From positions 13,456,310 through 13,520,309 of the forward strand of contig JAJEKV010000041.1 in the NCBI GenBank assembly GCA_021234155.1: a stretch of 64,000 nt of DNA, read 5' to 3'. This document shows positions 1 through 64,000 of this stretch, one piece after another (within the stretch, counting starts at the first letter, position 1; the number at the start of each line of letters is the position of its first letter). Both the position numbers and the translations under genes were made by a program. The notes beneath the pieces are model-generated. The model saw nothing but the letters and a program-made list of their open reading frames with translations, was not told the origin of the DNA and did no database searches. The DNA comes from Isoetes taiwanensis. Its lineage: Eukaryota > Streptophyta > Lycopodiopsida > Isoetales > Isoetaceae.

Positions 1-38
1 TCATCATTATCTCATATGGATTATGAATCAAAATACAT

Positions 39-1454
39 CTAGAAAGATGGTCTCGACTTGTAGGCTTCAATTACATCTTGCAAGCAGGTGGGTATCTTCA
101 CCACAATGATATGATTGAAGCCGGCCTTCTTGAGGAGCTCCATCCACTGCTTCTCTGTTCTATCTATCCCATTCTCCGTCACCGTTGACAACACCAAGTC
201 AAATGCAATCTTGAGGTCATCAAAAGGGCCTTTAATGGAAGGCTCCATGATAACATCTACGATGATAATCTTGCCACCCTCTGGAAGTGCATTGTAGCAA
301 TGCCTCAATGTCTTGAGGGCATGCTCATCATCAATATGCAAAGCTGCCTACAAAAAGTAAAAACAAATGTTCTTGTATTGCTCAATCTGTGATATAGATG
401 GAAACAAATACTAACGTAAAATATTAATGCATAAACTACAAAACAAATACTAATTTAAAATATGAATGTTTAAACTACGAAAGTATATACTATTAGACAG
501 AAACAAAATAAGAATGTCCAAAAGTGACGTTTAATCTGTTTGGGTTTTAAATAAAACAACTTTGGTGCCAAAAGGGACGGTTGTTACCTTCATGAGATAA
601 GCATCTCCTACAGGTACTCCCTCAAACATGTCACCGGCTACATGCTCAACACCTGATTAGATAACCAAGGTTGACATCACGAACGTGAGTAGGACATCTC
701 TTAGAGGTCGTCAATCATTTATGTGATAATTCTTATTACCACCACTTAATTGAAAAAATAGAAAGAATACATCATAAGGGTAACTGCAAGTTGTGAAATA
801 CCCACCTGGAATTTTTGGTGCATGTTCAATTATATGAGGCAAGTCAAAGTTAATCCCTTTGATGTGAGGATAGGCAACTACAACACGGCCAACATCAGTC
901 CCAGTAGATCCAGCAACATCCACAAGAACGTGATGAACGCCATTGAAGCCATCATAGTGCTCAAGAATCTCGGTCATGGTGACGTTAGACATGGAAACCA
1001 TGGCATGAGCAAAAGTGTGTGCAACTTGGGGAGAATCTTGCATGTAAGAGTACAAAGGTTTACCCTTGGCCCTAACGTAAGGAGAAGGGCCACCATGGAG
1101 AATAGCATCGGCCAGATGGTGCCAACCAGCAGTAAGGTGCTCATCCTGGGCCAAGGAGAGGCCTGCAAACTGGGAATCGCTCAGCAGCCTCGACATTGCG
1201 GTCAGCCCGTAGCGATCCTCTTCATCCTTGCTGAACAGTCCCTTCATGGCCAGGAATTTCATGAGGCGTTTGAGGTACCCAATCTGCACGTTAGTGCCTG
1301 CCAGCTCCAACCCAATTTCCTCGATCGTCATTTCTCTTCCTGTCTTCATCAAAATCACTGGAATTCCCAATACCACTGCAGCTCTCATTCCAAAGCTGCA
1401 GCTGTGTCCTATTGCCATCTCCCATAGCCTTGCAATCAGCTCTGCCTTTTCCAT
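39..1454 (-). CDS. Plant class II O-methyltransferase (caffeate OMT-like), three exons
   Basis: An S-adenosylmethionine-dependent small-molecule O-methyltransferase, expected to be cytosolic and to act on phenolic hydroxyls. The exons I deduce are 1454-806, 652-588 and 347-39, all with GT-AG borders, and they splice in frame to about 340 aa, close to the family norm of 340-370. The N-terminal dimerisation domain starts MEKAELIARLWEM. The SAM site region reads VLVDVAGSTGTD followed by INFDLPHIIEHAP. The middle exon supplies HVAGDMFEGVP, and the last exon has the catalytic-His region ALHIDDEH and LPEGGKIIIVD. I chose the ATG at 1454 because the frame only extends to a GTG at 1493 before a stop. 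Oddities: the glycine loop is VDVAGSTG where the family usually has VDVGGGTG, and the tryptophan after the catalytic His is missing. The frame is intact, so it is probably functional, but its substrate cannot be read from sequence. Confidence 0.88.
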
Positions 1455-2057
1455 AACGTAGTTACTAAGCTGGAAAATTTTCTCAAATGTCACTGCAGCT
1501 CAATATGAATAAGAACACACAGCACACGAGGAACACGTGAAGATCTGAAGAGTCTAACTTACAGTACTTCACCACTTAATAACATGCTGGTGGCCACTTG
1601 CACCCATGTGAAGAGCTGACGAGTCTGCAGTATTTCACCACTTAAAACCATGCTGGCGCCCACTTGCACCCATGTGAAGAGCAGACGAGTTTACTATAAC
1701 TTATTTTAAACTCAGTGCATGTGAAAAAGAATCAAAACTGCATTATCGAGAAGGAGGTTAGCAGACAAGAGTAAGACTGGATCCTCCTATCTCAAGAAGA
1801 ATGCTTCAGTTTATGCTTTAGATAGCATTCTTACTTTATATCTGAAAGTGTCTTACAGGTTTTGAAAAACTACACTAAAGGCCGGAATATATCCTGACTT
1901 TTTCTCAGAACCATGCCCTTCTTTAATAAGACGTTTTCGATTGAAAATTCAGTAACTTACTTTATAAAGCTGTACATTGAACAGTAACTTGATTCAAAGC
2001 TGTACATTGAACAGTGTGACTCCGAGGCAAAGTTGCAAAGCTCTAAGTTAACTCAGA
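1455..2057. promoter_or_regulatory. Shared intergenic region of the divergent OMT and BAHD genes
   Basis: About 600 bases separate the two divergent start codons, so both promoters must lie here. A TATAAA at 1963-1968 is 90 bases upstream of the BAHD ATG and suits that gene. A 20-base direct repeat, aaagctgtacattgaacagt, occurs at 1966-1985 and 1996-2015. The half nearer the OMT gene holds a 66-bp tandem duplication. Promoter assignment is inference. Confidence 0.5.
1562..1693. repeat. 66-bp tandem duplication upstream of the OMT gene
   Basis: Two copies (1562-1627 and 1628-1693) share ttcaccacttaa, catgctgg and cacttgcacccatgtgaaga with a few substitutions. A partial third copy may precede them at about 1538. 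It lies in the presumed OMT promoter or 5' UTR. Confidence 0.75.
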
Positions 2058-2095
2058 ATGGGTTGCGTTGCTCGGCTGCATGTTGAGGATCTGAC

Positions 2096-2322
2096 TGTCC
2101 AAAATTATGCACGAATCTATTGATATGAATTGGTTGGGAATGCTGCCCACCGCAGTTACATGTTTATATAGCTACGAAGAGACATAGACACCTAAGCTAA
2201 TAGACATGACTCTGTACAGAGAGACACAACTTTTCGAATGGTCACACCCTTTGGGCCACGTCATTGATCCGCTTACATCAGCAGGATCGCCACATGTGCA
2301 TATCAGGGACATATTCCAAACA
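2096..2322 (-). repeat. LTR 1 of the gag-only array
   Basis: Starts TG and ends CA; preceded by the CTGAC target duplication. Almost identical to LTR 2. Confidence 0.85.
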
Positions 2323-2442
2323 TTCCCACTGTCACTATATGCACAACACTATATGCACAGCGTTCTTCACAGATACAACTGCACACTACTCCCACTGAAG
2401 TTTCAAACACTGCTCCCACTTGAAACAATGCTCCCACTGGAT

Positions 2443-3219
2443 CTAAAAGAATTTATCAGTGACACAATTTGCTTGCTCCTCATGCTCATGCTCAGAATTC
2501 TTTGGACAATCCTTCACATAATGGCCTTTGGCTCCACACTTAAAGCACTGGCGCATTTTCTTCAATTCTTCTAGACTTAGTTTCTTCTTTTGTTCGTTCA
2601 TTGCCAGAAATGCCTTTTCCTTCAGATCTAGTGATATCTTCCCCGTCTTCTTTTGACGCATTTCTTCTTTCATAATAGAAGCTATTACCTGGTCAGGGGT
2701 TAGATTATCACGATTACTCAGAGTTACCTCAAGTTGCCCAAACGAATCTGGTAAACTATTTATGAGCGTAGCCACTTGATCCTTGGAATCCACTTGATCT
2801 CCTACAGCAGCCAATTGTTGCACAATAGTCTTGAATCTGCACACTGCTTCTCCAATTTTCTCATCTTCTTCAATGTGAAAGCTTCTAAATTCTTGGCGCA
2901 AGAACACCTTCATGGATTCCTCCTTCGATTCATAGATATCCATTAATGTTTTCCAAGCATCATAAGAGGAATCCTTGCTACTCACATGCAGTACTTGCTG
3001 ATTGCCTAAAGCTTCCACAATCAGATCATATGCTTTATTATCACGAATTTGCCACTTTGCGGCATCATCTGCAGTTGCAGGCTTCTTCTCAATACCTTCC
3101 ACGATATTCCACAAGTCTCTTTGACGAAAGAGAGATCTCATTCTTATCTTCCAGATATAAAATCCTTCTCCATTAAATCTCTCAATCGATTTCTTCTCAA
3201 CAATCACATTGGCTGCCAT
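2443..3219 (-). CDS. Copia-type Gag of the gag-only element, unit 1 (intact)
   Basis: An open frame of 258 aa beginning MAANVIVEKKS. It has the plant Copia Gag layout: an N-terminal GEGFYIWKIRMRS segment (DUF4219-like), a UBN2-type helical core with YDAWKTLMDIYESK and FRSFHIEEDEKIGEA, and a C-terminal CCHC zinc knuckle CFKCGAKGHYVKDC. Gag packages element RNA into cytoplasmic particles. No pol follows, so reverse transcription would have to be supplied by another Copia element. This is the only one of the three units with an undamaged frame. Confidence 0.9.
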   Translation of the reverse strand: MAANVIVEKKSIERFNGEGFYIWKIRMRSLFRQRDLWNIVEGIEKKPATADDAAKWQIRDNKAYDLIVEALGNQQVLHVSSKDSSYDAWKTLMDIYESKEESMKVFLRQEFRSFHIEEDEKIGEAVCRFKTIVQQLAAVGDQVDSKDQVATLINSLPDSFGQLEVTLSNRDNLTPDQVIASIMKEEMRQKKTGKISLDLKEKAFLAMNEQKKKLSLEELKKMRQCFKCGAKGHYVKDCPKNSEHEHEEQANCVTDKFF

Positions 3220-3361
3220 CTCTTAAATTCACACCAAACTAACACTTCTAGAATTAGCGGCTAAGCCAATTCAAGATTCACGGCAGCGGCTCCTCACAAG
3301 GATAATCTGCCCATGATCGATTTTCTTCTCCAAGATCAGCCCACAAGAGGCTCTGATACCA

Positions 3362-3588
3362 TGTCCAAAATTATGCACGAATCTATTGATATGAATTGGT
3401 TGGGAATTCTGCCCACCGCAGTTACATGTTTATATAGCTACGAAGAGACACAGACACCTAAGCTAATAGACATGACTCTGTACAGAGAGACACAACTTTT
3501 CGAATGGTCACACCCTTTGGGCCACGTCATTGATCCGCTTACATCAGCAGGATCGCCACATGTGCATATCAGGGACATATTCCAAACA
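3362..3588 (-). repeat. LTR 2 of the gag-only array
   Basis: A 227-bp internal LTR bordered by the tRNA-Met primer-binding site on its left and the purine-tract complement on its right. Confidence 0.85.
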
Positions 3589-3708
3589 TTCCCACTGTCA
3601 CTATATGCACAACACTATATGCACAGCGTTCTTCACAGATACAACTGCACACTACTCCCACTGAAGTTTCAAACACTGCTCCCACTTGAAGCATTGCTCC
3701 CACTGGAT

Positions 3709-4489
3709 CTAAAAGAATTTATCAGTGATACAATTTGCTTGCTCCTCATGCTCATGCTCAGAATTCTTTGGACAATCCTTCACATAATGGCCTTTGGCTC
3801 CACACTTAAAACACTGGCGCATTTTCTTCAATTCTTCTGGACTTAGTTTCTTCTTTTGTTTGTTCATTGCCAGAAATGCCTTTTCCTTCAGATCTAGTGA
3901 TATCTTCCCCTTCTTCTTTTGACGCATTTCTTCTTTCATAATAGAAGCTATTACCTGGTCAGGGGTTAGATTATCCGCGATTACTTCGAGAGTTACCTCA
4001 AGTTGCCCAAACGAATCCGTAAACTATTTATGGCGTAGCCACTTGATCCTTGGAATCCACTTGATCTCCTCTGGCAGCCCAATTGTTGCACAATAGTCTT
4101 GAATCGCACCTTTGCTTCTCCAATTTTCTCATCTTCTTCAATGTGAAAGCTTCTAAATTCTTGGCGCTTAAGAACACCTTCATGGATTCCTCCTTCGATT
4201 CATAGATATCCATTAATGTTTTCCAAGCATCATAAGACGAATCCTTGCTACTCACATGCGGTACTTGCGATTGCCTAAAAGCTTCCACAATCGGATCATA
4301 TGCTTTATTATCACGAATTTGCCACTTTGCGGCATCATCTGCGATTCTGGGGCTTCTTCTCAATACCTTCCACGATATTCCACGTGTCTCTTTGACGAAA
4401 GAGAGATCTCATTCTTATCTTCCGATATAAAATCCTTCTCCATTAAATCTCTCAATCGATTTCTTCTCAACAATCACATTGGCTGCCAT
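3709..4489 (-). pseudogene. Gag of unit 2, frameshifted
   Basis: A copy of the unit 1 Gag. The C-terminal third with the zinc knuckle is open from about 3709 to 3939 and nearly identical to unit 1. From about 3970 towards the start codon at 4489 the frame breaks repeatedly by one- to three-base changes, mostly at former CAG/CTG or CG sites. May be an assembly artefact rather than true decay. Confidence 0.75.
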
Positions 4490-4631
4490 CTCTTAAATTC
4501 ACACCAAACTAACACTTCTAGAATTAGCGGCTAAGCCAATTCAAGATTCACGCAGCTCCTCCTCACAAGGATAATCTGCCCATGATCGATTTTCTTCTCC
4601 AAGATCAGCCCACAAGAGGCTCACGATACCA

Positions 4632-4858
4632 TGTCCAAAATTATGCACGAATCTATTGATATGAATTGGTTGGGAATGTCTGCCCACCGCAGTTACATGT
4701 TTATATAGCTCTGAAGAGACATAGACACCTAAGCTAATAGACATGACTCGCATGAGAGAGACACAACTTTTTGAATGGTCACACCCTTTGGGCCCGTCAT
4801 TGATCCGCTTACATCAGCGGGATCGCCACATGTGCATATCGGGGACATATTCCAAACA
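4632..4858 (-). repeat. LTR 3 of the gag-only array
   Basis: A 227-bp internal LTR with scattered changes at CAG/CTG sites compared with LTR 1. Confidence 0.83.
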
Positions 4859-4980
4859 TTCCCACTTGTCACTATATGCACAACACTATATGCCTGGCGT
4901 TCTTCCACGGATACTAACTGCACACTACTCCCCGAAGTTTCAAACACACTCCCCCACTTGAAACAATGCTCCCACCGGAT

Positions 4981-5756
4981 CTAAAAAGAATTTATCGGTG
5001 ACACAATTTGCTTGCTCCTCATGCTCATGCTCGAAATTCTTTGGACAATCCTTCACATAATGGCCTTTGGCTCCACACTTAAAAGCATCAAATTTTTCTT
5101 CAATTCTTCTAAACTTAGTTTCTTCTTTTTGTTGTTTCATTGCCGAAATGCCTTTTCCTTCGGATCTAGTGATATCTTCCCCTTCTTTTTGGCGCATTTC
5201 TTCTTTCATAATAGAAGCTATTACACGGTCGGGGTTAGATTATCACGATTACTCGAGTTACCTCAAGTTGCCCAAGCGGTAAACTATTTATGAGCTGTAG
5301 CCACTTGATCCTTGGAATCCACTTGATCTCCTACAAAGCAGCCAATTGTTGCACAATAGTCTTGAATCTGCACACTTTGCTTCTCCAATTTTCTCATCTT
5401 CTTCAATGTGAAAGCTTCTAAATTCTTGGCGCAAGAACACCTTCATGGATTCCTCCTTCGATTCATAGATATCCATTAATGTTTTCCAAGCATCATAAGA
5501 CGAATCCTTGCTACTCACATGCAGTACTTGCTGATTGCCTAAAGCTTCCACAATCAGATCATATGCTTTATTATCAATGAATTTGCCACTTTTATGGCAT
5601 CATCTGCGATTCGCTAGGCTTCTTCTCAATACCTTCCACGATATTCCACAGGTCTCTTTGACGAAAGAGAGATCTCATTCTTATCTTCCAGATATAAAAT
5701 CCTTCTCCATTAAATCTCTCAATCGATTTCTTCTCAACAATCACATTGGCTGCCAT
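4981..5756 (-). pseudogene. Gag of unit 3, frameshifted
   Basis: The third Gag copy. The knuckle survives as CGAKGHYVKDCPKN and the core as VSSKDSSYDAWKTLMDIYES, but several small indels break the frame, mainly from 4981 to 5390 and 5570 to 5630. The 5390-5560 part is nearly unchanged, which shows the damage is patchy. Confidence 0.72.
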
Positions 5757-5898
5757 CTCTTAAATTCACACCAAACTAACACTTCTAGAATTAGCGGCTA
5801 AGCCAATTCAAGATTCACGGCAGCGGCTCCTCACAAGGATAATCTGCCCATGATCGATTTTCTTCTCCAAGATCAGCCCACAAGAGGCTCTGATACCA

Positions 5899-6135
5899 TG
5901 TCCAAAATTATGCACGAATCTATTGATATGAATTGGTTGGGAATGCTGCCCACCCGCTGCTTACATGTTTATATAGCTTCTGAAGAGACATAGACACCTA
6001 AGCTAATAGACATGACTGCATGCAGAGACACAACTTTTGAATGGTCACACCCTTTGGGCCACTTTGGGCCACGTCATTGATCCGCTTACATCAGCAGGAT
6101 CGCCACATGTGCATATCAGGGACATATTCCAAACA
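5899..6135 (-). repeat. LTR 4 of the gag-only array
   Basis: A 237-bp LTR, longer because a TTTGGGCCAC segment is duplicated near 6055-6070. It is followed by the second copy of CTGAC. Confidence 0.83.
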
Positions 6136-6140
6136 CTGAC

Positions 6141-6167
6141 TGTGGAGCTGCAAAGTCGTGTGTTAGT
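6141..6167 (+). pseudogene. 27-bp exon fragment of the BAHD gene between two retrotransposons
   Basis: This short piece lies between the right CTGAC of the gag-only array and the left LTR of the Copia element, and includes the TTAGT target (6163-6167). It encodes VELQSRVL in frame with both flanking BAHD pieces. Confidence 0.8.
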
Positions 6168-6393
6168 TGATGAAAATCTAGACAAAGCATATAAAGGAAG
6201 AGAGACACAGAGAACGAAGGAGAGACAAGCGATGATCCCAGAACAACACACACAATCAATTGTATTGAATCACACTATATATATATACATTGGGTTGCAT
6301 GCATGCACGCATGCGCATGCATTGAGAACATGCACGACATAATGCACAATGACACACTTGCATGCATTGGAGGACAACGTAGCATCTCCAACA
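6168..6393 (-). repeat. 3' LTR of the Copia element
   Basis: 226 bp, TG...CA, with a GCATGCATGCACGCATGCGC purine-pyrimidine alternation near its end. Confidence 0.9.
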
Positions 6394-6566
6394 CCCCCGC
6401 AACGTTGGTCTCTCAATGAAAGAAACCAAAACATATGTGATTCAAATACTCGAAGGTGACCAAGGATGCACATGCATCCCCCTTGCGCCTTGGTCATGTG
6501 CCCTGTTAAAAACCTTTTGTGGGAAGCAAAAGGAAAAACCGTGGCACCCTTCAAAAAAAGTATCTA

Positions 6567-9500
6567 TCAAGTAGAAGACGAAGGAGGATCCATGGCCCGA
6601 GTGGTAAAATCTTCATGCTTGGTCATAGATAAAGCTTTGGTAAAGATATCCGCAATCATGTTATCTCGTAGGACAATCAGTAGCATAATTGTCTTTTCTT
6701 GACTTCGGTTTAATGTAATGGTAATGAATATCAATATGCTTGGACTTTGAATGAAAGACCTCATCCTTAGTTAAAGATATGGCACTCGATTGTCACAATG
6801 TAAAAGTGCCGGACCGATGAGTACTTGTTGAAAAGATTGAAGTAGACGTCGCAACCAGACCAACTCTCTGCTTGCCATACTAGCGGCAACATATTCTGCT
6901 TCAGTGGTGGACACAGCAACACAATGTTGTTTCTTGCTATACCAAGAGATTAAAGAATTATCCATAAAGAAACATGCTCCACTTGTAGAGCCGAGAAGTA
7001 TCGGGACAACCTCCCCAATCGGTCGTCGATAACCAACCAATTGTGGACCAATACCTTGACGAACGTAAAACCAAAGCATGATCGATAGTGCCTTTTTAGA
7101 TAACGAAGAACTCTTTTGGCTGCATTCCAATGTTGGCGTCCTGGATTAGACATAAATTGTCCTAATGTGTTGACAACATAACTGATATCTGGCCTGGTGG
7201 CATGGGCTAAGTACATTAAAGCACCGATAAGATTTGCATATGGATATTGAGCCATGTCAAGACGCTCAGCTTCTGTTTGAGGACACATGTTTTTCAGCAA
7301 TTTGACGTTAACTCCCAAGGGGGTGGACTGAGGTTTAGCATTACTCATATCATATTTGTCAAGTAACTTCGAGAGATATACTTTCGTTGGCTCAATCATA
7401 TGCAATTATCGTGGCGCTCAATTTGAAGTCCAAGACAAGATTTGATAGAACCAAGATCCACCATGTCAAATGCGGCCAAGATTATTCTTACACTGAGCTA
7501 GAAAATCAAGAGGCTGTTGGATACTAGAATAGTATCATCAACATATAAGCGCCAATAAAGATAAATGCACGGGACCAACTTTTTTGTAATAGAGATTTGC
7601 GTCTGCGGTGGATAAGTAACCATCGAAATCAAAAATGCATTCATTTTTAAAATATACCGAACCCGCGGGATGCTTGTTTTAAACCATATAAAAGCTTTTA
7701 AGTAACTTGCAAACCATAGGTGTGGGACCTGTGATCTTGTAGCCATCGGGTTGTTCCATATAAATATCCTCACGTAAGATCGCCATTGAGGAAGGCCGTT
7801 TTAACATCCATTTGATGAACATGTAGATTATGTAATTGCAAATGCTAATAAAGCGTGAGCGATCGCAAAAGGCGTACCACCTGTGAGAATGTCTCATGAT
7901 AATCAATTCCGGCCAATTTGAGAAAACCCTTTCGCAACCAAAGCGTGCTTTGAATCACAAAAAGTACCATCTGCTTTAGTTTTAACACGGAAAACCCACT
8001 TACTTTTAATAGGTTTGCGACCAGAAGGAAAGGCAACTAAATCCCATGTGCCTTTGCTTATCAAAGAGTGATATTCAGCATCCATTGCTTGTTTCCAATA
8101 TTCCTGCTCATCAGAATTGAGAGCATCATGAATAGTAACAGGTTCAGTAATGGAGACAAAAGTATAATAGTCGCGCAAAATGTAGGGGCCGCCGTCGAGT
8201 AACACGAAGTGTGAAACTCTTCTTTGAGACATAACCGGTATAGATGGTTACGCATGTGGTGAGGAACATTATCATCCATCGAAATAATATTGTCATGTAA
8301 TTGAGCAGATATATCCTCATATTCGCCTCCAACACTATCAGGTAAATCCGAAATATCAGGCAACAATGAGACTTCTTCAATGGCACGATCATCAAAAATA
8401 TCGTCATCATAGTGTTCTCGGAAATTTGATAGAATATCGTGAGTAACAGATGGCGAAGGAGACTGGGCCATAATAGTTTCATTAACAATAGTATCTCTAT
8501 AGCGGCAGAGAACAATTTTCTTAGAAACCAAATCAAGCGATCGATAAGTCTGGTGCGATGTCGGCATATCCTAAAAGATAACCTTTTGAGCAACTGGTTG
8601 TAATTTACTCCGTTTCTCCTTAGGAATATAGGCATAGGCTTGACATCCAAATACTTTAAAATGTGCTACTGTGGGCTTCTTGCAAGACCATATCTCAAAA
8701 GGTGTGAAACCAGCGACAGATGAAGAAGATATACAATTTTGAACATAAACGGTACCGTACTTTCATTTGCTTCAGCCCAAAATTGTGTATTTAAACAAGA
8801 ATGAAGCAACATACTCGAATAGCATTCAAGACGGGTCCTGTTCTTACGTTCGCCACTCCATTATCTTTGGGTGTATGTGGTAATGCTTGTAAATTCTCTC
8901 GAGAATGCCAAAGCATTAGTACAAAAGAGTCAAATACATGATTCTTAAATTCACCACCATTGTCCGCTGCGAATGCTTTTAAGGGCACATCCATCCGCAA
9001 TTCCACCATTGCCTTCCACTTACGAGCGTTGAGAAAACATCGATTTCTTCTTGAGAGAAAAGATGAAAGAATAACGTGAGTAATCATCAATGATTAAGAG
9101 AAAATATATGGCACCACCAAGTGACCGTGGCAATGGTCCACAAAGGTCCATATGGACCAACTCCAAAATAGAAGATGCGAGGTCCAACATGATTAAAAGA
9201 ACGCCGACAAGGCTTACCAAGTACACAAGCCTCACATGGTGCCAAGAGTGCCCGAGAATCCATCGAGAAGCCATTAACGACACCATGTAAACTTCATGTC
9301 CAACAAGACTTGAAAAGAGGCATGACAAAAGCGTCCATGCCATAAGTCTCCATCGGGATGTCGTCGCGAATGAAAACATAGATTAGACCATCTGTAATTC
9401 GGTACTCATATAAATTGTGATGGCGCATGCCGCACCAAGTATTAAGCCATCTTTCAAAAGGTAGCAAAATAACTCATCAAAGTAAAGATGAATACCAACA

Positions 9501-11150
9501 TCGGTTAATCGAGAAACGAAAAGTAAATGACGATGTAAAGCGGGAACATGTAAAACACCACGCAAAGAATGAATTCGGAATGAGCTCGTAATGGTAGATC
9601 ACCAATACCAAGAATTTGTTGACGTGTCATCTCCCATATAAACATATTTTAAAACGCAAAGGGATGGTAATTTTTCGAGCAAGGATTTCTCATATACCAT
9701 ATGTTGCGTTGCACCTAGATGAAAATTGCACAAAGTCAGTAAACATAATAGCTAGACAACACCATATAAATTCAAGATAATACTATAAGTTAGGAACTTA
9801 ATATTTCAATACCACACACAATATCAATGCTCAACAATATATATAAAAATAAATTTCAACACTATATGTAGAAGTTGACACCATGGTGCAACACACAATA
9901 ACACATGAATAAGGAACATGATGTATACACACATGCCCAACATCATAACAAAGCTCAACACCATTACTTAACACACAATACCATCATTATTATTTGGGAG
10001 CAGGATGCACACCTGAATCTATCATCATGTTGTCGGTACTCCCTAAAACATTTGTACTAGCTTGTACGGGATGTCCAATTGTTCTTTCCACACCATCTTT
10101 GCTCACTATCACGTGATGTATTAACACAATTAGCTTCCATATCTCGTTTCTCATCCTCTTTTCTATCAAAGCATCTTGCAATGCCATGGCCATCCACGAC
10201 CACAATATTCACACACAATAGATTGATATCTAAATTGATATCCACGTGACCCACGACCACGCCCATATCCACTACGACAAAAGTGTTATAATCATGGCGA
10301 CCATTATAATCATCACCGCGACCATACACACTACTACGACCATAACCCCCGCCCATGGTCATATCCTCCATCATAACCTCGACCATAACTACTGCCATAA
10401 TAACCACGACCAAAGGATCCATCATAACCACGACCAAAAGACCGAAATCTTTTTTTCTTTGTTCGGAAGACTTCGGAAGGTGGGTTTCTTTTCCTTTGTA
10501 TCATCGCAACCATTACTGTTGTCTTTGACGTCGGGGGGTGCAATAACTTTCGGCGCACATGGTCTTCTAAGGATTCACACGCGTCTTCAAAAGTAACATG
10601 CTTTTATTCATCAATATAGAAATGATGACCCGAATTCAGGAGGATGGAAAAGTTTCCAATAGCTGCATCACCAATTCATCTTTGGATATAGGCGCTCCGC
10701 CTAATTGTTCAATTATTTCTTTGAAGCGATCAACATGAGCTCTAAAGATTTTGATGAATCATATTGGAGATTTGCCAAACTCCTCTTTAAGAAAAGGACT
10801 TCTTGCTTTGTTCTCTTATTGTAAACCTGCTCTAAATAATTCCAGACCTCCTTTGGATGTGATAAATTGATCAACATCCGCATGGATAGAATCTTTCAAT
10901 CCATACACTAAGAGACGCCGTGCTGCACGATCTTTGGTTTTCCATTGCTCCTTCTCTTTAAGCCATGTATCAAAAGTTTGTCCAGAAGTAATCAATTGAT
11001 CATTCAACATTGGTTGCTTGGGACACTCCTTTTTTCCAATTACATAATCAAGCAAATCATCACTCTCTAACACACATTTGATCTTCCTCTTCCAACCAGG
11101 ATATCCAGTACCATTGAAAACATAAATTGTTTTAGCTGACGAATCGCCCT
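6567..11150 (-). pseudogene. Copia Gag-Pol polyprotein, broken by frameshifts
   Basis: Reading on the minus strand, Gag lies at about 10730-11150 (VFNGTGYPGWKRKI, RAARRLLVYGLKDSIHADV). A Gly/Tyr/Arg-rich stretch follows at 10250-10440, then a degraded zinc knuckle near 10140. Integrase spans about 8790-9380 (MDLCGPLPRSLGG, IDDYSRYSFIF, ADNGGEF). Reverse transcriptase spans about 7400-8230 (WKQAMDAEYHSL, KPIKSKWVFRVKTKADG) and includes the catalytic YVDD at 7520-7550. RNase H lies at about 6770-7400 (PYANLIGALMYLAHATRPDI, VSTTEAEYVAA) and the tail reads DIFTKALSMTKHEDF. The reading frame changes many times, so the element cannot be autonomous as assembled, although base-calling errors may account for part of this. 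Confidence 0.88.
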
Positions 11151-11180
11151 TCACGGTTATCACCTGCAGCTCTGATACCA

Positions 11181-11405
11181 TGATGAAAATCTAGACAAAG
11201 CATATAAAGGAAGAGAGACACAGAGAACGAAGGAGAGACAAGCGATGATCCCAGAACAACACACACAATCAATTGTATTGAATCACACTATATATATATA
11301 CATTGGGTTGCATGCATGCACACGCATGCGCATGCATTGAGAACATGCACGACACAGACAATGACACACTTGCATGCATTGGAGGACAACGTAGCATCTC
11401 CAACA
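11181..11405 (-). repeat. 5' LTR of the Copia element
   Basis: 225 bp, TG...CA, adjoining the tRNA-Met primer-binding site at 11169-11180 and the TTAGT duplication at 11406. Confidence 0.9.
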
Positions 11406-11410
11406 TTAGT

Positions 11411-11784
11411 TGTTCCTAACTCAGCAAAAAATACAGCCAATGGAAGCCTCTTCCTCTCCAACATCGACCAACAGGTGTTCTTCGGTGTGGAGCAGGTTTT
11501 CTTCTACCAATCCGGTCCGGTCGGAGTTGCAGAAATTATTCGCAAGGCGTTAGCAGAGGTCCTAGTGCATTACTACTTTGCAGCAGGAAGGTTCAAGTTC
11601 AACAAGGAGGAGAGCCGGCTAGAGCTTGAGTGCAACTTTCGCCGAGTACCGCTTCATGGCCTCCGGTCCCAACAATCCATTTGCGAGTCGGGCGATCTCA
11701 CCGATCCAAATTCCGCCAAGCAAGCTCATTCTCTATCCTCACAACGTCAACTCCATCCCCGACGTCCCACCACTAACCGTTCAG
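11411..11784 (+). pseudogene. BAHD acyltransferase, remainder of exon 1
   Basis: Encodes the N-terminal BAHD domain from VVPNSAKNTANG through FFGVEQVFFYQ and LVHYYFAAGRF to RLELECN. After an apparent single extra base near 11640 it continues as AEYRFMASGPNNPFASRAIS up to PPLTVQ. The exon ends at a GT donor (11785) in phase 0. Confidence 0.82.
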
Positions 11785-11916
11785 GTTAACTTAACTTAAT
11801 GCACAACTTATGCATCCTTAATGCACAACTTATGCGTCCTTCGCCATTCACCTTACATTGCATGTCCTCATGAGTAACTATCTTACGTAACTCTTTGTTT
11901 ATTTTATGAATTCCAG

Positions 11917-12810
11917 GTGACCACCTTCAGCTGTGGTGGATTTGCAGTCGGGTTCTACGTCTGCCATAGCTTGTTTGACGGTCTATCGGGTTACGAATTC
12001 CACTACAATCTCGCGTTGGCCGCCCAAGGCAAAGGCATGCAATCATTCCCCAAGCCAGAAAGAACCCAACTCCGAGCCCATTCCCCTCCATGCCCAACTC
12101 TTCAACACCCCGAGATCATTCCCATGCCACCATCACCTACATACCATATGTTTCATTCCTCCTACAAAGAAACTACCTACAACAATAATCTAGTCTTCAA
12201 GACGTTCTCAGTCAGCCCCAGCTTCCTCGACCGCTTGAAGAAGAATGCCATGACTGATGGGCACATTGCGAGCTGCACTAGCTTTGAGGTACTTGCGGCC
12301 CACATCTGGCAGGCGAGGACCCGATCCATGAACATGGATCCACATAAACCATCTAAACTCTTCTTAGTGGGAAATATCCGCCACAAGGTTAATCCACCAC
12401 TTCATAAAGACTTCTGTGGGAATGGAGTGGCTGCTCCTGGTCTTGTAGACGTAAAATCTAGTGATGTCATGCAAAATTCACTTTCGTTTTGCCTCATGAA
12501 GGTGAAGGAGATTCTAGCTTGTTTGGAGGACGAGTATGTGACATCTGTTGTGGACTACTGCGACTTGACTCGAGGCATCAGTGATGTGTTGGGAGGTTTG
12601 ATTATCACTGCATGGGTGAAGATTCCTTTTCATGAGCTGGATTTTGGGTGGGGAAAGCCGTTGTATGTCGCTCCTATAGCAAACAATAGGCAGGAGTATG
12701 TGTTGCTTGTTTCCAGCTGCAAGGAAAAGGATGGGATTAATGTGTTCGCAGGACTCGAGCAAAATCAAATGGAGAAATTTCAAACACTATTTTGGAATGT
12801 AAAAGGTTGA
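11917..12810 (+). CDS. BAHD acyltransferase, exon 2
   Basis: An open 298-codon exon following the AG acceptor at 11915-11916 (intron 11785-11916), in phase with exon 1. It begins VTTFSCGGFAVGFYVCHSLF, where HSLFD is the catalytic HxxxD, followed by GNIRHKVNPPLH in the region that faces the CoA/acyl pocket and DFGWGKPLYVAP near the C terminus. Length and motif spacing are normal for the family. No stop or shift interrupts this exon, so disruption of the gene is confined to exon 1. The substrate is unknown. Confidence 0.88.
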   Translation: MTTFSCGGFAVGFYVCHSLFDGLSGYEFHYNLALAAQGKGMQSFPKPERTQLRAHSPPCPTLQHPEIIPMPPSPTYHMFHSSYKETTYNNNLVFKTFSVSPSFLDRLKKNAMTDGHIASCTSFEVLAAHIWQARTRSMNMDPHKPSKLFLVGNIRHKVNPPLHKDFCGNGVAAPGLVDVKSSDVMQNSLSFCLMKVKEILACLEDEYVTSVVDYCDLTRGISDVLGGLIITAWVKIPFHELDFGWGKPLYVAPIANNRQEYVLLVSSCKEKDGINVFAGLEQNQMEKFQTLFWNVKG

Positions 12811-14388
12811 TGATTTTGAGATGTGCATTTAATATGCTTGAGTTAAAAGAGGTGTTTTCTTTTCTTTCTATTTTGATTAAAAACAATGCCCAGAGTTGTT
12901 GGGCATATATGACGTAGTAGACAAAACTTTGATTTATTCAGATTTATTAGATAACACTTCAAGGATGCCATTATAAGAATACTAGTAATGGTGCCTAGCG
13001 TTGCTGGGCTATAACGCAATTATTGGATTCAACATTGTAGGATTAGTGGAGGATGAATGGTGTGCAATTTGGACTTCAACTTCTGTATAATGCTTTATAT
13101 CATGGAGACCTTGATTGCCTTTATATTATTATTTTCTTTTCCCTTTACATTATGTAGCTCAATTTTGACACTCAGAGCTATTTCTTCCTCTTTTTTTTTG
13201 CCTTTGTTTACTCAATGCGTCATTGAAAGTGGTCGAGGTTAAAATGGTTGTATGCCATTAGAGAGCCATGTGAACTAACTTGCAAAAAATTGTTGAGTTT
13301 TGTGTTGCTCATTTGGATTAGATGTGTACACATGTCCACATAGATTGGAGACGCTACTTGCAAATAGATTGCATTATAGAAGGGTGCTGATGGACATTCA
13401 TGGAAATGGCCTTGGTAGTGAAATAACATTATTGGAATTGCATTAGTCTAAGGGTGTTGAGAAGAGCATGCATAGTATCATAATGGGATAGCTTTATTAA
13501 GATGCATAGATAGGAAATTTTGAGAGTGCAAATAATGATCCAAGGTTTTTTAGTATACCATTATTTACACTTTTTTGTTTATGTTCGTAACTCTCGTCCA
13601 TGTCTATGAGGTTTCTCAATGACTCTCCCTGACCACTTTGTTGGTTTTTTTTGTTTGAAATTAGGTTGGCCGTCGCATAGGGATTTCTTTGCTCCAAGCT
13701 TCACCAGAACCATCAGATTTGTAGCAGACAAAATTGGAAGTTTTGTGATTATCCTAAGAGTGCACACATGGTGGATCTACGAACCTGGTGATGGCAAGAA
13801 TCCCGTCGAATTTGTTGGAGGTAGGCTTGGTGCAGCATGGTTGCGCAAAGGTGTAGATCAGCTCAAGAAGATTAAGCCATTATCATCAGTTTGCAGTGCG
13901 TAGGAGCTTCAATAGAATGGGCAGGATGGGCACAGATTTGTGCGATCTGAACAGATCTAGACGGACTTTCATAAAGGAACATTGGTTTAGCTGGTGGTTT
14001 CGGCAGCCAGGGTTGAAGAACCGGTTTTTTCAAGCCGTGACCCAGAGTCACCGGTTTGATTGCTGGAGCCCAGGAAGGTTTGATTGCTGGAGCACTATGC
14101 TATTAGAAGCCCAAGTGCAAAAGATTTTTCTCAAAAAAACGATTAGAGTCGTCTAAAAGAAGAAAAAAAATACCTTAGGATTCTTAATATATAGAATAAT
14201 GAGGAAAATGAATTTGTAAAATATAGCACATTGCCATAAAGCACACCATTTTCTTGTCCAACACAAATTTCAACATAGTTTGTTGGTTGATAGCCTAGAT
14301 CAGTAAGCTTCCATTTGATGGTGGCTTTGGTACAGACCAAAGGCATAGCAAAATTCGACGACGATGTACCTCTATTATCCTTTTATAC
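12811..14388. other. Intergenic region downstream of the BAHD gene
   Basis: Presumed 3' UTR, then AT-rich DNA. A 94-codon open frame at 13619-13903 on the plus strand (GWPSHRDFFAPSFTRT) resembles nothing I recognise and lacks gene context. I see no other gene here. Confidence 0.5.
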
Positions 14389-14482
14389 ATCTATCCATTT
14401 CAGAATATATCCATAGCAAAACATATCTATCCATTTCAGAATATATCCATAGCAAAACATATCTATCCATTTCAGAATATAT
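14389..14482. repeat. 36-bp tandem repeat, 2.6 copies
   Basis: Copies start atctatccatttcagaatat at 14389, 14425 and 14461 (last one partial) and are identical. Confidence 0.9.
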
Positions 14483-15105
14483 TGCCCTAATGTATGTTAA
14501 GCTCGTGGGCAATTTCTTTGGTACGAAATCGCTTAATCACCTTAAGATCTATGCCATTGCAGAGTTTTGATGGCTCCACTCAAAAAGACCACCAATATCA
14601 TATTGCTCAGGTGTGTCTTACAAACCATGCTCTCTCTTTCTAAAGCAGAAGATCCATATTGTGCATTGGAATTGATACTAATTGATACTACACCTGATAT
14701 TCTCTCATCTGCATCAATTCTAAAAAAGCAAAACCTTTTTGTAGTTAGATACCGTCAATGCACCTTCATTGAATCATTCTTAAAAGCCAAATTGCATTGG
14801 AAGATTCAGATCATAAACGTGGCTTTATACTTTGCATTATCACATTCTTAAAACAATGGTGTTATCAGTACAGATTGTTAGACTGGTCTTTTAGAATTCT
14901 TTGTGAGTTGGATCTACACTAATGGGCATAGTCTTGTCATGATTCCAAAAATGACAGAATGTTTTTATCAACTAAACAAACTAAACAAAGATGCTACTTA
15001 TAACAGTTGCCATGGTTGGTAAAGGTCTGCTGCAACAAAGCATAAGAGGTTATGCATCAAAGCATTTGTAGGCTAGATGCTGCTTTTAATAGCTGCAACA
15101 AAGCA
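14483..15105. other. Intergenic DNA without a recognisable gene
   Basis: AT-rich; one short unrecognised open frame at 14567-14851 on the plus strand. No motif or repeat stands out. Confidence 0.5.
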
Positions 15106-15195
15106 TAAGAGATTAAACAAAGCATTGTAAATTATAAAAGAAGATATGCATAAGAGATTAAACAAAGCATTGTAAATTATAAAAGAAGATATGCA
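15106..15195. repeat. Perfect 45-bp tandem duplication
   Basis: Units 15106-15150 and 15151-15195 both read taagagattaaacaaagcat and continue identically to atatgca. Confidence 0.92.
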
Positions 15196-15991
15196 CAAAA
15201 CAAATCCACAGGCTGATAGCCAAATTCCCAGAGTAAGAACCTAAACAATTTTCTATTCCAGCCTTCTACTTATCTATATTGGCTTTACAATAGGATTGAA
15301 CTGCCCATTTGAAAACCATCCGAATAATCAACAACCCAAAATAGAAAGAAGGAGAAAGGTTTCACCTGGTTTCCTTCATTCCTGTGGTAGGGACATGCAA
15401 AATAACAATGCCTGCCATTATACTCTGATTTGTAAGCCCAAACATAATGCAAGAAGTAGAGGAAGAACAATTCATTGCAGTGTAATCCTTGTCGCACGAA
15501 AGAGGTTTCTAGCTGAGGCCAATAAAGGCCGCACCTAGCTATGCTCTTATGTTATACCAACAATCAGATAATTTGTCATTCATGCCATGCTTCTAAGGAA
15601 CGCCCCTGACATGACTGCAAACAGCAAGTATGATACATGTGCCCAAAATTGAGGCATGCTGATCAACCTATTTCAAAATTATGCCGACGCCCAGGCATAG
15701 TATAATCTTCCTTTTCTTCAATGTCCACATTGTTCCATGTATAATCAATCACAATCACTGTGCAAGCTACACATAGTTTTAAAGTAATTCAAACAACTGT
15801 TGTCAACTGCATCCCAGTTGGCACCTTCTAACAATAATTCACATACCTTAAAACGGCCAGCACACTGCAACACAATCCAAAGGTCTGCATCCAACTAAAT
15901 GGGAATGTGAAAGTTTAAACTTATAAAACAAAGACAAAGAGAACAAATGGGTGAATAATAACCTTTTGCCATATATTGAATGCAGACCATA

Positions 15992-16797
15992 CTAAAAGCC
16001 AGAATGGGAATCAACAGAGGTCATTGTGATGTCCGAAACTCTCATAAACCATAGCATTGAATCCTTCGAGATGTGAAAACGAATGAGATTTGCAGAAGAA
16101 GAGGGTGGACTTATTGAATGGCCAGAAAATGACACTTCTTTACAATGCTTCCATGCTCCAATCTGTGCAGCAAAAGCCAAGCTCTGCGCCAAAGCTTTGT
16201 TGCTATCGTCATGTCCTGTATCTATATGATGCACTCAGCTGCAAATTTTCCAATAAATTTCTCATCAGTTAAATTCGTAAAAAGTATACATGTCGTGTTG
16301 ACATTGCCTGCTTTCACAAATCTACTTATCAGATTTATGCACATGAAAGTGGAGAGATGCCCATGACATCATTTCTTGGTGAAGTGCATTAACAGTATTC
16401 ATTAGATTACTATCAGCAAAATAATTAATCAAAAGAGCATATATCCAGCTATCAACTGGAATCTTTCCCTTCATCCTATGTAACATTTCATAAACAATGT
16501 AACCTCTTGATTTTATTGGCATCCAAATACATTACATACGGTGATAGCAAGAACATGTCTACGATTTTGTCTATTATTGAAAACTTTATATGCTTCTTCT
16601 GCCCACCAAATTTTACAGATTCTTTCCCTAAGTATTTCAATATTATTGCAATCAGGTGTACAACCCACTCGCGTTGCATTTGCGATGTGCAAAACATAAA
16701 TCTTCAATTGATGCCCATGTTAGAGGTGATGTCCACGATACAGTTAAAACAGTGCAATAGAAGGCTGAGGCCCAAATTTTCCAGCCTCTCGAACTAG
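15992..16797 (-). pseudogene. Decayed PPR-like gene remnant
   Basis: Minus-strand fragments in shifting frames carry PPR-like helices: VDSWIYALLINYFADSNLMN followed by ALHQEM, AGNVNTTCILFTNLTDEK, and AEEAYKVF. PPR proteins bind organelle RNA in plants. Several stops and shifts break it, and no complete 35-residue repeat remains, so this could be a chance resemblance. Flanking DNA (15196-15991) shows nothing else. Confidence 0.35.
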
Positions 16798-17950
16798 AAG
16801 GTCTTTAATAGGTAAAAAAACAATCTTCCAGACACGCCCAAAACTTGCTTGTGCTTTCCACTAATAATCATTGCATCTCACATGGTTTTGTTCCTTCTTT
16901 TAAGAGCCGATACATTTTATAGCTAGAAAATCAACCTCCCAGTTTGGATTGGCGCATGCCTATTTGAAGAATGTGAATGCAGAATTGAGATTGGTAACTG
17001 CACTTAAAACTTCACAGACCTTAGCCGGTTGTAGTTTATTGACTAAGATAGAATAGATTGAAATTGAAGATATTCCTTTTGCACTTAGAAAAAGTCATTG
17101 AGAAGTTCAGAGCAAGTCATTTATTCTAGTGACTCTTGGGTTGCGAAACCATGCAATCTATATTGGTGGCCATGAATCAAAGGCCAGCTTTGGCACTGCC
17201 ATAGAAGATAATGCTCGTAAGAAAAAGCCGAGTGAGACAAAAATCCCTATTTCTTCTAAATTCAAAAACAACATCTAGAGAGCAGATTTTTTGAATTGGT
17301 TCTATTGCTGCCACTGTTGTTCATCCTTTGAAGATCAAATGACCTTCAGTCGGGATTCTAAATCCACCAGAAATATCTGGGATTCCGTTGTCAGAGTTGC
17401 AACGTGCAAGAAAATCCTATATAAACCAAAACAATGGCACGTCTTGAAGTAACGAATCCAAAACCATGCCACATTCAAATAATCACAAATGAACCGGAAG
17501 AGGCCGGATATAGAAAATAAATTTGCACCTCTTTTGCAGTTGCATTTACAAAATTCTCTACTTTTGCCCAAGACCTTGAAGGACGATTTAGTGGCTATGG
17601 CCAATCCATCCCTTATTGACATGCTTTCAGATTCGGATTTGCCTACCATTAACAGGGTAGCAGAGTATGAACCTCGCCGGAACTGCTGCATTTTCGCCTT
17701 GGCTAGCCTTAGCTCTAATCATTGCATTCACAGCTTGGGCATCGTCATTTTGGCATCAATGCCGTCGCAGAATCTTTCGCAAACATCATCATCTTCCACA
17801 ATGCCATGGCCCGGTCTCTCTGTTCTGCTCAACCCATATCGTTATATGTTAATCCCTGTCATTTCTTAGGAAATAAATTCTGGCTGTTGGATCTAGGGCG
17901 TGGTTTATGACACACGCTATAATATTATAATATAGGATATGATATGTGCT
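16798..17950. other. Intergenic DNA with unrecognised short open frames
   Basis: Open frames at 17489-17869 and 17667-17852 (plus strand) include a hydrophobic segment AAFSPWLALALIIAFTAWAS that could be a membrane anchor, as in some P450s. No P450 signature follows, so I make no functional call. Confidence 0.4.
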
Positions 17951-17952
17951 AG

Positions 17953-18015
17953 GGAGCCGCCGATTTTCGGGTTTCCGGAAACCGGGCGGCGAAACCCCAA
18001 AAAATCGGTGGCTCC
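17953..18015. repeat. GC-rich inverted repeat
   Basis: Arms GGAGCCGCCGATTTT (17953-17967) and AAAATCGGTGGCTCC (18001-18015) are near-complementary around an inner palindromic ttccggaa. Confidence 0.7.
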
Positions 18016-19968
18016 CCACGAAACCACCGGGGGCCAAAATTCCGGCCACCTGGCGGAATATTATCTTTTTTTTTTTCCGATAATTTTTTTTTTACCTTCT
18101 TTTCTGTCGGCGATGGCGGAGCTCCGGAGCTTCGACGATGGCGCTATGTCGATCCGTCAAGGAGCTTGACGATCTGACCATTTTTTGGAGCTGCTTGCAT
18201 CTGGCGCTTCCCTTAGGTCGACTGTTTTCTCGGTGCCGAGCTTTTTTTTGAAGATCAAGTGTTGTTTTCTTTCTTCCAGGCAAGTTTTTGGCTAGGGAAC
18301 CTCCTGCTTTATGTTATTGCTTTGCTATTTGGTTGTTACTAACAAATTTTTATGTTTCTTGTAGGAGATTGTGAAGTATTACCCTGAGTGTCGACTTTCT
18401 TGCTTGATTTGTCGAAGTTTACGTATCTTTGGTCGAAGTTTAAATCGCGCCATTGGTCGAAGTTTGTGCCTCTGTTGCAAGGTTGCGTGAGGGTTGCGCC
18501 TCGATTTCGTCATGGATCGTTTCCTAGGTTGGAGTTCGTCTAAATTTTAAGCTGGAGGTTTCCTAGGGTTGGAGTTCTTGGAGCTACAGTAAACCTGTGC
18601 ATTTGTGTAAGGTAATATTTCTATGTTTTTGCATGCATGTGTGTTTTTTAAGTTGCATGTATGTTCGTGGAGTCGCATGCGATTAACGAATTTAATATGT
18701 TATTCTGAGAGCTAATGGCGATGGAGGAAGCCGTGGTTGTTAATTTGTCTTTGTTTTGGAGTAGCCCTTGCTTATGCTGCTGTAAGTATCAGTCCTTCTT
18801 TTTCCTTGGATTTGGGGCCTGAGATGAACATTCTGGACGACAATACATATGCTTGAGGATGAGACTTCTTTGCGGAGAGGTTAATTCAGAAAGCACCTAA
18901 AGCTTCAGAGGTGGAGAGTTTGTTGAAGGATTTGGAGAATGAGCCATGGTTTCATCAGAGTTTATTGAGCCCCCAGTTGAAGGGAAAGGAAAGTCGAAAA
19001 GAGTTTGGCCGACTTAGATGAGCAGATGTTGGGGAAGTGGATAAGGGTGGAAGGGACAGTCACGTAAGCAAACCAATTGGGCTAGGAGGAAATTTGATGC
19101 ATGGAGATCCTTTGTGAAGGATGATCCTAAGATTACCGCTTCACCCGTCTGTACCAATTGAAGAAATACCACATTTAGAACCGAATGAGATGGTGGTTAG
19201 GTTTCATTGCGGTGAGGAAGAAAGACGGATCGATGTTTCCTTCGGCGGGTAAATGACTTTTAATTTATGCTTTTTTCTATTGAAACTTATGCATAGTTTA
19301 TATGTCTTTGGTTGCAGTTTAAATTGTCTTCTGAAAGCGATTGGTAAGATTGTTCGTAGTTTACGTGAATCGAAAATGGCTACCAACGGTATTAGAGTAG
19401 AGGCATTTAATATCATGAGGGATCCTTTGTTTGTTAGAGCTAGATTGGCATTTGTTGCGCGATCCGATCAATCTAGGAAGGCTGATATTGGAGTTTCACT
19501 AAGAAGGCATCCCTAATCCCTTATAACTCAAAAGAAGGATCTTCTTGTCGCCTTTAGATTATTGCATTAGTACACCAAAGGGTGTACAAAAGAGGTCAGG
19601 CTTTTACCTTTGCTCTAGGTTTTGCGTCGTGGGCTGGTGAGTTATATGAAGTGAAGGATGTAGACTTGTCTCCGAGTCCGATGGGAAGAATGAATATCTG
19701 GTTTATAATGAGAGGATAAGCAAGACTTGGGGAACTTCAGTGACGAAGTATGATCCAAGCCACTTTCGACCTGCAATCTGGAGTTACGAAGATGATTTTG
19801 TTTTGACATATAAATAGCTTGTTCGTCATCTGCCACCAAAGGAGAATTCTGCGCCAAGGCCACTGTTCTTGCAGGCTATTTCAAATTATCGGCCAGATGT
19901 AAGTTTTTTTTTTTAGTTTGTTTTTTGTATTCTTTCTTTGCTCATTTCTTTATTTTGTTATAGGCATG

Positions 19969-19993
19969 AAGTCGTATTTAATTAAAGTGGGAC
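19969..19993 (+). repeat. Left terminal inverted repeat of element A
   Basis: 25 bp beginning AAGTCGTATTTAATTAAAG, the exact reverse complement of 35582-35606. Confidence 0.88.
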
Positions 19994-20164
19994 AAATCTT
20001 GAATTTTGGGACTCGGACTGAAAATGGGACTCACACACCATAAAAGAAATTTCTGAATTGATTGCTTGAATAGAATTATACATGACACACATAGAATTGG
20101 GTTACTTGTTTTCCTCATAAATTTTACAAACTACTAGTTGAGATAGTTTTCAAACTTCTCAATA

Positions 20165-22311
20165 TTATGTGCCCTCATACAATGATATAGCATGGAGGTT
20201 GCTCATGGCCTTGTCCATCTCCCTTCTTGGGATCTTGTGTGTGTTGTCCTTTGCAACGTGAGAACTTGGATATGACCATACCACACACTCCACCAATTCC
20301 CTCCTTTGAGGGTCAGCATAATTTGCCCTCCACTTCTTCTCCCAAAGCCGGTTGTATTGCTCCTTCAAGTTGCCCTTCTTGTGTCTCCCAATGGGCTCCC
20401 AATATTGAATTTGGAATCCAGGACGCAACTCCTCTCCATCGCATAGTGGTGGTTACATCGAGAGTGCCACCCCTAACCATATTGGACAGGCCCTCATCAT
20501 CGGGCCTTACTAGCACAAAGTATCCTTCCTTGATGTCCTCAAAGGATCCCACTCGAAGATCAAACCACTTCGGGCTTTGAGGCCTTACTTCCCACAAACC
20601 ACTTGGAACCCTTGTTGGGACCCAAGTGAGCATTCTTAGACGTGCTTGCACCTTGAGAACCCTCCCATCTTGACTCGGGCAAGAACCCGCCTCTTAGCTC
20701 CCTCCCACATGGTCGCTCAGTTTCTAAGCATGTCACAACTTTCTCCCAAAGACTTGATTAGGGAGTCCATTTGATTTTTCTTAAGAGTGGAGGTGTGCTT
20801 TCCATTTCAACATCATCCCAAGCTATCGTATGTAATCCTTGATGCCCTTCACCAGGTTGGCTAGAGTCTTTGACCTGCCTTGAAGGGAGGTATTGGTTTT
20901 GGCTGCCCTTTAGGAATGAGAACTTCACCAAGAAGCACCCTTTGCCACAACTCGATACCTTGTACAGTGCATCCACAACTTGTCACCTGGTTCCACTTAT
21001 ATTGCATGATTGGTATTCCATCCCTAACCCAAAACTTGAACTGAAGTGGCTTTGTGTGTCATTAACCGGGTCCTTACCATCTAGCAAGTATCCTTCTACA
21101 AATGATTTCCAATCTGCAACCTCATCCATCAAGAAAGCCATTGGGTTGGGGTCAATGCAGCTCTCAAACACATCCATTAGTTCAGTGGAGAGTGGTCACG
21201 TTTTCTCTCTTGAGCTTGGTGGAGAAAGTTCCAAAGAATCCATCTATATCATCATGCGTATGCCCAACCATCATGAATCCCACTTTCACAACTTTGAATA
21301 CTCCCACCGCTGCCAAGTATGACATAGCCCCAAACATCCATCTATTCTTGTTTTTCCAACAGGTTGTCCAACTCAACACATAGCTCCTCGGTGATTTCTC
21401 AAGTAAGGGAAATCATCCCAAGTCCTCCTTGATTCACCGCACACCTTGGATGTGAGCTTTTTAGTCGCCTTTGGTAACAAAGCGGTTGATCATCCATCAA
21501 AGCCTCAAAATGGGTGTTTGAGGGGAATACCTCCTCCCTTCTATCGATCCTTTCTCTAGTGTTCTCGCACTTGAAAATAGAGCTCACATGGAAGTTTGGA
21601 TCATCTCTCCATAGATCAAGCACAAAATGACCATATGTTCCGGGTTCCATGACCATGTGTTAATACACCCGCCGGACTTACTTTCATCCGAAAAGCGTTT
21701 GACAACGCTTTGGGTAAAGGATCTAGCTTTGGCAAGAAAGTCTTGTGTTGGTCCATCTTATCATGAATTATACACAAAATTTGTCCGGGCCGCATCTCGT
21801 AAAATGTTCTCCACTTTGCCAATACAACCGCCTACATGATATTTGGTCCCTTTGGTGATCTGCAAATTGCTCCCTAATTGCCATTCTTTCTTTCTCTATT
21901 GCAGTTGATGCAAGTGTATCCTTGAGTTGAATGCAAGTGTTGCACTTTGAGAATGGCATGTGTTGTAGGACACTCACGTCTAAGAAGTGAGTGCTCCATA
22001 ACTTGTCTGAAATGTGATTGAGAAAGAGGCCTACCTCCAGTAGTTTCCGTGGATGGAGTTGACCTCCTTAAGGCACTCCTTTTGGATATAGTGTTGTGGC
22101 AACACTCTTTGCACCACTTTCGCACACCGTGCTCGTTCACCTTCGACTTGTGGGGCATAGATTGAGACATGTATCTCACAAAGCTCTCAAGACCTGCAAT
22201 GGCCTTGAGAGTATTTGCTCTAGGTTTCAAAGTGAGTGCATTACCATGTTGGAACAAACTGTGCCCTTTTCTAACCTGCTCCCAGTATCTGTAAAATGAA
22301 GACTTGCTCAT
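20165..22311 (-). pseudogene. DUF7869-like transposase of element A
   Basis: Minus-strand pieces in several frames read in order MSKSSFYRYWEQVRKG, MPFSKCNTCIQLKDTL, ILCIIHDKMDQHKTFLPKLD, GTYGHFVLDLWRDDPNF, KNKNRWMFGAMSYLAAVGVF and VGFMMVGHTHDDIDGFF. A C-terminal part follows with VADWKSFVEGYLLDGKDP and IQYWEPIGRHKKGNLKEQYN. This matches my memory of the eukaryotic DUF7869 family, in which HDKMD, a DN-x-KN site and GHTHDDID are the conserved acidic motifs and plausibly form a DDE/D-type active site. All three are visible. About 700 aa in total, starting close to the palindromes at 22399. Multiple frameshifts are present, so activity is unproven. Confidence 0.62.
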
Positions 22312-22398
22312 TTGAGATTGAGGTGAGTTTACTTTGCTCTATCGGTGTTTCGACCATTTCGAGAAAAACTCGCTTCCTTTCAATACCTTTTTTTTCAT

Positions 22399-22421
22399 TC
22401 TCGACTCGCGAAGTCGAGAAA
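22399..22421. repeat. Single CTCGACT palindrome near the transposase start in element A
   Basis: Reads TTCTCGACTCGCGAAGTCGA then GAA, the same motif as the large array in element B, about 90 bases upstream of the transposase frame. A weaker half-site pair lies at about 22352. Confidence 0.6.
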
Positions 22422-22964
22422 ACTCGTTCCTTCCTCGACCGGATGTCATCATTTCGGGGAGTTCCATGTCAACGACTCGGATCATTGTCATTGGATACCG
22501 GGCGGTTCACGCCGCGAGGAGGAGAGTGCACTCCACAAAGACAATCGAGCAAGACACCGCCCTGCGGCCCGAAAAGGACCCGAAAAGATAATGATCCCGC
22601 GATTTGGATCCCGATGAACCGGAAATATGGTCGAGCCAAACTCCAATCGGGATCCAAATTGTCCCGCCAAGCTTGTAATATTTGACGTCAATGGAGTATT
22701 AGCTGCGGTATACCACGATAAAGACGTCCCCAGATTAACACCTCGCAGATCCCACACCGAATCGAGCATAAAATAGTGTATCCGAGGCCTAGAGCTAAGG
22801 AAATTATTGAATGGTGCATTGAACGGGGATTCGAAGTGGGCATATGGTCTTGTATGGCAAAGAAAAATATTGTCAATGTTCTTGGTGTTCTCGGCATTTC
22901 AGTTTTGAAGTTCAAGTTCATTTGGGGAAGCGAAAGGGTCGAGCATGTGTCGGACCTCGATCCA

Positions 22965-23557
22965 TGTTTTGGGTCTGGGTTCGGGAACTCCTGCAAGACA
23001 GCCCTCTGTGAGGACCCTTGGATCTAATAGGAGAATCCTGGGGACTATGTCACGCGGGATTTGCAAGAAAAGAACAAGAAGAAGAAAACGGAACAGAAAA
23101 GAACAATGAGAGGAAAATGATATGCTTCCTTGATATCAATGATGAACATACATGAGCTCTCGCAATTGAGAGAAGACTGAAAAGAGACAAGACTCAAAAC
23201 TCATCTAGCCATCATATGCTAGCTCTACTCATATATATAGTACAATGGCCTCTGGCCCAATATAGACACTTTCGGACCGATCTCTGCAAATCACGGAAGG
23301 AGGCCCGATTTGCAGAATGTTGGCGGTGCCTCTTGAAATGCCTAGAATCACGCCTGACGCCGACACGAAAGGATGTGGTCATCACTTGTCCGAAGGGCGC
23401 TCTTGTTGACGGGGGACGCAGGCTTTGACTGCGTGGTCTGCTGCTTGGTCTTCTGCTGAGCCTTTGATGGCTGACCCATGCCTGTCTGTGGATCCTTGAG
23501 CTTGACCTGGTCCGTCGTATGCATGAATAGTCCTGAACCAGGAGGCACAGACTAACA
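22965..23557 (-). repeat. 3' LTR of the Ty3 element
   Basis: 593 bp beginning TGTTTTGGGTCTGGG and ending GACTAACA, preceded by ATCCA. Many small indels against the other LTR fall at CTG/CAG and CG sites. Confidence 0.82.
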
Positions 23558-26500
23558 CTCCCCCACCAAATGACACTTCGGTCACCGGAGAAAAGGAGGA
23601 AGTGCTTCCAAGGTGGGAAACCAAAGAATGGAAAGTGATCCTCACGAATGAGGGCGGGCGCCATTATGGTAATGAGCAATGAGGTCTTGAAGGCGTGTTT
23701 GAAGATGGGCGCCACCATGGTGTTGGAGCCCTAGGGCGGGATGGGCCTTTTAGCCCAATGAGGAAGTGATAGCCAAACCTTTACCTTCAAATATATCCAT
23801 GTCTTCCGCTAAACCTAAGATGGGCAAATGTAAGGAACAAACAACACCAATGTATGTACTCCATGAGAAGGCAAGTTTGAAGATTAGAGGAAAAGGAACA
23901 ATGTAGTCCTTTTTTTTTTTAGGTTTTGAACATTGTCTTGATTTATGTATTTATAATAAATTCAATGAAAATGATTGGATTCTTTTAAATTACTATTTAA
24001 AGAGCCCATTTTGATGCATTTGAAACGAAGAAACCGCCATTTAAGCCAAGCATTAGAAACTTCTAGCCGGTTTTGAAGGTAGTTTAGCTAAACCTATTTT
24101 GGCTACACTAAAATATAGGAGATCCATGCTTCCAGGTGAGGTGGCGGCAACAAACCGCAATGAGAAGTGTCAAGACCATGAAGAGCATCGGCATTCGGAT
24201 TTTGACGCTTCTATTTAAAGAGTCCCACGAGAGCCACGTAAACCGCTTGACGTAAATCCAATTTTCAAGGTAAGTGTCCAAAGTGGCATTTTCCTCCCAA
24301 TTACCGAGCTGCCATTTTCAAAGTGTCCAAAGTGGCATCCCTCCCAATTGGACCGATCCGACAAAGATCCCCAGAGATCCGCGGAGATCCGACCCAGCCG
24401 TGGCCATCCATGACCTTCGTCCAAAAGGGAAGACGCCAATCGGAAAAAGAAAGGAACCGGGCGGGGAGGGGCTCCTAAGGAAGCATATGGAGAGGGAATC
24501 ATGCCCGTGTGCGTGGGTTGCGAGCCATGTCCCCGAATGTTTGAACAAGATTTTGATCAAGAGCACGCGACACCAATGGTCCCATTCAAGTAGAGAGTAA
24601 TTGATAGACAGGAGGATTGACCCAACCGTGGGAATGGTCTTGCTTTCGAGAAGGCCACGCGGAGTTGATTGTAGCCTCCCAAGTCTTTGCATATAAATCT
24701 GAGCAAACTCAAGATCATCGAGTGCGCCGATTTTTGTTTACTGTTCCAACGTTTCAACCTGCCACAGAGGTAAGTGCTGAGCCAATTCAGGCATGTACTC
24801 TTGTTCAAAAGTCTGAGACTGAGCAGGATCCTGTAAATATTTGTTGGTTGGTGATAACAACCAAGCAGCATTTGAGTTGCCTTGAAAAACACGATGGGCC
24901 TCATCCCTAATTTATCCCGGAGATCCGCCGGGTAGAAGTCATGAAAACATAAGCCATGGGCTGAACAACTTCGGAAGATGACTAAGTCGGGATCTTCAAC
25001 CGTGAGCTGATCAAAAACTAAGAGGGCACAAAATAAACCCTTGTCTTCTATAGAAAGATCCGGCCAGATCCGAAGGAAGTCCATACTTTTGAGTGGCTGT
25101 TGATGAACATTGCCATTGGCCGCATACCATTTCAAAAGAAAGAGGTGCCGTCGGGCCACCACATAGTCAAGATAGCCGGAAGGAGTAGAGAAGTCCACCC
25201 GGGGATGTTGGTGGCAATGTCAAGATATCCCTCCTATTTGGTTTGGGCCTCCTCGGCCAGATTGAACTGCTTGCTGGAGCTGATGTTCAAGGTCACGGAT
25301 TCGATGCTCTTTTTCTAACAAAAGACGGGACTGATCACGGACCCGTTTACTAGGAAGCGTGGCATGTGAAGAGGATTGCCCCGGAGTATGGAGGCTGGCA
25401 TGGCAATCTCCGCGTCATCGATGACCTTTTGTTTCCCGAGCCTCCAAAAGCCGAACCGGAGGGACGTTAACTGATTGGTGAGCGTGGAAAGCTGAGCTTC
25501 AAGGGAGGTGAGTCGAAGCTTCACGCTCGGTGAGATTTTGAACGAGTCTTTGTAATTGTCACAAAGCTCTGAGTACAAGGTGTCTAGCTTAGCAATGTGT
25601 TTCTCCTTGTCACTCGGAAGGTATCTTTGGACTTGTTTTGTTCCAATAAGTCCCTAATTTCAGTTTGGAGCTGCGCTGATCTGTAAGTAGGCGGGTCTGA
25701 TCCCGAAAGCACCGGTGAGATCTATACGGCCTGTAATAGAGCCGCGCGTGCTTTTCTTGAAGTTGGGCTTCCGGGGTTTGAACATGGGCGTGGCAGCGAA
25801 AGGTCTCTTTGAACAACAGACGGAAGCCTCCGTGGGACGCCTCTCTCACCCGACCATGAGAGCCTCCCTCGATGCATGGAGTCGCATGGCAGCGGCTTGA
25901 ACATCTTGGCCGGAATTTGTACAGAGCCGCCGAGGATGGGGAGGCGCAGGCCCCGCGTCGCTTTGTCCGAGATTGTTGAGAGGCATGACGGGAATTGGAA
26001 GGCGTGGCCTCGAGGAAGAAGAGGAGACAAAGATACGCGTGGTCCGGATGTTGAACAGACGAGGGAGGTTTGGCGGAAAGGGTACTTTGTTGAGTTTGAC
26101 GTACTGGGAATGCAGAGAGCTACCGAAAGTGGAGGTATGGGAAGTGGAAGGGCTCTCAAGAACTGGAAGATAATGACGAATGAGGGCCCTGAAGATGGCT
26201 ACCCACGGAAATTTCGTGAGACAGAGGAGGGGTAGCCCGAATCGCGCGGCTTTTGAAGAAGACAGAATAAAAAGCCGAGGCCAATCGACATGCAGTGGAG
26301 TGAATGGCGTTGATGACCATATTATAAAACGGCTTATTGATGTGGGTGTTCTTAATGGAATGCCCAAGCAATTTTCGCCACAGAAACTTCACAAAAGTCT
26401 CATGGGGTTTGGCAATATTTGTGAGGCGATGCTGGTTGGCTTGATAAGCAATAGCGCCAAACTGAGTGACATCCATGTCCTGTAAAGCAGCCCAAGAGAC

Positions 26501-27900
26501 AGAAGGTTTTTGCAAAGGGATGTGGAATACCTCAGAAATCAAATGCCGAAAATAAAATGGTGGTGCCATCGACCACCGTAGCAAATCCTTCCGGCCGTTG
26601 ACGATGTGTCGCGATGAACTACAGAATTCTATTTATTTGGGGCGGGAGCTCCATTTGTGAAAATTCGTAAAGCTTGTGGCGTTCTCAACTTCCGACTCAG
26701 ACCAACAAGGGCCTCTCGAAAGGTGGGCCGAGAAAGACACGCACTCCAAAAAGAGTCGCATCCCTTGGAGCGAAGCTTGTAGTGTAGAAAGTTTGGGGGC
26801 GAACATGGCGAAAAGCCGCCGAATAGAAGGAACTGCTTGAAGAAGGCGAGAGCAAGAGAACAAAAGACGGCGGGGAGAGAGGAAAAGGTTTAAGGCCGCA
26901 AAGGTGGGCGGGGGGCATGATAAGGGGCGGCCGCCGAAAACCGCTGATGGTGCCAGGTGTCGAAAGATGCCAAGGAGGCGATTTGAGAGGCAAAAATTTG
27001 GCTAAGTCCCCAAACAACAAATGGAGAAGGAATGAACGGTGGAGATGAGGCGTGAGAGAATGATGGGATGTGACAGGTGGGCAAAGGACACACATTAATG
27101 TCCGGACGGCGTGAAAAGAAGAAATGGCATTCAATGCCGGCAACCTCGGTGGGATATCATTAAAAGGAATGTGTCAGAAGGTACCATGGCTAGATTTGCG
27201 GCGGGAGAAAAGATTCTCATTTTAGAAACAGCCTTGCATTGCAAACACGTTGGCGATTTGTGTGATTGGTCCACGTCGACAAGGAGTTCCTCAGTTGGCT
27301 ATATAAGACGAACCGGGAGTAAACGAAGGCATCCGATGGCGCCGCATGGCTCTTCTTTGGTTTGAACGAGGACCGCACTATGCCCAATTTAACCGTCGAG
27401 TGGATTACCCGCAAGATGAATTGTCCGGACCTCTGGGCCGCCACAATCGCGTGGCGTGAGAATGGGCGGTGGTGTCTTGGGATGGTTGAACATCCCGACC
27501 CAGACCAACGGGATGGAGGTGGTTCTCGCACCTTCGGGATCCCTGAGAGAACCTCTACCACATCCTGCGCATCACCTCTGCTCCAAACCCGGGAGTAGAG
27601 GGTTTTTCTTCTTAGGACTTAGTAGATAGGGCTCGAGCGTTTTTTGTATATAGGGCGATGCCCATAAGCGGAAATAAATTTGGCTGCACATTTTGTAAAA
27701 AAATTTCCACCTATAATATAAATATGCTTGCTGGTTTTAGTCACTATCTTTTGTGGTTAATGCGGAACGACATGACTGCTCGGATGTGCACTTTACGTTG
27801 TATATATGAAATGTTTTGAGGCGAAAGCCATTAACCGTGTAGGTAATGGAGTTCCATCTAATTCAGCCACCGGAAAAAGCGGCGGGTTTAACCTCTTGGG
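23558..27900. other. Unassigned 3' region of the Ty3 element
   Basis: Between integrase and the 3' LTR. Minus-strand open frames at 24557-25198 (GYLDYVVARRHLFLLKWYAA, DFYPADLRDKLG), 25315-25578 (coiled-coil-like LTSLEAQLSTLTNQLTSL) and 26156-26584 (PPFYFRHLISEVFHIPLQ) look protein-like in composition but match nothing I can name. The position recalls the extra ORFs of plant Tat-lineage elements. Confidence 0.45.
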
Positions 27901-28016
27901 CAATTTGATAAGGGCCAAGCCATGAAAACTTTAGTTTACCCGAAAATTTTTGTAATAGAGAGTCATAAAGAAGAACCAAATCTCCTTCTTTGAATGTTTT
28001 TTGTCTTCATCGTTTG

Positions 28017-28900
28017 TCATGTAGAGATTTTTGCAACCGTTGTCCATGAAGAACACAAATATAAGCATCCCTTCGGTTCATCCAACTGTTCCAATTGATA
28101 GACCCTTTCTTTGAGTGCAAAGAAGTGGATTATGGGCGTGCCAGTTGAAAAACAGTGTTGGAAGTATGTATTCAAACGCATGAGAGCTTCTTGACCATAA
28201 ACCAATTTGAAAGGGGTGTGACCCATAGCTATTTTGAAACAAGTATTGTAAGCCCAAAGAACAAGTAGGAAGCTTGTTTTGCCGGTCGGTCGAAGCGTCA
28301 CAAATTTTCTTGAGAATTGTGACCGTAGTTTTGTTGGTGCTTTCAGCCAAACCATTCCCTTGAGGATAGTAAGGTGTGCTCTTGTGATGATGTATCGAGA
28401 GATAATCCGTCGGCTCCTTGATGGTGTGATTGATAAAATGGACACCACGATCACCCACCAGCTCAGGTAAGGGCGGCCGAATCGCGTGATGATTTGTTGA
28501 TAGATGACTTTGGTTGTCTTTGGCCGCGGTGTTGTCCGGAAGTGCGCAAGCTTCCGCCCATTTGGTAGCATAGTCGGTGAGAACCAGAATGTAGCGGAAC
28601 GCAGGGTGCCGCTGCAGAGGATCGATGGGTCCCACAAAATCCATTCCCCATTTGTTTGAAGGGAAGTGGCGTGGCAACCGGCGTCAAAGGAAGAGCGTCC
28701 GCGGGCCGTGGGCAGTCCCCACACAGGCAAGCATCACACGCGGCGGGCGTGGCGTGGCGTCTTTGAAGAGCGTGGGCCAAAAATAACCAAAGAAGAAGGA
28801 TTTTGCGTCGCGTGGTGTCTCCATGAAAATGACCACCTCCGGAGCCCTTCATGGGCTTCTCGAACAATATGTGGGACCTCATGAGGGAGGACACCGTCGA
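28017..28900 (-). pseudogene. Ty3 integrase
   Basis: The core reads NKWGMDFVGPIDPLQRHPAF, YILVLTDYATKWAEA, VGDRGVHFINHTIKE and TPYYPQGNGLAESTNK, supplying the D,D,E catalytic residues (GMDFVGP, GDRGVHF, NGLAE). Further N-terminal sequence with a degraded HHCC zinc region lies to 28900. The frame shifts several times. Confidence 0.85.
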
Positions 28901-29619
28901 AGGATGGTATCCTTACCCTTTTTGTAAAGATGGCCTGCAACCATGGTGTAGTCCGCGGACCTCGGAGAAATTGATGTCGACGGGATTGTCGCTGGTGGAG
29001 AGCGTGGCGTCCTCCGTGGAAGAGCTGTGAGGAGATCTTGCTGAAAATCATGAAACCAATGAGGTGTTGCCGTGACCAAAAAGAGTGGAGCCGTCGGGGA
29101 AGGCGTCCGAAGACTCCGGTGGAGGGATCATCCGTAATGGATCGTGAAAGATAATCCGGGACAACATGAGATTTGCCACCTTGTGAACAATTTCAAAGGT
29201 GCAAATTCTTGCGAAGGAGGACCAACGAAAGCATGCGGCCCGTGGTGGATTTGTTGATCAAGTAAAGAAGTGCCCGGTGGTCAACAAAGAATTTGATTTG
29301 ACCGCCCAAAAGATAGTGACCGGAGGCGTTGGACGCTTGAAAATTAAACCCAAGGCTTCTCGCCTGCGTGGCGAGTAGTTGCGTTCAGCCGAAATTGAGT
29401 TCCGGCCGGCATAGCGGTTTGGTTTGTCGATTAATGCGCATCATATTCTTGAGAAAGAACAGCTCCAATAGCAAAGGCGGAGACATCGACATGGATATGA
29501 AAGGGCTTGTCCCATTGAGGAGGAACAAGAACCGGGGCACGAGTAAGCAAGAGCTTCAAGCTGTTGGAAGCGGCATCCACACGGGAATTCCAAGCCCATG
29601 TGGATTCATCACCGTGAGT

Positions 29620-30350
29620 TTATGAATGGGATCTCGCAATGGTCTGCCGAGTCCGGGGAATGAAGGTGGAGTAATAATTGACCTTACCCAAGAAAGAGCG
29701 TGTTTCCTTTATATTGGCGGTGCTTGAGCCTTGAGCACCACCGTGATTTTGGCGAGATCCGTGGTGATACCGCTTTGCTCGACCACATGTCCCCAATGAG
29801 AACACACGAAGTGACGCAAAAGGTGCATTTCTGGGGATTGAGACTAATGCCGGACTCATCACATTTCTGAAAGACAAGTTCCAATTTATCCAAATGGTCA
29901 GCCATGGAACTGTAGGCGAGAATTCATCTTGAAAAATTTGCAAGAAGGGATTTTCCTTCATAAAATCATGAAAAACTGAGAGCATGATACGTTGAAACGT
30001 GGATGGAGAGTTTGATAATCCAAAAGGAACCACCTTGTAGGCAAAAGTGCCCCATGGTGGTGAAGGTAGTCTTGAGTTGATCAGATTCTTTGATTGAGAT
30101 CTGATTGTAGCCAGAAAAACCATCCATGAAGGAGTACATCTCATGTCCAGCAACCTCTTCCAGAACCTGGTCTGTGAAGGGAAGGGGGAAATGATCACGC
30201 CCGTGGCGATTGAGTTTTGTTAGTCCACACAAACGCGGATCTTACCATTGTGTTTGAGTGCAATGACGATGGGGCTCACCCACCGAGAATGTTTGACCTC
30301 ATAGATCAAACCTGCAGCAAGGAGTTTGTCAATTTGACGCCTTGGCCGAT
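29620..30350 (-). pseudogene. Ty3 reverse transcriptase
   Basis: Motifs in order: VSPIVIALKHNGKIRVCVD, TKLNRHGRDHFPLPFTDQVL, YSFMDGFSGYNQISI, then YKVVPFGLSNSPSTFQRIM; these are fingers-palm motifs of Ty3 RT. The catalytic FxDD segment is damaged near 29920 and the frame is broken at least three times. The RNase H part (about 28900-29600) is too fragmented to delimit. Confidence 0.83.
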
Positions 30351-30846
30351 CAATGCATAATTGGGGTTGAGCGGTGCTTGTCGTTGCTAGGCGTGCATCG
30401 GAACTTGGTAGGAATGGTGAGTTCCCCAAGGTTTTGTTGATCCCAGAAGATCTCTCGAAGCTCCGGCGAAAATGTGTTTGAACTTTTGAAAAAGCGTGGC
30501 GGACGCCCTGCGATGTCTGGGTGTCTAAGATTGGCGACAATCCGGACCGGTGATTGTTGCCCTCGCCCACAATCTCGGCGTCGAGTCCGAATATGGGGAT
30601 AACTTCCATGTCCCGGACAATATGAGCGGGAGGTTGAAGCATAACAGGATGTGTGGCTCTGGCGTGGTGAAAAAAAGAGAGGTTCTTTCGAAGTTTCCTC
30701 AAGCAGAGGTTGCTTCATGACAGCGTGTACTTCCACAGGAGCTGCAGGAGGTTCAGCGTCTGAAAAGTGATCAACACGTTGGATTCGATTGCAAGGAGCC
30801 AGGTAAGGGTCAAGCAAAGTAGCCCTGACCTGGTCCCGATCAAGAG

Positions 30847-31395
30847 TCATTTCTCCCCAAGGATCCAAGATACCGGGGATAGGATGATGAGGCGCTTCAT
30901 GAGTGGAGCCTGAACTTGATAAATATTCTGGGCGTCCTCAGAGTCGGTGTCGGAGAGAGAGGGTTCAGCATTGTCGACGGAAATGATTTTGCCTGTTTCC
31001 AAGTCCATGGTGGCATTGAGGTGACCATCAGTGATGACTAACTGATCCGTGGCCCAGTAATGAATGCTCTTGGCCTGGCGGAGAAAAGGTCTGCCGACCA
31101 ACATTTCATAATCACCTGGATCTTCTCCAGCCTTCCAAACACCAAATTCCAAGGGGAATCTGAGATCACCTATGTTGATGTGAAGAAGAGGCGTGACGCC
31201 TTGAGGTCTCGTGATATGGCCATTGGCCAATTTGATGTCATATGGGGCACGATAGAGTTGTTTGATGCCCATTTGTTTGCGGAGTTTATCCGTGATGAGA
31301 TTGACCGCGCTACCTCCGTCAATTTGAACATGATTGACTTGTTGATTGCCCACCGTGGCATGTACCGGAGTAGAGGTAGCAACAGCCCCAACCAA
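30847..31395 (-). pseudogene. Ty3 retropepsin-like protease
   Basis: An open stretch beginning VHATVGNQQVNHVQIDGGSA and continuing VNLITDKL, LANGHITRPQGVTPL and DYEMLVGRPFLRQ. The active-site triad is DGG where the family usually has DS/TG, which may affect activity. It releases Gag and Pol products in the particle. Confidence 0.72.
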
Positions 31396-31669
31396 AACAA
31401 TGGGAGTGGTAATCGGTCCTTGAGAGCGGGACGAGTTTCAAAATGGTGGCCAAGCTTAAAGGAATTTTGATTTTGGCTAGCTCCTCTTGGAGTTCCAGAG
31501 GCACATGAGAAAAAAGGATCGGATCCGGATCCACAAAAAGTGCGTGGTAAGGAAGCAGCAACTTCTTTGAGTAGGTCAACCTCCGCAATGATATTGGGAT
31601 ATGTCCGAGGCGTGGAGGTTGAGGCGGGAAGGTGCGTCTTGTCGTTGTTGAGCTCGTGGTGGCATGGAC

Positions 31670-33390
31670 ATTAGCCAGCGTCGCGGCCTTCAGCAGCTTG
31701 CATGAGGTTCAAAATGCTTTGGCGAACTTTAGGCATGACATTCGCATGAGTTTCTCCAAGTCCGGTGCAAAATGGACCTTTTGTCTTCTGCGCGATGAGG
31801 AATTGCGTCGATTCGCAAAGGCGGGTTCGCGTACCATTAGGAATAATGGTTAAAGGGGCGTGACGCCTGGTGCAGCGTGAAACCAAACCAACCCAATTTG
31901 ATGGTTGGGATCGGAGGATTAAGAGCACGAAAAATTTCTTCTTCGTGCTTGTTGATCCATCTCGAGGTTGATTGGCGGGGAGCTGGTTGATAGCGTGATT
32001 CTTTGGGCGCTGGTGGCTTCGAAGAAACGGGGGCCGGGCCTTGTTTGCCATTAGCAATCGAGTTGGTAAGCCGTGGAGGCGGACGGATGTGGTCCGATTG
32101 GTGCCGAAGCCGCAACCTGAACTTGGGGAGTTGAGGACACGCCGTGGTGGTATGACCCCATTCTTGTGATGATAACACCGAAGCTTTGAAGGATCAAAAG
32201 GAGAACGTGTGTTGGGTCCCCGTTGTTGCTCTGTTGCTGATAGAGTTGATTGGGTTCGCGCTGCGGTGGTGGCTGGCGATATGGCGATTAGTCTTTGAGG
32301 TGTTGTTTGACACTTGATAAACCATCTTGTTGCGGAAAGGTGTAGGATGAGTGCGAGTGCATTCTTCCGTGGCATGATTGCACATGTTGCAGCGTTTACA
32401 ATGAGGCGGGCCATTGGTGGAGTTGCACTCATTAGCCAAGTGGCCTTGATATTTGCGCATATGGCACCGGTCCGATTAAGCGGCTATGGATTGGCGTGTT
32501 GAGGTTGAACAAAGATGCAGGGAACCATGGCGGGTGGAATGAAAGGGAGCTCTCAAGAGCCACGCATACGGGAGGAAACATTGGCCGAAAGGATTGACAA
32601 GATCGATAGCCCGCTCCAAAGTCTTAAGTCAGCGGTATTGATCATGAGTCCGATAGCTGGAGGAAGTCCTTGGAGAAACCGAGACCAAGATCCGCTCGCG
32701 GTGGGGTATTCCTTGAGTTTGCTTGGCGAGAATGTGAAGACGGTTCCGCAAAATCCCAGGCGGGAACTCAGCGGGCTCTTGTTGAAGGTCATTGAGTTGC
32801 TTGAGATGAAGTTGATCATCATCCGTGGTCCCATAGTGAAAAGAAAAGCGGTTTTCATTTCGGACCAATCTTGTTTCAGTGACTTTTGTTGGACATGAGC
32901 CATTGATGAGGGAGCCACGCAATGTGGTGGAAAAAGATGTGGAATTTCAGTTGAGGTTAAGCATGACCATTCGGATAGCCGAGCCTCAAATTCTTCCATG
33001 TGGACCTGAGCACTTTGGTCTAAAGGTTTGCCTTTCGTGTTGCCAAAGGTGGGATAAGTCAGCTTAAAGGGTCCGAAAGGTAGAGGTAAAAGTCTTTGGG
33101 CTGGACCCGGAACATGATAGTGAGGATATTGAGGTGGAGTTGGAGGGGTATGGTCTTTGGAAAGACCTGGCTGAAGGGTGGGCGAGGTGGGGTGCTTGGA
33201 GGTGCCTGATCATTGGGTTTGAGGTCTCAGTAAGATTGTAAAAGGAAGAAGAGGTGGGAAAGGTAGGGGAAGGGAAATTCTGGGGAGGAGCAAAAGAGAC
33301 ATGTGGATATCCCCGTCCACCCAGGAGATGATGGTTGTATGAAGGCGCAGGCGCATGGGCCGTAAGAGTGATGGATGAAGGCATGTTCCG
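31670..33390 (-). pseudogene. Ty3 Gag
   Basis: The C-terminal part carries two cysteine-rich knuckle-like motifs (CRKYQGHLANECN-like and CKRCNMCNHATEEC, about 32340-32460). The N-terminal part (32553-33390) is proline-rich, then has PSMAHVQQKSLKQDW and FLQGLPPAIGL as in plant Ty3 Gag. It is split over at least three frames. Confidence 0.65.
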
Positions 33391-33715
33391 GGGTATGAAA
33401 GTAAGGTTGAGCAGTGGGGAGCGGATAGGGCTCTTGATAGTGATGAGGGAGACTGAGGGTCATGGAGCAATGTTTGCACGCTTTGGAGGAGGAATTTAAA
33501 CGGTAGACACACGCAGGGTGGGTGGCGCCGAATGGTGCCCTAGACCGAATGTGGCCTCAATGTCATAAGCAGATCTATACATGTCACGAAACCGCTTCCC
33601 GTCAATGATGGCGCCCAATCGAGACACCGTCTGGAAAGAAGTTCTTCGGGCGTGGAAGTTTTAGACGCACATGGCGACGTAAGAAGGGAAAAGCAGATCG
33701 CACCGGCAGCAAGCA

Positions 33716-34305
33716 TGATCATTTTTGGTCCAAGTTCGAACTCGCAAAGACAGCCCTCTGGAGGACCCTTGATCTAACAGAGAATCCCGGGACTATGTCA
33801 CGGATTTGCAAGAAAAGAACAAAGAAGAAGAAAATGGAGCGAAAAAAGAACAATGAGAGGAAAATGATATGCTTCCTTGATATCAATGATGAACATACAT
33901 GAGCTCTACGCAATTGGGAGAAAGACTGAAAAGAGACAAGACTCAAAACTCATCTAGCCATCATATGCTAGCTCTACTCATATATATAGTACAATGGCCT
34001 CTGGCCCAATATGAACACTTTCGGACTGATCTGGTGCCGACTCACGGAAGGAGGCCTGATTTGAGGAATGTTGGCGGTGCCTCTTGAAATGCCTAGAATC
34101 ACTTGGCCCGACACGGGCGGTGACGGGTCATCACTGTCTGGCCGGCGCCTCTTGTTGAAGGACGCGGGGCTTTGGCTTGCGTGGTCTGGCTACTTGGTCT
34201 TCTGGAGCCTTTGATGGCTGACCCATGCACATCTGTGGATCCTTGAGCTTGACCTGGTCCGTCGTATGCATGAATAGTCCTGAACCAGGAGGCACAGGAC
34301 TAACA
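33716..34305 (-). repeat. 5' LTR of the Ty3 element
   Basis: About 590 bp, alignable to 22965-23557 throughout; it ends in ACTAACA followed by ATCCA. The inner border is approximate. Confidence 0.78.
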
Positions 34306-34746
34306 ATCCAGCCATCACAAAGGGGAAGCCTATAATGGTGAAAAGGCCGGGCCGGGGTTTATGAGCAATTCGGGACTATGGCAAACACAACCATGATCAT
34401 AGGCGACTCCGCCTACAAGTGCTATCATAGCAGCATAAAATACAATCATTGCTAAGCCATATCGACCAAAGAATATGAGGCGGATAGGTGGTTGTCCTTG
34501 GTTGTGTCTGTCTTGGCGGAATCCCTCTTTGCCATTCTTGTCGCCCGATGTGATTAGGAACTATCCAGAGCCTCCACGGAACCCGATCCGAGCAAAGGCG
34601 ATCATGAAAGCTATGGGCGACAAATATTTTGGTGAACAAGAAGAGTGACCTCTGCTTTTGAGATAGTCAAATTGTGTGAATATTGTAAACAAGCGTGAAA
34701 TGTATTGAACATTTTGTAATGAATATACTTGTATATTGAGTTTTCG

Positions 34747-34945
34747 ATGCCTTTCTCGACTCACGAGTCGAGAAAGGCATGCTTGTCTGTTGATGAGACC
34801 ATTTGTATGTTTGATTGTGGACCGATGCAGCCCAAATCTATTATGATAATGCTTCTACGTTCGCGTTTCACGGGCCTTGTCGAGAAAGGCACCGGTTGTA
34901 CTTTCACTTTTATGGGCCTTTCTCGACTTCATGAGTCGAAAAGAC
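34747..34945. repeat. Palindromic repeats near the right end of element A
   Basis: 34747-34780 is a palindrome with arms ATGCCTTTCTCGACTC and its complement around a 2-base centre. Related copies lie at about 34876 (half-site TCGAGAAAGGCACC) and 34914-34945 (CTTTCTCGACTTCATGAGTC). Same motif as the array in element B. Confidence 0.75.
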
Positions 34946-35581
34946 ACTACTTCCCACGCCATTGGATGCGGTTGTATGGAATGAATGTTCTCCATTGTAA
35001 TTTGATTTCAACATTCTTTTCTTCGTTTTGACTAATGGCACCGTAATTGTTAATCATACTCTCCTTGCTCCGGTGGTCCGAGCCTGATCCGACACCGGCC
35101 GCATCCCTTTCGGGCATCACGAGACCGCTCCAGCGGCCTGAGATCCGCTCAAAGCGGAAGAAATACCGTTAAAGCACGAGATCCCGGTCACGCTACACTC
35201 TTGCCCGGCCTTTGGGATAAGGTTGCTCGGGAATTCGAGAGGTTGCTCGCTACACCACGGGGATAAAGAAACGGTGAAGATGATGTAATCGTAGTGACAA
35301 AGAAGACCACCATGGTCTCTGCGTCCGATGTAAAATACATTGTACTGTTCAATTTATTAATAAAAATTCTTTTTCAACTAGATCTTTGGTTTCAAACTTT
35401 AATGAATTTCCTTTGTTTCAGTTGCATTGTTCTTGTTCTCGACTCGCTAACCAGAGAAAACTGCAGCAAAGCTTGAATGCAGAGTTTTATTCAAAAATTT
35501 GAATTAAGGATAGTTTTCGGGTCGGGGTGCTCCTTTTTGTGTAAATTAACAGGGTTCCGGAAAAAAGTGGGAATGGAATGA

Positions 35582-35606
35582 GTCCCACTTTAATTAAATA
35601 CGACTT
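35582..35606 (-). repeat. Right terminal inverted repeat of element A
   Basis: Ends in TTTAATTAAATACGACTT immediately before the second CATG. Confidence 0.88.
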
Positions 35607-36611
35607 CATGGTTTTCAAAAGGCTGTGTTGGCCAGAATAATATTTCAAAGTGGATAAAAGCAATGGGGCAGTTTATTTCTGTTGATATCTGCAACAAGAG
35701 TGGCCGGGTGTCTTCTGTCACACGCATGTCTATGGCGGGTGTTCCAGCAGAAATAGGGAAACTTATCATAGGAACACTGAGTCATATGAAAAGTAAGTTT
35801 GTTTTTTATTTTATTTGTTTCTGTTGTTTATTCAATTTATTTCTGTTGTTTATGTTGTGTGGCAGATATGATCGTAGCAAAGACATTCAGGTTAACGCTG
35901 CTATGAGCATCAGCGCAAAACCGTATGACGATGATGGTAATCTTAGACTTTATCCAAATGTTCTTAGTGAAATGATCAAGGCAAGCAAAAATGATATACT
36001 GGGTAGTCATTCGTCGAAGGCCCTGTCTGCAGGTATATTGTCGTTTTTTTGTTCCATTGTTTAGTTTTTTTTCTCTATTTTTTTTATATTAAGAATTTCA
36101 AGCATTTGCAGGTGGTTCTGAGGAGGCTGGTGGACATCATGTGGATGATAAACCACCTCCAATTGAATCTGTCAGAGTTGATAGCAGATTGGACGTAGCA
36201 GTTAAACATGATAGCAGTGCTGTTGTAGGTGGTGATACTGTTGTGGCAGCGAGCACTAATATTATGGCAGGAACTAATACTGGTTTGGTTAATCCGAGTT
36301 CTACTGTTGGAGTTTTTGATGAAGACGATAAGGATCTTATATATTATTGGGCGTTCGATGATTTTGTGAAGGCCAATCTAAATCTCCACAAATATTTTCC
36401 TCCAAATATCTCTATGAAGAACGTTGGTAAGTTTTTTACATTGTTTTTTGTATTTTAGTTTTAAGTTTTCACTTCTAGACTTTTCTCTGATTGTTTGATT
36501 CTTGTAGGTGGTCATTCCTTTGTGGGAGCAACATTTAATAACTGTACCTTTGTTCTACCTGATTCAAATGGCGCAGCGAACTTCATGGAGAAATCAAATA
36601 GTAGCAAGTGA

Positions 36612-38195
36612 TAAGACTTTGATCACTATCAGTTTTTTGTAATCAGTGATGAATTTTGTAAGCAGTGATGGATTTTGATAAACTTTGGTCACTATCAGTT
36701 TTTGTAATCAGTTTTTGAATTATCACTATCAGATTTTGTAATTTGTTGAATGATCACTATCAGATTTTTGTAATGATGGATTTTATGATCACTGAGTCAT
36801 TGATTTTGTAATGTCTTGTTTTATTGTTTTGTAATCTGTTGTTAATTTAATTCTGGCGGTGCTGTAAGCGGCGCCGCCAGAAACCTACAGCCCAAAAAAT
36901 ACCTGTTTTAAACAATCAAGGGAAAATCCAGGAATTTTGGCTTCCTGGTGGTTTACGTATTGTTCAACTCTTCGTGATTGTTATAATTTTTATAAGTTTT
37001 AATTATAAAGGTTTATCTTTAAATTAAATCTTAAAGATTATCAAAGCAGAAACTTGCTTTACAAACTAATTTTCATTTGAATCTATTTAAAAATAATAAT
37101 TTCAAGACTATAAAATTTTATTTTTCAATGATTTAGCAAATTTTAAAGTTGGCAATGATGCTAATTTATAAACGAAATTTGATGGTTTGATAAGCGATGA
37201 CTTAAAACTATTATGAGAATTTCACAATTTATAAACTTTTACACCTTTTAAAAAAATTCAATAAAATTTTCAAATTGAAATTAATTAAGTGATAAAGTTA
37301 ATGTCTTAATTATAACTATTGAATAATTCATTATTGATGAAATAAAATGTACTAAAAATTAATCAGTAATAAACTATTCATTGTTTTAATTAAAACATAA
37401 ACATATTAATTTAATTTATTTCAATCGAAAACTTTCTTTAAATATTTAAAACAAATAACATTTGAACTATAAAAGTTTATCTTAGATGAAAATTTAATTT
37501 TAAATAGATTAAAGTGAAATGAATTTAGAAAGCAATTATATATACTTTAGTGTTGGTCTAAAGATAAACAGAACAAATTATTAGAATCAATAAGAGTTAA
37601 AATACATATAATCTTATCATTGCATCCTTTAGGCTTGAATAAGTCCAAGTTTTGTTAAATATGACATATATGCTTCTTGATCTAAAGGTCCAAAACAAGT
37701 TATGTTGCCATAGTTGCTCAAGTTTATATCGTGTTTTCGTAGTATAACCATTTTAAAACACTAATACGATGACCTTGCAATTTGTTTGAAAATAAAAGAG
37801 GTCAAATCTAAGACATATGACCATAAACTTAGTCTTTAAATAAAGGATTTTGTGCTCATCAAAATACGTATTCTTTTATATAAATTACATATCTTTATAG
37901 ATTAGTTCATGTTCTCATGAAAGCTGTTGAAAACCCAAAACGAAGTATCTAAGAATCATCATTATAAAATGCAAGGAGCTCTTGAATTTCAAACTCAGCC
38001 ACACATTGCTTATCAATTCGAAACAACCACAAACAATGGCCAAATAAAACCTCCTTACATGCAATTTAAGCTCCCCCTATATGGTTAAAACAGAACAAAA
38101 CTTCATCACATACAGTATAAACTCCGCCTATATGGTTAAAACCGAATTCCTACTGCAAAATCATCCTGCCATAGCGATGTCTATATCGACGGCTA
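36612..38195. other. AT-rich intergenic DNA
   Basis: 36612-36840 is the presumed 3' UTR of the Crypton-like gene and holds degenerate copies of gatcactatcagtttttgta. A GC-rich hairpin (ctggcggtgctg...gcgccgccag) is at 36855-36882. The rest is very AT-rich with nothing recognisable. Confidence 0.55.
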
Positions 38196-38519
38196 GATGT
38201 CGTTGAACGATGATGCGACGTCGTTAAATGACCTCTATAACGATGTCGTGACATCCTTAAAGGACGTCCAGTCGTTGATACTCGTCGCAATCGTGTCATC
38301 GTTAAACGTCCAAAAGTCGTCGTTTAACAACTTCACGTACACATGGTGTCGGGTATGCCAGCGCGGCGGGTACCTAATGTGCCATGTAGACGCCAGCACA
38401 ACGCCACGCTGTTGACGTCGTTTGCTTACGTGGCAGTGCCACGCATATGCCAACGCTAAGCCACGTGCTGCCAGCGTTTGACTACGTCATGTCCGCGTGT
38501 AACGTCGTTCAACGACATC
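38196..38519. mobile_element. Possible small foldback or MITE-like element
   Basis: The 15-bp sequence GATGTCGTTGAACGA at 38196-38210 recurs inverted at 38505-38519. The interior is far richer in CG than its surroundings and contains further CGTCGTTAAA-type half-repeats. No target duplication was identified. Confidence 0.45.
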
Positions 38520-38842
38520 ACCTTTATTTTTGTCTATATGGCATGGACGTGTAGGACACTTAAGGAACGTAGTTAAACGATATATAATGTATTTAAAAAA
38601 AAAGAAAAGAAAAGAAAAGAAAAAGCAACATAAATTAGCAAAATTAATATATGTTAATACGATTGCTTATGAAAAAAATTAAACTAATCAATAAGCAAAT
38701 ATAGGAATAATATTACAAATTTAAATTAATCATAAAAAATCATCTAATCATTGAAAAATTCCAAACATTTACATTTATCATATGAAATTACAGAAATTTA
38801 AAATTAAGTATAAGAAATTTAAATAATCATAAGAAATTCAGG

Positions 38843-39094
38843 TAATCTTGGACCCCAAACACCTATTCCCCTCCACTCAAGGTGGAATCAACTACGCCCT
38901 GTCCCAATGTCCCCAAATTTTCTTTAACCTAAATAAAGCATGAAGACTTAAATGCTTACCTTGAATATGTACGAGGTATCAAAGTTGTTTTGCAAGAGCA
39001 AAACATTTTGTTAGGAATGTACATGCAAAACAATATATTCAATGATTAGAAAATATTAGCATAAATAAAGTGAGAGAAAGAAAAAACTTTAAAA
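38843..39094. repeat. First copy of a ~320-bp tandem duplication
   Basis: Alignable to 44905-45180 (shared caaacacct...ccactcaagrtggaatcaacta and atatgtacgaggt). The two copies are now separated by the LINE inserted at their junction. Confidence 0.75.
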
Positions 39095-39230
39095 TGTCGA
39101 ATTGGGCGGTCAAATTGGGCAGTCGAAATTCTGACGGCGAAACTTTGATCGGCGATTATCTCTCTTATCTAGTGTCAGATTTTGGCGTACTTGGGCTCGT
39201 TGGAAAGCTTGCTCCGAGCTCTTTCCAAAG

Positions 39231-40950
39231 GTGTATAGCATAAGCTATTTTGCATGTGTCTCTGATTTCCGGACTGGTTCGGATGTCATGGCTCCTGCCA
39301 GACAGGCTGATGGGGGATCGATTGAGCCTCATGGCTTGGGGCTGAAGCCAAGGGAGATGGCGAGGAGGAAGAATCCTCCAGTAAAGGGGAAGGGCGCGGG
39401 TCTCGGCATGCATGAAGAGGCGCGGGCTATAGGAAGTGGCATGCAATTGGTGGCAGAGATGAGGGAGCTCTTGGAATCCCCTTCGGTTGAGAGGTATGTG
39501 GATTGCTCTTCCTCTTAATATAATTCTGAGATCCCAATAGATTGTATTTTGGAGACTCCGGTCTTGATTCCATCAAGCATGCCCCCTTTGGAAACTGGAT
39601 CTGTGATGCCCTCTTCCCTTGTGCTTGGGAAGGATCACTTGCCGGTGATGCCCCTCTTCTAGGGTGCCCAGTAGAGCTGATGTGCCTCCCGGGGTGCCCC
39701 TAGATACCTCTCAGGGTGCCAGTGGCAGCCCCCAACTCCCTGCTGTCGCCTTTGGGCGGAAGCAATGACACTGTTGCTTGCATCACTCGGCCGGGTTTTC
39801 AGATTGGATCAAGCGCAAGGCTCGGAGTGTAGGACTGCCTGTTCAAGAGGCTCAAATTTGTGGAGGATCATCACTCTGTTGACTCCGCAGGCAAACTCTT
39901 CCGAGACTCCATGGATAGATATTGATCATACCAGGCATGTTCGCACCATTGAGAATCTAGTTTCATTTTATGGTATTGGGCTACTTCACGGGTTACATAT
40001 TGGACACGAGGAGGTTTAGCTCTTGGCTTCTTTGGACATCCGAGGCGATTGATTTGCCCGTGTCGGTCTCTAAAATTCCTACCAAATAATTTCTTCATAA
40101 TCATGTTTGAGGTTGAGTCTTCCGTCATGGCAATTGGTTAGTCGGGGGTGGATACTTTGGGTGAATCTTATGTGTTGTATCGATTATTATACTCCAAAGA
40201 ATGTCCACCGTTCTTTGACAAATGTTTAAAATCCCGTGTTGGTTCCAGTTCGGATCTTCCTCCGATCCGATGGTGCCCGATTTCTTGGTTTCTATGGCTA
40301 ATGGCCCGGGTGTATATTTGGCTCATTCTATTGTGCGGTCCCCAAGATCCGTGTTGCTCTACTGCTTTTGCAGCCTGTGCCCACTTCTCTTCCAAGCAGT
40401 CGTAGTGGTCCCCGGCATTTTCTCTTAGATTGAAGCTTTTATGGCTCAGATCCGGGCGATGTTTCCATCTACCGTGCTACCATCCGACCCTCGTTGGTGA
40501 TCCTCCCCGGTGCTTGTAATGTGGTAGGGTTACGGGTGCTTATCTATGGGGGCTCGATTCCTCCTGCCCTCGAGGGCAAAAAAGCGAGGACTCCGTGGTC
40601 TGATGAATGGAGTTAGACGAGGTGGTGTGGTTCGGAGAGGTGGTGTGGGACGAGGCCGGGGCAGGCTTGCTGCTGGCCGCCCATTGGATGGCGGGCTAGG
40701 GGGACGTGGTGGCTCGTGGGAGCTCAAATGATTTGGTTATGGCTAGGTCCGGGGGCACGTGGGTGGGGAGGGGACCGGGTGATCCCGTTGGGGATGTCCC
40801 GCGGTATGTGCTGAGCATGAGGTGGCTGGAGCAGCCCGGTTAGAGGTAGAGACTAGTGTGGCCCATGACTCTATGGAGGTGCCTGGGGGACTTCCAACAT
40901 GTGCTGTGATTAATCCTCACGATCTAGATGATGACTCTATGGGAGTGGGC
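39231..40950 (+). pseudogene. LINE ORF1 (nucleic-acid-binding protein), degraded
   Basis: Position and basic composition fit L1 ORF1. Fragments include VMAPARQADGGSIEPHGLGL and a Gly/Arg-rich stretch at 40546-40731 (GVVRRGGVGRGRGRLAAGRP). No intact zinc knuckle is visible and the frame is broken, so assignment rests mainly on position. Confidence 0.5.
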
Positions 40951-40998
40951 TGATGGCCCGGTGGGTAGGCATGTGGGGCTGGACACTTCTCCTCCCGG

Positions 40999-43900
40999 AT
41001 GAATAGGTCGATCCTTAGTTGGAATGTGCGGGGGGTCCCGGTCCTCTAGTAGTAAAAGGGCCCGTGTTTCTTTGGCACTTTTGGCAGCTTCGGCCCGATA
41101 TTGTTTCCATTCAGAGCATAAGTGTCCACCTGAGGGTGATATGTCCGTGCTCATGAATATGGTTGGTAGGCGCTTTGCCTCTATTGCTTCGGGTTCTCCT
41201 CAGGCGCATCTAGTGGGGGGTACTCTTATTGCTTGGAGGATGGATGTGCGTGTCCACGCACTCGCAGCCCGTGCAGGTTTGGTCTGGGCAATAATTAAGT
41301 GGTTGGAGGGAGGGCAAGAGTGGGGATTGTTAATGTTTATGCCCCTAATCAGCCTCACGGATGCTTTATGGGCCACAACCGGAATAAGTTCAGCAGCCCT
41401 TGGTGGGTTGCAGTCGCTTGGTTGCTGTTAGGGGACTTCAATATGGTAGAGCAAGTAGAGGATCGCCTCGTTCGGAACCCGTGTTGTGCATGGGTTTGAG
41501 AGGGACCGTGGTCTCGTCTGTTGCATTGGCCTTGGTTGAGGTCCCTGGGGACTTGTCTTTCACATATTGTAATAGACATTGGTGCGGGTCGCCGAGCATA
41601 TGCTAGGCATGACCGGTGCTATGCTTCCCCATGCGCCCTTTGGATGGTGTGCCCTCTTTGTGCCGAAAGTAACATTCTCGGTTTACCTCCATTTCTCGAC
41701 ATTACCCTCGTTTTGTCCACCGTGGTGCGGTTGCCTCTCTGCCCTCTAGGACAATGTTCCGTTTGAACACCCGGCTTCTGGCTGGTGCGGATTTCTCAGC
41801 CCAATGCTAGGAGTTGTGGCTTGATACCTTTTCATCTCTGAAGGGTATGCCCGGTATGGTGACCGCATTGGCCGGGTGAAACGTTTTGCCCGTGTCTTTG
41901 GTAGGGGCAGCCAGGTTTGCATGGTCTCTATCGGAGTTGGAGAAGAAAGATTGAAATTGATGGCATTAGGGAGAATGCGCAAGGTTGCAGCGTATTGTTG
42001 CTCGGGAGCAGTTAAAGTGCAGGACACAAGTTCTGGGCGGCCCTACCTGGTTGAAGGAGGGGGACACAAGTTCGTTTGGGTATTCTTCGAGAGCAGCTAG
42101 GGCAACGGCGATATATGCAAAGATCTATGGCATCCCCTTACTTTGCCCGATGGCCGACTTTGGAGGATCCCGCTGATTTGCAGAGGTATGTGCATGCTCA
42201 TTTCTCGAGTTTTTCGCCGCAAATGCACTCTTCCCTATGGAGCGTGGAGATGCATGAGCTTATTTTTGGGGTCAGTTAAGCCATCTATTCTCTCCACCAC
42301 CAACGAGCTTTGAGCAGAGAGCTCTTGAGAGGATTTAGCTTGAGGCATGTATGTGCATGGCCAAGGATAAATGTCCCGGGCTGGATGGCATCCCCTGCGG
42401 AGTTCTTTCGGACTTATTGGGAGTGGGCTGGTGAGTCTATGTACCAGTGTATCTTGAGTTGCTGCAGCCTTCTCAAATGGATAGGATCTTGAATACCGCA
42501 TGCATTTCCTTGATTCCTAAGGTTAAGCGACCTTCTACTATTAATGATTGGAGGCCTATCTCCTTGTTGTCCTCTGTGTATAAGATTATTGCGAAAAGCC
42601 CCGCGCAGAAGTTGAAGCCGGTGTTGACTTCTTCCATTAGTAAGGTGCAATCGGGTTTGTCCCCAGGAGGAACATTTTGACTAATGTTGCCGCAGCCTTA
42701 TGAGGGCCTTTATTGGGCCAGGAGAACAAAGTCAAGGCATTGCCTATCTTAAGCTTGACTTTGCCAAAGCTTATGATAGTGTCCGTTGGGAGTTCTTGTT
42801 CCAACCATGATGTTAGCGCTGGCTGTGGTCCACGCTTTAGAGACAGTCATGAAGTCGCATAGGTCAGCACTCGGCTACGGTGGTGTGTCAGGTGAACCCT
42901 CCCGCTTTTTCTCCTTAGCAGGGGTGCGCCGTGGGTGATTGTGGAGGCAATCGGGCTCGCTTGTTTTTCGCCGCAAAGGAGGAGGGGGTGGTGGATGGGC
43001 TTCGGATGCGGATGGTAGCCAGCCAGATTATTAACCGTTGTCGATGACACTTTCCTCTTCTTGGTGGCGTAAGAGAGGAATTTTTGAAATGTGAAGGGTT
43101 TGTTGGATACTTTCTCCTTGGCCTCGGCATTCTTTTCCTCGAATTGGGGTAAGTGTCTCAGATTATGGGCCCAACCGACTCAGCCCCCCTTGTTTGGCTC
43201 TATTCCCTTGGAAGGTGCTTCCGGGTAATGTGTGTACTAAGTCATTGGGTATTCCCTTTGGAGGGATGTTTCCATGGGGAGGGTGTGGGATGAGATTTTG
43301 CAAGGGTTGCGTAAACACCTCAATTGGTGGAAGGGTAGCAAGTTGTCCATGGCGTGTAGGATCACTATTGCCAAGTCAAGATTTTTTGTAGCACTCATGT
43401 GTATACAAAGATCTGCGATGTTAGCTCCCCGAGGGTAAGATACGTGCTTTGGATAAGATTGTTCAAATTTTGTGTGGGGGGGGGATGATGAAGGGCTGTT
43501 GTTAAAATGGCTTGGTGGAAGTGTCTCCGCCTGGGAGGATGGGGGGGGCTTGGCCATTCGGATTTGGCATCGCGCATAGTAAGGTGTTGGTCTCCAAGTT
43601 TGTTTGGAGCATTCTGCAAGATGGAGCATCTTCTCCCTCGGTCTTGCGTTGTTGTTGCGCCTTCTTAAGCCATTGTGTGGCATTTGGGAAGCCGCTCGGC
43701 ATGTGGAGTTGCCCGGCACCGTTGTATGGTCTCGGCCTTTCCCACATGCATCCCCTTTTCTCCACCGTGGGTGTTGCAGGCTTGGGATCATGTGCGTGTG
43801 CTCTTCCAGCTAGATTTTGTCTCTCGCTTTATCACCACTCTTCTCCTTTCTTGTGGGTTCCTTTACCCCTCGCGCGACTTGCCCTTTGGTCGCCACCGCA

Positions 43901-44700
43901 TGCATGCTCTCGGACGCAGTTCGCTTGAGGCGAGCCGTCAGGTTTCACCGTGGAGGATTGGTATTGGGGTGGTCGGCTAGCTTCGTTAAGTGCTTTTCCG
44001 CTCGCCTCGAGGGGCGCTGGACCGGGCTATTCGAACAAGTGGCGGGGAGTATTCCTACACATACCTATAGTCCCTCGTGATGATGTTAGGTTCATCCTGG
44101 ATGTTGTGTCTTCTTGTTTTGTGCGGTCTTGTTACCGGTGTCCGGGTATTCATGACACACCGCCTCTTCGGCAAGTGGTCTCGCGAGCTTCGGGTTCTCG
44201 ATGGTGCTCGGTTTTGGGCGTGGACATGGAGCTCACTTCCCACCGGCGGTTAGGTGCTTCGTGGCGGTGGTGCACCGGCCAGATCGTGGTGAATGCTCTT
44301 GTGAGTCGGTTTAGGCGGGTGTGAGCCCTCTCTGCCTTTGTTGTGGCCTTCATCTTGAGACTGGAGCATTGTCCGGTTTTATGCCCTCACTTGCGTGCCG
44401 CCTGGGATTGGGTTAGGGCTCGCTTTGTGAGATTGACTAGCCGCCAGCTGTCGCTTCATGTGTATCTCGGTGCTTGGCCGCTCTTGCGTAAAAGCCTTGC
44501 ATCCGCGGCGTGGCTTGGTTGGTGTAGCGGCGGGTTGTGGATCTTCGGGGGATTCAGCAGCACCTGCGGCCCTCCCCGATTCCTCGACTTCGGGCACAAG
44601 CTATTTCAAAAGCTTTACGGTGTTCCCGGATTAGTAGAGCGGAAGTTTGCCATTTGGCGGGACTTCTTGGGTGTTGTAGATGGTGATGGTCGGTTTGTAC
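40999..44700 (+). pseudogene. LINE ORF2: endonuclease and reverse transcriptase, frameshifted
   Basis: Starts MNRSILSWNVRGVP, the typical apurinic-endonuclease start. Endonuclease motifs IVNVYAPNQPHG and LLLGDFNMVEQVEDR lie near 41320-41465. RT motifs follow: DKCPGLDGIP (42365), ACISLIPKVKRPSTINDWRP (42500), VYKIIAK, AYLKLDFAKAYDSVRWEFL (42740) and a VDDTFLF active site (43045). A cysteine/histidine-rich C-terminal region extends to about 44700. Frame changes are frequent, so it is non-functional as assembled. Confidence 0.86.
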
Positions 44701-44861
44701 AGCAGTAGAGTTGCAATTTTTCTGTGAGTTTGTTGTGGAATGTCGAGGTATCGCTGTCTCTTTGGGGTAGTTCTCCTTCCTCCTCACTTGCTTTGTAACA
44801 TTACCATTCTTTTAATATATTGATGACACAGTTCTTCAAAAAAAAAAAAAAAACTTTAAAA

Positions 44862-45200
44862 CGACGTTGAAAGACATTCACATAAATAAGCCACAATGTT
44901 CAATACGGTGAGCTTGGGACCGAAACACCTAGTCCCATCCACTCAAGATGGAATCAACTATAACTTGACCAAATCTCCCCGAATATATATGTAACCTAAA
45001 TAAAGCATTAAAAAATTATTAGTGTATGAAAACTTAAATGTTTATATGGAATATGTACGAGGTGCCAAAGTCATTTTGCATGAGCAATGCATTTTGCTAG
45101 GAGCATACATGCAAAACAATACATTAAATCATTTATAAAATATTAGCATAAATAAAGTGAAAGAAAGAAAAACTTTAAAACGTCATTGAAGGACATTGAC
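44862..45200. repeat. Second copy of the ~320-bp tandem duplication
   Basis: Begins acgacgttgaaagacattca; the related cgtcattgaaggacattgac recurs at 45181, giving a period of about 320 bp. Confidence 0.72.
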
Positions 45201-45349
45201 ATAATTAGCAGTAGGACAGGCTTGGGGCGTGGGTTAAGTGGGGTGTGTTTTGGGAAATTCATATCAACTATTCAAATTTGTGATGTGTCTGCTTAGAAAA
45301 TATATCTATTTAGAATTATTTGATGGTCTTCACGCTTAAAACAGCTGTT

Positions 45350-45551
45350 AAAAGCGCTCAAGTGCCTCTCCCCCTTGCTTATTCTGGGCGTATGATGTAA
45401 TAATGGCAGTCTAAGAAATCAAATTAGAAATGGACATTTTATTAAATATGACCCTGACATCCAATATGCTTCCACATTTACCATATACACTAATGAAAGC
45501 ATTTTGTACATAAGTTTCTAGTTTATTACTATGAATTATACAAGCGCACAT
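45350..45551 (-). pseudogene. PPR (PLS-type) gene fragment
   Basis: Reads CACIIHSNKLETYVQNAFIS, VYGKCGSILDVRVIFNKMSI, then SNLIS-stop-TAIITSYAQNKQGGEALE. This is the common plant PPR pattern (VQNALISMYGKCGSIEDAR..VFDKM..NVVSWTAIITGYAQNGQGEEAL). The expected Trp codon is TAG, a single-base change. An isolated fragment, probably carried by a transposon. Confidence 0.65.
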
Positions 45552-45604
45552 ATTCATACGAGGGGTGACTTCGGGCATCGGGAGCTGTCGGATGGGTATA
45601 TTCA
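45549..45604 (+). repeat. 56-bp dispersed motif, copy 1
   Basis: Runs from CATATTCATACG to GGGTATATTCA with the core GGGGTGACTTCGGGCATCG. A second copy lies inverted at 62649-62705. Confidence 0.6.
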
Positions 45605-48107
45605 TGAGTTATGCTTCATTTTACGCCATAGATAGCGTTCCTCATTTGTGGGATGTGCTTCCACAAATGCTGTATACCGTATAGGGTCTAAGCACAATAT
45701 TGGGGGGCAATTTTTTTGTCGCCGACATAGGGTGCTGGGAGGGTGCTTTATGCCTATTTTTCTAATTTTAGAGTCCATTAACGAAGAATAGCCTTGAGCA
45801 CGAAAAAACGCGAGCAAATTAAGGAGAGATCGGTAGCCCGCCAAGAATCTCTTCCCAAAATGTGGCTATCCCTCCAAATTCCAGTTTGTATTTGCTGCAT
45901 TTTCTTTTTTTTTTTTTTTTTCAAGAACAGATGGATTTGGTTGAGCGGTATGCTGCCGAATTTCAAGCAAAGTTTGGGGATGCAGATCCGGAACTTAAGC
46001 AAAAGAGTTGGGATTCGATCTTGAAGCTGATATACCATAAATCTTGGTACCAGAAATTGAGGCATCGAGTGTTATGGTTGCAAAAGAATTATCAATTTTA
46101 GGAACCTTCAATTTTTCCTTGTGATAATGTAGTTTCCCCTATAATTGAAAAAGAGAGTCCTGCTGGCCATAACTGTTGTCCATGTATTCAAGTAAAATGC
46201 AAATGTATCTCATCAAATACAGCTTGCAGGAGAATAATGTTTGCCAAAATAAGGATGCAGAGGAAGAGAAGAGCAGAAAGATTAGCACTTGAATCTGCAT
46301 CCAGTCCTCACAGACTGGCCACTCGAACCAAATAAATTGGCAAAAGGTATTTTGGATAATATTCGTAGTGTATGCAAGAATTTATTTCAAGATGATAGGG
46401 ATGAAATCTTGGCAAGAACAGGTCAGGGATTGCCAGAAATTGGCATCATGGCACACAAGGAATTGTTTGCAGTTAGGCAAGTTGTTGATAATGTGAAGAG
46501 CAGTCTTCAAACTAACAAACTAAGAAGGAATCAGGATATGACACAAGCAAGATCATCTACTCTTATAATGGCCGTTAATAATGCTAGCAACAAGTCTCGA
46601 GTTGCAAAGACTTTAAACATAAAGAGAAGGACTGTGTATGCTGCTTTGGACAAGAGGAAAGCAGCTGCAATTGGTGGGCCCTGGTCCATGTTTAAGAGAA
46701 GGGATAGAAGTGATAAGCTCTCTTTTAAAGATCGAGAGAAGATATATAGTTACTGGGTTTCTAACACAAGAGTATCTCCCAACAAGAAACAAGTTGTGAA
46801 GCTTAGGAGAACCAATGAAGGAGTCAAGATTTTGAAGCCATATAGGTTGCATCCCATCCACTTTTTGGAAGAATCTCATGTTAGTGAAGTTTGAAAATAT
46901 TTTAGTTTTGAAATTCTTAGTAGTGTCAATTTACTGCTACATATGAAGATTTGAAGTGTAAATGTTCTGGTTGTTGAATATGCTTTTATATTATGGCTAC
47001 AATTTGTGTGGCTTGACCTGCAAGTTGTCTTCTACAAAAAGTTTTAGAAACAGAATCCTGACATCAAAATAGATTTGAGAAGGTTTGAGTGCTTGAAACC
47101 TTTGTTTGTTAGGAGACTAAAAGATCGTGAAACTTGCATGTGCATTTATCACATGAAGATGGAATTTGTGAGATAGACATTGAATAGAATTAGAAGAGAC
47201 ATAAACACACATGGAACAAATTGTAAGTGCAAGTGTTCAATTTGTGGTGCTGGAGACCTTTGTGAAGCAAAGGAGAAGACTTTTAATAGTGCTAGTGAAC
47301 TATGGAGGTCACTGGTATGTTCTAAGGCAGATGAGGATCTTTGGCACAAAGCAAATTATCTAGAACTTGATTGTAGCTCATGTGGAATAAGAAAATTCAA
47401 AAGATGTCCAAGGGAGAAGAGCGCTCTTCGGACAATCGATTGGAAGAACTTTGAGAAGGTATGTACATGTTTAATTCATTGTGTTTGCATTTGTATTCAA
47501 TATTTGAAAAAACATGCAACTGATTCAAATAAAATCTGAAACTAACAATCTGAAACTGTATTTTGTTACTGCAAGTTAAGGAGACAATAAAAAGGAATGT
47601 GGGAAAGGATGGTTCCATCAAAGAGAAGACCAAGGATATCATGAGGCCAGTCTACAAAACAACAACATTGAAAGAGTTCATGTCTCATGCTGAATCTGTT
47701 ATGAAGCAGTTCATTCCACATAATTACACAGTTAGGTGGCAAGCAGAACAATTTAAGAACTGTCTTCAAACATTTCCAAAAGGTACTGTGGTTTCTGTTA
47801 TAGATTTTGCCGAGAATTTCTCCTTCAAAGTTCAACAAGAAATCCAAAGCATGCATTGGCATAATGACCAATGTTCCATCCTAGTTCATATCACTTACAG
47901 ACATGCCAAAGATTCTGAAATCCCACACAGTATCAAGATTGGTGACAGAAAAAATGTCAAAGAGACACATTTCTATATATCAGACGACAAAAAACATGAA
48001 GTCACATTTAATTAAAGTGGGTCAAATCTCGAATTTTGGGACTCGAGCTGAAAATGGGAATTTTTTCATAATAAAACAACAACAACATTCACAAAGAGCA
48101 ATCTGAG

Positions 48108-48432
48108 AAAAAAAGGGGAGACGGTGGAGAAAGAATGATAGGAAGGAAGGGAGATGGAAGGGAGGAGGGACGAGGGAAAGAGGCAAAGGAGCAAGGGAGA
48201 GGTAGGAGGGAAGGGGAGGAAGGAGGCACAAGGGAGAGGGGTAGAGAGGCAGTGGGATAGGGGAGGGAGAGGCATGAGAGAGGAGAGGGAAGGGGTTTAG
48301 GGAAAGGGGTTTATCTTTAGGCAAAGGGGCAAAAGATGGGGCAAAAGGGGTTTAGAAAGAGAGGGAGGGAGGGAGAAGATGATGGAAGGGAGGCAAAGGG
48401 AGGGTTAGGGGGCAAGAGTTTGGAGGGGAGAG
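48108..48432. repeat. Homopurine tract of about 325 bp
   Basis: The plus strand is almost wholly G/A with runs such as agggagggagggagaag and interspersed gggg. Only scattered pyrimidines interrupt it. Confidence 0.85.
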
Positions 48433-49805
48433 GATCTGCCTTTAAAAATATATAATTAAGAAATAAATATTATAAATTAAAGAAAGAAATTAAATTTCAT
48501 ATTAAAATTAAAAATTAAATATTATATTAATAAAATAAAATAAATTATTACTAAAATAAAATTCTCAACCTTCTCGACTCATTAGTCGAGAAGGCAGAAG
48601 GCCTTCACAAAAGATTGCAGTAGCTTTGAGAAGGAAAAAGGAAGAACTTTTTGTTAATAGCGATGATGAATCAGAAGCTTGGTTTCCAATCAGAAGCTTG
48701 GTTTCCTTGGTCGCTAAGGTGGTCGCTTCCTTAGCCGGCATCGCTGGCTTCACATCGCCTCCTATTTTCCAAATGTGCATCAAAACAACAGAATCTGCAA
48801 AAAAAGCCAGATCATAGCAAGAATTTATTTGGCTCTATACAAGCTTCCTCGTCTTCAAAAGCTCCAAATCTTGATCAACAAAGTCTTGGCGACATCAAAA
48901 TCGTCTTCACATCTTAGCTCGTTCATCCGAGAAGATGGAAAACGTGGTACACATGGTCTAACCTTTGGAAAGTGGTGTGAAATCCCATCGGGGAATCTGC
49001 AAACAGACACAGCGAACGGAGCCAAAAAGGGAAGCGAAACAGACCGGGTTGAGGGGGGCGCAGAGTGGAAGCGGCGAAGGTCGTGCACAAAGCCGGGCGA
49101 GGTCCCGGGGAAGGTGGGAAAGAAGCAAAGGATTAAGGATAGATTACAGATGTAGGATTAAGGAGGTGCCGGAAGAAGCAAAGGTGAGTGGCGAATCAGA
49201 GTTTCGATTGGGCTGTCGGAGGCAATCCAGAATAATACAGTGGGCTCAGTAATTGCCAGAGGCAGACCGGTGGGCTCTGGAATCTCTCACTCTCAGATCT
49301 ACATGCAGGAGCTGGAGCAGATTCAACACGGCAGGAGCAGATTCAACACTTACTCCAACACGGCAGGAGCAGATTCAACGGCTATGGCCCCATTAGGTCG
49401 GGTGCTTCAAACCTTTTGCTTCGCAAGCTCTCCGTCAAATCGGTTCTTCCTTGCGCTCTGCTTCAACTCTTACGCCCACGAGGGTCTACGCTTCAAATCG
49501 ATTCTTCTACTAAGAATTGGTTCTTCTCCAAATCAGTGCTCTTCTGGTTAGAGCTAGAAGGAAAACGGAGCTTTCGGCCCGGGCCTTGGTCGCATTGTAC
49601 CTCTGCAAATGTATGCCTGGAGATGGCGGATCTCAGGCCAGCGCCATAGCCGCTAAGCAGGCCTCAGTTCCGACGTCCTTAAGAGGCTCCCTGTTGTCGG
49701 ATACCCCTTGTCTGAATACTCTGTTTCTGACGAAAAATGGAGGGCAGAACAAGCTTCCACCATTTCGGCAAGAGCCGCCCAGAGCCCCATTCCATCATAC
49801 AGAAA

Positions 49806-49880
49806 AGTAGAGCAGAGCAAGGGAAGATGCAAGGCAAGCCGGAAGAGCAGAGCAAGGGAAGATGCAAGGCAAGCCGGAAG
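49806..49880. repeat. 35-bp tandem duplication in element B
   Basis: Two copies of gagcagagcaagggaagatg continuing caaggcaagccggaa. A second small repeat, aggagcagattcaacac, occurs three times at 49310-49380. Confidence 0.8.
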
Positions 49881-50121
49881 CTGGAAGCTGGGTCCGGCAT
49901 TGTGTACAAGTTGCTTATTGCTTATTGCCGGAAAGCCCATTATACAGAAATCAAAGGTGTTCGCTGCCTTAAACTGGCCCATGAACAGATCGATGAAGAG
50001 AGCTCCCATCAACGACTGTATATCAGAGAGATTCAGTGGGTATGCTGAAGATTTGCTGAAGGTATCGAGGATGCTAACACTCCGGAAGCAGATTAGAGCC
50101 ACTCAGAAGAACAGACCCAAA

Positions 50122-50617
50122 GGTATGTACCAAATTTTAAATTTCAAGTATAGGCGGGAAAAAAAGGCGGGGTAAACATTAAAAAGGGTAAACATTAATA
50201 TAAAAAAAACGCGGGGTAAACATTAATATATTAAAAAGGGTAAACATTAAAATAAAAAAAATGCCTCGTTCAAAAATAGGAGAGGGTCCATTTGTTTTCT
50301 ATACGTATACCTAGAAAATACATAGCATATAGTGTCCATTCCAAGATACATAAGGAGGGTCTATTTTTTCGTAGAAAATATAAGGGGATGGTTTATTTTT
50401 TCGTAGAGAATATATGGTGTCCATTGGAAAAAATACATAAGATATTTTTTGGTCTTTGGAGTTATGGCGTTAGGGAGCTATTTCCAAGTGGTACATAGTG
50501 TCCATTGGAGCTATGGCGTTGGGGAGCTTCTTCCAAGTGGTACAAAAGGAACTTCTGTCGCAAAGGTATGTACCAAAGTTTAAAATTCAATCATGGGCGG
50601 GAAAAAAAGGCGGGGTA
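50122..50617. repeat. Direct repeats in element B
   Basis: A ~52-bp segment from ggtatgtaccaaattttaaa to aaaggcgggg at 50122 recurs at 50565. Between them are degenerate repeats of ggtaaacattaatataaaaa and of gtagaaaatacataag-type sequence. Confidence 0.7.
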
Positions 50618-50989
50618 TTAGAAAAAAAGGGGTAAAATAATACGTTGAAAAAGACACAAAATGGGGACAAGTACATATTAATATATAGGTCTAATGCTTA
50701 TTAATAGATTTAATGCATAGTAGGTTATAATGTGCATTATAGGTGCATATGTTGCTATTTACATGTGCATTAGGCATTACTCTTTACATAGCTAAATATG
50801 AGCCCAATGGTCCCCTCTTCATATAGCTATATGGTATGGTCTATTAGAAAGGGGGAGGGTCCATCGGATATGTGTCCATTAGATAATACATGGGGAGGGT
50901 CTATTTTTTATGGAAAATACGTAGGAAATTTATGGGGAGGGTATTTTTTCATAGAAAATACATAGGATGTTTGAAGGTTATTCATTTTC

Positions 50990-51855
50990 GACCTTCTCGG
51001 ACTCTGAGCTTTGAAATTGCCCTTTTTTTTCGACTTGCGAGTCGAGAAAGGCCCTCAAACTTGCATTTTTCGCTTTGAGCTGCCTTTCTCGACTCGCGAG
51101 TCGAGAAAGGCCTTCTGACCCATAAAACCTGTGTTTCTCGCTTTGAGCTGCCTTTCTCGACTCGCGAGTCGAGAAAGGCCTTCTGACCCATAAAACCCGT
51201 TTTACGGCTTTGAGTCGCCTTTCTCGACCCTGGTGAAAGACCTCCCGGCTATAAAACGTGTTTTTAAGCTTTGGTTTGCCTTTCTCGACTTCAGCCAGTG
51301 AGAAAGACCTAAACCCCTAAAACTTGCATTTTTTAAACGAGAACGCCTTTCATTTCGCGGTGAAAGACTTCATTCCATAAAACTGGTTCACGGCTTTGAG
51401 AGTTGCCTGCGACTCGTGAGTCGGCGAAGACCTCCCAAACCTAAAACTTGCATTTTAAACTTTGGTGCCTTTCTCGACTTCCTTGGTCGAGAAAGACCTC
51501 TATAAAACACTGGTTTTACGGCTTTGGTACGCCTTTCTCGACTCAGCGAAAGTCGAAGAAGACTCCCATTTCTAAAACTTGCATTTTTAACTTTGAGCTG
51601 CCTTTCTCGACCGCGGTCGAGAAAGGCCTTCCGACCCATAAAACCCGTGTTTCGGCTTTGAGCCCTTTCGACTCACGAAGTCGAGAAAGGCCTTCGACCC
51701 ATAAAACCCGGTTTTCGGAGCCTTTTCTCGACCTCATGAGTCGAAAAGGCCTTCCTCGACCTAAAACTTGCATTTTTCGCTTTTTGCCTTTCGACTTCGA
51801 AGTCGAAAAGGCCTTCATTTAAAACCCCATTTTCCCTTTGAGCTGCCTTTCTCAT
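50990..51855. repeat. Array of about 14 palindrome-centred units in element B
   Basis: Units of about 60-68 bp each hold a palindrome whose core is CTCGACTCGCGAGTCGAG flanked by GCCTTT and AAAGGC. Two adjacent units (51080-51112 and 51149-51181) hold a perfect 30-bp palindrome. Spacers carry TTTGAGCTGCC on the left and TTCTGACCCATAAAAC on the right. Units at about 51217, 51279, 51344, 51404, 51464, 51530, 51598, 51662, 51718 and 51783 are degenerate. The same motif occurs in element A. Confidence 0.88.
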
Positions 51856-53723
51856 GCCTGTATTTTTCAAAAATGGCCCTAAAAACTATGTTTTATTATT
51901 TTTTTTTTTGCATGTAGCATCACTTGACTAATTTGATTTTGTCTCTTGCAGTCCTTATCTCGACCAAATAGTACATGCTTGGGAGCAATGAAAAGATCAT
52001 TTCATTAAAGAAAGATGCCGAGAAGAGGGTGGTGACATCAGTTGGACATACAAGCACGAGCCCAAAAGGAACTCCTCATACAAATTTCTATCGCCAGTGA
52101 AGTTGTCTGGACTAGGAGAGAGCTCCACGCGCCCTTTGCACTAGGTGGTTCATGTGTGAAGAGGGTGTAATGATTGTGCCCATACGACCACTATGGTCTC
52201 TTCACCCACTGTAATATATATTGTAATGAGCCCATTTATAAATATAAGGTATCTCAAAACTAGTATTTTTGGGTGATTAAGTAAACGATTTGCATAATTT
52301 TTGTTGGAATTTGTGATCTATTGTCTACCCACCTAAGAAAATAGAGCCAAAATGTTCAACTAAGAATCTTTTTCAATTAGAACTTGATAGGTCTAATGCA
52401 TGTTTGCGTTGCATTGTTCTTGTTCTCGACACGCTATCCAAGAAAACTGGAAGAAAAGCTTGGATGCACACTAATAGACAAAAATTCCAATTATGGCCAG
52501 TTTTCGGGTCGGGGTGCTTCTTTTTGTGTAAATTAACAGGGTTCCGAAAAAAAATGGGAATGGAATGAGTCCCACTTTAATTAAATACGACTTCATGACA
52601 ATTTATTTGTCCAGCATTGTTTGCAAAAACATCACGAGTTTTTGTTGAGCAAGGGAGTTAATTTGTCAAAACATGTGTTTTGGTCTGATGGATGTGCCTC
52701 CCAGTTCAAATCTTCTAGAGCTTTCTACTTCTTAGGCAGATTCTACAAGCTGAAGGGGATTAAGATGCAGTGGAACTTTTTTGCCACATCACATGGTAAA
52801 GGGGAACATGACGGGGTTGGAGCTGTCATCAAAAGAATATTGACGAGTGAAATGCTTAAAAGGGACAGCACACCCTTGAGGAATGCTGAAGATGTTGTCA
52901 ACTTTCTTATTTCTTATTTCAGTTGCAAACAAACTTCAAAGGAAAGCAACACACAAAGGTATTAGTTTTATTCCATAGTGTTGAGTAATTTTATACTGAA
53001 ATTCTTTCTTACACCCAAAACCGTTTATTTTAGGTCTGGCTTGTTAAGTTGGGTGATGTGAACAGAGATTTGCCATATGAATGTGATACTTTAGCAGGCA
53101 CAAAAAAGATTCGCACAATCAGGCCTTACTGCCAAGATAGGCCAACTGAAATGGCACATAGGCATCTCTCATGCTTTTGCAGATTTTGTTGGAGAGAATT
53201 ATGGTCTAAACGTAGACATGCATCTCGGCTTGGAGATTATTCATTGTCAACCCTGATTCCTATGGTCTTCGAGTAGGAGTCTCTTGTCCACCATGTGCAG
53301 TATGAGGGGGACAATCAATGGAAAGCAGAAATGGTTGAAGTAGGTGATAACTTTGTTGTGAATGCAGAGGAAGGAAATGATGAGAATGTGGATTTCTGGA
53401 TAATCAAGTGCATTGAACCTAAACATATTGTGCAGCATGCATTCAAGGACTATTGGGGGTCTAAGTTCAACAGGCAGCAGGTTGTCTTGTCAGGTAAGTA
53501 TTAAAAGTTCATCGGAGATGGTAAGTATGAGCTGTTAGACAATATGCCTGATGTAACTTGCTATACACACCTTGTAGTTTGTGCAAAGGTTGAATTGCAG
53601 GCTGCACATGGTGAAAAGGGTGTGTTCTGCCTCTCAGACGATGCGCATGAGCAGATTATTGAATATTTGCCTCCTCCTTCATCCGAGGCACTCGCTGCCA
53701 GCCCTAGTACAGAGGAGGATTGA

Positions 53724-54689
53724 TGCAGTGAAGTATGCTCAAATGTTGCAGATTTCTGCATATATGTTATCATTGTATGCATATACATTGTAAACTTGGA
53801 CAACTGTATATATCATTTCTGCATATACATTGTAAACTTGGGCAACTGTTTCTTCTATCAAAATAGTGAACTCTGTATGTGAATAGGTTGCTGGTAACAA
53901 AACCATATGGTTCATGTGTTGTTTCAACCTTTTTCTTCTATCAATAGTAACAGAACCATATTGTTTCAACCATTGTTATCAAAAATTTAAAGTGTTTTAA
54001 TATATCAAGTGTTTCAATATTGATCAAGTGTCTTCCTTTTTCTTGCTTTTCTTGTTGGGTGCCTGGATTGTCAACTACTGTAAGGAACTAGTGTATGGAA
54101 CAAGTGTTTAAATAATGAAGTGAATAAGTGTTTAAGTAATGAAGTTCTACAAGTAAACAAGTCCATTATTTCCTATCATCCTAGATCAGTCATTCTATAA
54201 TGTTTAAGTTTGTTGATAAATAATGTTTAAGTGTCTTGATTATTTCATCAAGTGATGTTGTTTAAATATTTCGAGTTCAATAACTTGTGTATCTATTGTT
54301 TAAATTTGGTTTTTCTGGCACCCCAAAAACTTTTGATTTTTACTTTAACTTGATTTCCTAAGATTTCGAGGGTTTTGGCGGTCGGAAAACAATTCCAATT
54401 TGCCAAAAATCAGGAAACTGTTCTCAACTTTGATTTGGGGTTTCAATTTTCCCCCTTTCTGATTTCGGCCCTTCTAATCCGGCATGCATGTGCGATGATG
54501 AAGGGCATGGAGGACGGGTGGCGTAGCTAGGAGCTTTTTAATGTCTCTGTTTCAGGCTCTACACTCTGTCTCCTTCTCCGATTCCAGCTGGATGCCATGA
54601 TCCGTATCCAAGCTCGTAGGAAAGTTTTTCTGATGATTTTTAATCGTGCGGAGGAGCCAAAATTCAGCCTTTCTTAAATTTGGCCATTG
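53724..54689. other. AT-rich 3' flank, no gene seen
   Basis: The presumed 3' region of the transposase-like gene, then AT-rich DNA with degenerate aagtgtttaa repeats (53990-54290). Confidence 0.5.
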
Positions 54690-54697
54690 GCCGGATC

Positions 54698-55326
54698 CCC
54701 GGGGGGTTCACCTAGATTATGGGGTATGAAACATGTGAGTGCATCAAATGGGTTTTTTTATTGCCTCTCTGGTACCGTATACTTAAGAAAAATATAAGGT
54801 TTTTATAGTTTGAATGCCGTAGGATACCAGAGGGAGTGTGGTGGCGCCAGTGTTCGATTCGTATTCATACTATAAGAGTCTGTCATTTTTGGTGAGCTTC
54901 TACTGTTTTGGCTGCTTCATCTATTTCATATTATAAGATTGATTATAGGCTAGCTTATGAAGAGCTAAGACATCCAGACATAGTGAATTTTATGTTTTAA
55001 TTTTAAACAACTAAGTTAACATCGAGTTTACTTATTAAAATCACAATATAATGAATCAACTTCAACTCATACTAATCACATTACATTTTGGTACAGATAA
55101 TATACTTCAAGTTAATAATATAGAAGATATCGTATATATATGGAAGGAGTTATCAAGTAAAAGTGTTTTGGGCAAGTAATTATATGATATGGGCTGCATT
55201 CTTTTACAAATAATGTAGTCGTATACAAAGGGGTTTTCATATCAAACTGTCGTATACAATGGTTTTTTTGGCAACCTAAGGAACGCACATGGCATATATA
55301 CCTATAATAGAGGTGAATTCCCCGGG
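54698..55326. mobile_element. 629-bp MITE-like DNA transposon
   Basis: Imperfect TIRs start CCCGGGGGGTTCACCTAGAT (left) and CCCGGGGAATTCACCTCTAT (right, inverted) and extend to about 35 bp (…CATG). The 8-bp direct repeat GCCGGATC flanks it (54690-54697 and 55327-55334). The 8-bp size suggests a hAT-like mechanism, though the TIR start is unusual for that group. No transposase inside. Confidence 0.72.
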
Positions 55327-55334
55327 GCCGGATC

Positions 55335-55894
55335 ATTTTAGGGCAGCATAGAAGCAGGTATTGTCTTACCCTCATGTTCTTTGTTAACTGGTTTGTCCGA
55401 GGTTGCATGAGCAGGGATTTTGCACCGTTTCGGCAAAATAAGAGGATTTCAGAGCATTTTTCAGCAAGTTTTTTCCTGCATCGGCCCTGCATCAACTCTA
55501 TCTAATTGTAGAAAACTAGGCATGGCCTTTACAGTATTAAAAACAACCTCCTGCTAATTTCCGGAGTAAGCATTTGATTTGATTTTCCTGGATTTATTTT
55601 GTATTCCTGCACGAATCCTGGAATTTTATATTAATAGGCTGTTTGTTTATATATTCGACGTTAGAAGGACAAAAATTGTGTTTGCGCTGATGGTTTTAAT
55701 CTGAGCTCTCCCAGCTTAAGTACACAAGAGGAAACCAGATATTTCTTTTTTTGTGGTGCAAAATAGGTTTGTCATTTGCTCCCTTTTTTATATGTTTATC
55801 TAGAGTTTCTAAGGTAAATGTTGGTACTATGATGCTTTATGTCATGCATAATCCTCTCACCTCAAATTTTATGGCCCTTACTTGGTCCTGCTAG
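55335..55894. other. Intergenic DNA, no gene seen
   Basis: AT-rich sequence between the MITE and the second LINE. The 5' limit of the LINE may lie in this stretch. Confidence 0.4.
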
Positions 55895-58800
55895 ATGCTA
55901 TGTTGTAGCGATACCCTATTTGAACTTACACCTATCTGTCGACAGTTGCTTTTGCTCTGCAGTATCTTTGACCTGGTAATCTGCAATGGACTGGCACAGT
56001 GGCCTTCCACCCGCAAGAGCACTTGTAGGCAGGAAAACCAGGGGGGCGGATCTAGTGTGGTGGACTATGTGTTGGTGCCTGAGCAGGATATGCATGTCAT
56101 CAAGCACTTTCAGGTGGGAACAACTAATCGGGATGAAGAGATCGACTCAGACCACTTACCACTTTACTTGAAGTTGGCTTGGCAGGTTGTGCGAACCCCC
56201 GGTGCAACAACTCCTCACATGCCTCAGCTGCGATTGGATTATGAACATGCAGGGGCTTATGCCCAGATGCTTATAGATGACCTGGCAGAAATTTTGCAAT
56301 ATCCTACACTAGAGCAAATGATGCCTACCGGTGACCCGATGTGCTTAGGATCTGCCCGGCAGAGGTGCTTTGGGATAAGCCGCCATGACGGCACCTCCAA
56401 GAACACAACCTTCCCACGTAATCAATGGTTTGATGCGAGTGCAAAGGAACACAAACGCCGGCTCCCAAAGTCACGAACCCTACATGCGGTCGACAAGATG
56501 CATCTTCCTTAAAGCTAAGAAAGCCGGTACATTGTAAATTTACATCAAAGGGAAATGTTTTACCTCACAGAACGTCACCCCAGGGACCTTCTTGCGAAAG
56601 GGTTCTTAGAAAGCCGCATCTGACCCACCAGGGGAATATCACTCCCGAAAGCGAAGGAGGCAATACTTGCAACAACTATACGACCCTCGTGGTGCACATG
56701 CAAAGATACCCTTGCAAGAAGGCCCGCTTTGGAAATCACAGATTTGGACGTGAAACAAGGCTTACAACGCCTTGCCAATGGGAAAGCCCCAGACTTGGAT
56801 GGTATACAGTAGAATTGCTTAAGTGGGCGGGGTCGTCCATAATACCGGTCTGACCGCCTTTGTTCAACAAGGCATTACAGGAAGGCTTCCCGCCGCAAAG
56901 GACCAATAGCGAGTTGTTCCCATCTATAAGGTAGGTGACCCACATTTGACCCAATTACCGAACAATCATGGTCAGGTTGGTGTTTGCAAACCGCTTTTGC
57001 CTTCTCGGCAAGAGTTGACGGGATCGCGGCGGCGAGAGGTGCGGGCCCTCACCCAGCAGGATTCGACCCCGACACTCAACCATTGACCACATCTTCACGC
57101 TCGCGAACTCTTATTGAAGACAGCAGAACTGCCGTCCGGATCTATATTGTTGCTTTGTGGATTTTGGCGAAGCGTTTGACAACGTGCCTCGGAAAAACTA
57201 TGGGCAAGACCGCAAAGTGGGGTTCCCCTGTAGATTTGCGAAATGCGATTAATACGAGCTATATGAAAGATGCTCGGGTCGGTTGCAGCAGACAAGCCAA
57301 CCTTTTGATAGTAGTATCGGGGTTCGCTCGGGGGATGCCCTCTCTCCCCAACATTGTTTGGGCTTTATATTGATCAATTGGAGAGCCTTCTTTGCTGATA
57401 ATGGGGGCGATGGAGCTCACCTTCTCTATCGGATCATCGGGGCGGTTAATATATGCTGATGATGTGGACCTCTAGCTTACACACCAGCGGACATGCAACG
57501 ACATCTCGATGCCCCGGACACGTACGCCAGCCGATATATACAGCGTCAACCCAGCCAAGACTAAGGTGGTTTTCATATCATCTTCACGTCGGTAGGGTCC
57601 CCTCCCCTTCGATTACCAAGGCGGAATGTGGAAGTTGCATCCACATACAAGTATTTGGGAGTGGAGTTTCCTTCTACTATGCACCGGGACACATCCATAC
57701 GGCCACGAGTGACGGCTAGGGAAGGCACTATATGCAATGCAAAACAATAGTCATAGAGCGGAGTTGTATGATTGGGCCCATCGGTCACACACCCTTCAAG
57801 GTCTTAGTAGAGCCCGTTCTTTTTATACGGGGTGGAAGTATGGGGCCCGAAAGCAGGTCCGAAAGCCTTCTTAGTACGAGCACTAGGGGTGAAGTCCACA
57901 ATCCCATATCAAATTCTACTTGCTAGAGACAAGATTCTTGCCTCTTCGAGGGCCCCTTGATCGCCACATTGTCTATCTTCGAAGGTGGTCAATATGGATG
58001 ATGCTCGTCTCCCTAAGCTAGCTTATATCATGGCAATGGGGCACGCGGCCCTCAAGGCCTCTTTGGAGGGAAAAGAGAGCTCAATGGTTGGCTAGATGGA
58101 ATGTGCGGGGACCACGTGCATACATATGCAAACAGAGGCGATCGCCATAGCTTGAGGCAATATCTTGACGCTTGCTTCCTCAACAAGCTTTGGGATGCCA
58201 ATGCCCTTGAACATGTCAAGACAAACACACTATCGGCACCACATAAATCCCACATTGGAGCGAGGCCCGCAATGCTACCGTACATGAAAAGGCGCAGACT
58301 CATTGCCTCCATTCGCCGCAGGGGCACATCATCTTCGAATTGAGATGGGCGATGGATTGGTGAGCCCCCACGCCCGGGCGAGGGCTCTGTCAATGCCGCC
58401 AAATGGGAGTCATTGAGGATGAATCTCATACCCTTCAAAGTTGCCCAACATATGATCAAATTCGGACGCTGCTATCTTTGAGTTGGTCGGGCCGGCCAGC
58501 CATTACATGTGACATTGAGCCACGCGGCATCCGTGCGGTCTTTGGGATCATACCTTCGAGAGGTTATGGACATGCGAGATCAGCTATGTCCTCGGGCACA
58601 CACTTGACATGTATATATACATTGATGTATACTTTGTGCGGTTTGACGGCATTCTTATTATTGCCCGCGGTTTTTCCCTCGAAAATCCTTTCTGGCGGGG
58701 TTTTAACCGACGATAATAAGTTTGTTAAGCCCTTAGGGTCCCATAGGCCGATTGGCCTCAGTGGACGATAAAAAATCATTCTCATTCTCATTCTATCGCA
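55895..58800 (+). mobile_element. Non-LTR retrotransposon with microsatellite tail, probably 5' truncated
   Basis: A plus-strand pol: the endonuclease C-terminal part (DLVICNGLAQWPS, SSVVDYVLVPEQDMHVIKHF, SDHLPLYLKL) is followed by reverse transcriptase fragments (VVPIYKVGDPHLTQLPNNH, CPLSPTLFGLYIDQLESLL, LIYADDVDL). A C-terminal region has VIEDESHTLQSCPTYDQIR. The 3' end is a short repeat ATTCTCATTCTCATTCT instead of poly(A), as in RTE-like clades. Numerous frame breaks. It is clearly not the L1 type at 39095. Clade assignment is tentative. Confidence 0.75.
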
Positions 58801-59075
58801 TTTGTTAACATGGCCATGTGAACTATCATCATATGGTTACCATAGTTTAGAAGAAGATGGAGGATTCTGACATTGCTTACATCTTTTAAAGATTTCTGAT
58901 GTGCAGAGCTTGAAAGGCCTTCATGCAGCAAAATATGAAGGAAGTTAAAGTGGTTTCCATCAAATTTGTTTGGTTTTTCTATACCTATTGCATATGAGAT
59001 TGAGGCCATCAACACCCTTAACTTAGACATGGACATGACAGGGACAAAGAGCTAAGCTCTGATAACCAACTTGAC
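58800..59075 (-). pseudogene. Copia-like gag start and primer-binding-site remnant
   Basis: The minus strand reads MSMSKLRVLMASIS and KPNKFDGNHFNFLHILLHEGL, resembling Copia Gag N termini, just downstream of GGTTATCAGAGCTTAG, which is close to the tRNA-Met primer-binding site. No LTR pair was found. Probably an old fragment. Confidence 0.4.
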
Positions 59076-60095
59076 TTAATGGTGGTTCTATATTCTTGGT
59101 TGCAAAAAATGAATATCAGTCTCTGCCTTTCTACCTTTCTGATCCCAATCATACAGTCTATGTAAATGTGATTGGTTGATACATCTATTCAATCTGATAA
59201 TGTCCTAGATTTCTACATCTATTTCATTGCATGCCCATCAATTTGACAATGTCATAGACTTGTACATTTATTTCATTGCACGTCGTATCTTGGGCAAACA
59301 TTTTCTTTAATTTGTTGGTTGCAGGTTCAGTAAAAGCAAGGAGCATACTTTTGTATGTATGCCTAGAATCATTAGTACATAATAAGGTGACCAAGAACTC
59401 TACCATGCCTATCAAGGTGCTATATTTTGGAAATTCAAAAGGAACCTCTCACTATTTTGAGTTTGTTACTTACAATGAAATGAATTCTAAAGTTCTCTAC
59501 CCTTTCTTATTTCTTTGCATAGATGAGGTGGTCTTTGTAGGAGCAAGTCCTCTGCTTGAATCCTTATGTATGGACCAGGTCAATCTTTCTTATTCTTTGA
59601 TCTCTTCAGGAGCGAAACATCTAAGAAGGGTCAGAGAAATCGGGAACATGCTTTAAGCATTGAGGTGTCGCTTGCACAGATGCATGTAAATATATAGCAA
59701 AGATAGGAGAAGCAATTGCTTGCAGAGGCCCACATAAGAAACGCATATCCATCAGGATTTAAGAATTAAAAATATTTTGATGCAGGAGATATTCATCTAA
59801 AATTGCTGCGTTATAGCTCTAATACACAATATACATGGCCTAGGATGGTTCCAACTTCACCAACTCCTTTTGCTTGAAGTATGAGGATTTGTAATATTTA
59901 TACCTCTTCACATTTCAGGGAATTAAATGCAGACAGATGCATGCTTTATCCACCGAACAACAGAGCTCCTGACATGATTCTGCAGCCTCACCATCTCAAC
60001 ATGTGTGGTATGTCATTCTTTAGAATTAGCTAATATTTTGATTTGATGGCCGTTTAATCTTCTACCTCATCTGTGTATGAGATAGCACAGGCTCG
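59076..60095. other. Intergenic DNA, no gene seen
   Basis: Open frames at 59276-59656 and elsewhere lack recognisable motifs. Confidence 0.5.
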
Positions 60096-60202
60096 AATTC
60101 TTGGGCTCCAAATGGGCCCCTATTCCCTATAATGACGAGCGATTGTACAATTCTTAGGCTCTAAATGGGTGCCTATTCCTTATAATGACGGAGCGATTGT
60201 AG
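60096..60202. repeat. 53-bp tandem duplication
   Basis: Units 60096-60148 and 60149-60202 begin aattcttgggctccaaatgg and aattcttaggctctaaatgg. A separate diverged duplication of about 100-bp period, starting acctaatgaaggtg, lies at 60450-60590. Confidence 0.8.
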
Positions 60203-60599
60203 AAGCAGATTGCCAAGAACAGCATACCATCAATGAAATCTGCGTATTGTACTCTGTTATGCCAACATGCATGTGGCACTACTACAAGTTATTTATTGTT
60301 TGGCACCATATGGCTCTGCACAGGGATGGTTCAATGACTTTAGGCACATGGCATTTAGATTTGGAGTCTTATGATTTAATTTGCGTTGATATGTGTTATA
60401 TGTTTTTAAGCAATAGCACAACAAAAATGTGAAATTCAAAAGATACATCGGACCTAATGAAGGTGGTAATAAGCAGCAAAGGTGGTTAACATTTACATGT
60501 TTGTGCTTTTTTGGCTTTCTAGAATTTCCATCGACCACCTAATGAAGGTGCTGATAAGCTGGAAACGTGGTTAATAGCATTTGCAAGTATGTCATTTTC

Positions 60600-61398
60600 T
60601 GGCAGGACCAATCCCCTTATCTAAATTTTATATGAGTTTCTTCACAAGAGTTCATAACATATTTTCAAAGAGCAACATTTGATTACAACTTATGATGAAT
60701 CTCTGTCCTAAAATGACCATGCATGCTGCTATTTGGAGTTCAGAACAAAAGTGCATGTATGAGCAATGGTGGCTAAAAGCAAAAACAAATATGGCTAAAA
60801 GAAATGCTAAATCTCTAATTGCTCCCAATTGATATACCAACTTATAGATGTCTAAATTTCGCGGGTGAACATGACATCAAGACAGTGTGCCGTATACCTT
60901 TTAGCAAACATAGAGGAGAATGAGAGACTCACACACTTATCTGGAGAATTGGGAAACAAAATTGATGTTCATAATAATAAAATAAAATTGTGCTTTAAGT
61001 TTGCGCAGGGTATAATATGTAGATTACTCTAACATGCTTTAAGATGATAAACAAATGCTAGATCCAAATTCAAACTATTTATTCCAACATATGCAATCTA
61101 ATAAGCAGTGATATGGCACATGTGTTGTGATGTGGTATCTGTAACTATAAAATGATTTTTCTTTGCAAGAATAGTTTTGAGCGATTGAAATTAATACATT
61201 CCATGTACTATTATTGTCGTCATTGATCGACGCCCTCCAACTCAATATGTAGCATAATAACAGGGGGTTTTCTTTGTGTTTTTGTACGCTTTTTACTAAG
61301 GTTTTCCTATGATTTCGTGATGTATTCAAATGGATGTACTAATGCGTACATCTAGAGTGCACCATTTCTGAGCCATTGATTTTAACCTTTTTTTTCCC
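60600..61398. other. AT-rich intergenic DNA
   Basis: No gene or clear repeat seen. Confidence 0.5.
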
Positions 61399-61617
61399 AA
61401 TGGTCAACAACCAATGGCTCACAACAAAAGCCCTTTTTTTGTGTGTGTGGTGCATAATGGTCAACAACCAATGGCTCACAACAAAAGCCCTTTTTTTTTT
61501 TTTGTGTGGTGCATAATGGTCAACAACCAATAGCTCACAACAAAGTTCGTTTTTTGTGCGTGTGGTGCATAATGGTCAACAACCAATGGCTTACAACAAA
61601 AGCCCTCTTTTTGTGGG
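61399..61617. repeat. Four-copy tandem repeat of about 55-60 bp
   Basis: Each copy contains aatggtcaacaaccaatggc, then tcacaacaaaagccc, a poly(T) run of 7 to 13 and gtgtggtgcat. Copies differ mainly in the T-run length. Confidence 0.88.
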
Positions 61618-62020
61618 CTTGAAGGGCGCATGTAGTGCAGTTTCCCGCCGGCAACACATTTCTTATCACAACTTTTGATCCGAGCTACTCATTTGAGATG
61701 ATTTTTTATTAGTTGGAAAGCTCTTTCCGAATCTTTTTGAAGATGTATGATATGTATATGTTTGGTTAAGTTATCTATGTTAAAACAGCAATTTCTCGGC
61801 CGGGTTTGGTAGGCTTTCACATCCTACCAGCTCATTAATATAGGATTGCGCTATTGGATATTGTTTTATGGCTCATTCCGAATGAAGCTTGCAAAAAATT
61901 ACCATGCATTTTTAGATTTTGAGGCAGTTATTAAGCAAATTCCAAGGCTTCTAGATCCTTGTGCTAACAAGCAGAAAAGTTTCCCACTTTGGTTTCTCAC
62001 CACAAGAATCCATGGAGGCC

Positions 62021-63143
62021 AAAGGCTGCTGTTAAATTCCAGTTGAAAAATGTTTGTGTATGGGTGTTGCAAACTTTATGACTTTCAGAATAATGGGATC
62101 AATCCGCTCTATCTTTATGGTAACTTTTACTTATGTTCTATTTGTTTTATCGTGATGAAATTCAAAAGCTACAAGTGATGAAAGCCTCAAATGAATTCTA
62201 GTTTTTTCGGTTTGAATTCTAAAATTTTTTGTCACACCGTTGGGAGGGGGACATCCCTAAGGCCTCGAAGAGGCCTAAAAATTTTTTTTGCAACACAAAC
62301 CATTAACATTCAACATATAAAAATTAGATCCCTCAACACATAACAACCATTAACAACCAACACATAACTACCATTGACATTAATTAACACAACCATTGGG
62401 TCCAACATATTTAAATTAAAATCCCCTTAAACCCCTTTGGTTTGGGTGCATATTCACAGGGGGTGGCGTAGGGCGGCGAGAGCCCTCATAATTGTATTTT
62501 GCATTACAAAATCAACATCATATAGTATTCGGCAACGGAAATCTTATAGTATTTTTCGCGAATCATGTTATACAATATAGCAAATTTTGTACTTGCATAC
62601 TCCACAAAAACGAGGAACTTTACGCGGTGTAGATTAAGGAATAAGGGGTGAATATGCCTATCCAACAGCTCTCGTTGCCCGGAGTCACCCCCCGTGTGAA
62701 TATGCACCCAAACCAAAGGGGGTTTAAGGGGGATTTTAATTTAAATATGTTGGACCCAATGGTTGTGTTAATTAATGTCAATGGTAGTTATGTGTTGGTT
62801 GTTAATGTCAATGGTTGTTATGTGTTGGGGGATTTAATTTTTATATGTTGAATGTTAATGGTTTGTGTTGCAAAAAAAATTTTTAGGCCTCTTCGAGGCC
62901 TTAGGGATGTCCCCTCCCCCACCGGGTGTGACAAAAATTTTAGAATTCAAACCAGAAAAAAACTAGAATTCATTTGAGGCTTTCATCACCTGTAGCTTTT
63001 GAATTTCATCACGATAAAACAAATAGAACATAAGTAAAAGTTACCATAAAGATAGAGCGGATTGATCCCATTATTCTGAAAGTCATAAAGTTTGCAACAC
63101 CCATACACAAACATTTTTCAACTGGAATTTAACAGCAGCCTTT
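62021..63143. repeat. 1.1-kb inverted repeat with ~440-bp arms
   Basis: The left arm (62021-62457) and right arm (62696-63143) are reverse complements with few differences, around a ~238-bp spacer. Matching landmarks include aaaggctgctgttaaattcc at the outer edge, aggcctcgaagaggcct (itself palindromic) and ggtttgggtgcatattcac at the inner edge. No coding motif. Confidence 0.9.
62649..62705 (-). repeat. 57-bp dispersed motif, copy 2
   Basis: Inverted relative to 45549-45604, about 80% alike; spans the spacer-right-arm junction of the inverted repeat. Confidence 0.6.
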
Positions 63144-64000
63144 GAATGCATTAGAGTCAATTAAACTTTTTGTGTTGTGATGGACATCCATACCTATCAA
63201 CATATACCACAACTATTACAATTCACATTCTATACAACTTTTAATTTTCTTAACATTCAGTTTTAACATCATATTGCCAAACCAATCTGATATCACCAGG
63301 TTTCTTGCATTTCTCTCTTTGCCATCTTTCAAATTTGGCAAGGTATTATAGAATGCCTTGAATTGGGTAATATACTCGAGAAAAACAGTCAAAATGTATG
63401 AGCAAACATCAACCTATGCGTCACAAAGCAAAATCGGTCCCATATATACTTTGCAATATCATGCCCCTGAAGGAGTAACTCATCATTAAAATGTCTACTA
63501 TTAAAGAACTAAATTGCACCTTTAATGCCAACAAAACATATGCTTTATGTTACAACCACACAATTCACGCAATTCACGTAATATGCCAACATTAACTAAA
63601 TACAAAATTCAAACCCTTACAACTTGGCTTAAAGTTTTACATAACAATCATCGCTAAACGACTCTATATCAACCTTGACTTATATGTGGAATCTTAGCTC
63701 AACTCTATATCAACCGGGTAAAAGCATGAAAGGGTGTCTATAAATGTAGCCCTTTTTGTACATATACATATGTACCGAATGCACATTTTTGGAATAACTG
63801 TCATCATGACCAGCTAGTAACTGCCATGATTAATGGCTATCCACTACTCACGAACCCATAATTATCAGGATTTTGAAATTCTTTCCCCAAATTCTTTCTT
63901 GGTTTGCCTCTCGTTCACTATCCGCCCCGCCTTCTGCTTGGATTAGATCCGCGAATTCTTCATCTAGCTATGGCCCCAAAACCCCCCGATGAGTGCTTGC
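63144..64000. other. AT-rich intergenic DNA to the window end
   Basis: No gene, repeat or motif recognised. Confidence 0.5.

Follow-up and report, generated by a model that had tools for sequence, protein, structure and literature searches.

The window analysed here, a stretch of 64,000 nucleotides from the genome of Isoetes taiwanensis, contains two insertions, which we refer to as elements A and B. Element A (15,638 bp; 19969..35606, plus strand) is bounded by a perfect 25-bp terminal inverted repeat (TIR; left copy at 19969..19993 on the plus strand, right copy at 35582..35606 on the minus strand), while the TIR of element B (4,595 bp; 47999..52593, plus strand), interpreted below as a Pack-type copy, matches at 22 of 25 positions. 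All four ends are flanked by CATG as target-site duplication (TSD), at 19965..19968 and 35607..35610 for A and at 47995..47998 and 52594..52597 for B. A scan of the window located four TIR matches at the sites given in a preliminary description of the locus, with 0.11 expected and none of 100 shuffled sequences reaching four. Including the CATG, A and B are homologous over 65 bp at the left end (91% identity) and over 198 bp at the right end (88%). Hence, the preliminary description was correct in reporting two insertions with shared 25-bp ends, homologous subterminal sequence and adjacent CATG. It had also stated that excision restores an exon reading frame, which holds for both elements when exactly one CATG remains in the empty site, while the frame is broken with zero or two copies. 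A single composite element spanning 19965-52597 is an unneeded assumption, since a separate TSD and a separate empty site can be assigned to each of the two elements.

The family is not confined to this locus. Its termini read AAGTC..GACTT within a TIR of about 25 bp (consensus AAGTCGTATTTAATTAAAGTGGGAC), and exact copies of a 19-base TIR end occur 1,616 + 1,673 times in the 1.66-Gb source genome, compared to none for the reversed control. With 3,289 ends genome-wide, the proposal of a TIR DNA transposon family represented by A and B in the window holds. Among the first 100 ends listed, we found 28 adjacent inward-facing pairs less than 20 kb apart and no outward-facing ones. All 28 were examined; 17 of them measure 2.6-5.8 kb and the other 11 measure 10.7-14.6 kb, forming two size classes. 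An exact partner within 20 kb was absent for 44 of the 100 ends, which counts against the family model. Two further copies found via their cargo raised the sample to 30 elements outside the window and, together with A and B, to 32. An exact 4-bp TSD was present in 29 of these 32 elements (27 of the 30 outside the window), the exceptions being L028 and C10 without any TSD and C16 with one of 5 bp; the case of L038 is weakened as its TSD, AAAA, sits within a run of A. The TSD length, previously left open, is thus 4 bp. A TSD of 0 or 2 bp hidden within the palindromic CATG was rejected: in a set of 25 exact TSDs from outside the window, 21 are 4 bp long and non-palindromic.

Does the family then insert specifically at CATG, as had been proposed? 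Both insertions in the window lie at this motif, but the exact TSDs outside the window are variable and A+T-rich, and none of the 27 is CATG. Copies lacking CATG flanks had been named beforehand as the observation that would speak against this target, and we give a CATG specificity practically no credence: that both insertions in the window share this motif is coincidence. A literature search on CATG and transposons yielded nothing relevant in the matches listed. A 4-bp TSD is also made by piggyBac, Kolobok and Ginger1, but their targets are fixed, that of Kolobok being TTAA, whereas those of the A/B family vary. The fixed targets are described as TTAA for piggyBac (PMC7351741) and as CCGG/CCGT for Ginger1 (PMC2836005).

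The left part of A carries a degenerate, frameshifted gene (20168..22338, minus strand) with matches to the Pfam domain DUF7869 (PF25273) of 76 and 112 bits (cut-off 26) and with acidic residues in the motifs HDKMD (21762), LDN (21368) and GHTHDDID (from 21253). Next to it lie the palindrome TTCTCGACTCGCGAAGTCGAGAA (22398..22420) and the initial portion of a gene region resembling NIF/HAD phosphatases (22314..22964, plus strand; open reading frame 22722-23027), which is common to the 12-kb copies and whose assignment comes from weak matches under the Pfam cut-offs. This region is interrupted by a nested LTR retrotransposon of 11,341 bp (22965..34305, minus strand), which is foreign to the A/B family, duplicated the 5-bp sequence ATCCA (22960-22964 / 34306-34310), has LTRs 88% identical to each other and shows integrase and reverse transcriptase matches slightly under the Pfam cut-offs. 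The remaining right part of A (34306..35606, plus strand) shows homology to the 12-kb copies at their right end and contains palindromes at 34753-34774 and 34920-34942. Without the retrotransposon and one 5-bp TSD, A measures 4,292 bp, and over 19969-22310 it is 92.5-94.7% identical to all six 12-kb copies read. Judged from these alignments, A is a deletion derivative of the elements of about 12 kb.

The left-end gene of those larger elements combines DUF7869 with a D-D-D motif (84 bits in copy C33). A Pfam run on a piece of the gene from copy C22 gave no match, and no DUF7869 reading frame of the source genome was shown to be intact; both points count against the family model. Pfam detected neither an integrase nor a piggyBac domain in the gene. 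The location of DUF7869 within mobile elements bounded by TIRs and TSDs is circumstantial evidence for a transposase, and the protein is presumably that of the family. A domain of unknown function is thereby placed in such elements.

Element B has no match to the DUF7869 gene of A (E <= 1e-5). It resembles the 17 sampled copies of 2.6-5.8 kb, all of which lack this gene. Comparing these 18 small copies with each other, we found the right 600 bp common to 153 of 153 pairs, whereas the block 650-1800 showed any similarity in just 4 of the 153. In B, the variable stretch corresponds to a cargo slot (48600..50118, plus strand) with a palindrome (48571..48592) as its left edge and a conserved predicted 5' splice donor, AAAG^GTATGTACC (50119..50131, plus strand), as its right edge. 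Further to the right lie a palindrome array with six matches to TTCTCGAC..GTCGAGAA (51027..51747) and a predicted 3' splice acceptor AG (51950..51951, plus strand) upstream of a conserved terminal exon. At the right edge, 50 of 112 alignment boundaries are no more than 4 bp away from the donor motif, while 24 start past it and 38 ahead of it. At the left edge, 49 of 76 pairs could be aligned; of the 98 end values, only 21 come to within 40 bp of where the palindrome ends, and 74 stop short of it. The slot edges support the family model, while the boundaries that miss them count against it.

What fills the slot differs between copies. Domains recognised in the cargo of 4 of the 17 small copies comprise aspartyl protease, Myb, RING, GT47 and AP2; for the other 13 no cargo domain was recognised, which counts against the family model. 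The cargo pieces are assembled as a mosaic, and B itself carries two degenerate pieces, one at about 48689-48937 with 55% identity to the stretch preceding the Myb domain in a Myb-type open reading frame of copy L032, and another at about 49583-49756 with 58% identity to the stretch preceding RING in a RING-type frame of the same copy. A parent gene was traced for one cargo only: that of copy L035 matches an aspartyl-protease gene elsewhere in the genome (L072) over 298 bp with 98.0% and over 117 bp with 96.6% identity, and no TIR was found in 7.4 kb of this parent locus when up to four substitutions were allowed. The same cargo is present at three loci with different TSDs (TTAT in L035, ATTT in L075, ATAA in L076). 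Host-gene pieces in the slot, the protease parent and the three TSDs thus identify the A/B family as a Pack-type TIR family. The preliminary description, right about a transposon family and wrong about its CATG target, had not seen this exchangeable slot for host-gene cargo. One could object that the interiors vary because they are the transposon's own, rapidly diverging genes rather than captured host DNA, as architecture and slot are constant across the 18 copies. However, unrelated plant-type domains that differ between copies, the mosaic joining of pieces and a cargo 98% identical to a gene outside any element make this very improbable; for L035 it is largely refuted.

Pack-MULEs and other Pack-TIRs are described as carrying host fragments of a few hundred bp between their TIRs and as occurring in several copies with different TSDs (PMC8277862). 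The A/B family shares the TIR-bounded host fragments and the recurrence of one cargo with differing TSDs, but in the copies seen its cargo is confined to a single slot reaching from palindrome to splice donor, and in contrast to Pack-MULEs it combines a 4-bp TSD with a DUF7869 gene. Capture of gene fragments is shown here for a large TIR family outside the MULEs.

To which superfamily does this family belong, which the preliminary description could match to no named one of plants? Mutator is rejected, as MULE TSDs are given as 7-12 bp (PMC10741241), and so are hAT, PIF/Harbinger (PHIS) and Tc1/mariner with TSDs of 5-8, 0-3 and 2 bp (TA), respectively, compared to a variable 4 bp here. Lanisha, placed with EnSpm-like elements, was likewise set aside. 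We lean slightly towards Sola, in which case only the family and not the superfamily would be new. Sola elements are characterised by 4-bp TSDs, TIRs, a DDD-type transposase and sizes of 2-9 kb, some exceeding 15 kb, are listed for plants in reviews and are known from a moss (PMC10741241, PMC9033089); TSDs of Sola2 are reported as 4 bp and A+T-rich (PMC3627910), like those of the A/B family. Compared by description only, Sola (Sola1 in Physcomitrella) agrees in TSD (29 of 32 elements here), TIR and size, and the D-D-D motif may correspond to its DDD-type transposase, but gene-fragment cargo goes unmentioned for Sola in the passages cited. Pfam gives DUF7869 no named function and the name was not found in the literature searched, which would fit a superfamily apart from Sola and all other recognised ones; with the 4-bp TSD and the D-D-D motif pointing towards Sola, we regard this as a possibility of second rank. 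Membership in the CACTA/Chapaev-type clade (CMC or CMCT) appears improbable. The clade is credited with TSDs of 2-4 or 2-5 bp (PMC4482050, PMC12730594), and 4 bp is therefore permitted, but its ends are described as mostly CA..TG (PMC12730594) as opposed to AAGTC..GACTT, and Pfam returned DUF7869 and no CACTA-type transposase. For CMC/CMCT, CC and HH motifs between the second D and the last E are described (PMC12730594).

Taken as a whole, we are confident in explaining the data by one cut-and-paste, Pack-type TIR family with variable 4-bp TSDs, a putative DUF7869 transposase and a cargo slot between a palindrome and a predicted splice donor. The DUF7869 protein of the 12-kb copies, as the putative D-D-D transposase, would pair the element ends, excise the element and insert it at a staggered cut of 4 nt, showing little preference for sequence, and would mobilise the small copies in trans. 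Short fragments of host genes would be copied into the slot between the palindrome on the left and the constant 5' splice site on the right, and the cargo, if transcribed, may form an exon that is spliced to the constant terminal exon, as the predicted splice sites suggest. More speculatively, and in our view unlikely as a package, DUF7869 elements may form their own superfamily, whose small members possess a dedicated slot next to a palindrome with a constant donor end, the palindromes aiding the copying. If so, each copy would amount to a chimeric gene ready for use, whose first and last parts are constant. The recurrent slot edges lead to hypotheses on the capture route and on product splicing that are directly testable once copies are set against parent genes and RNA.

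Few relatives of DUF7869 turned up in the collections scanned. Protein-based scans of genome contigs and viral contigs detected none, the same was true for phages and plasmids, the TIR pattern had no match in viral contigs, and solved structures gave no sequence match to the query at E <= 1. The 4 + 9 GHTH loci obtained from viral contigs in two scans were dismissed because, on reading the translations, none looked like a DUF7869 protein. A motif scan of genome contigs returned four loci, L005-L008, of which L005 is unrelated on inspection by eye, L008 lies below the DUF7869 cut-off and L006 and L007 lie above it. An AlphaFold model of L006 based on a four-sequence alignment had a mean pLDDT of 35.8, too low to use; in its sequence, L006 displays acidic motifs similar to HDKMD, LDN and GHTHDDID of element A.

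Two insertions in the window, element A (19969-35606) and element B (47999-52593), had been described as members of a TIR transposon family that targets CATG. Their four end sequences sit where the preliminary description placed them (4 found compared to 0.11 expected by shuffling), and the shared 25-bp ends are perfect in A and match at 22 of 25 positions in B. Homologous subterminal sequence is likewise present, with 91% identity over 65 bp on the left and 88% over 198 bp on the right (CATG counted in), and CATG stands at all four flanks. When host flanks were joined by script with zero, one or two copies of CATG, only a single copy kept the reading frame in both cases; the empty-site frame of A also spans a predicted intron ending one base before CATG. 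The gene hit by A (window about 19600-36600) has no Pfam match; judged by eye from SVTRMSMAGVPAEIG and YDRS, it is similar to tyrosine recombinases, and the insertion may therefore have disrupted a gene belonging to a different mobile element. The gene hit by B (window about 46286-53300) has an HTH-like N-terminus below the Pfam cut-off and a core without Pfam match, which by eye (VIDFAENF, WSDGCASQFKS, HGKGEHDG) resembles another DDE-type transposase.

In the window's own genome of 1.66 Gb, which by its gene content is probably that of a land plant, exact copies of the family end AAGTCRYATTTAATTAAAG lie at 1,616 places in forward and 1,673 in reverse orientation; for the reversed control there are none. 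Among the 100 matches listed, 28 inward-facing and no outward-facing adjacent pairs lie less than 20 kb apart, and 44 ends are without an exact partner within 20 kb. Target site duplications were read in 32 elements, namely all 28 pairs among the matches listed, A, B and two more copies carrying the cargo of one of them. An exact 4-bp duplication was found in 29 of the 32, which settles the length that the palindromic CATG had left open; in 26 of the first 30 elements the longest repeat is exactly 4 bp. Two elements (L028 and C10) show no repeat, the 12-kb copy C16 (L043/L044) is bordered instead by a direct repeat of 5 bp, TGTAC, and in element L038 the duplication lies in a run of A where 6 bp fits too. 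Together, the TIRs, the duplications and the 3,289 exact ends genome-wide establish the family with A and B as members. The CATG target did not survive tabulation of the flanks of the 28 inverted pairs and the two added copies: none of the 27 exact duplications outside the window is CATG, and we therefore take both CATG sites in the window as chance. The 25 tabulated duplications outside the window are A+T-rich, and as they are 4 bp long with only four palindromic, they exclude the 0-bp and 2-bp readings that CATG would allow.

The 28 pairs among the matches listed come in two sizes: 17 span 2.6-5.8 kb, and the other 11 span 10.7-14.6 kb. Six long copies (C16, C22, C35, C60, C15 and C33; 11.7-12.5 kb) were read; their mutual alignments consist of blocks that are 77-95% identical, and near their left end, on the minus strand, they carry a gene with the Pfam domain DUF7869. 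The domain scores 84 bits in the piece from C33 (cut-off 26), and the piece from C22, covering another part of the gene, has no Pfam match. For the degenerate copy in A the score is 76 bits on first reading and rises to 112 bits once its frame shifts are followed. Outside the window, locus L006 encodes an open 963-aa DUF7869 protein (893-3781, minus strand; 146 bits) with 30% identity over 375 positions to the read-through of the 12-kb pieces; its contig is filed under a cyanobacterial MAG and is possibly eukaryotic contamination or a transfer. The acids in A's HDKMD, LDN and GHTHDDID, spaced by about 131 and then 38 codons, recur in L006 as MHDKMD, QMDN and GHTHDDID and would be the catalytic residues of the presumed D-D-D transposase. 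A fold prediction for L006 (mean pLDDT 35.8) was too low to inform on the fold. The six long copies carry NIF/HAD phosphatase-like ORFs on the plus strand, and unassigned ORFs besides; the one NIF/HAD-like ORF tested matched weakly (17.3 bits, Pfam cut-off 21.8). A is a deletion derivative of this 12-kb type, since 19969-22310 matches all six long copies at 92.5-94.7% and its next stretch matches 7.1-7.9 kb further on in each. Nested in A's remainder is an LTR retrotransposon on the minus strand (22965-34305, 11,341 bp) with a 5-bp duplication ATCCA, LTRs 88% identical, and integrase and reverse-transcriptase matches just under the Pfam cut-offs.

With the A-derived DUF7869 query, no match was found in the 17 small copies or B (E <= 1e-5). 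Oriented by their right end, these 18 elements share a frame, with the TIR and a conserved 3' part present in all. At the left end, 13 of the 17 others are at least 86% identical to the small copy L026 over 65 bp (the rest 54-78%), and a leader that is G+C-rich and then A+T-rich follows in 17 of 18. In 14 of 18 copies a palindrome, TTCTCGAC..GTCGAGAA, is located at a distance of 536-677 bp from the left end, and 17 of 18 have at least one further palindrome beyond 2 kb; there is none in about 54 kb outside the elements or in 40 shuffles of the window. At E <= 1e-5, the right 600 bp are common to 153 of 153 pairs, the fixed block 650-1800 being shared at all in 4. The left edge of this variable slot was mapped in the first 1,100 bp of 13 palindrome-bearing copies (76 pairs, L030 and two shared-cargo pairs left out). 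Alignments were obtained for 49 of the 76 pairs of unrelated copies, and the 98 end values comprise 74 short of the palindrome's end, in the diverged leader, 19 at 2-10 bp and 5 at 58-64 bp past it, none beyond. On the right, the commonest point at which homology resumes is AAAG^GTATGTACC, a good predicted plant-type 5' splice site that is exact in 11 of 18 copies and within three mismatches in 16. In 56 of 117 pairs with starts (three shared-cargo pairs left out; 112 start values), 50 starts lie at most 4 bp from the motif's first base. Another 38 are upstream, 20 of them by 48-75 bp and 18 at other distances, and 24 are downstream. A 130-bp region at the predicted acceptor has a match in 16 of 18 copies. 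The predicted splice sites would place the cargo as a putative exon.

What the slot holds was examined in the 18 small copies. A Pfam scan of interior ORFs in the 17 copies other than B, covering 85 of the 112 sense ORFs and 62 of the 127 antisense ones, recognised cargo domains in four: an aspartyl protease domain (L035), a Myb/SANT-like domain and a RING finger (both L032) and PAM2 (also L032), exostosin GT47 (two ORFs, one in L028) and AP2 (L036, antisense), besides weaker matches of doubtful meaning, to MSP1a in sense and to a KH domain in antisense orientation. Loci were assigned by motif, and L032's Myb from the scan table. The parent of L035's cargo is a protease gene on contig C1061. 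Two stretches match it, one of 298 bp (98.0%) and one of 117 bp (96.6%), which lie 5.2 kb apart there; no TIR was found in 7.4 kb of this locus with up to 4 substitutions allowed. Another 220 bp match a different contig at 84.8%. Because L035's cargo occurs at three loci with different duplications (TTAT, ATTT, ATAA), it has travelled together with the element. A fourth locus holds a partial copy without part of it. Degenerate pieces of L032's two cargo ORFs are present in B, at 55% and 58% identity. The strongest alignments fall in the parts preceding the Myb and RING domains; another, of 31%, is weaker and extends over the RING.

Precedents for the cargo are Pack-MULEs and animal Pack-TIRs, for which passages of PMC8277862 describe captures a few hundred bp long and multicopy cases whose duplications differ. 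We regard it as highly probable that A and B belong to one cut-and-paste TIR family with a variable 4-bp duplication and Pack-type small copies; that the variable interiors are instead fast-diverging transposon genes, not captured host DNA, strikes us as barely credible. Only slightly less improbable is membership in the CACTA/Chapaev clade, considered as the published duplication ranges (2-4 or 2-5 bp; excerpts of PMC4482050 and PMC12730594) allow 4 bp; the family's termini are unlike the usual CA..TG (PMC12730594). Plant reviews (parts of PMC10741241 and PMC9033089) describe Sola as having a 4-bp duplication, a DDD transposase and TIRs of 11 to 1,124 bp, and as occurring in a moss. The family's features fit this description, and it may belong to Sola. 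The name DUF7869 was not found in the literature searched, and DUF7869 elements might form a superfamily separate from Sola and other recognised ones, a proposal we hold tentatively and below even chance. Its extension, an own superfamily whose small members evolved a dedicated cargo slot as a maker of chimeric genes, is more doubtful still. New here are the host family, with its 4-bp duplication and DUF7869, the recurrent slot, and the scale that 3,289 exact ends suggest; most of this comes from 18 small copies in a single genome, for which a single parent gene was traced.

Further repeats were seen in the window. A long hairpin at 62020-63144, built of inverted repeats nested in one another (arms of 188 nt with 99% complementarity, and further arms inside), is possibly a foldback or MITE element. 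Direct repeats at 38940-39093 and 45026-45180 (82-90% identical, about 6.1 kb apart) may mark the two termini of one more retroelement. On the minus strand at 2443-5599, several gag-like ORFs that resemble one another and have a CX2CX4HX4C motif, recognised by eye, probably represent several Copia-type copies.
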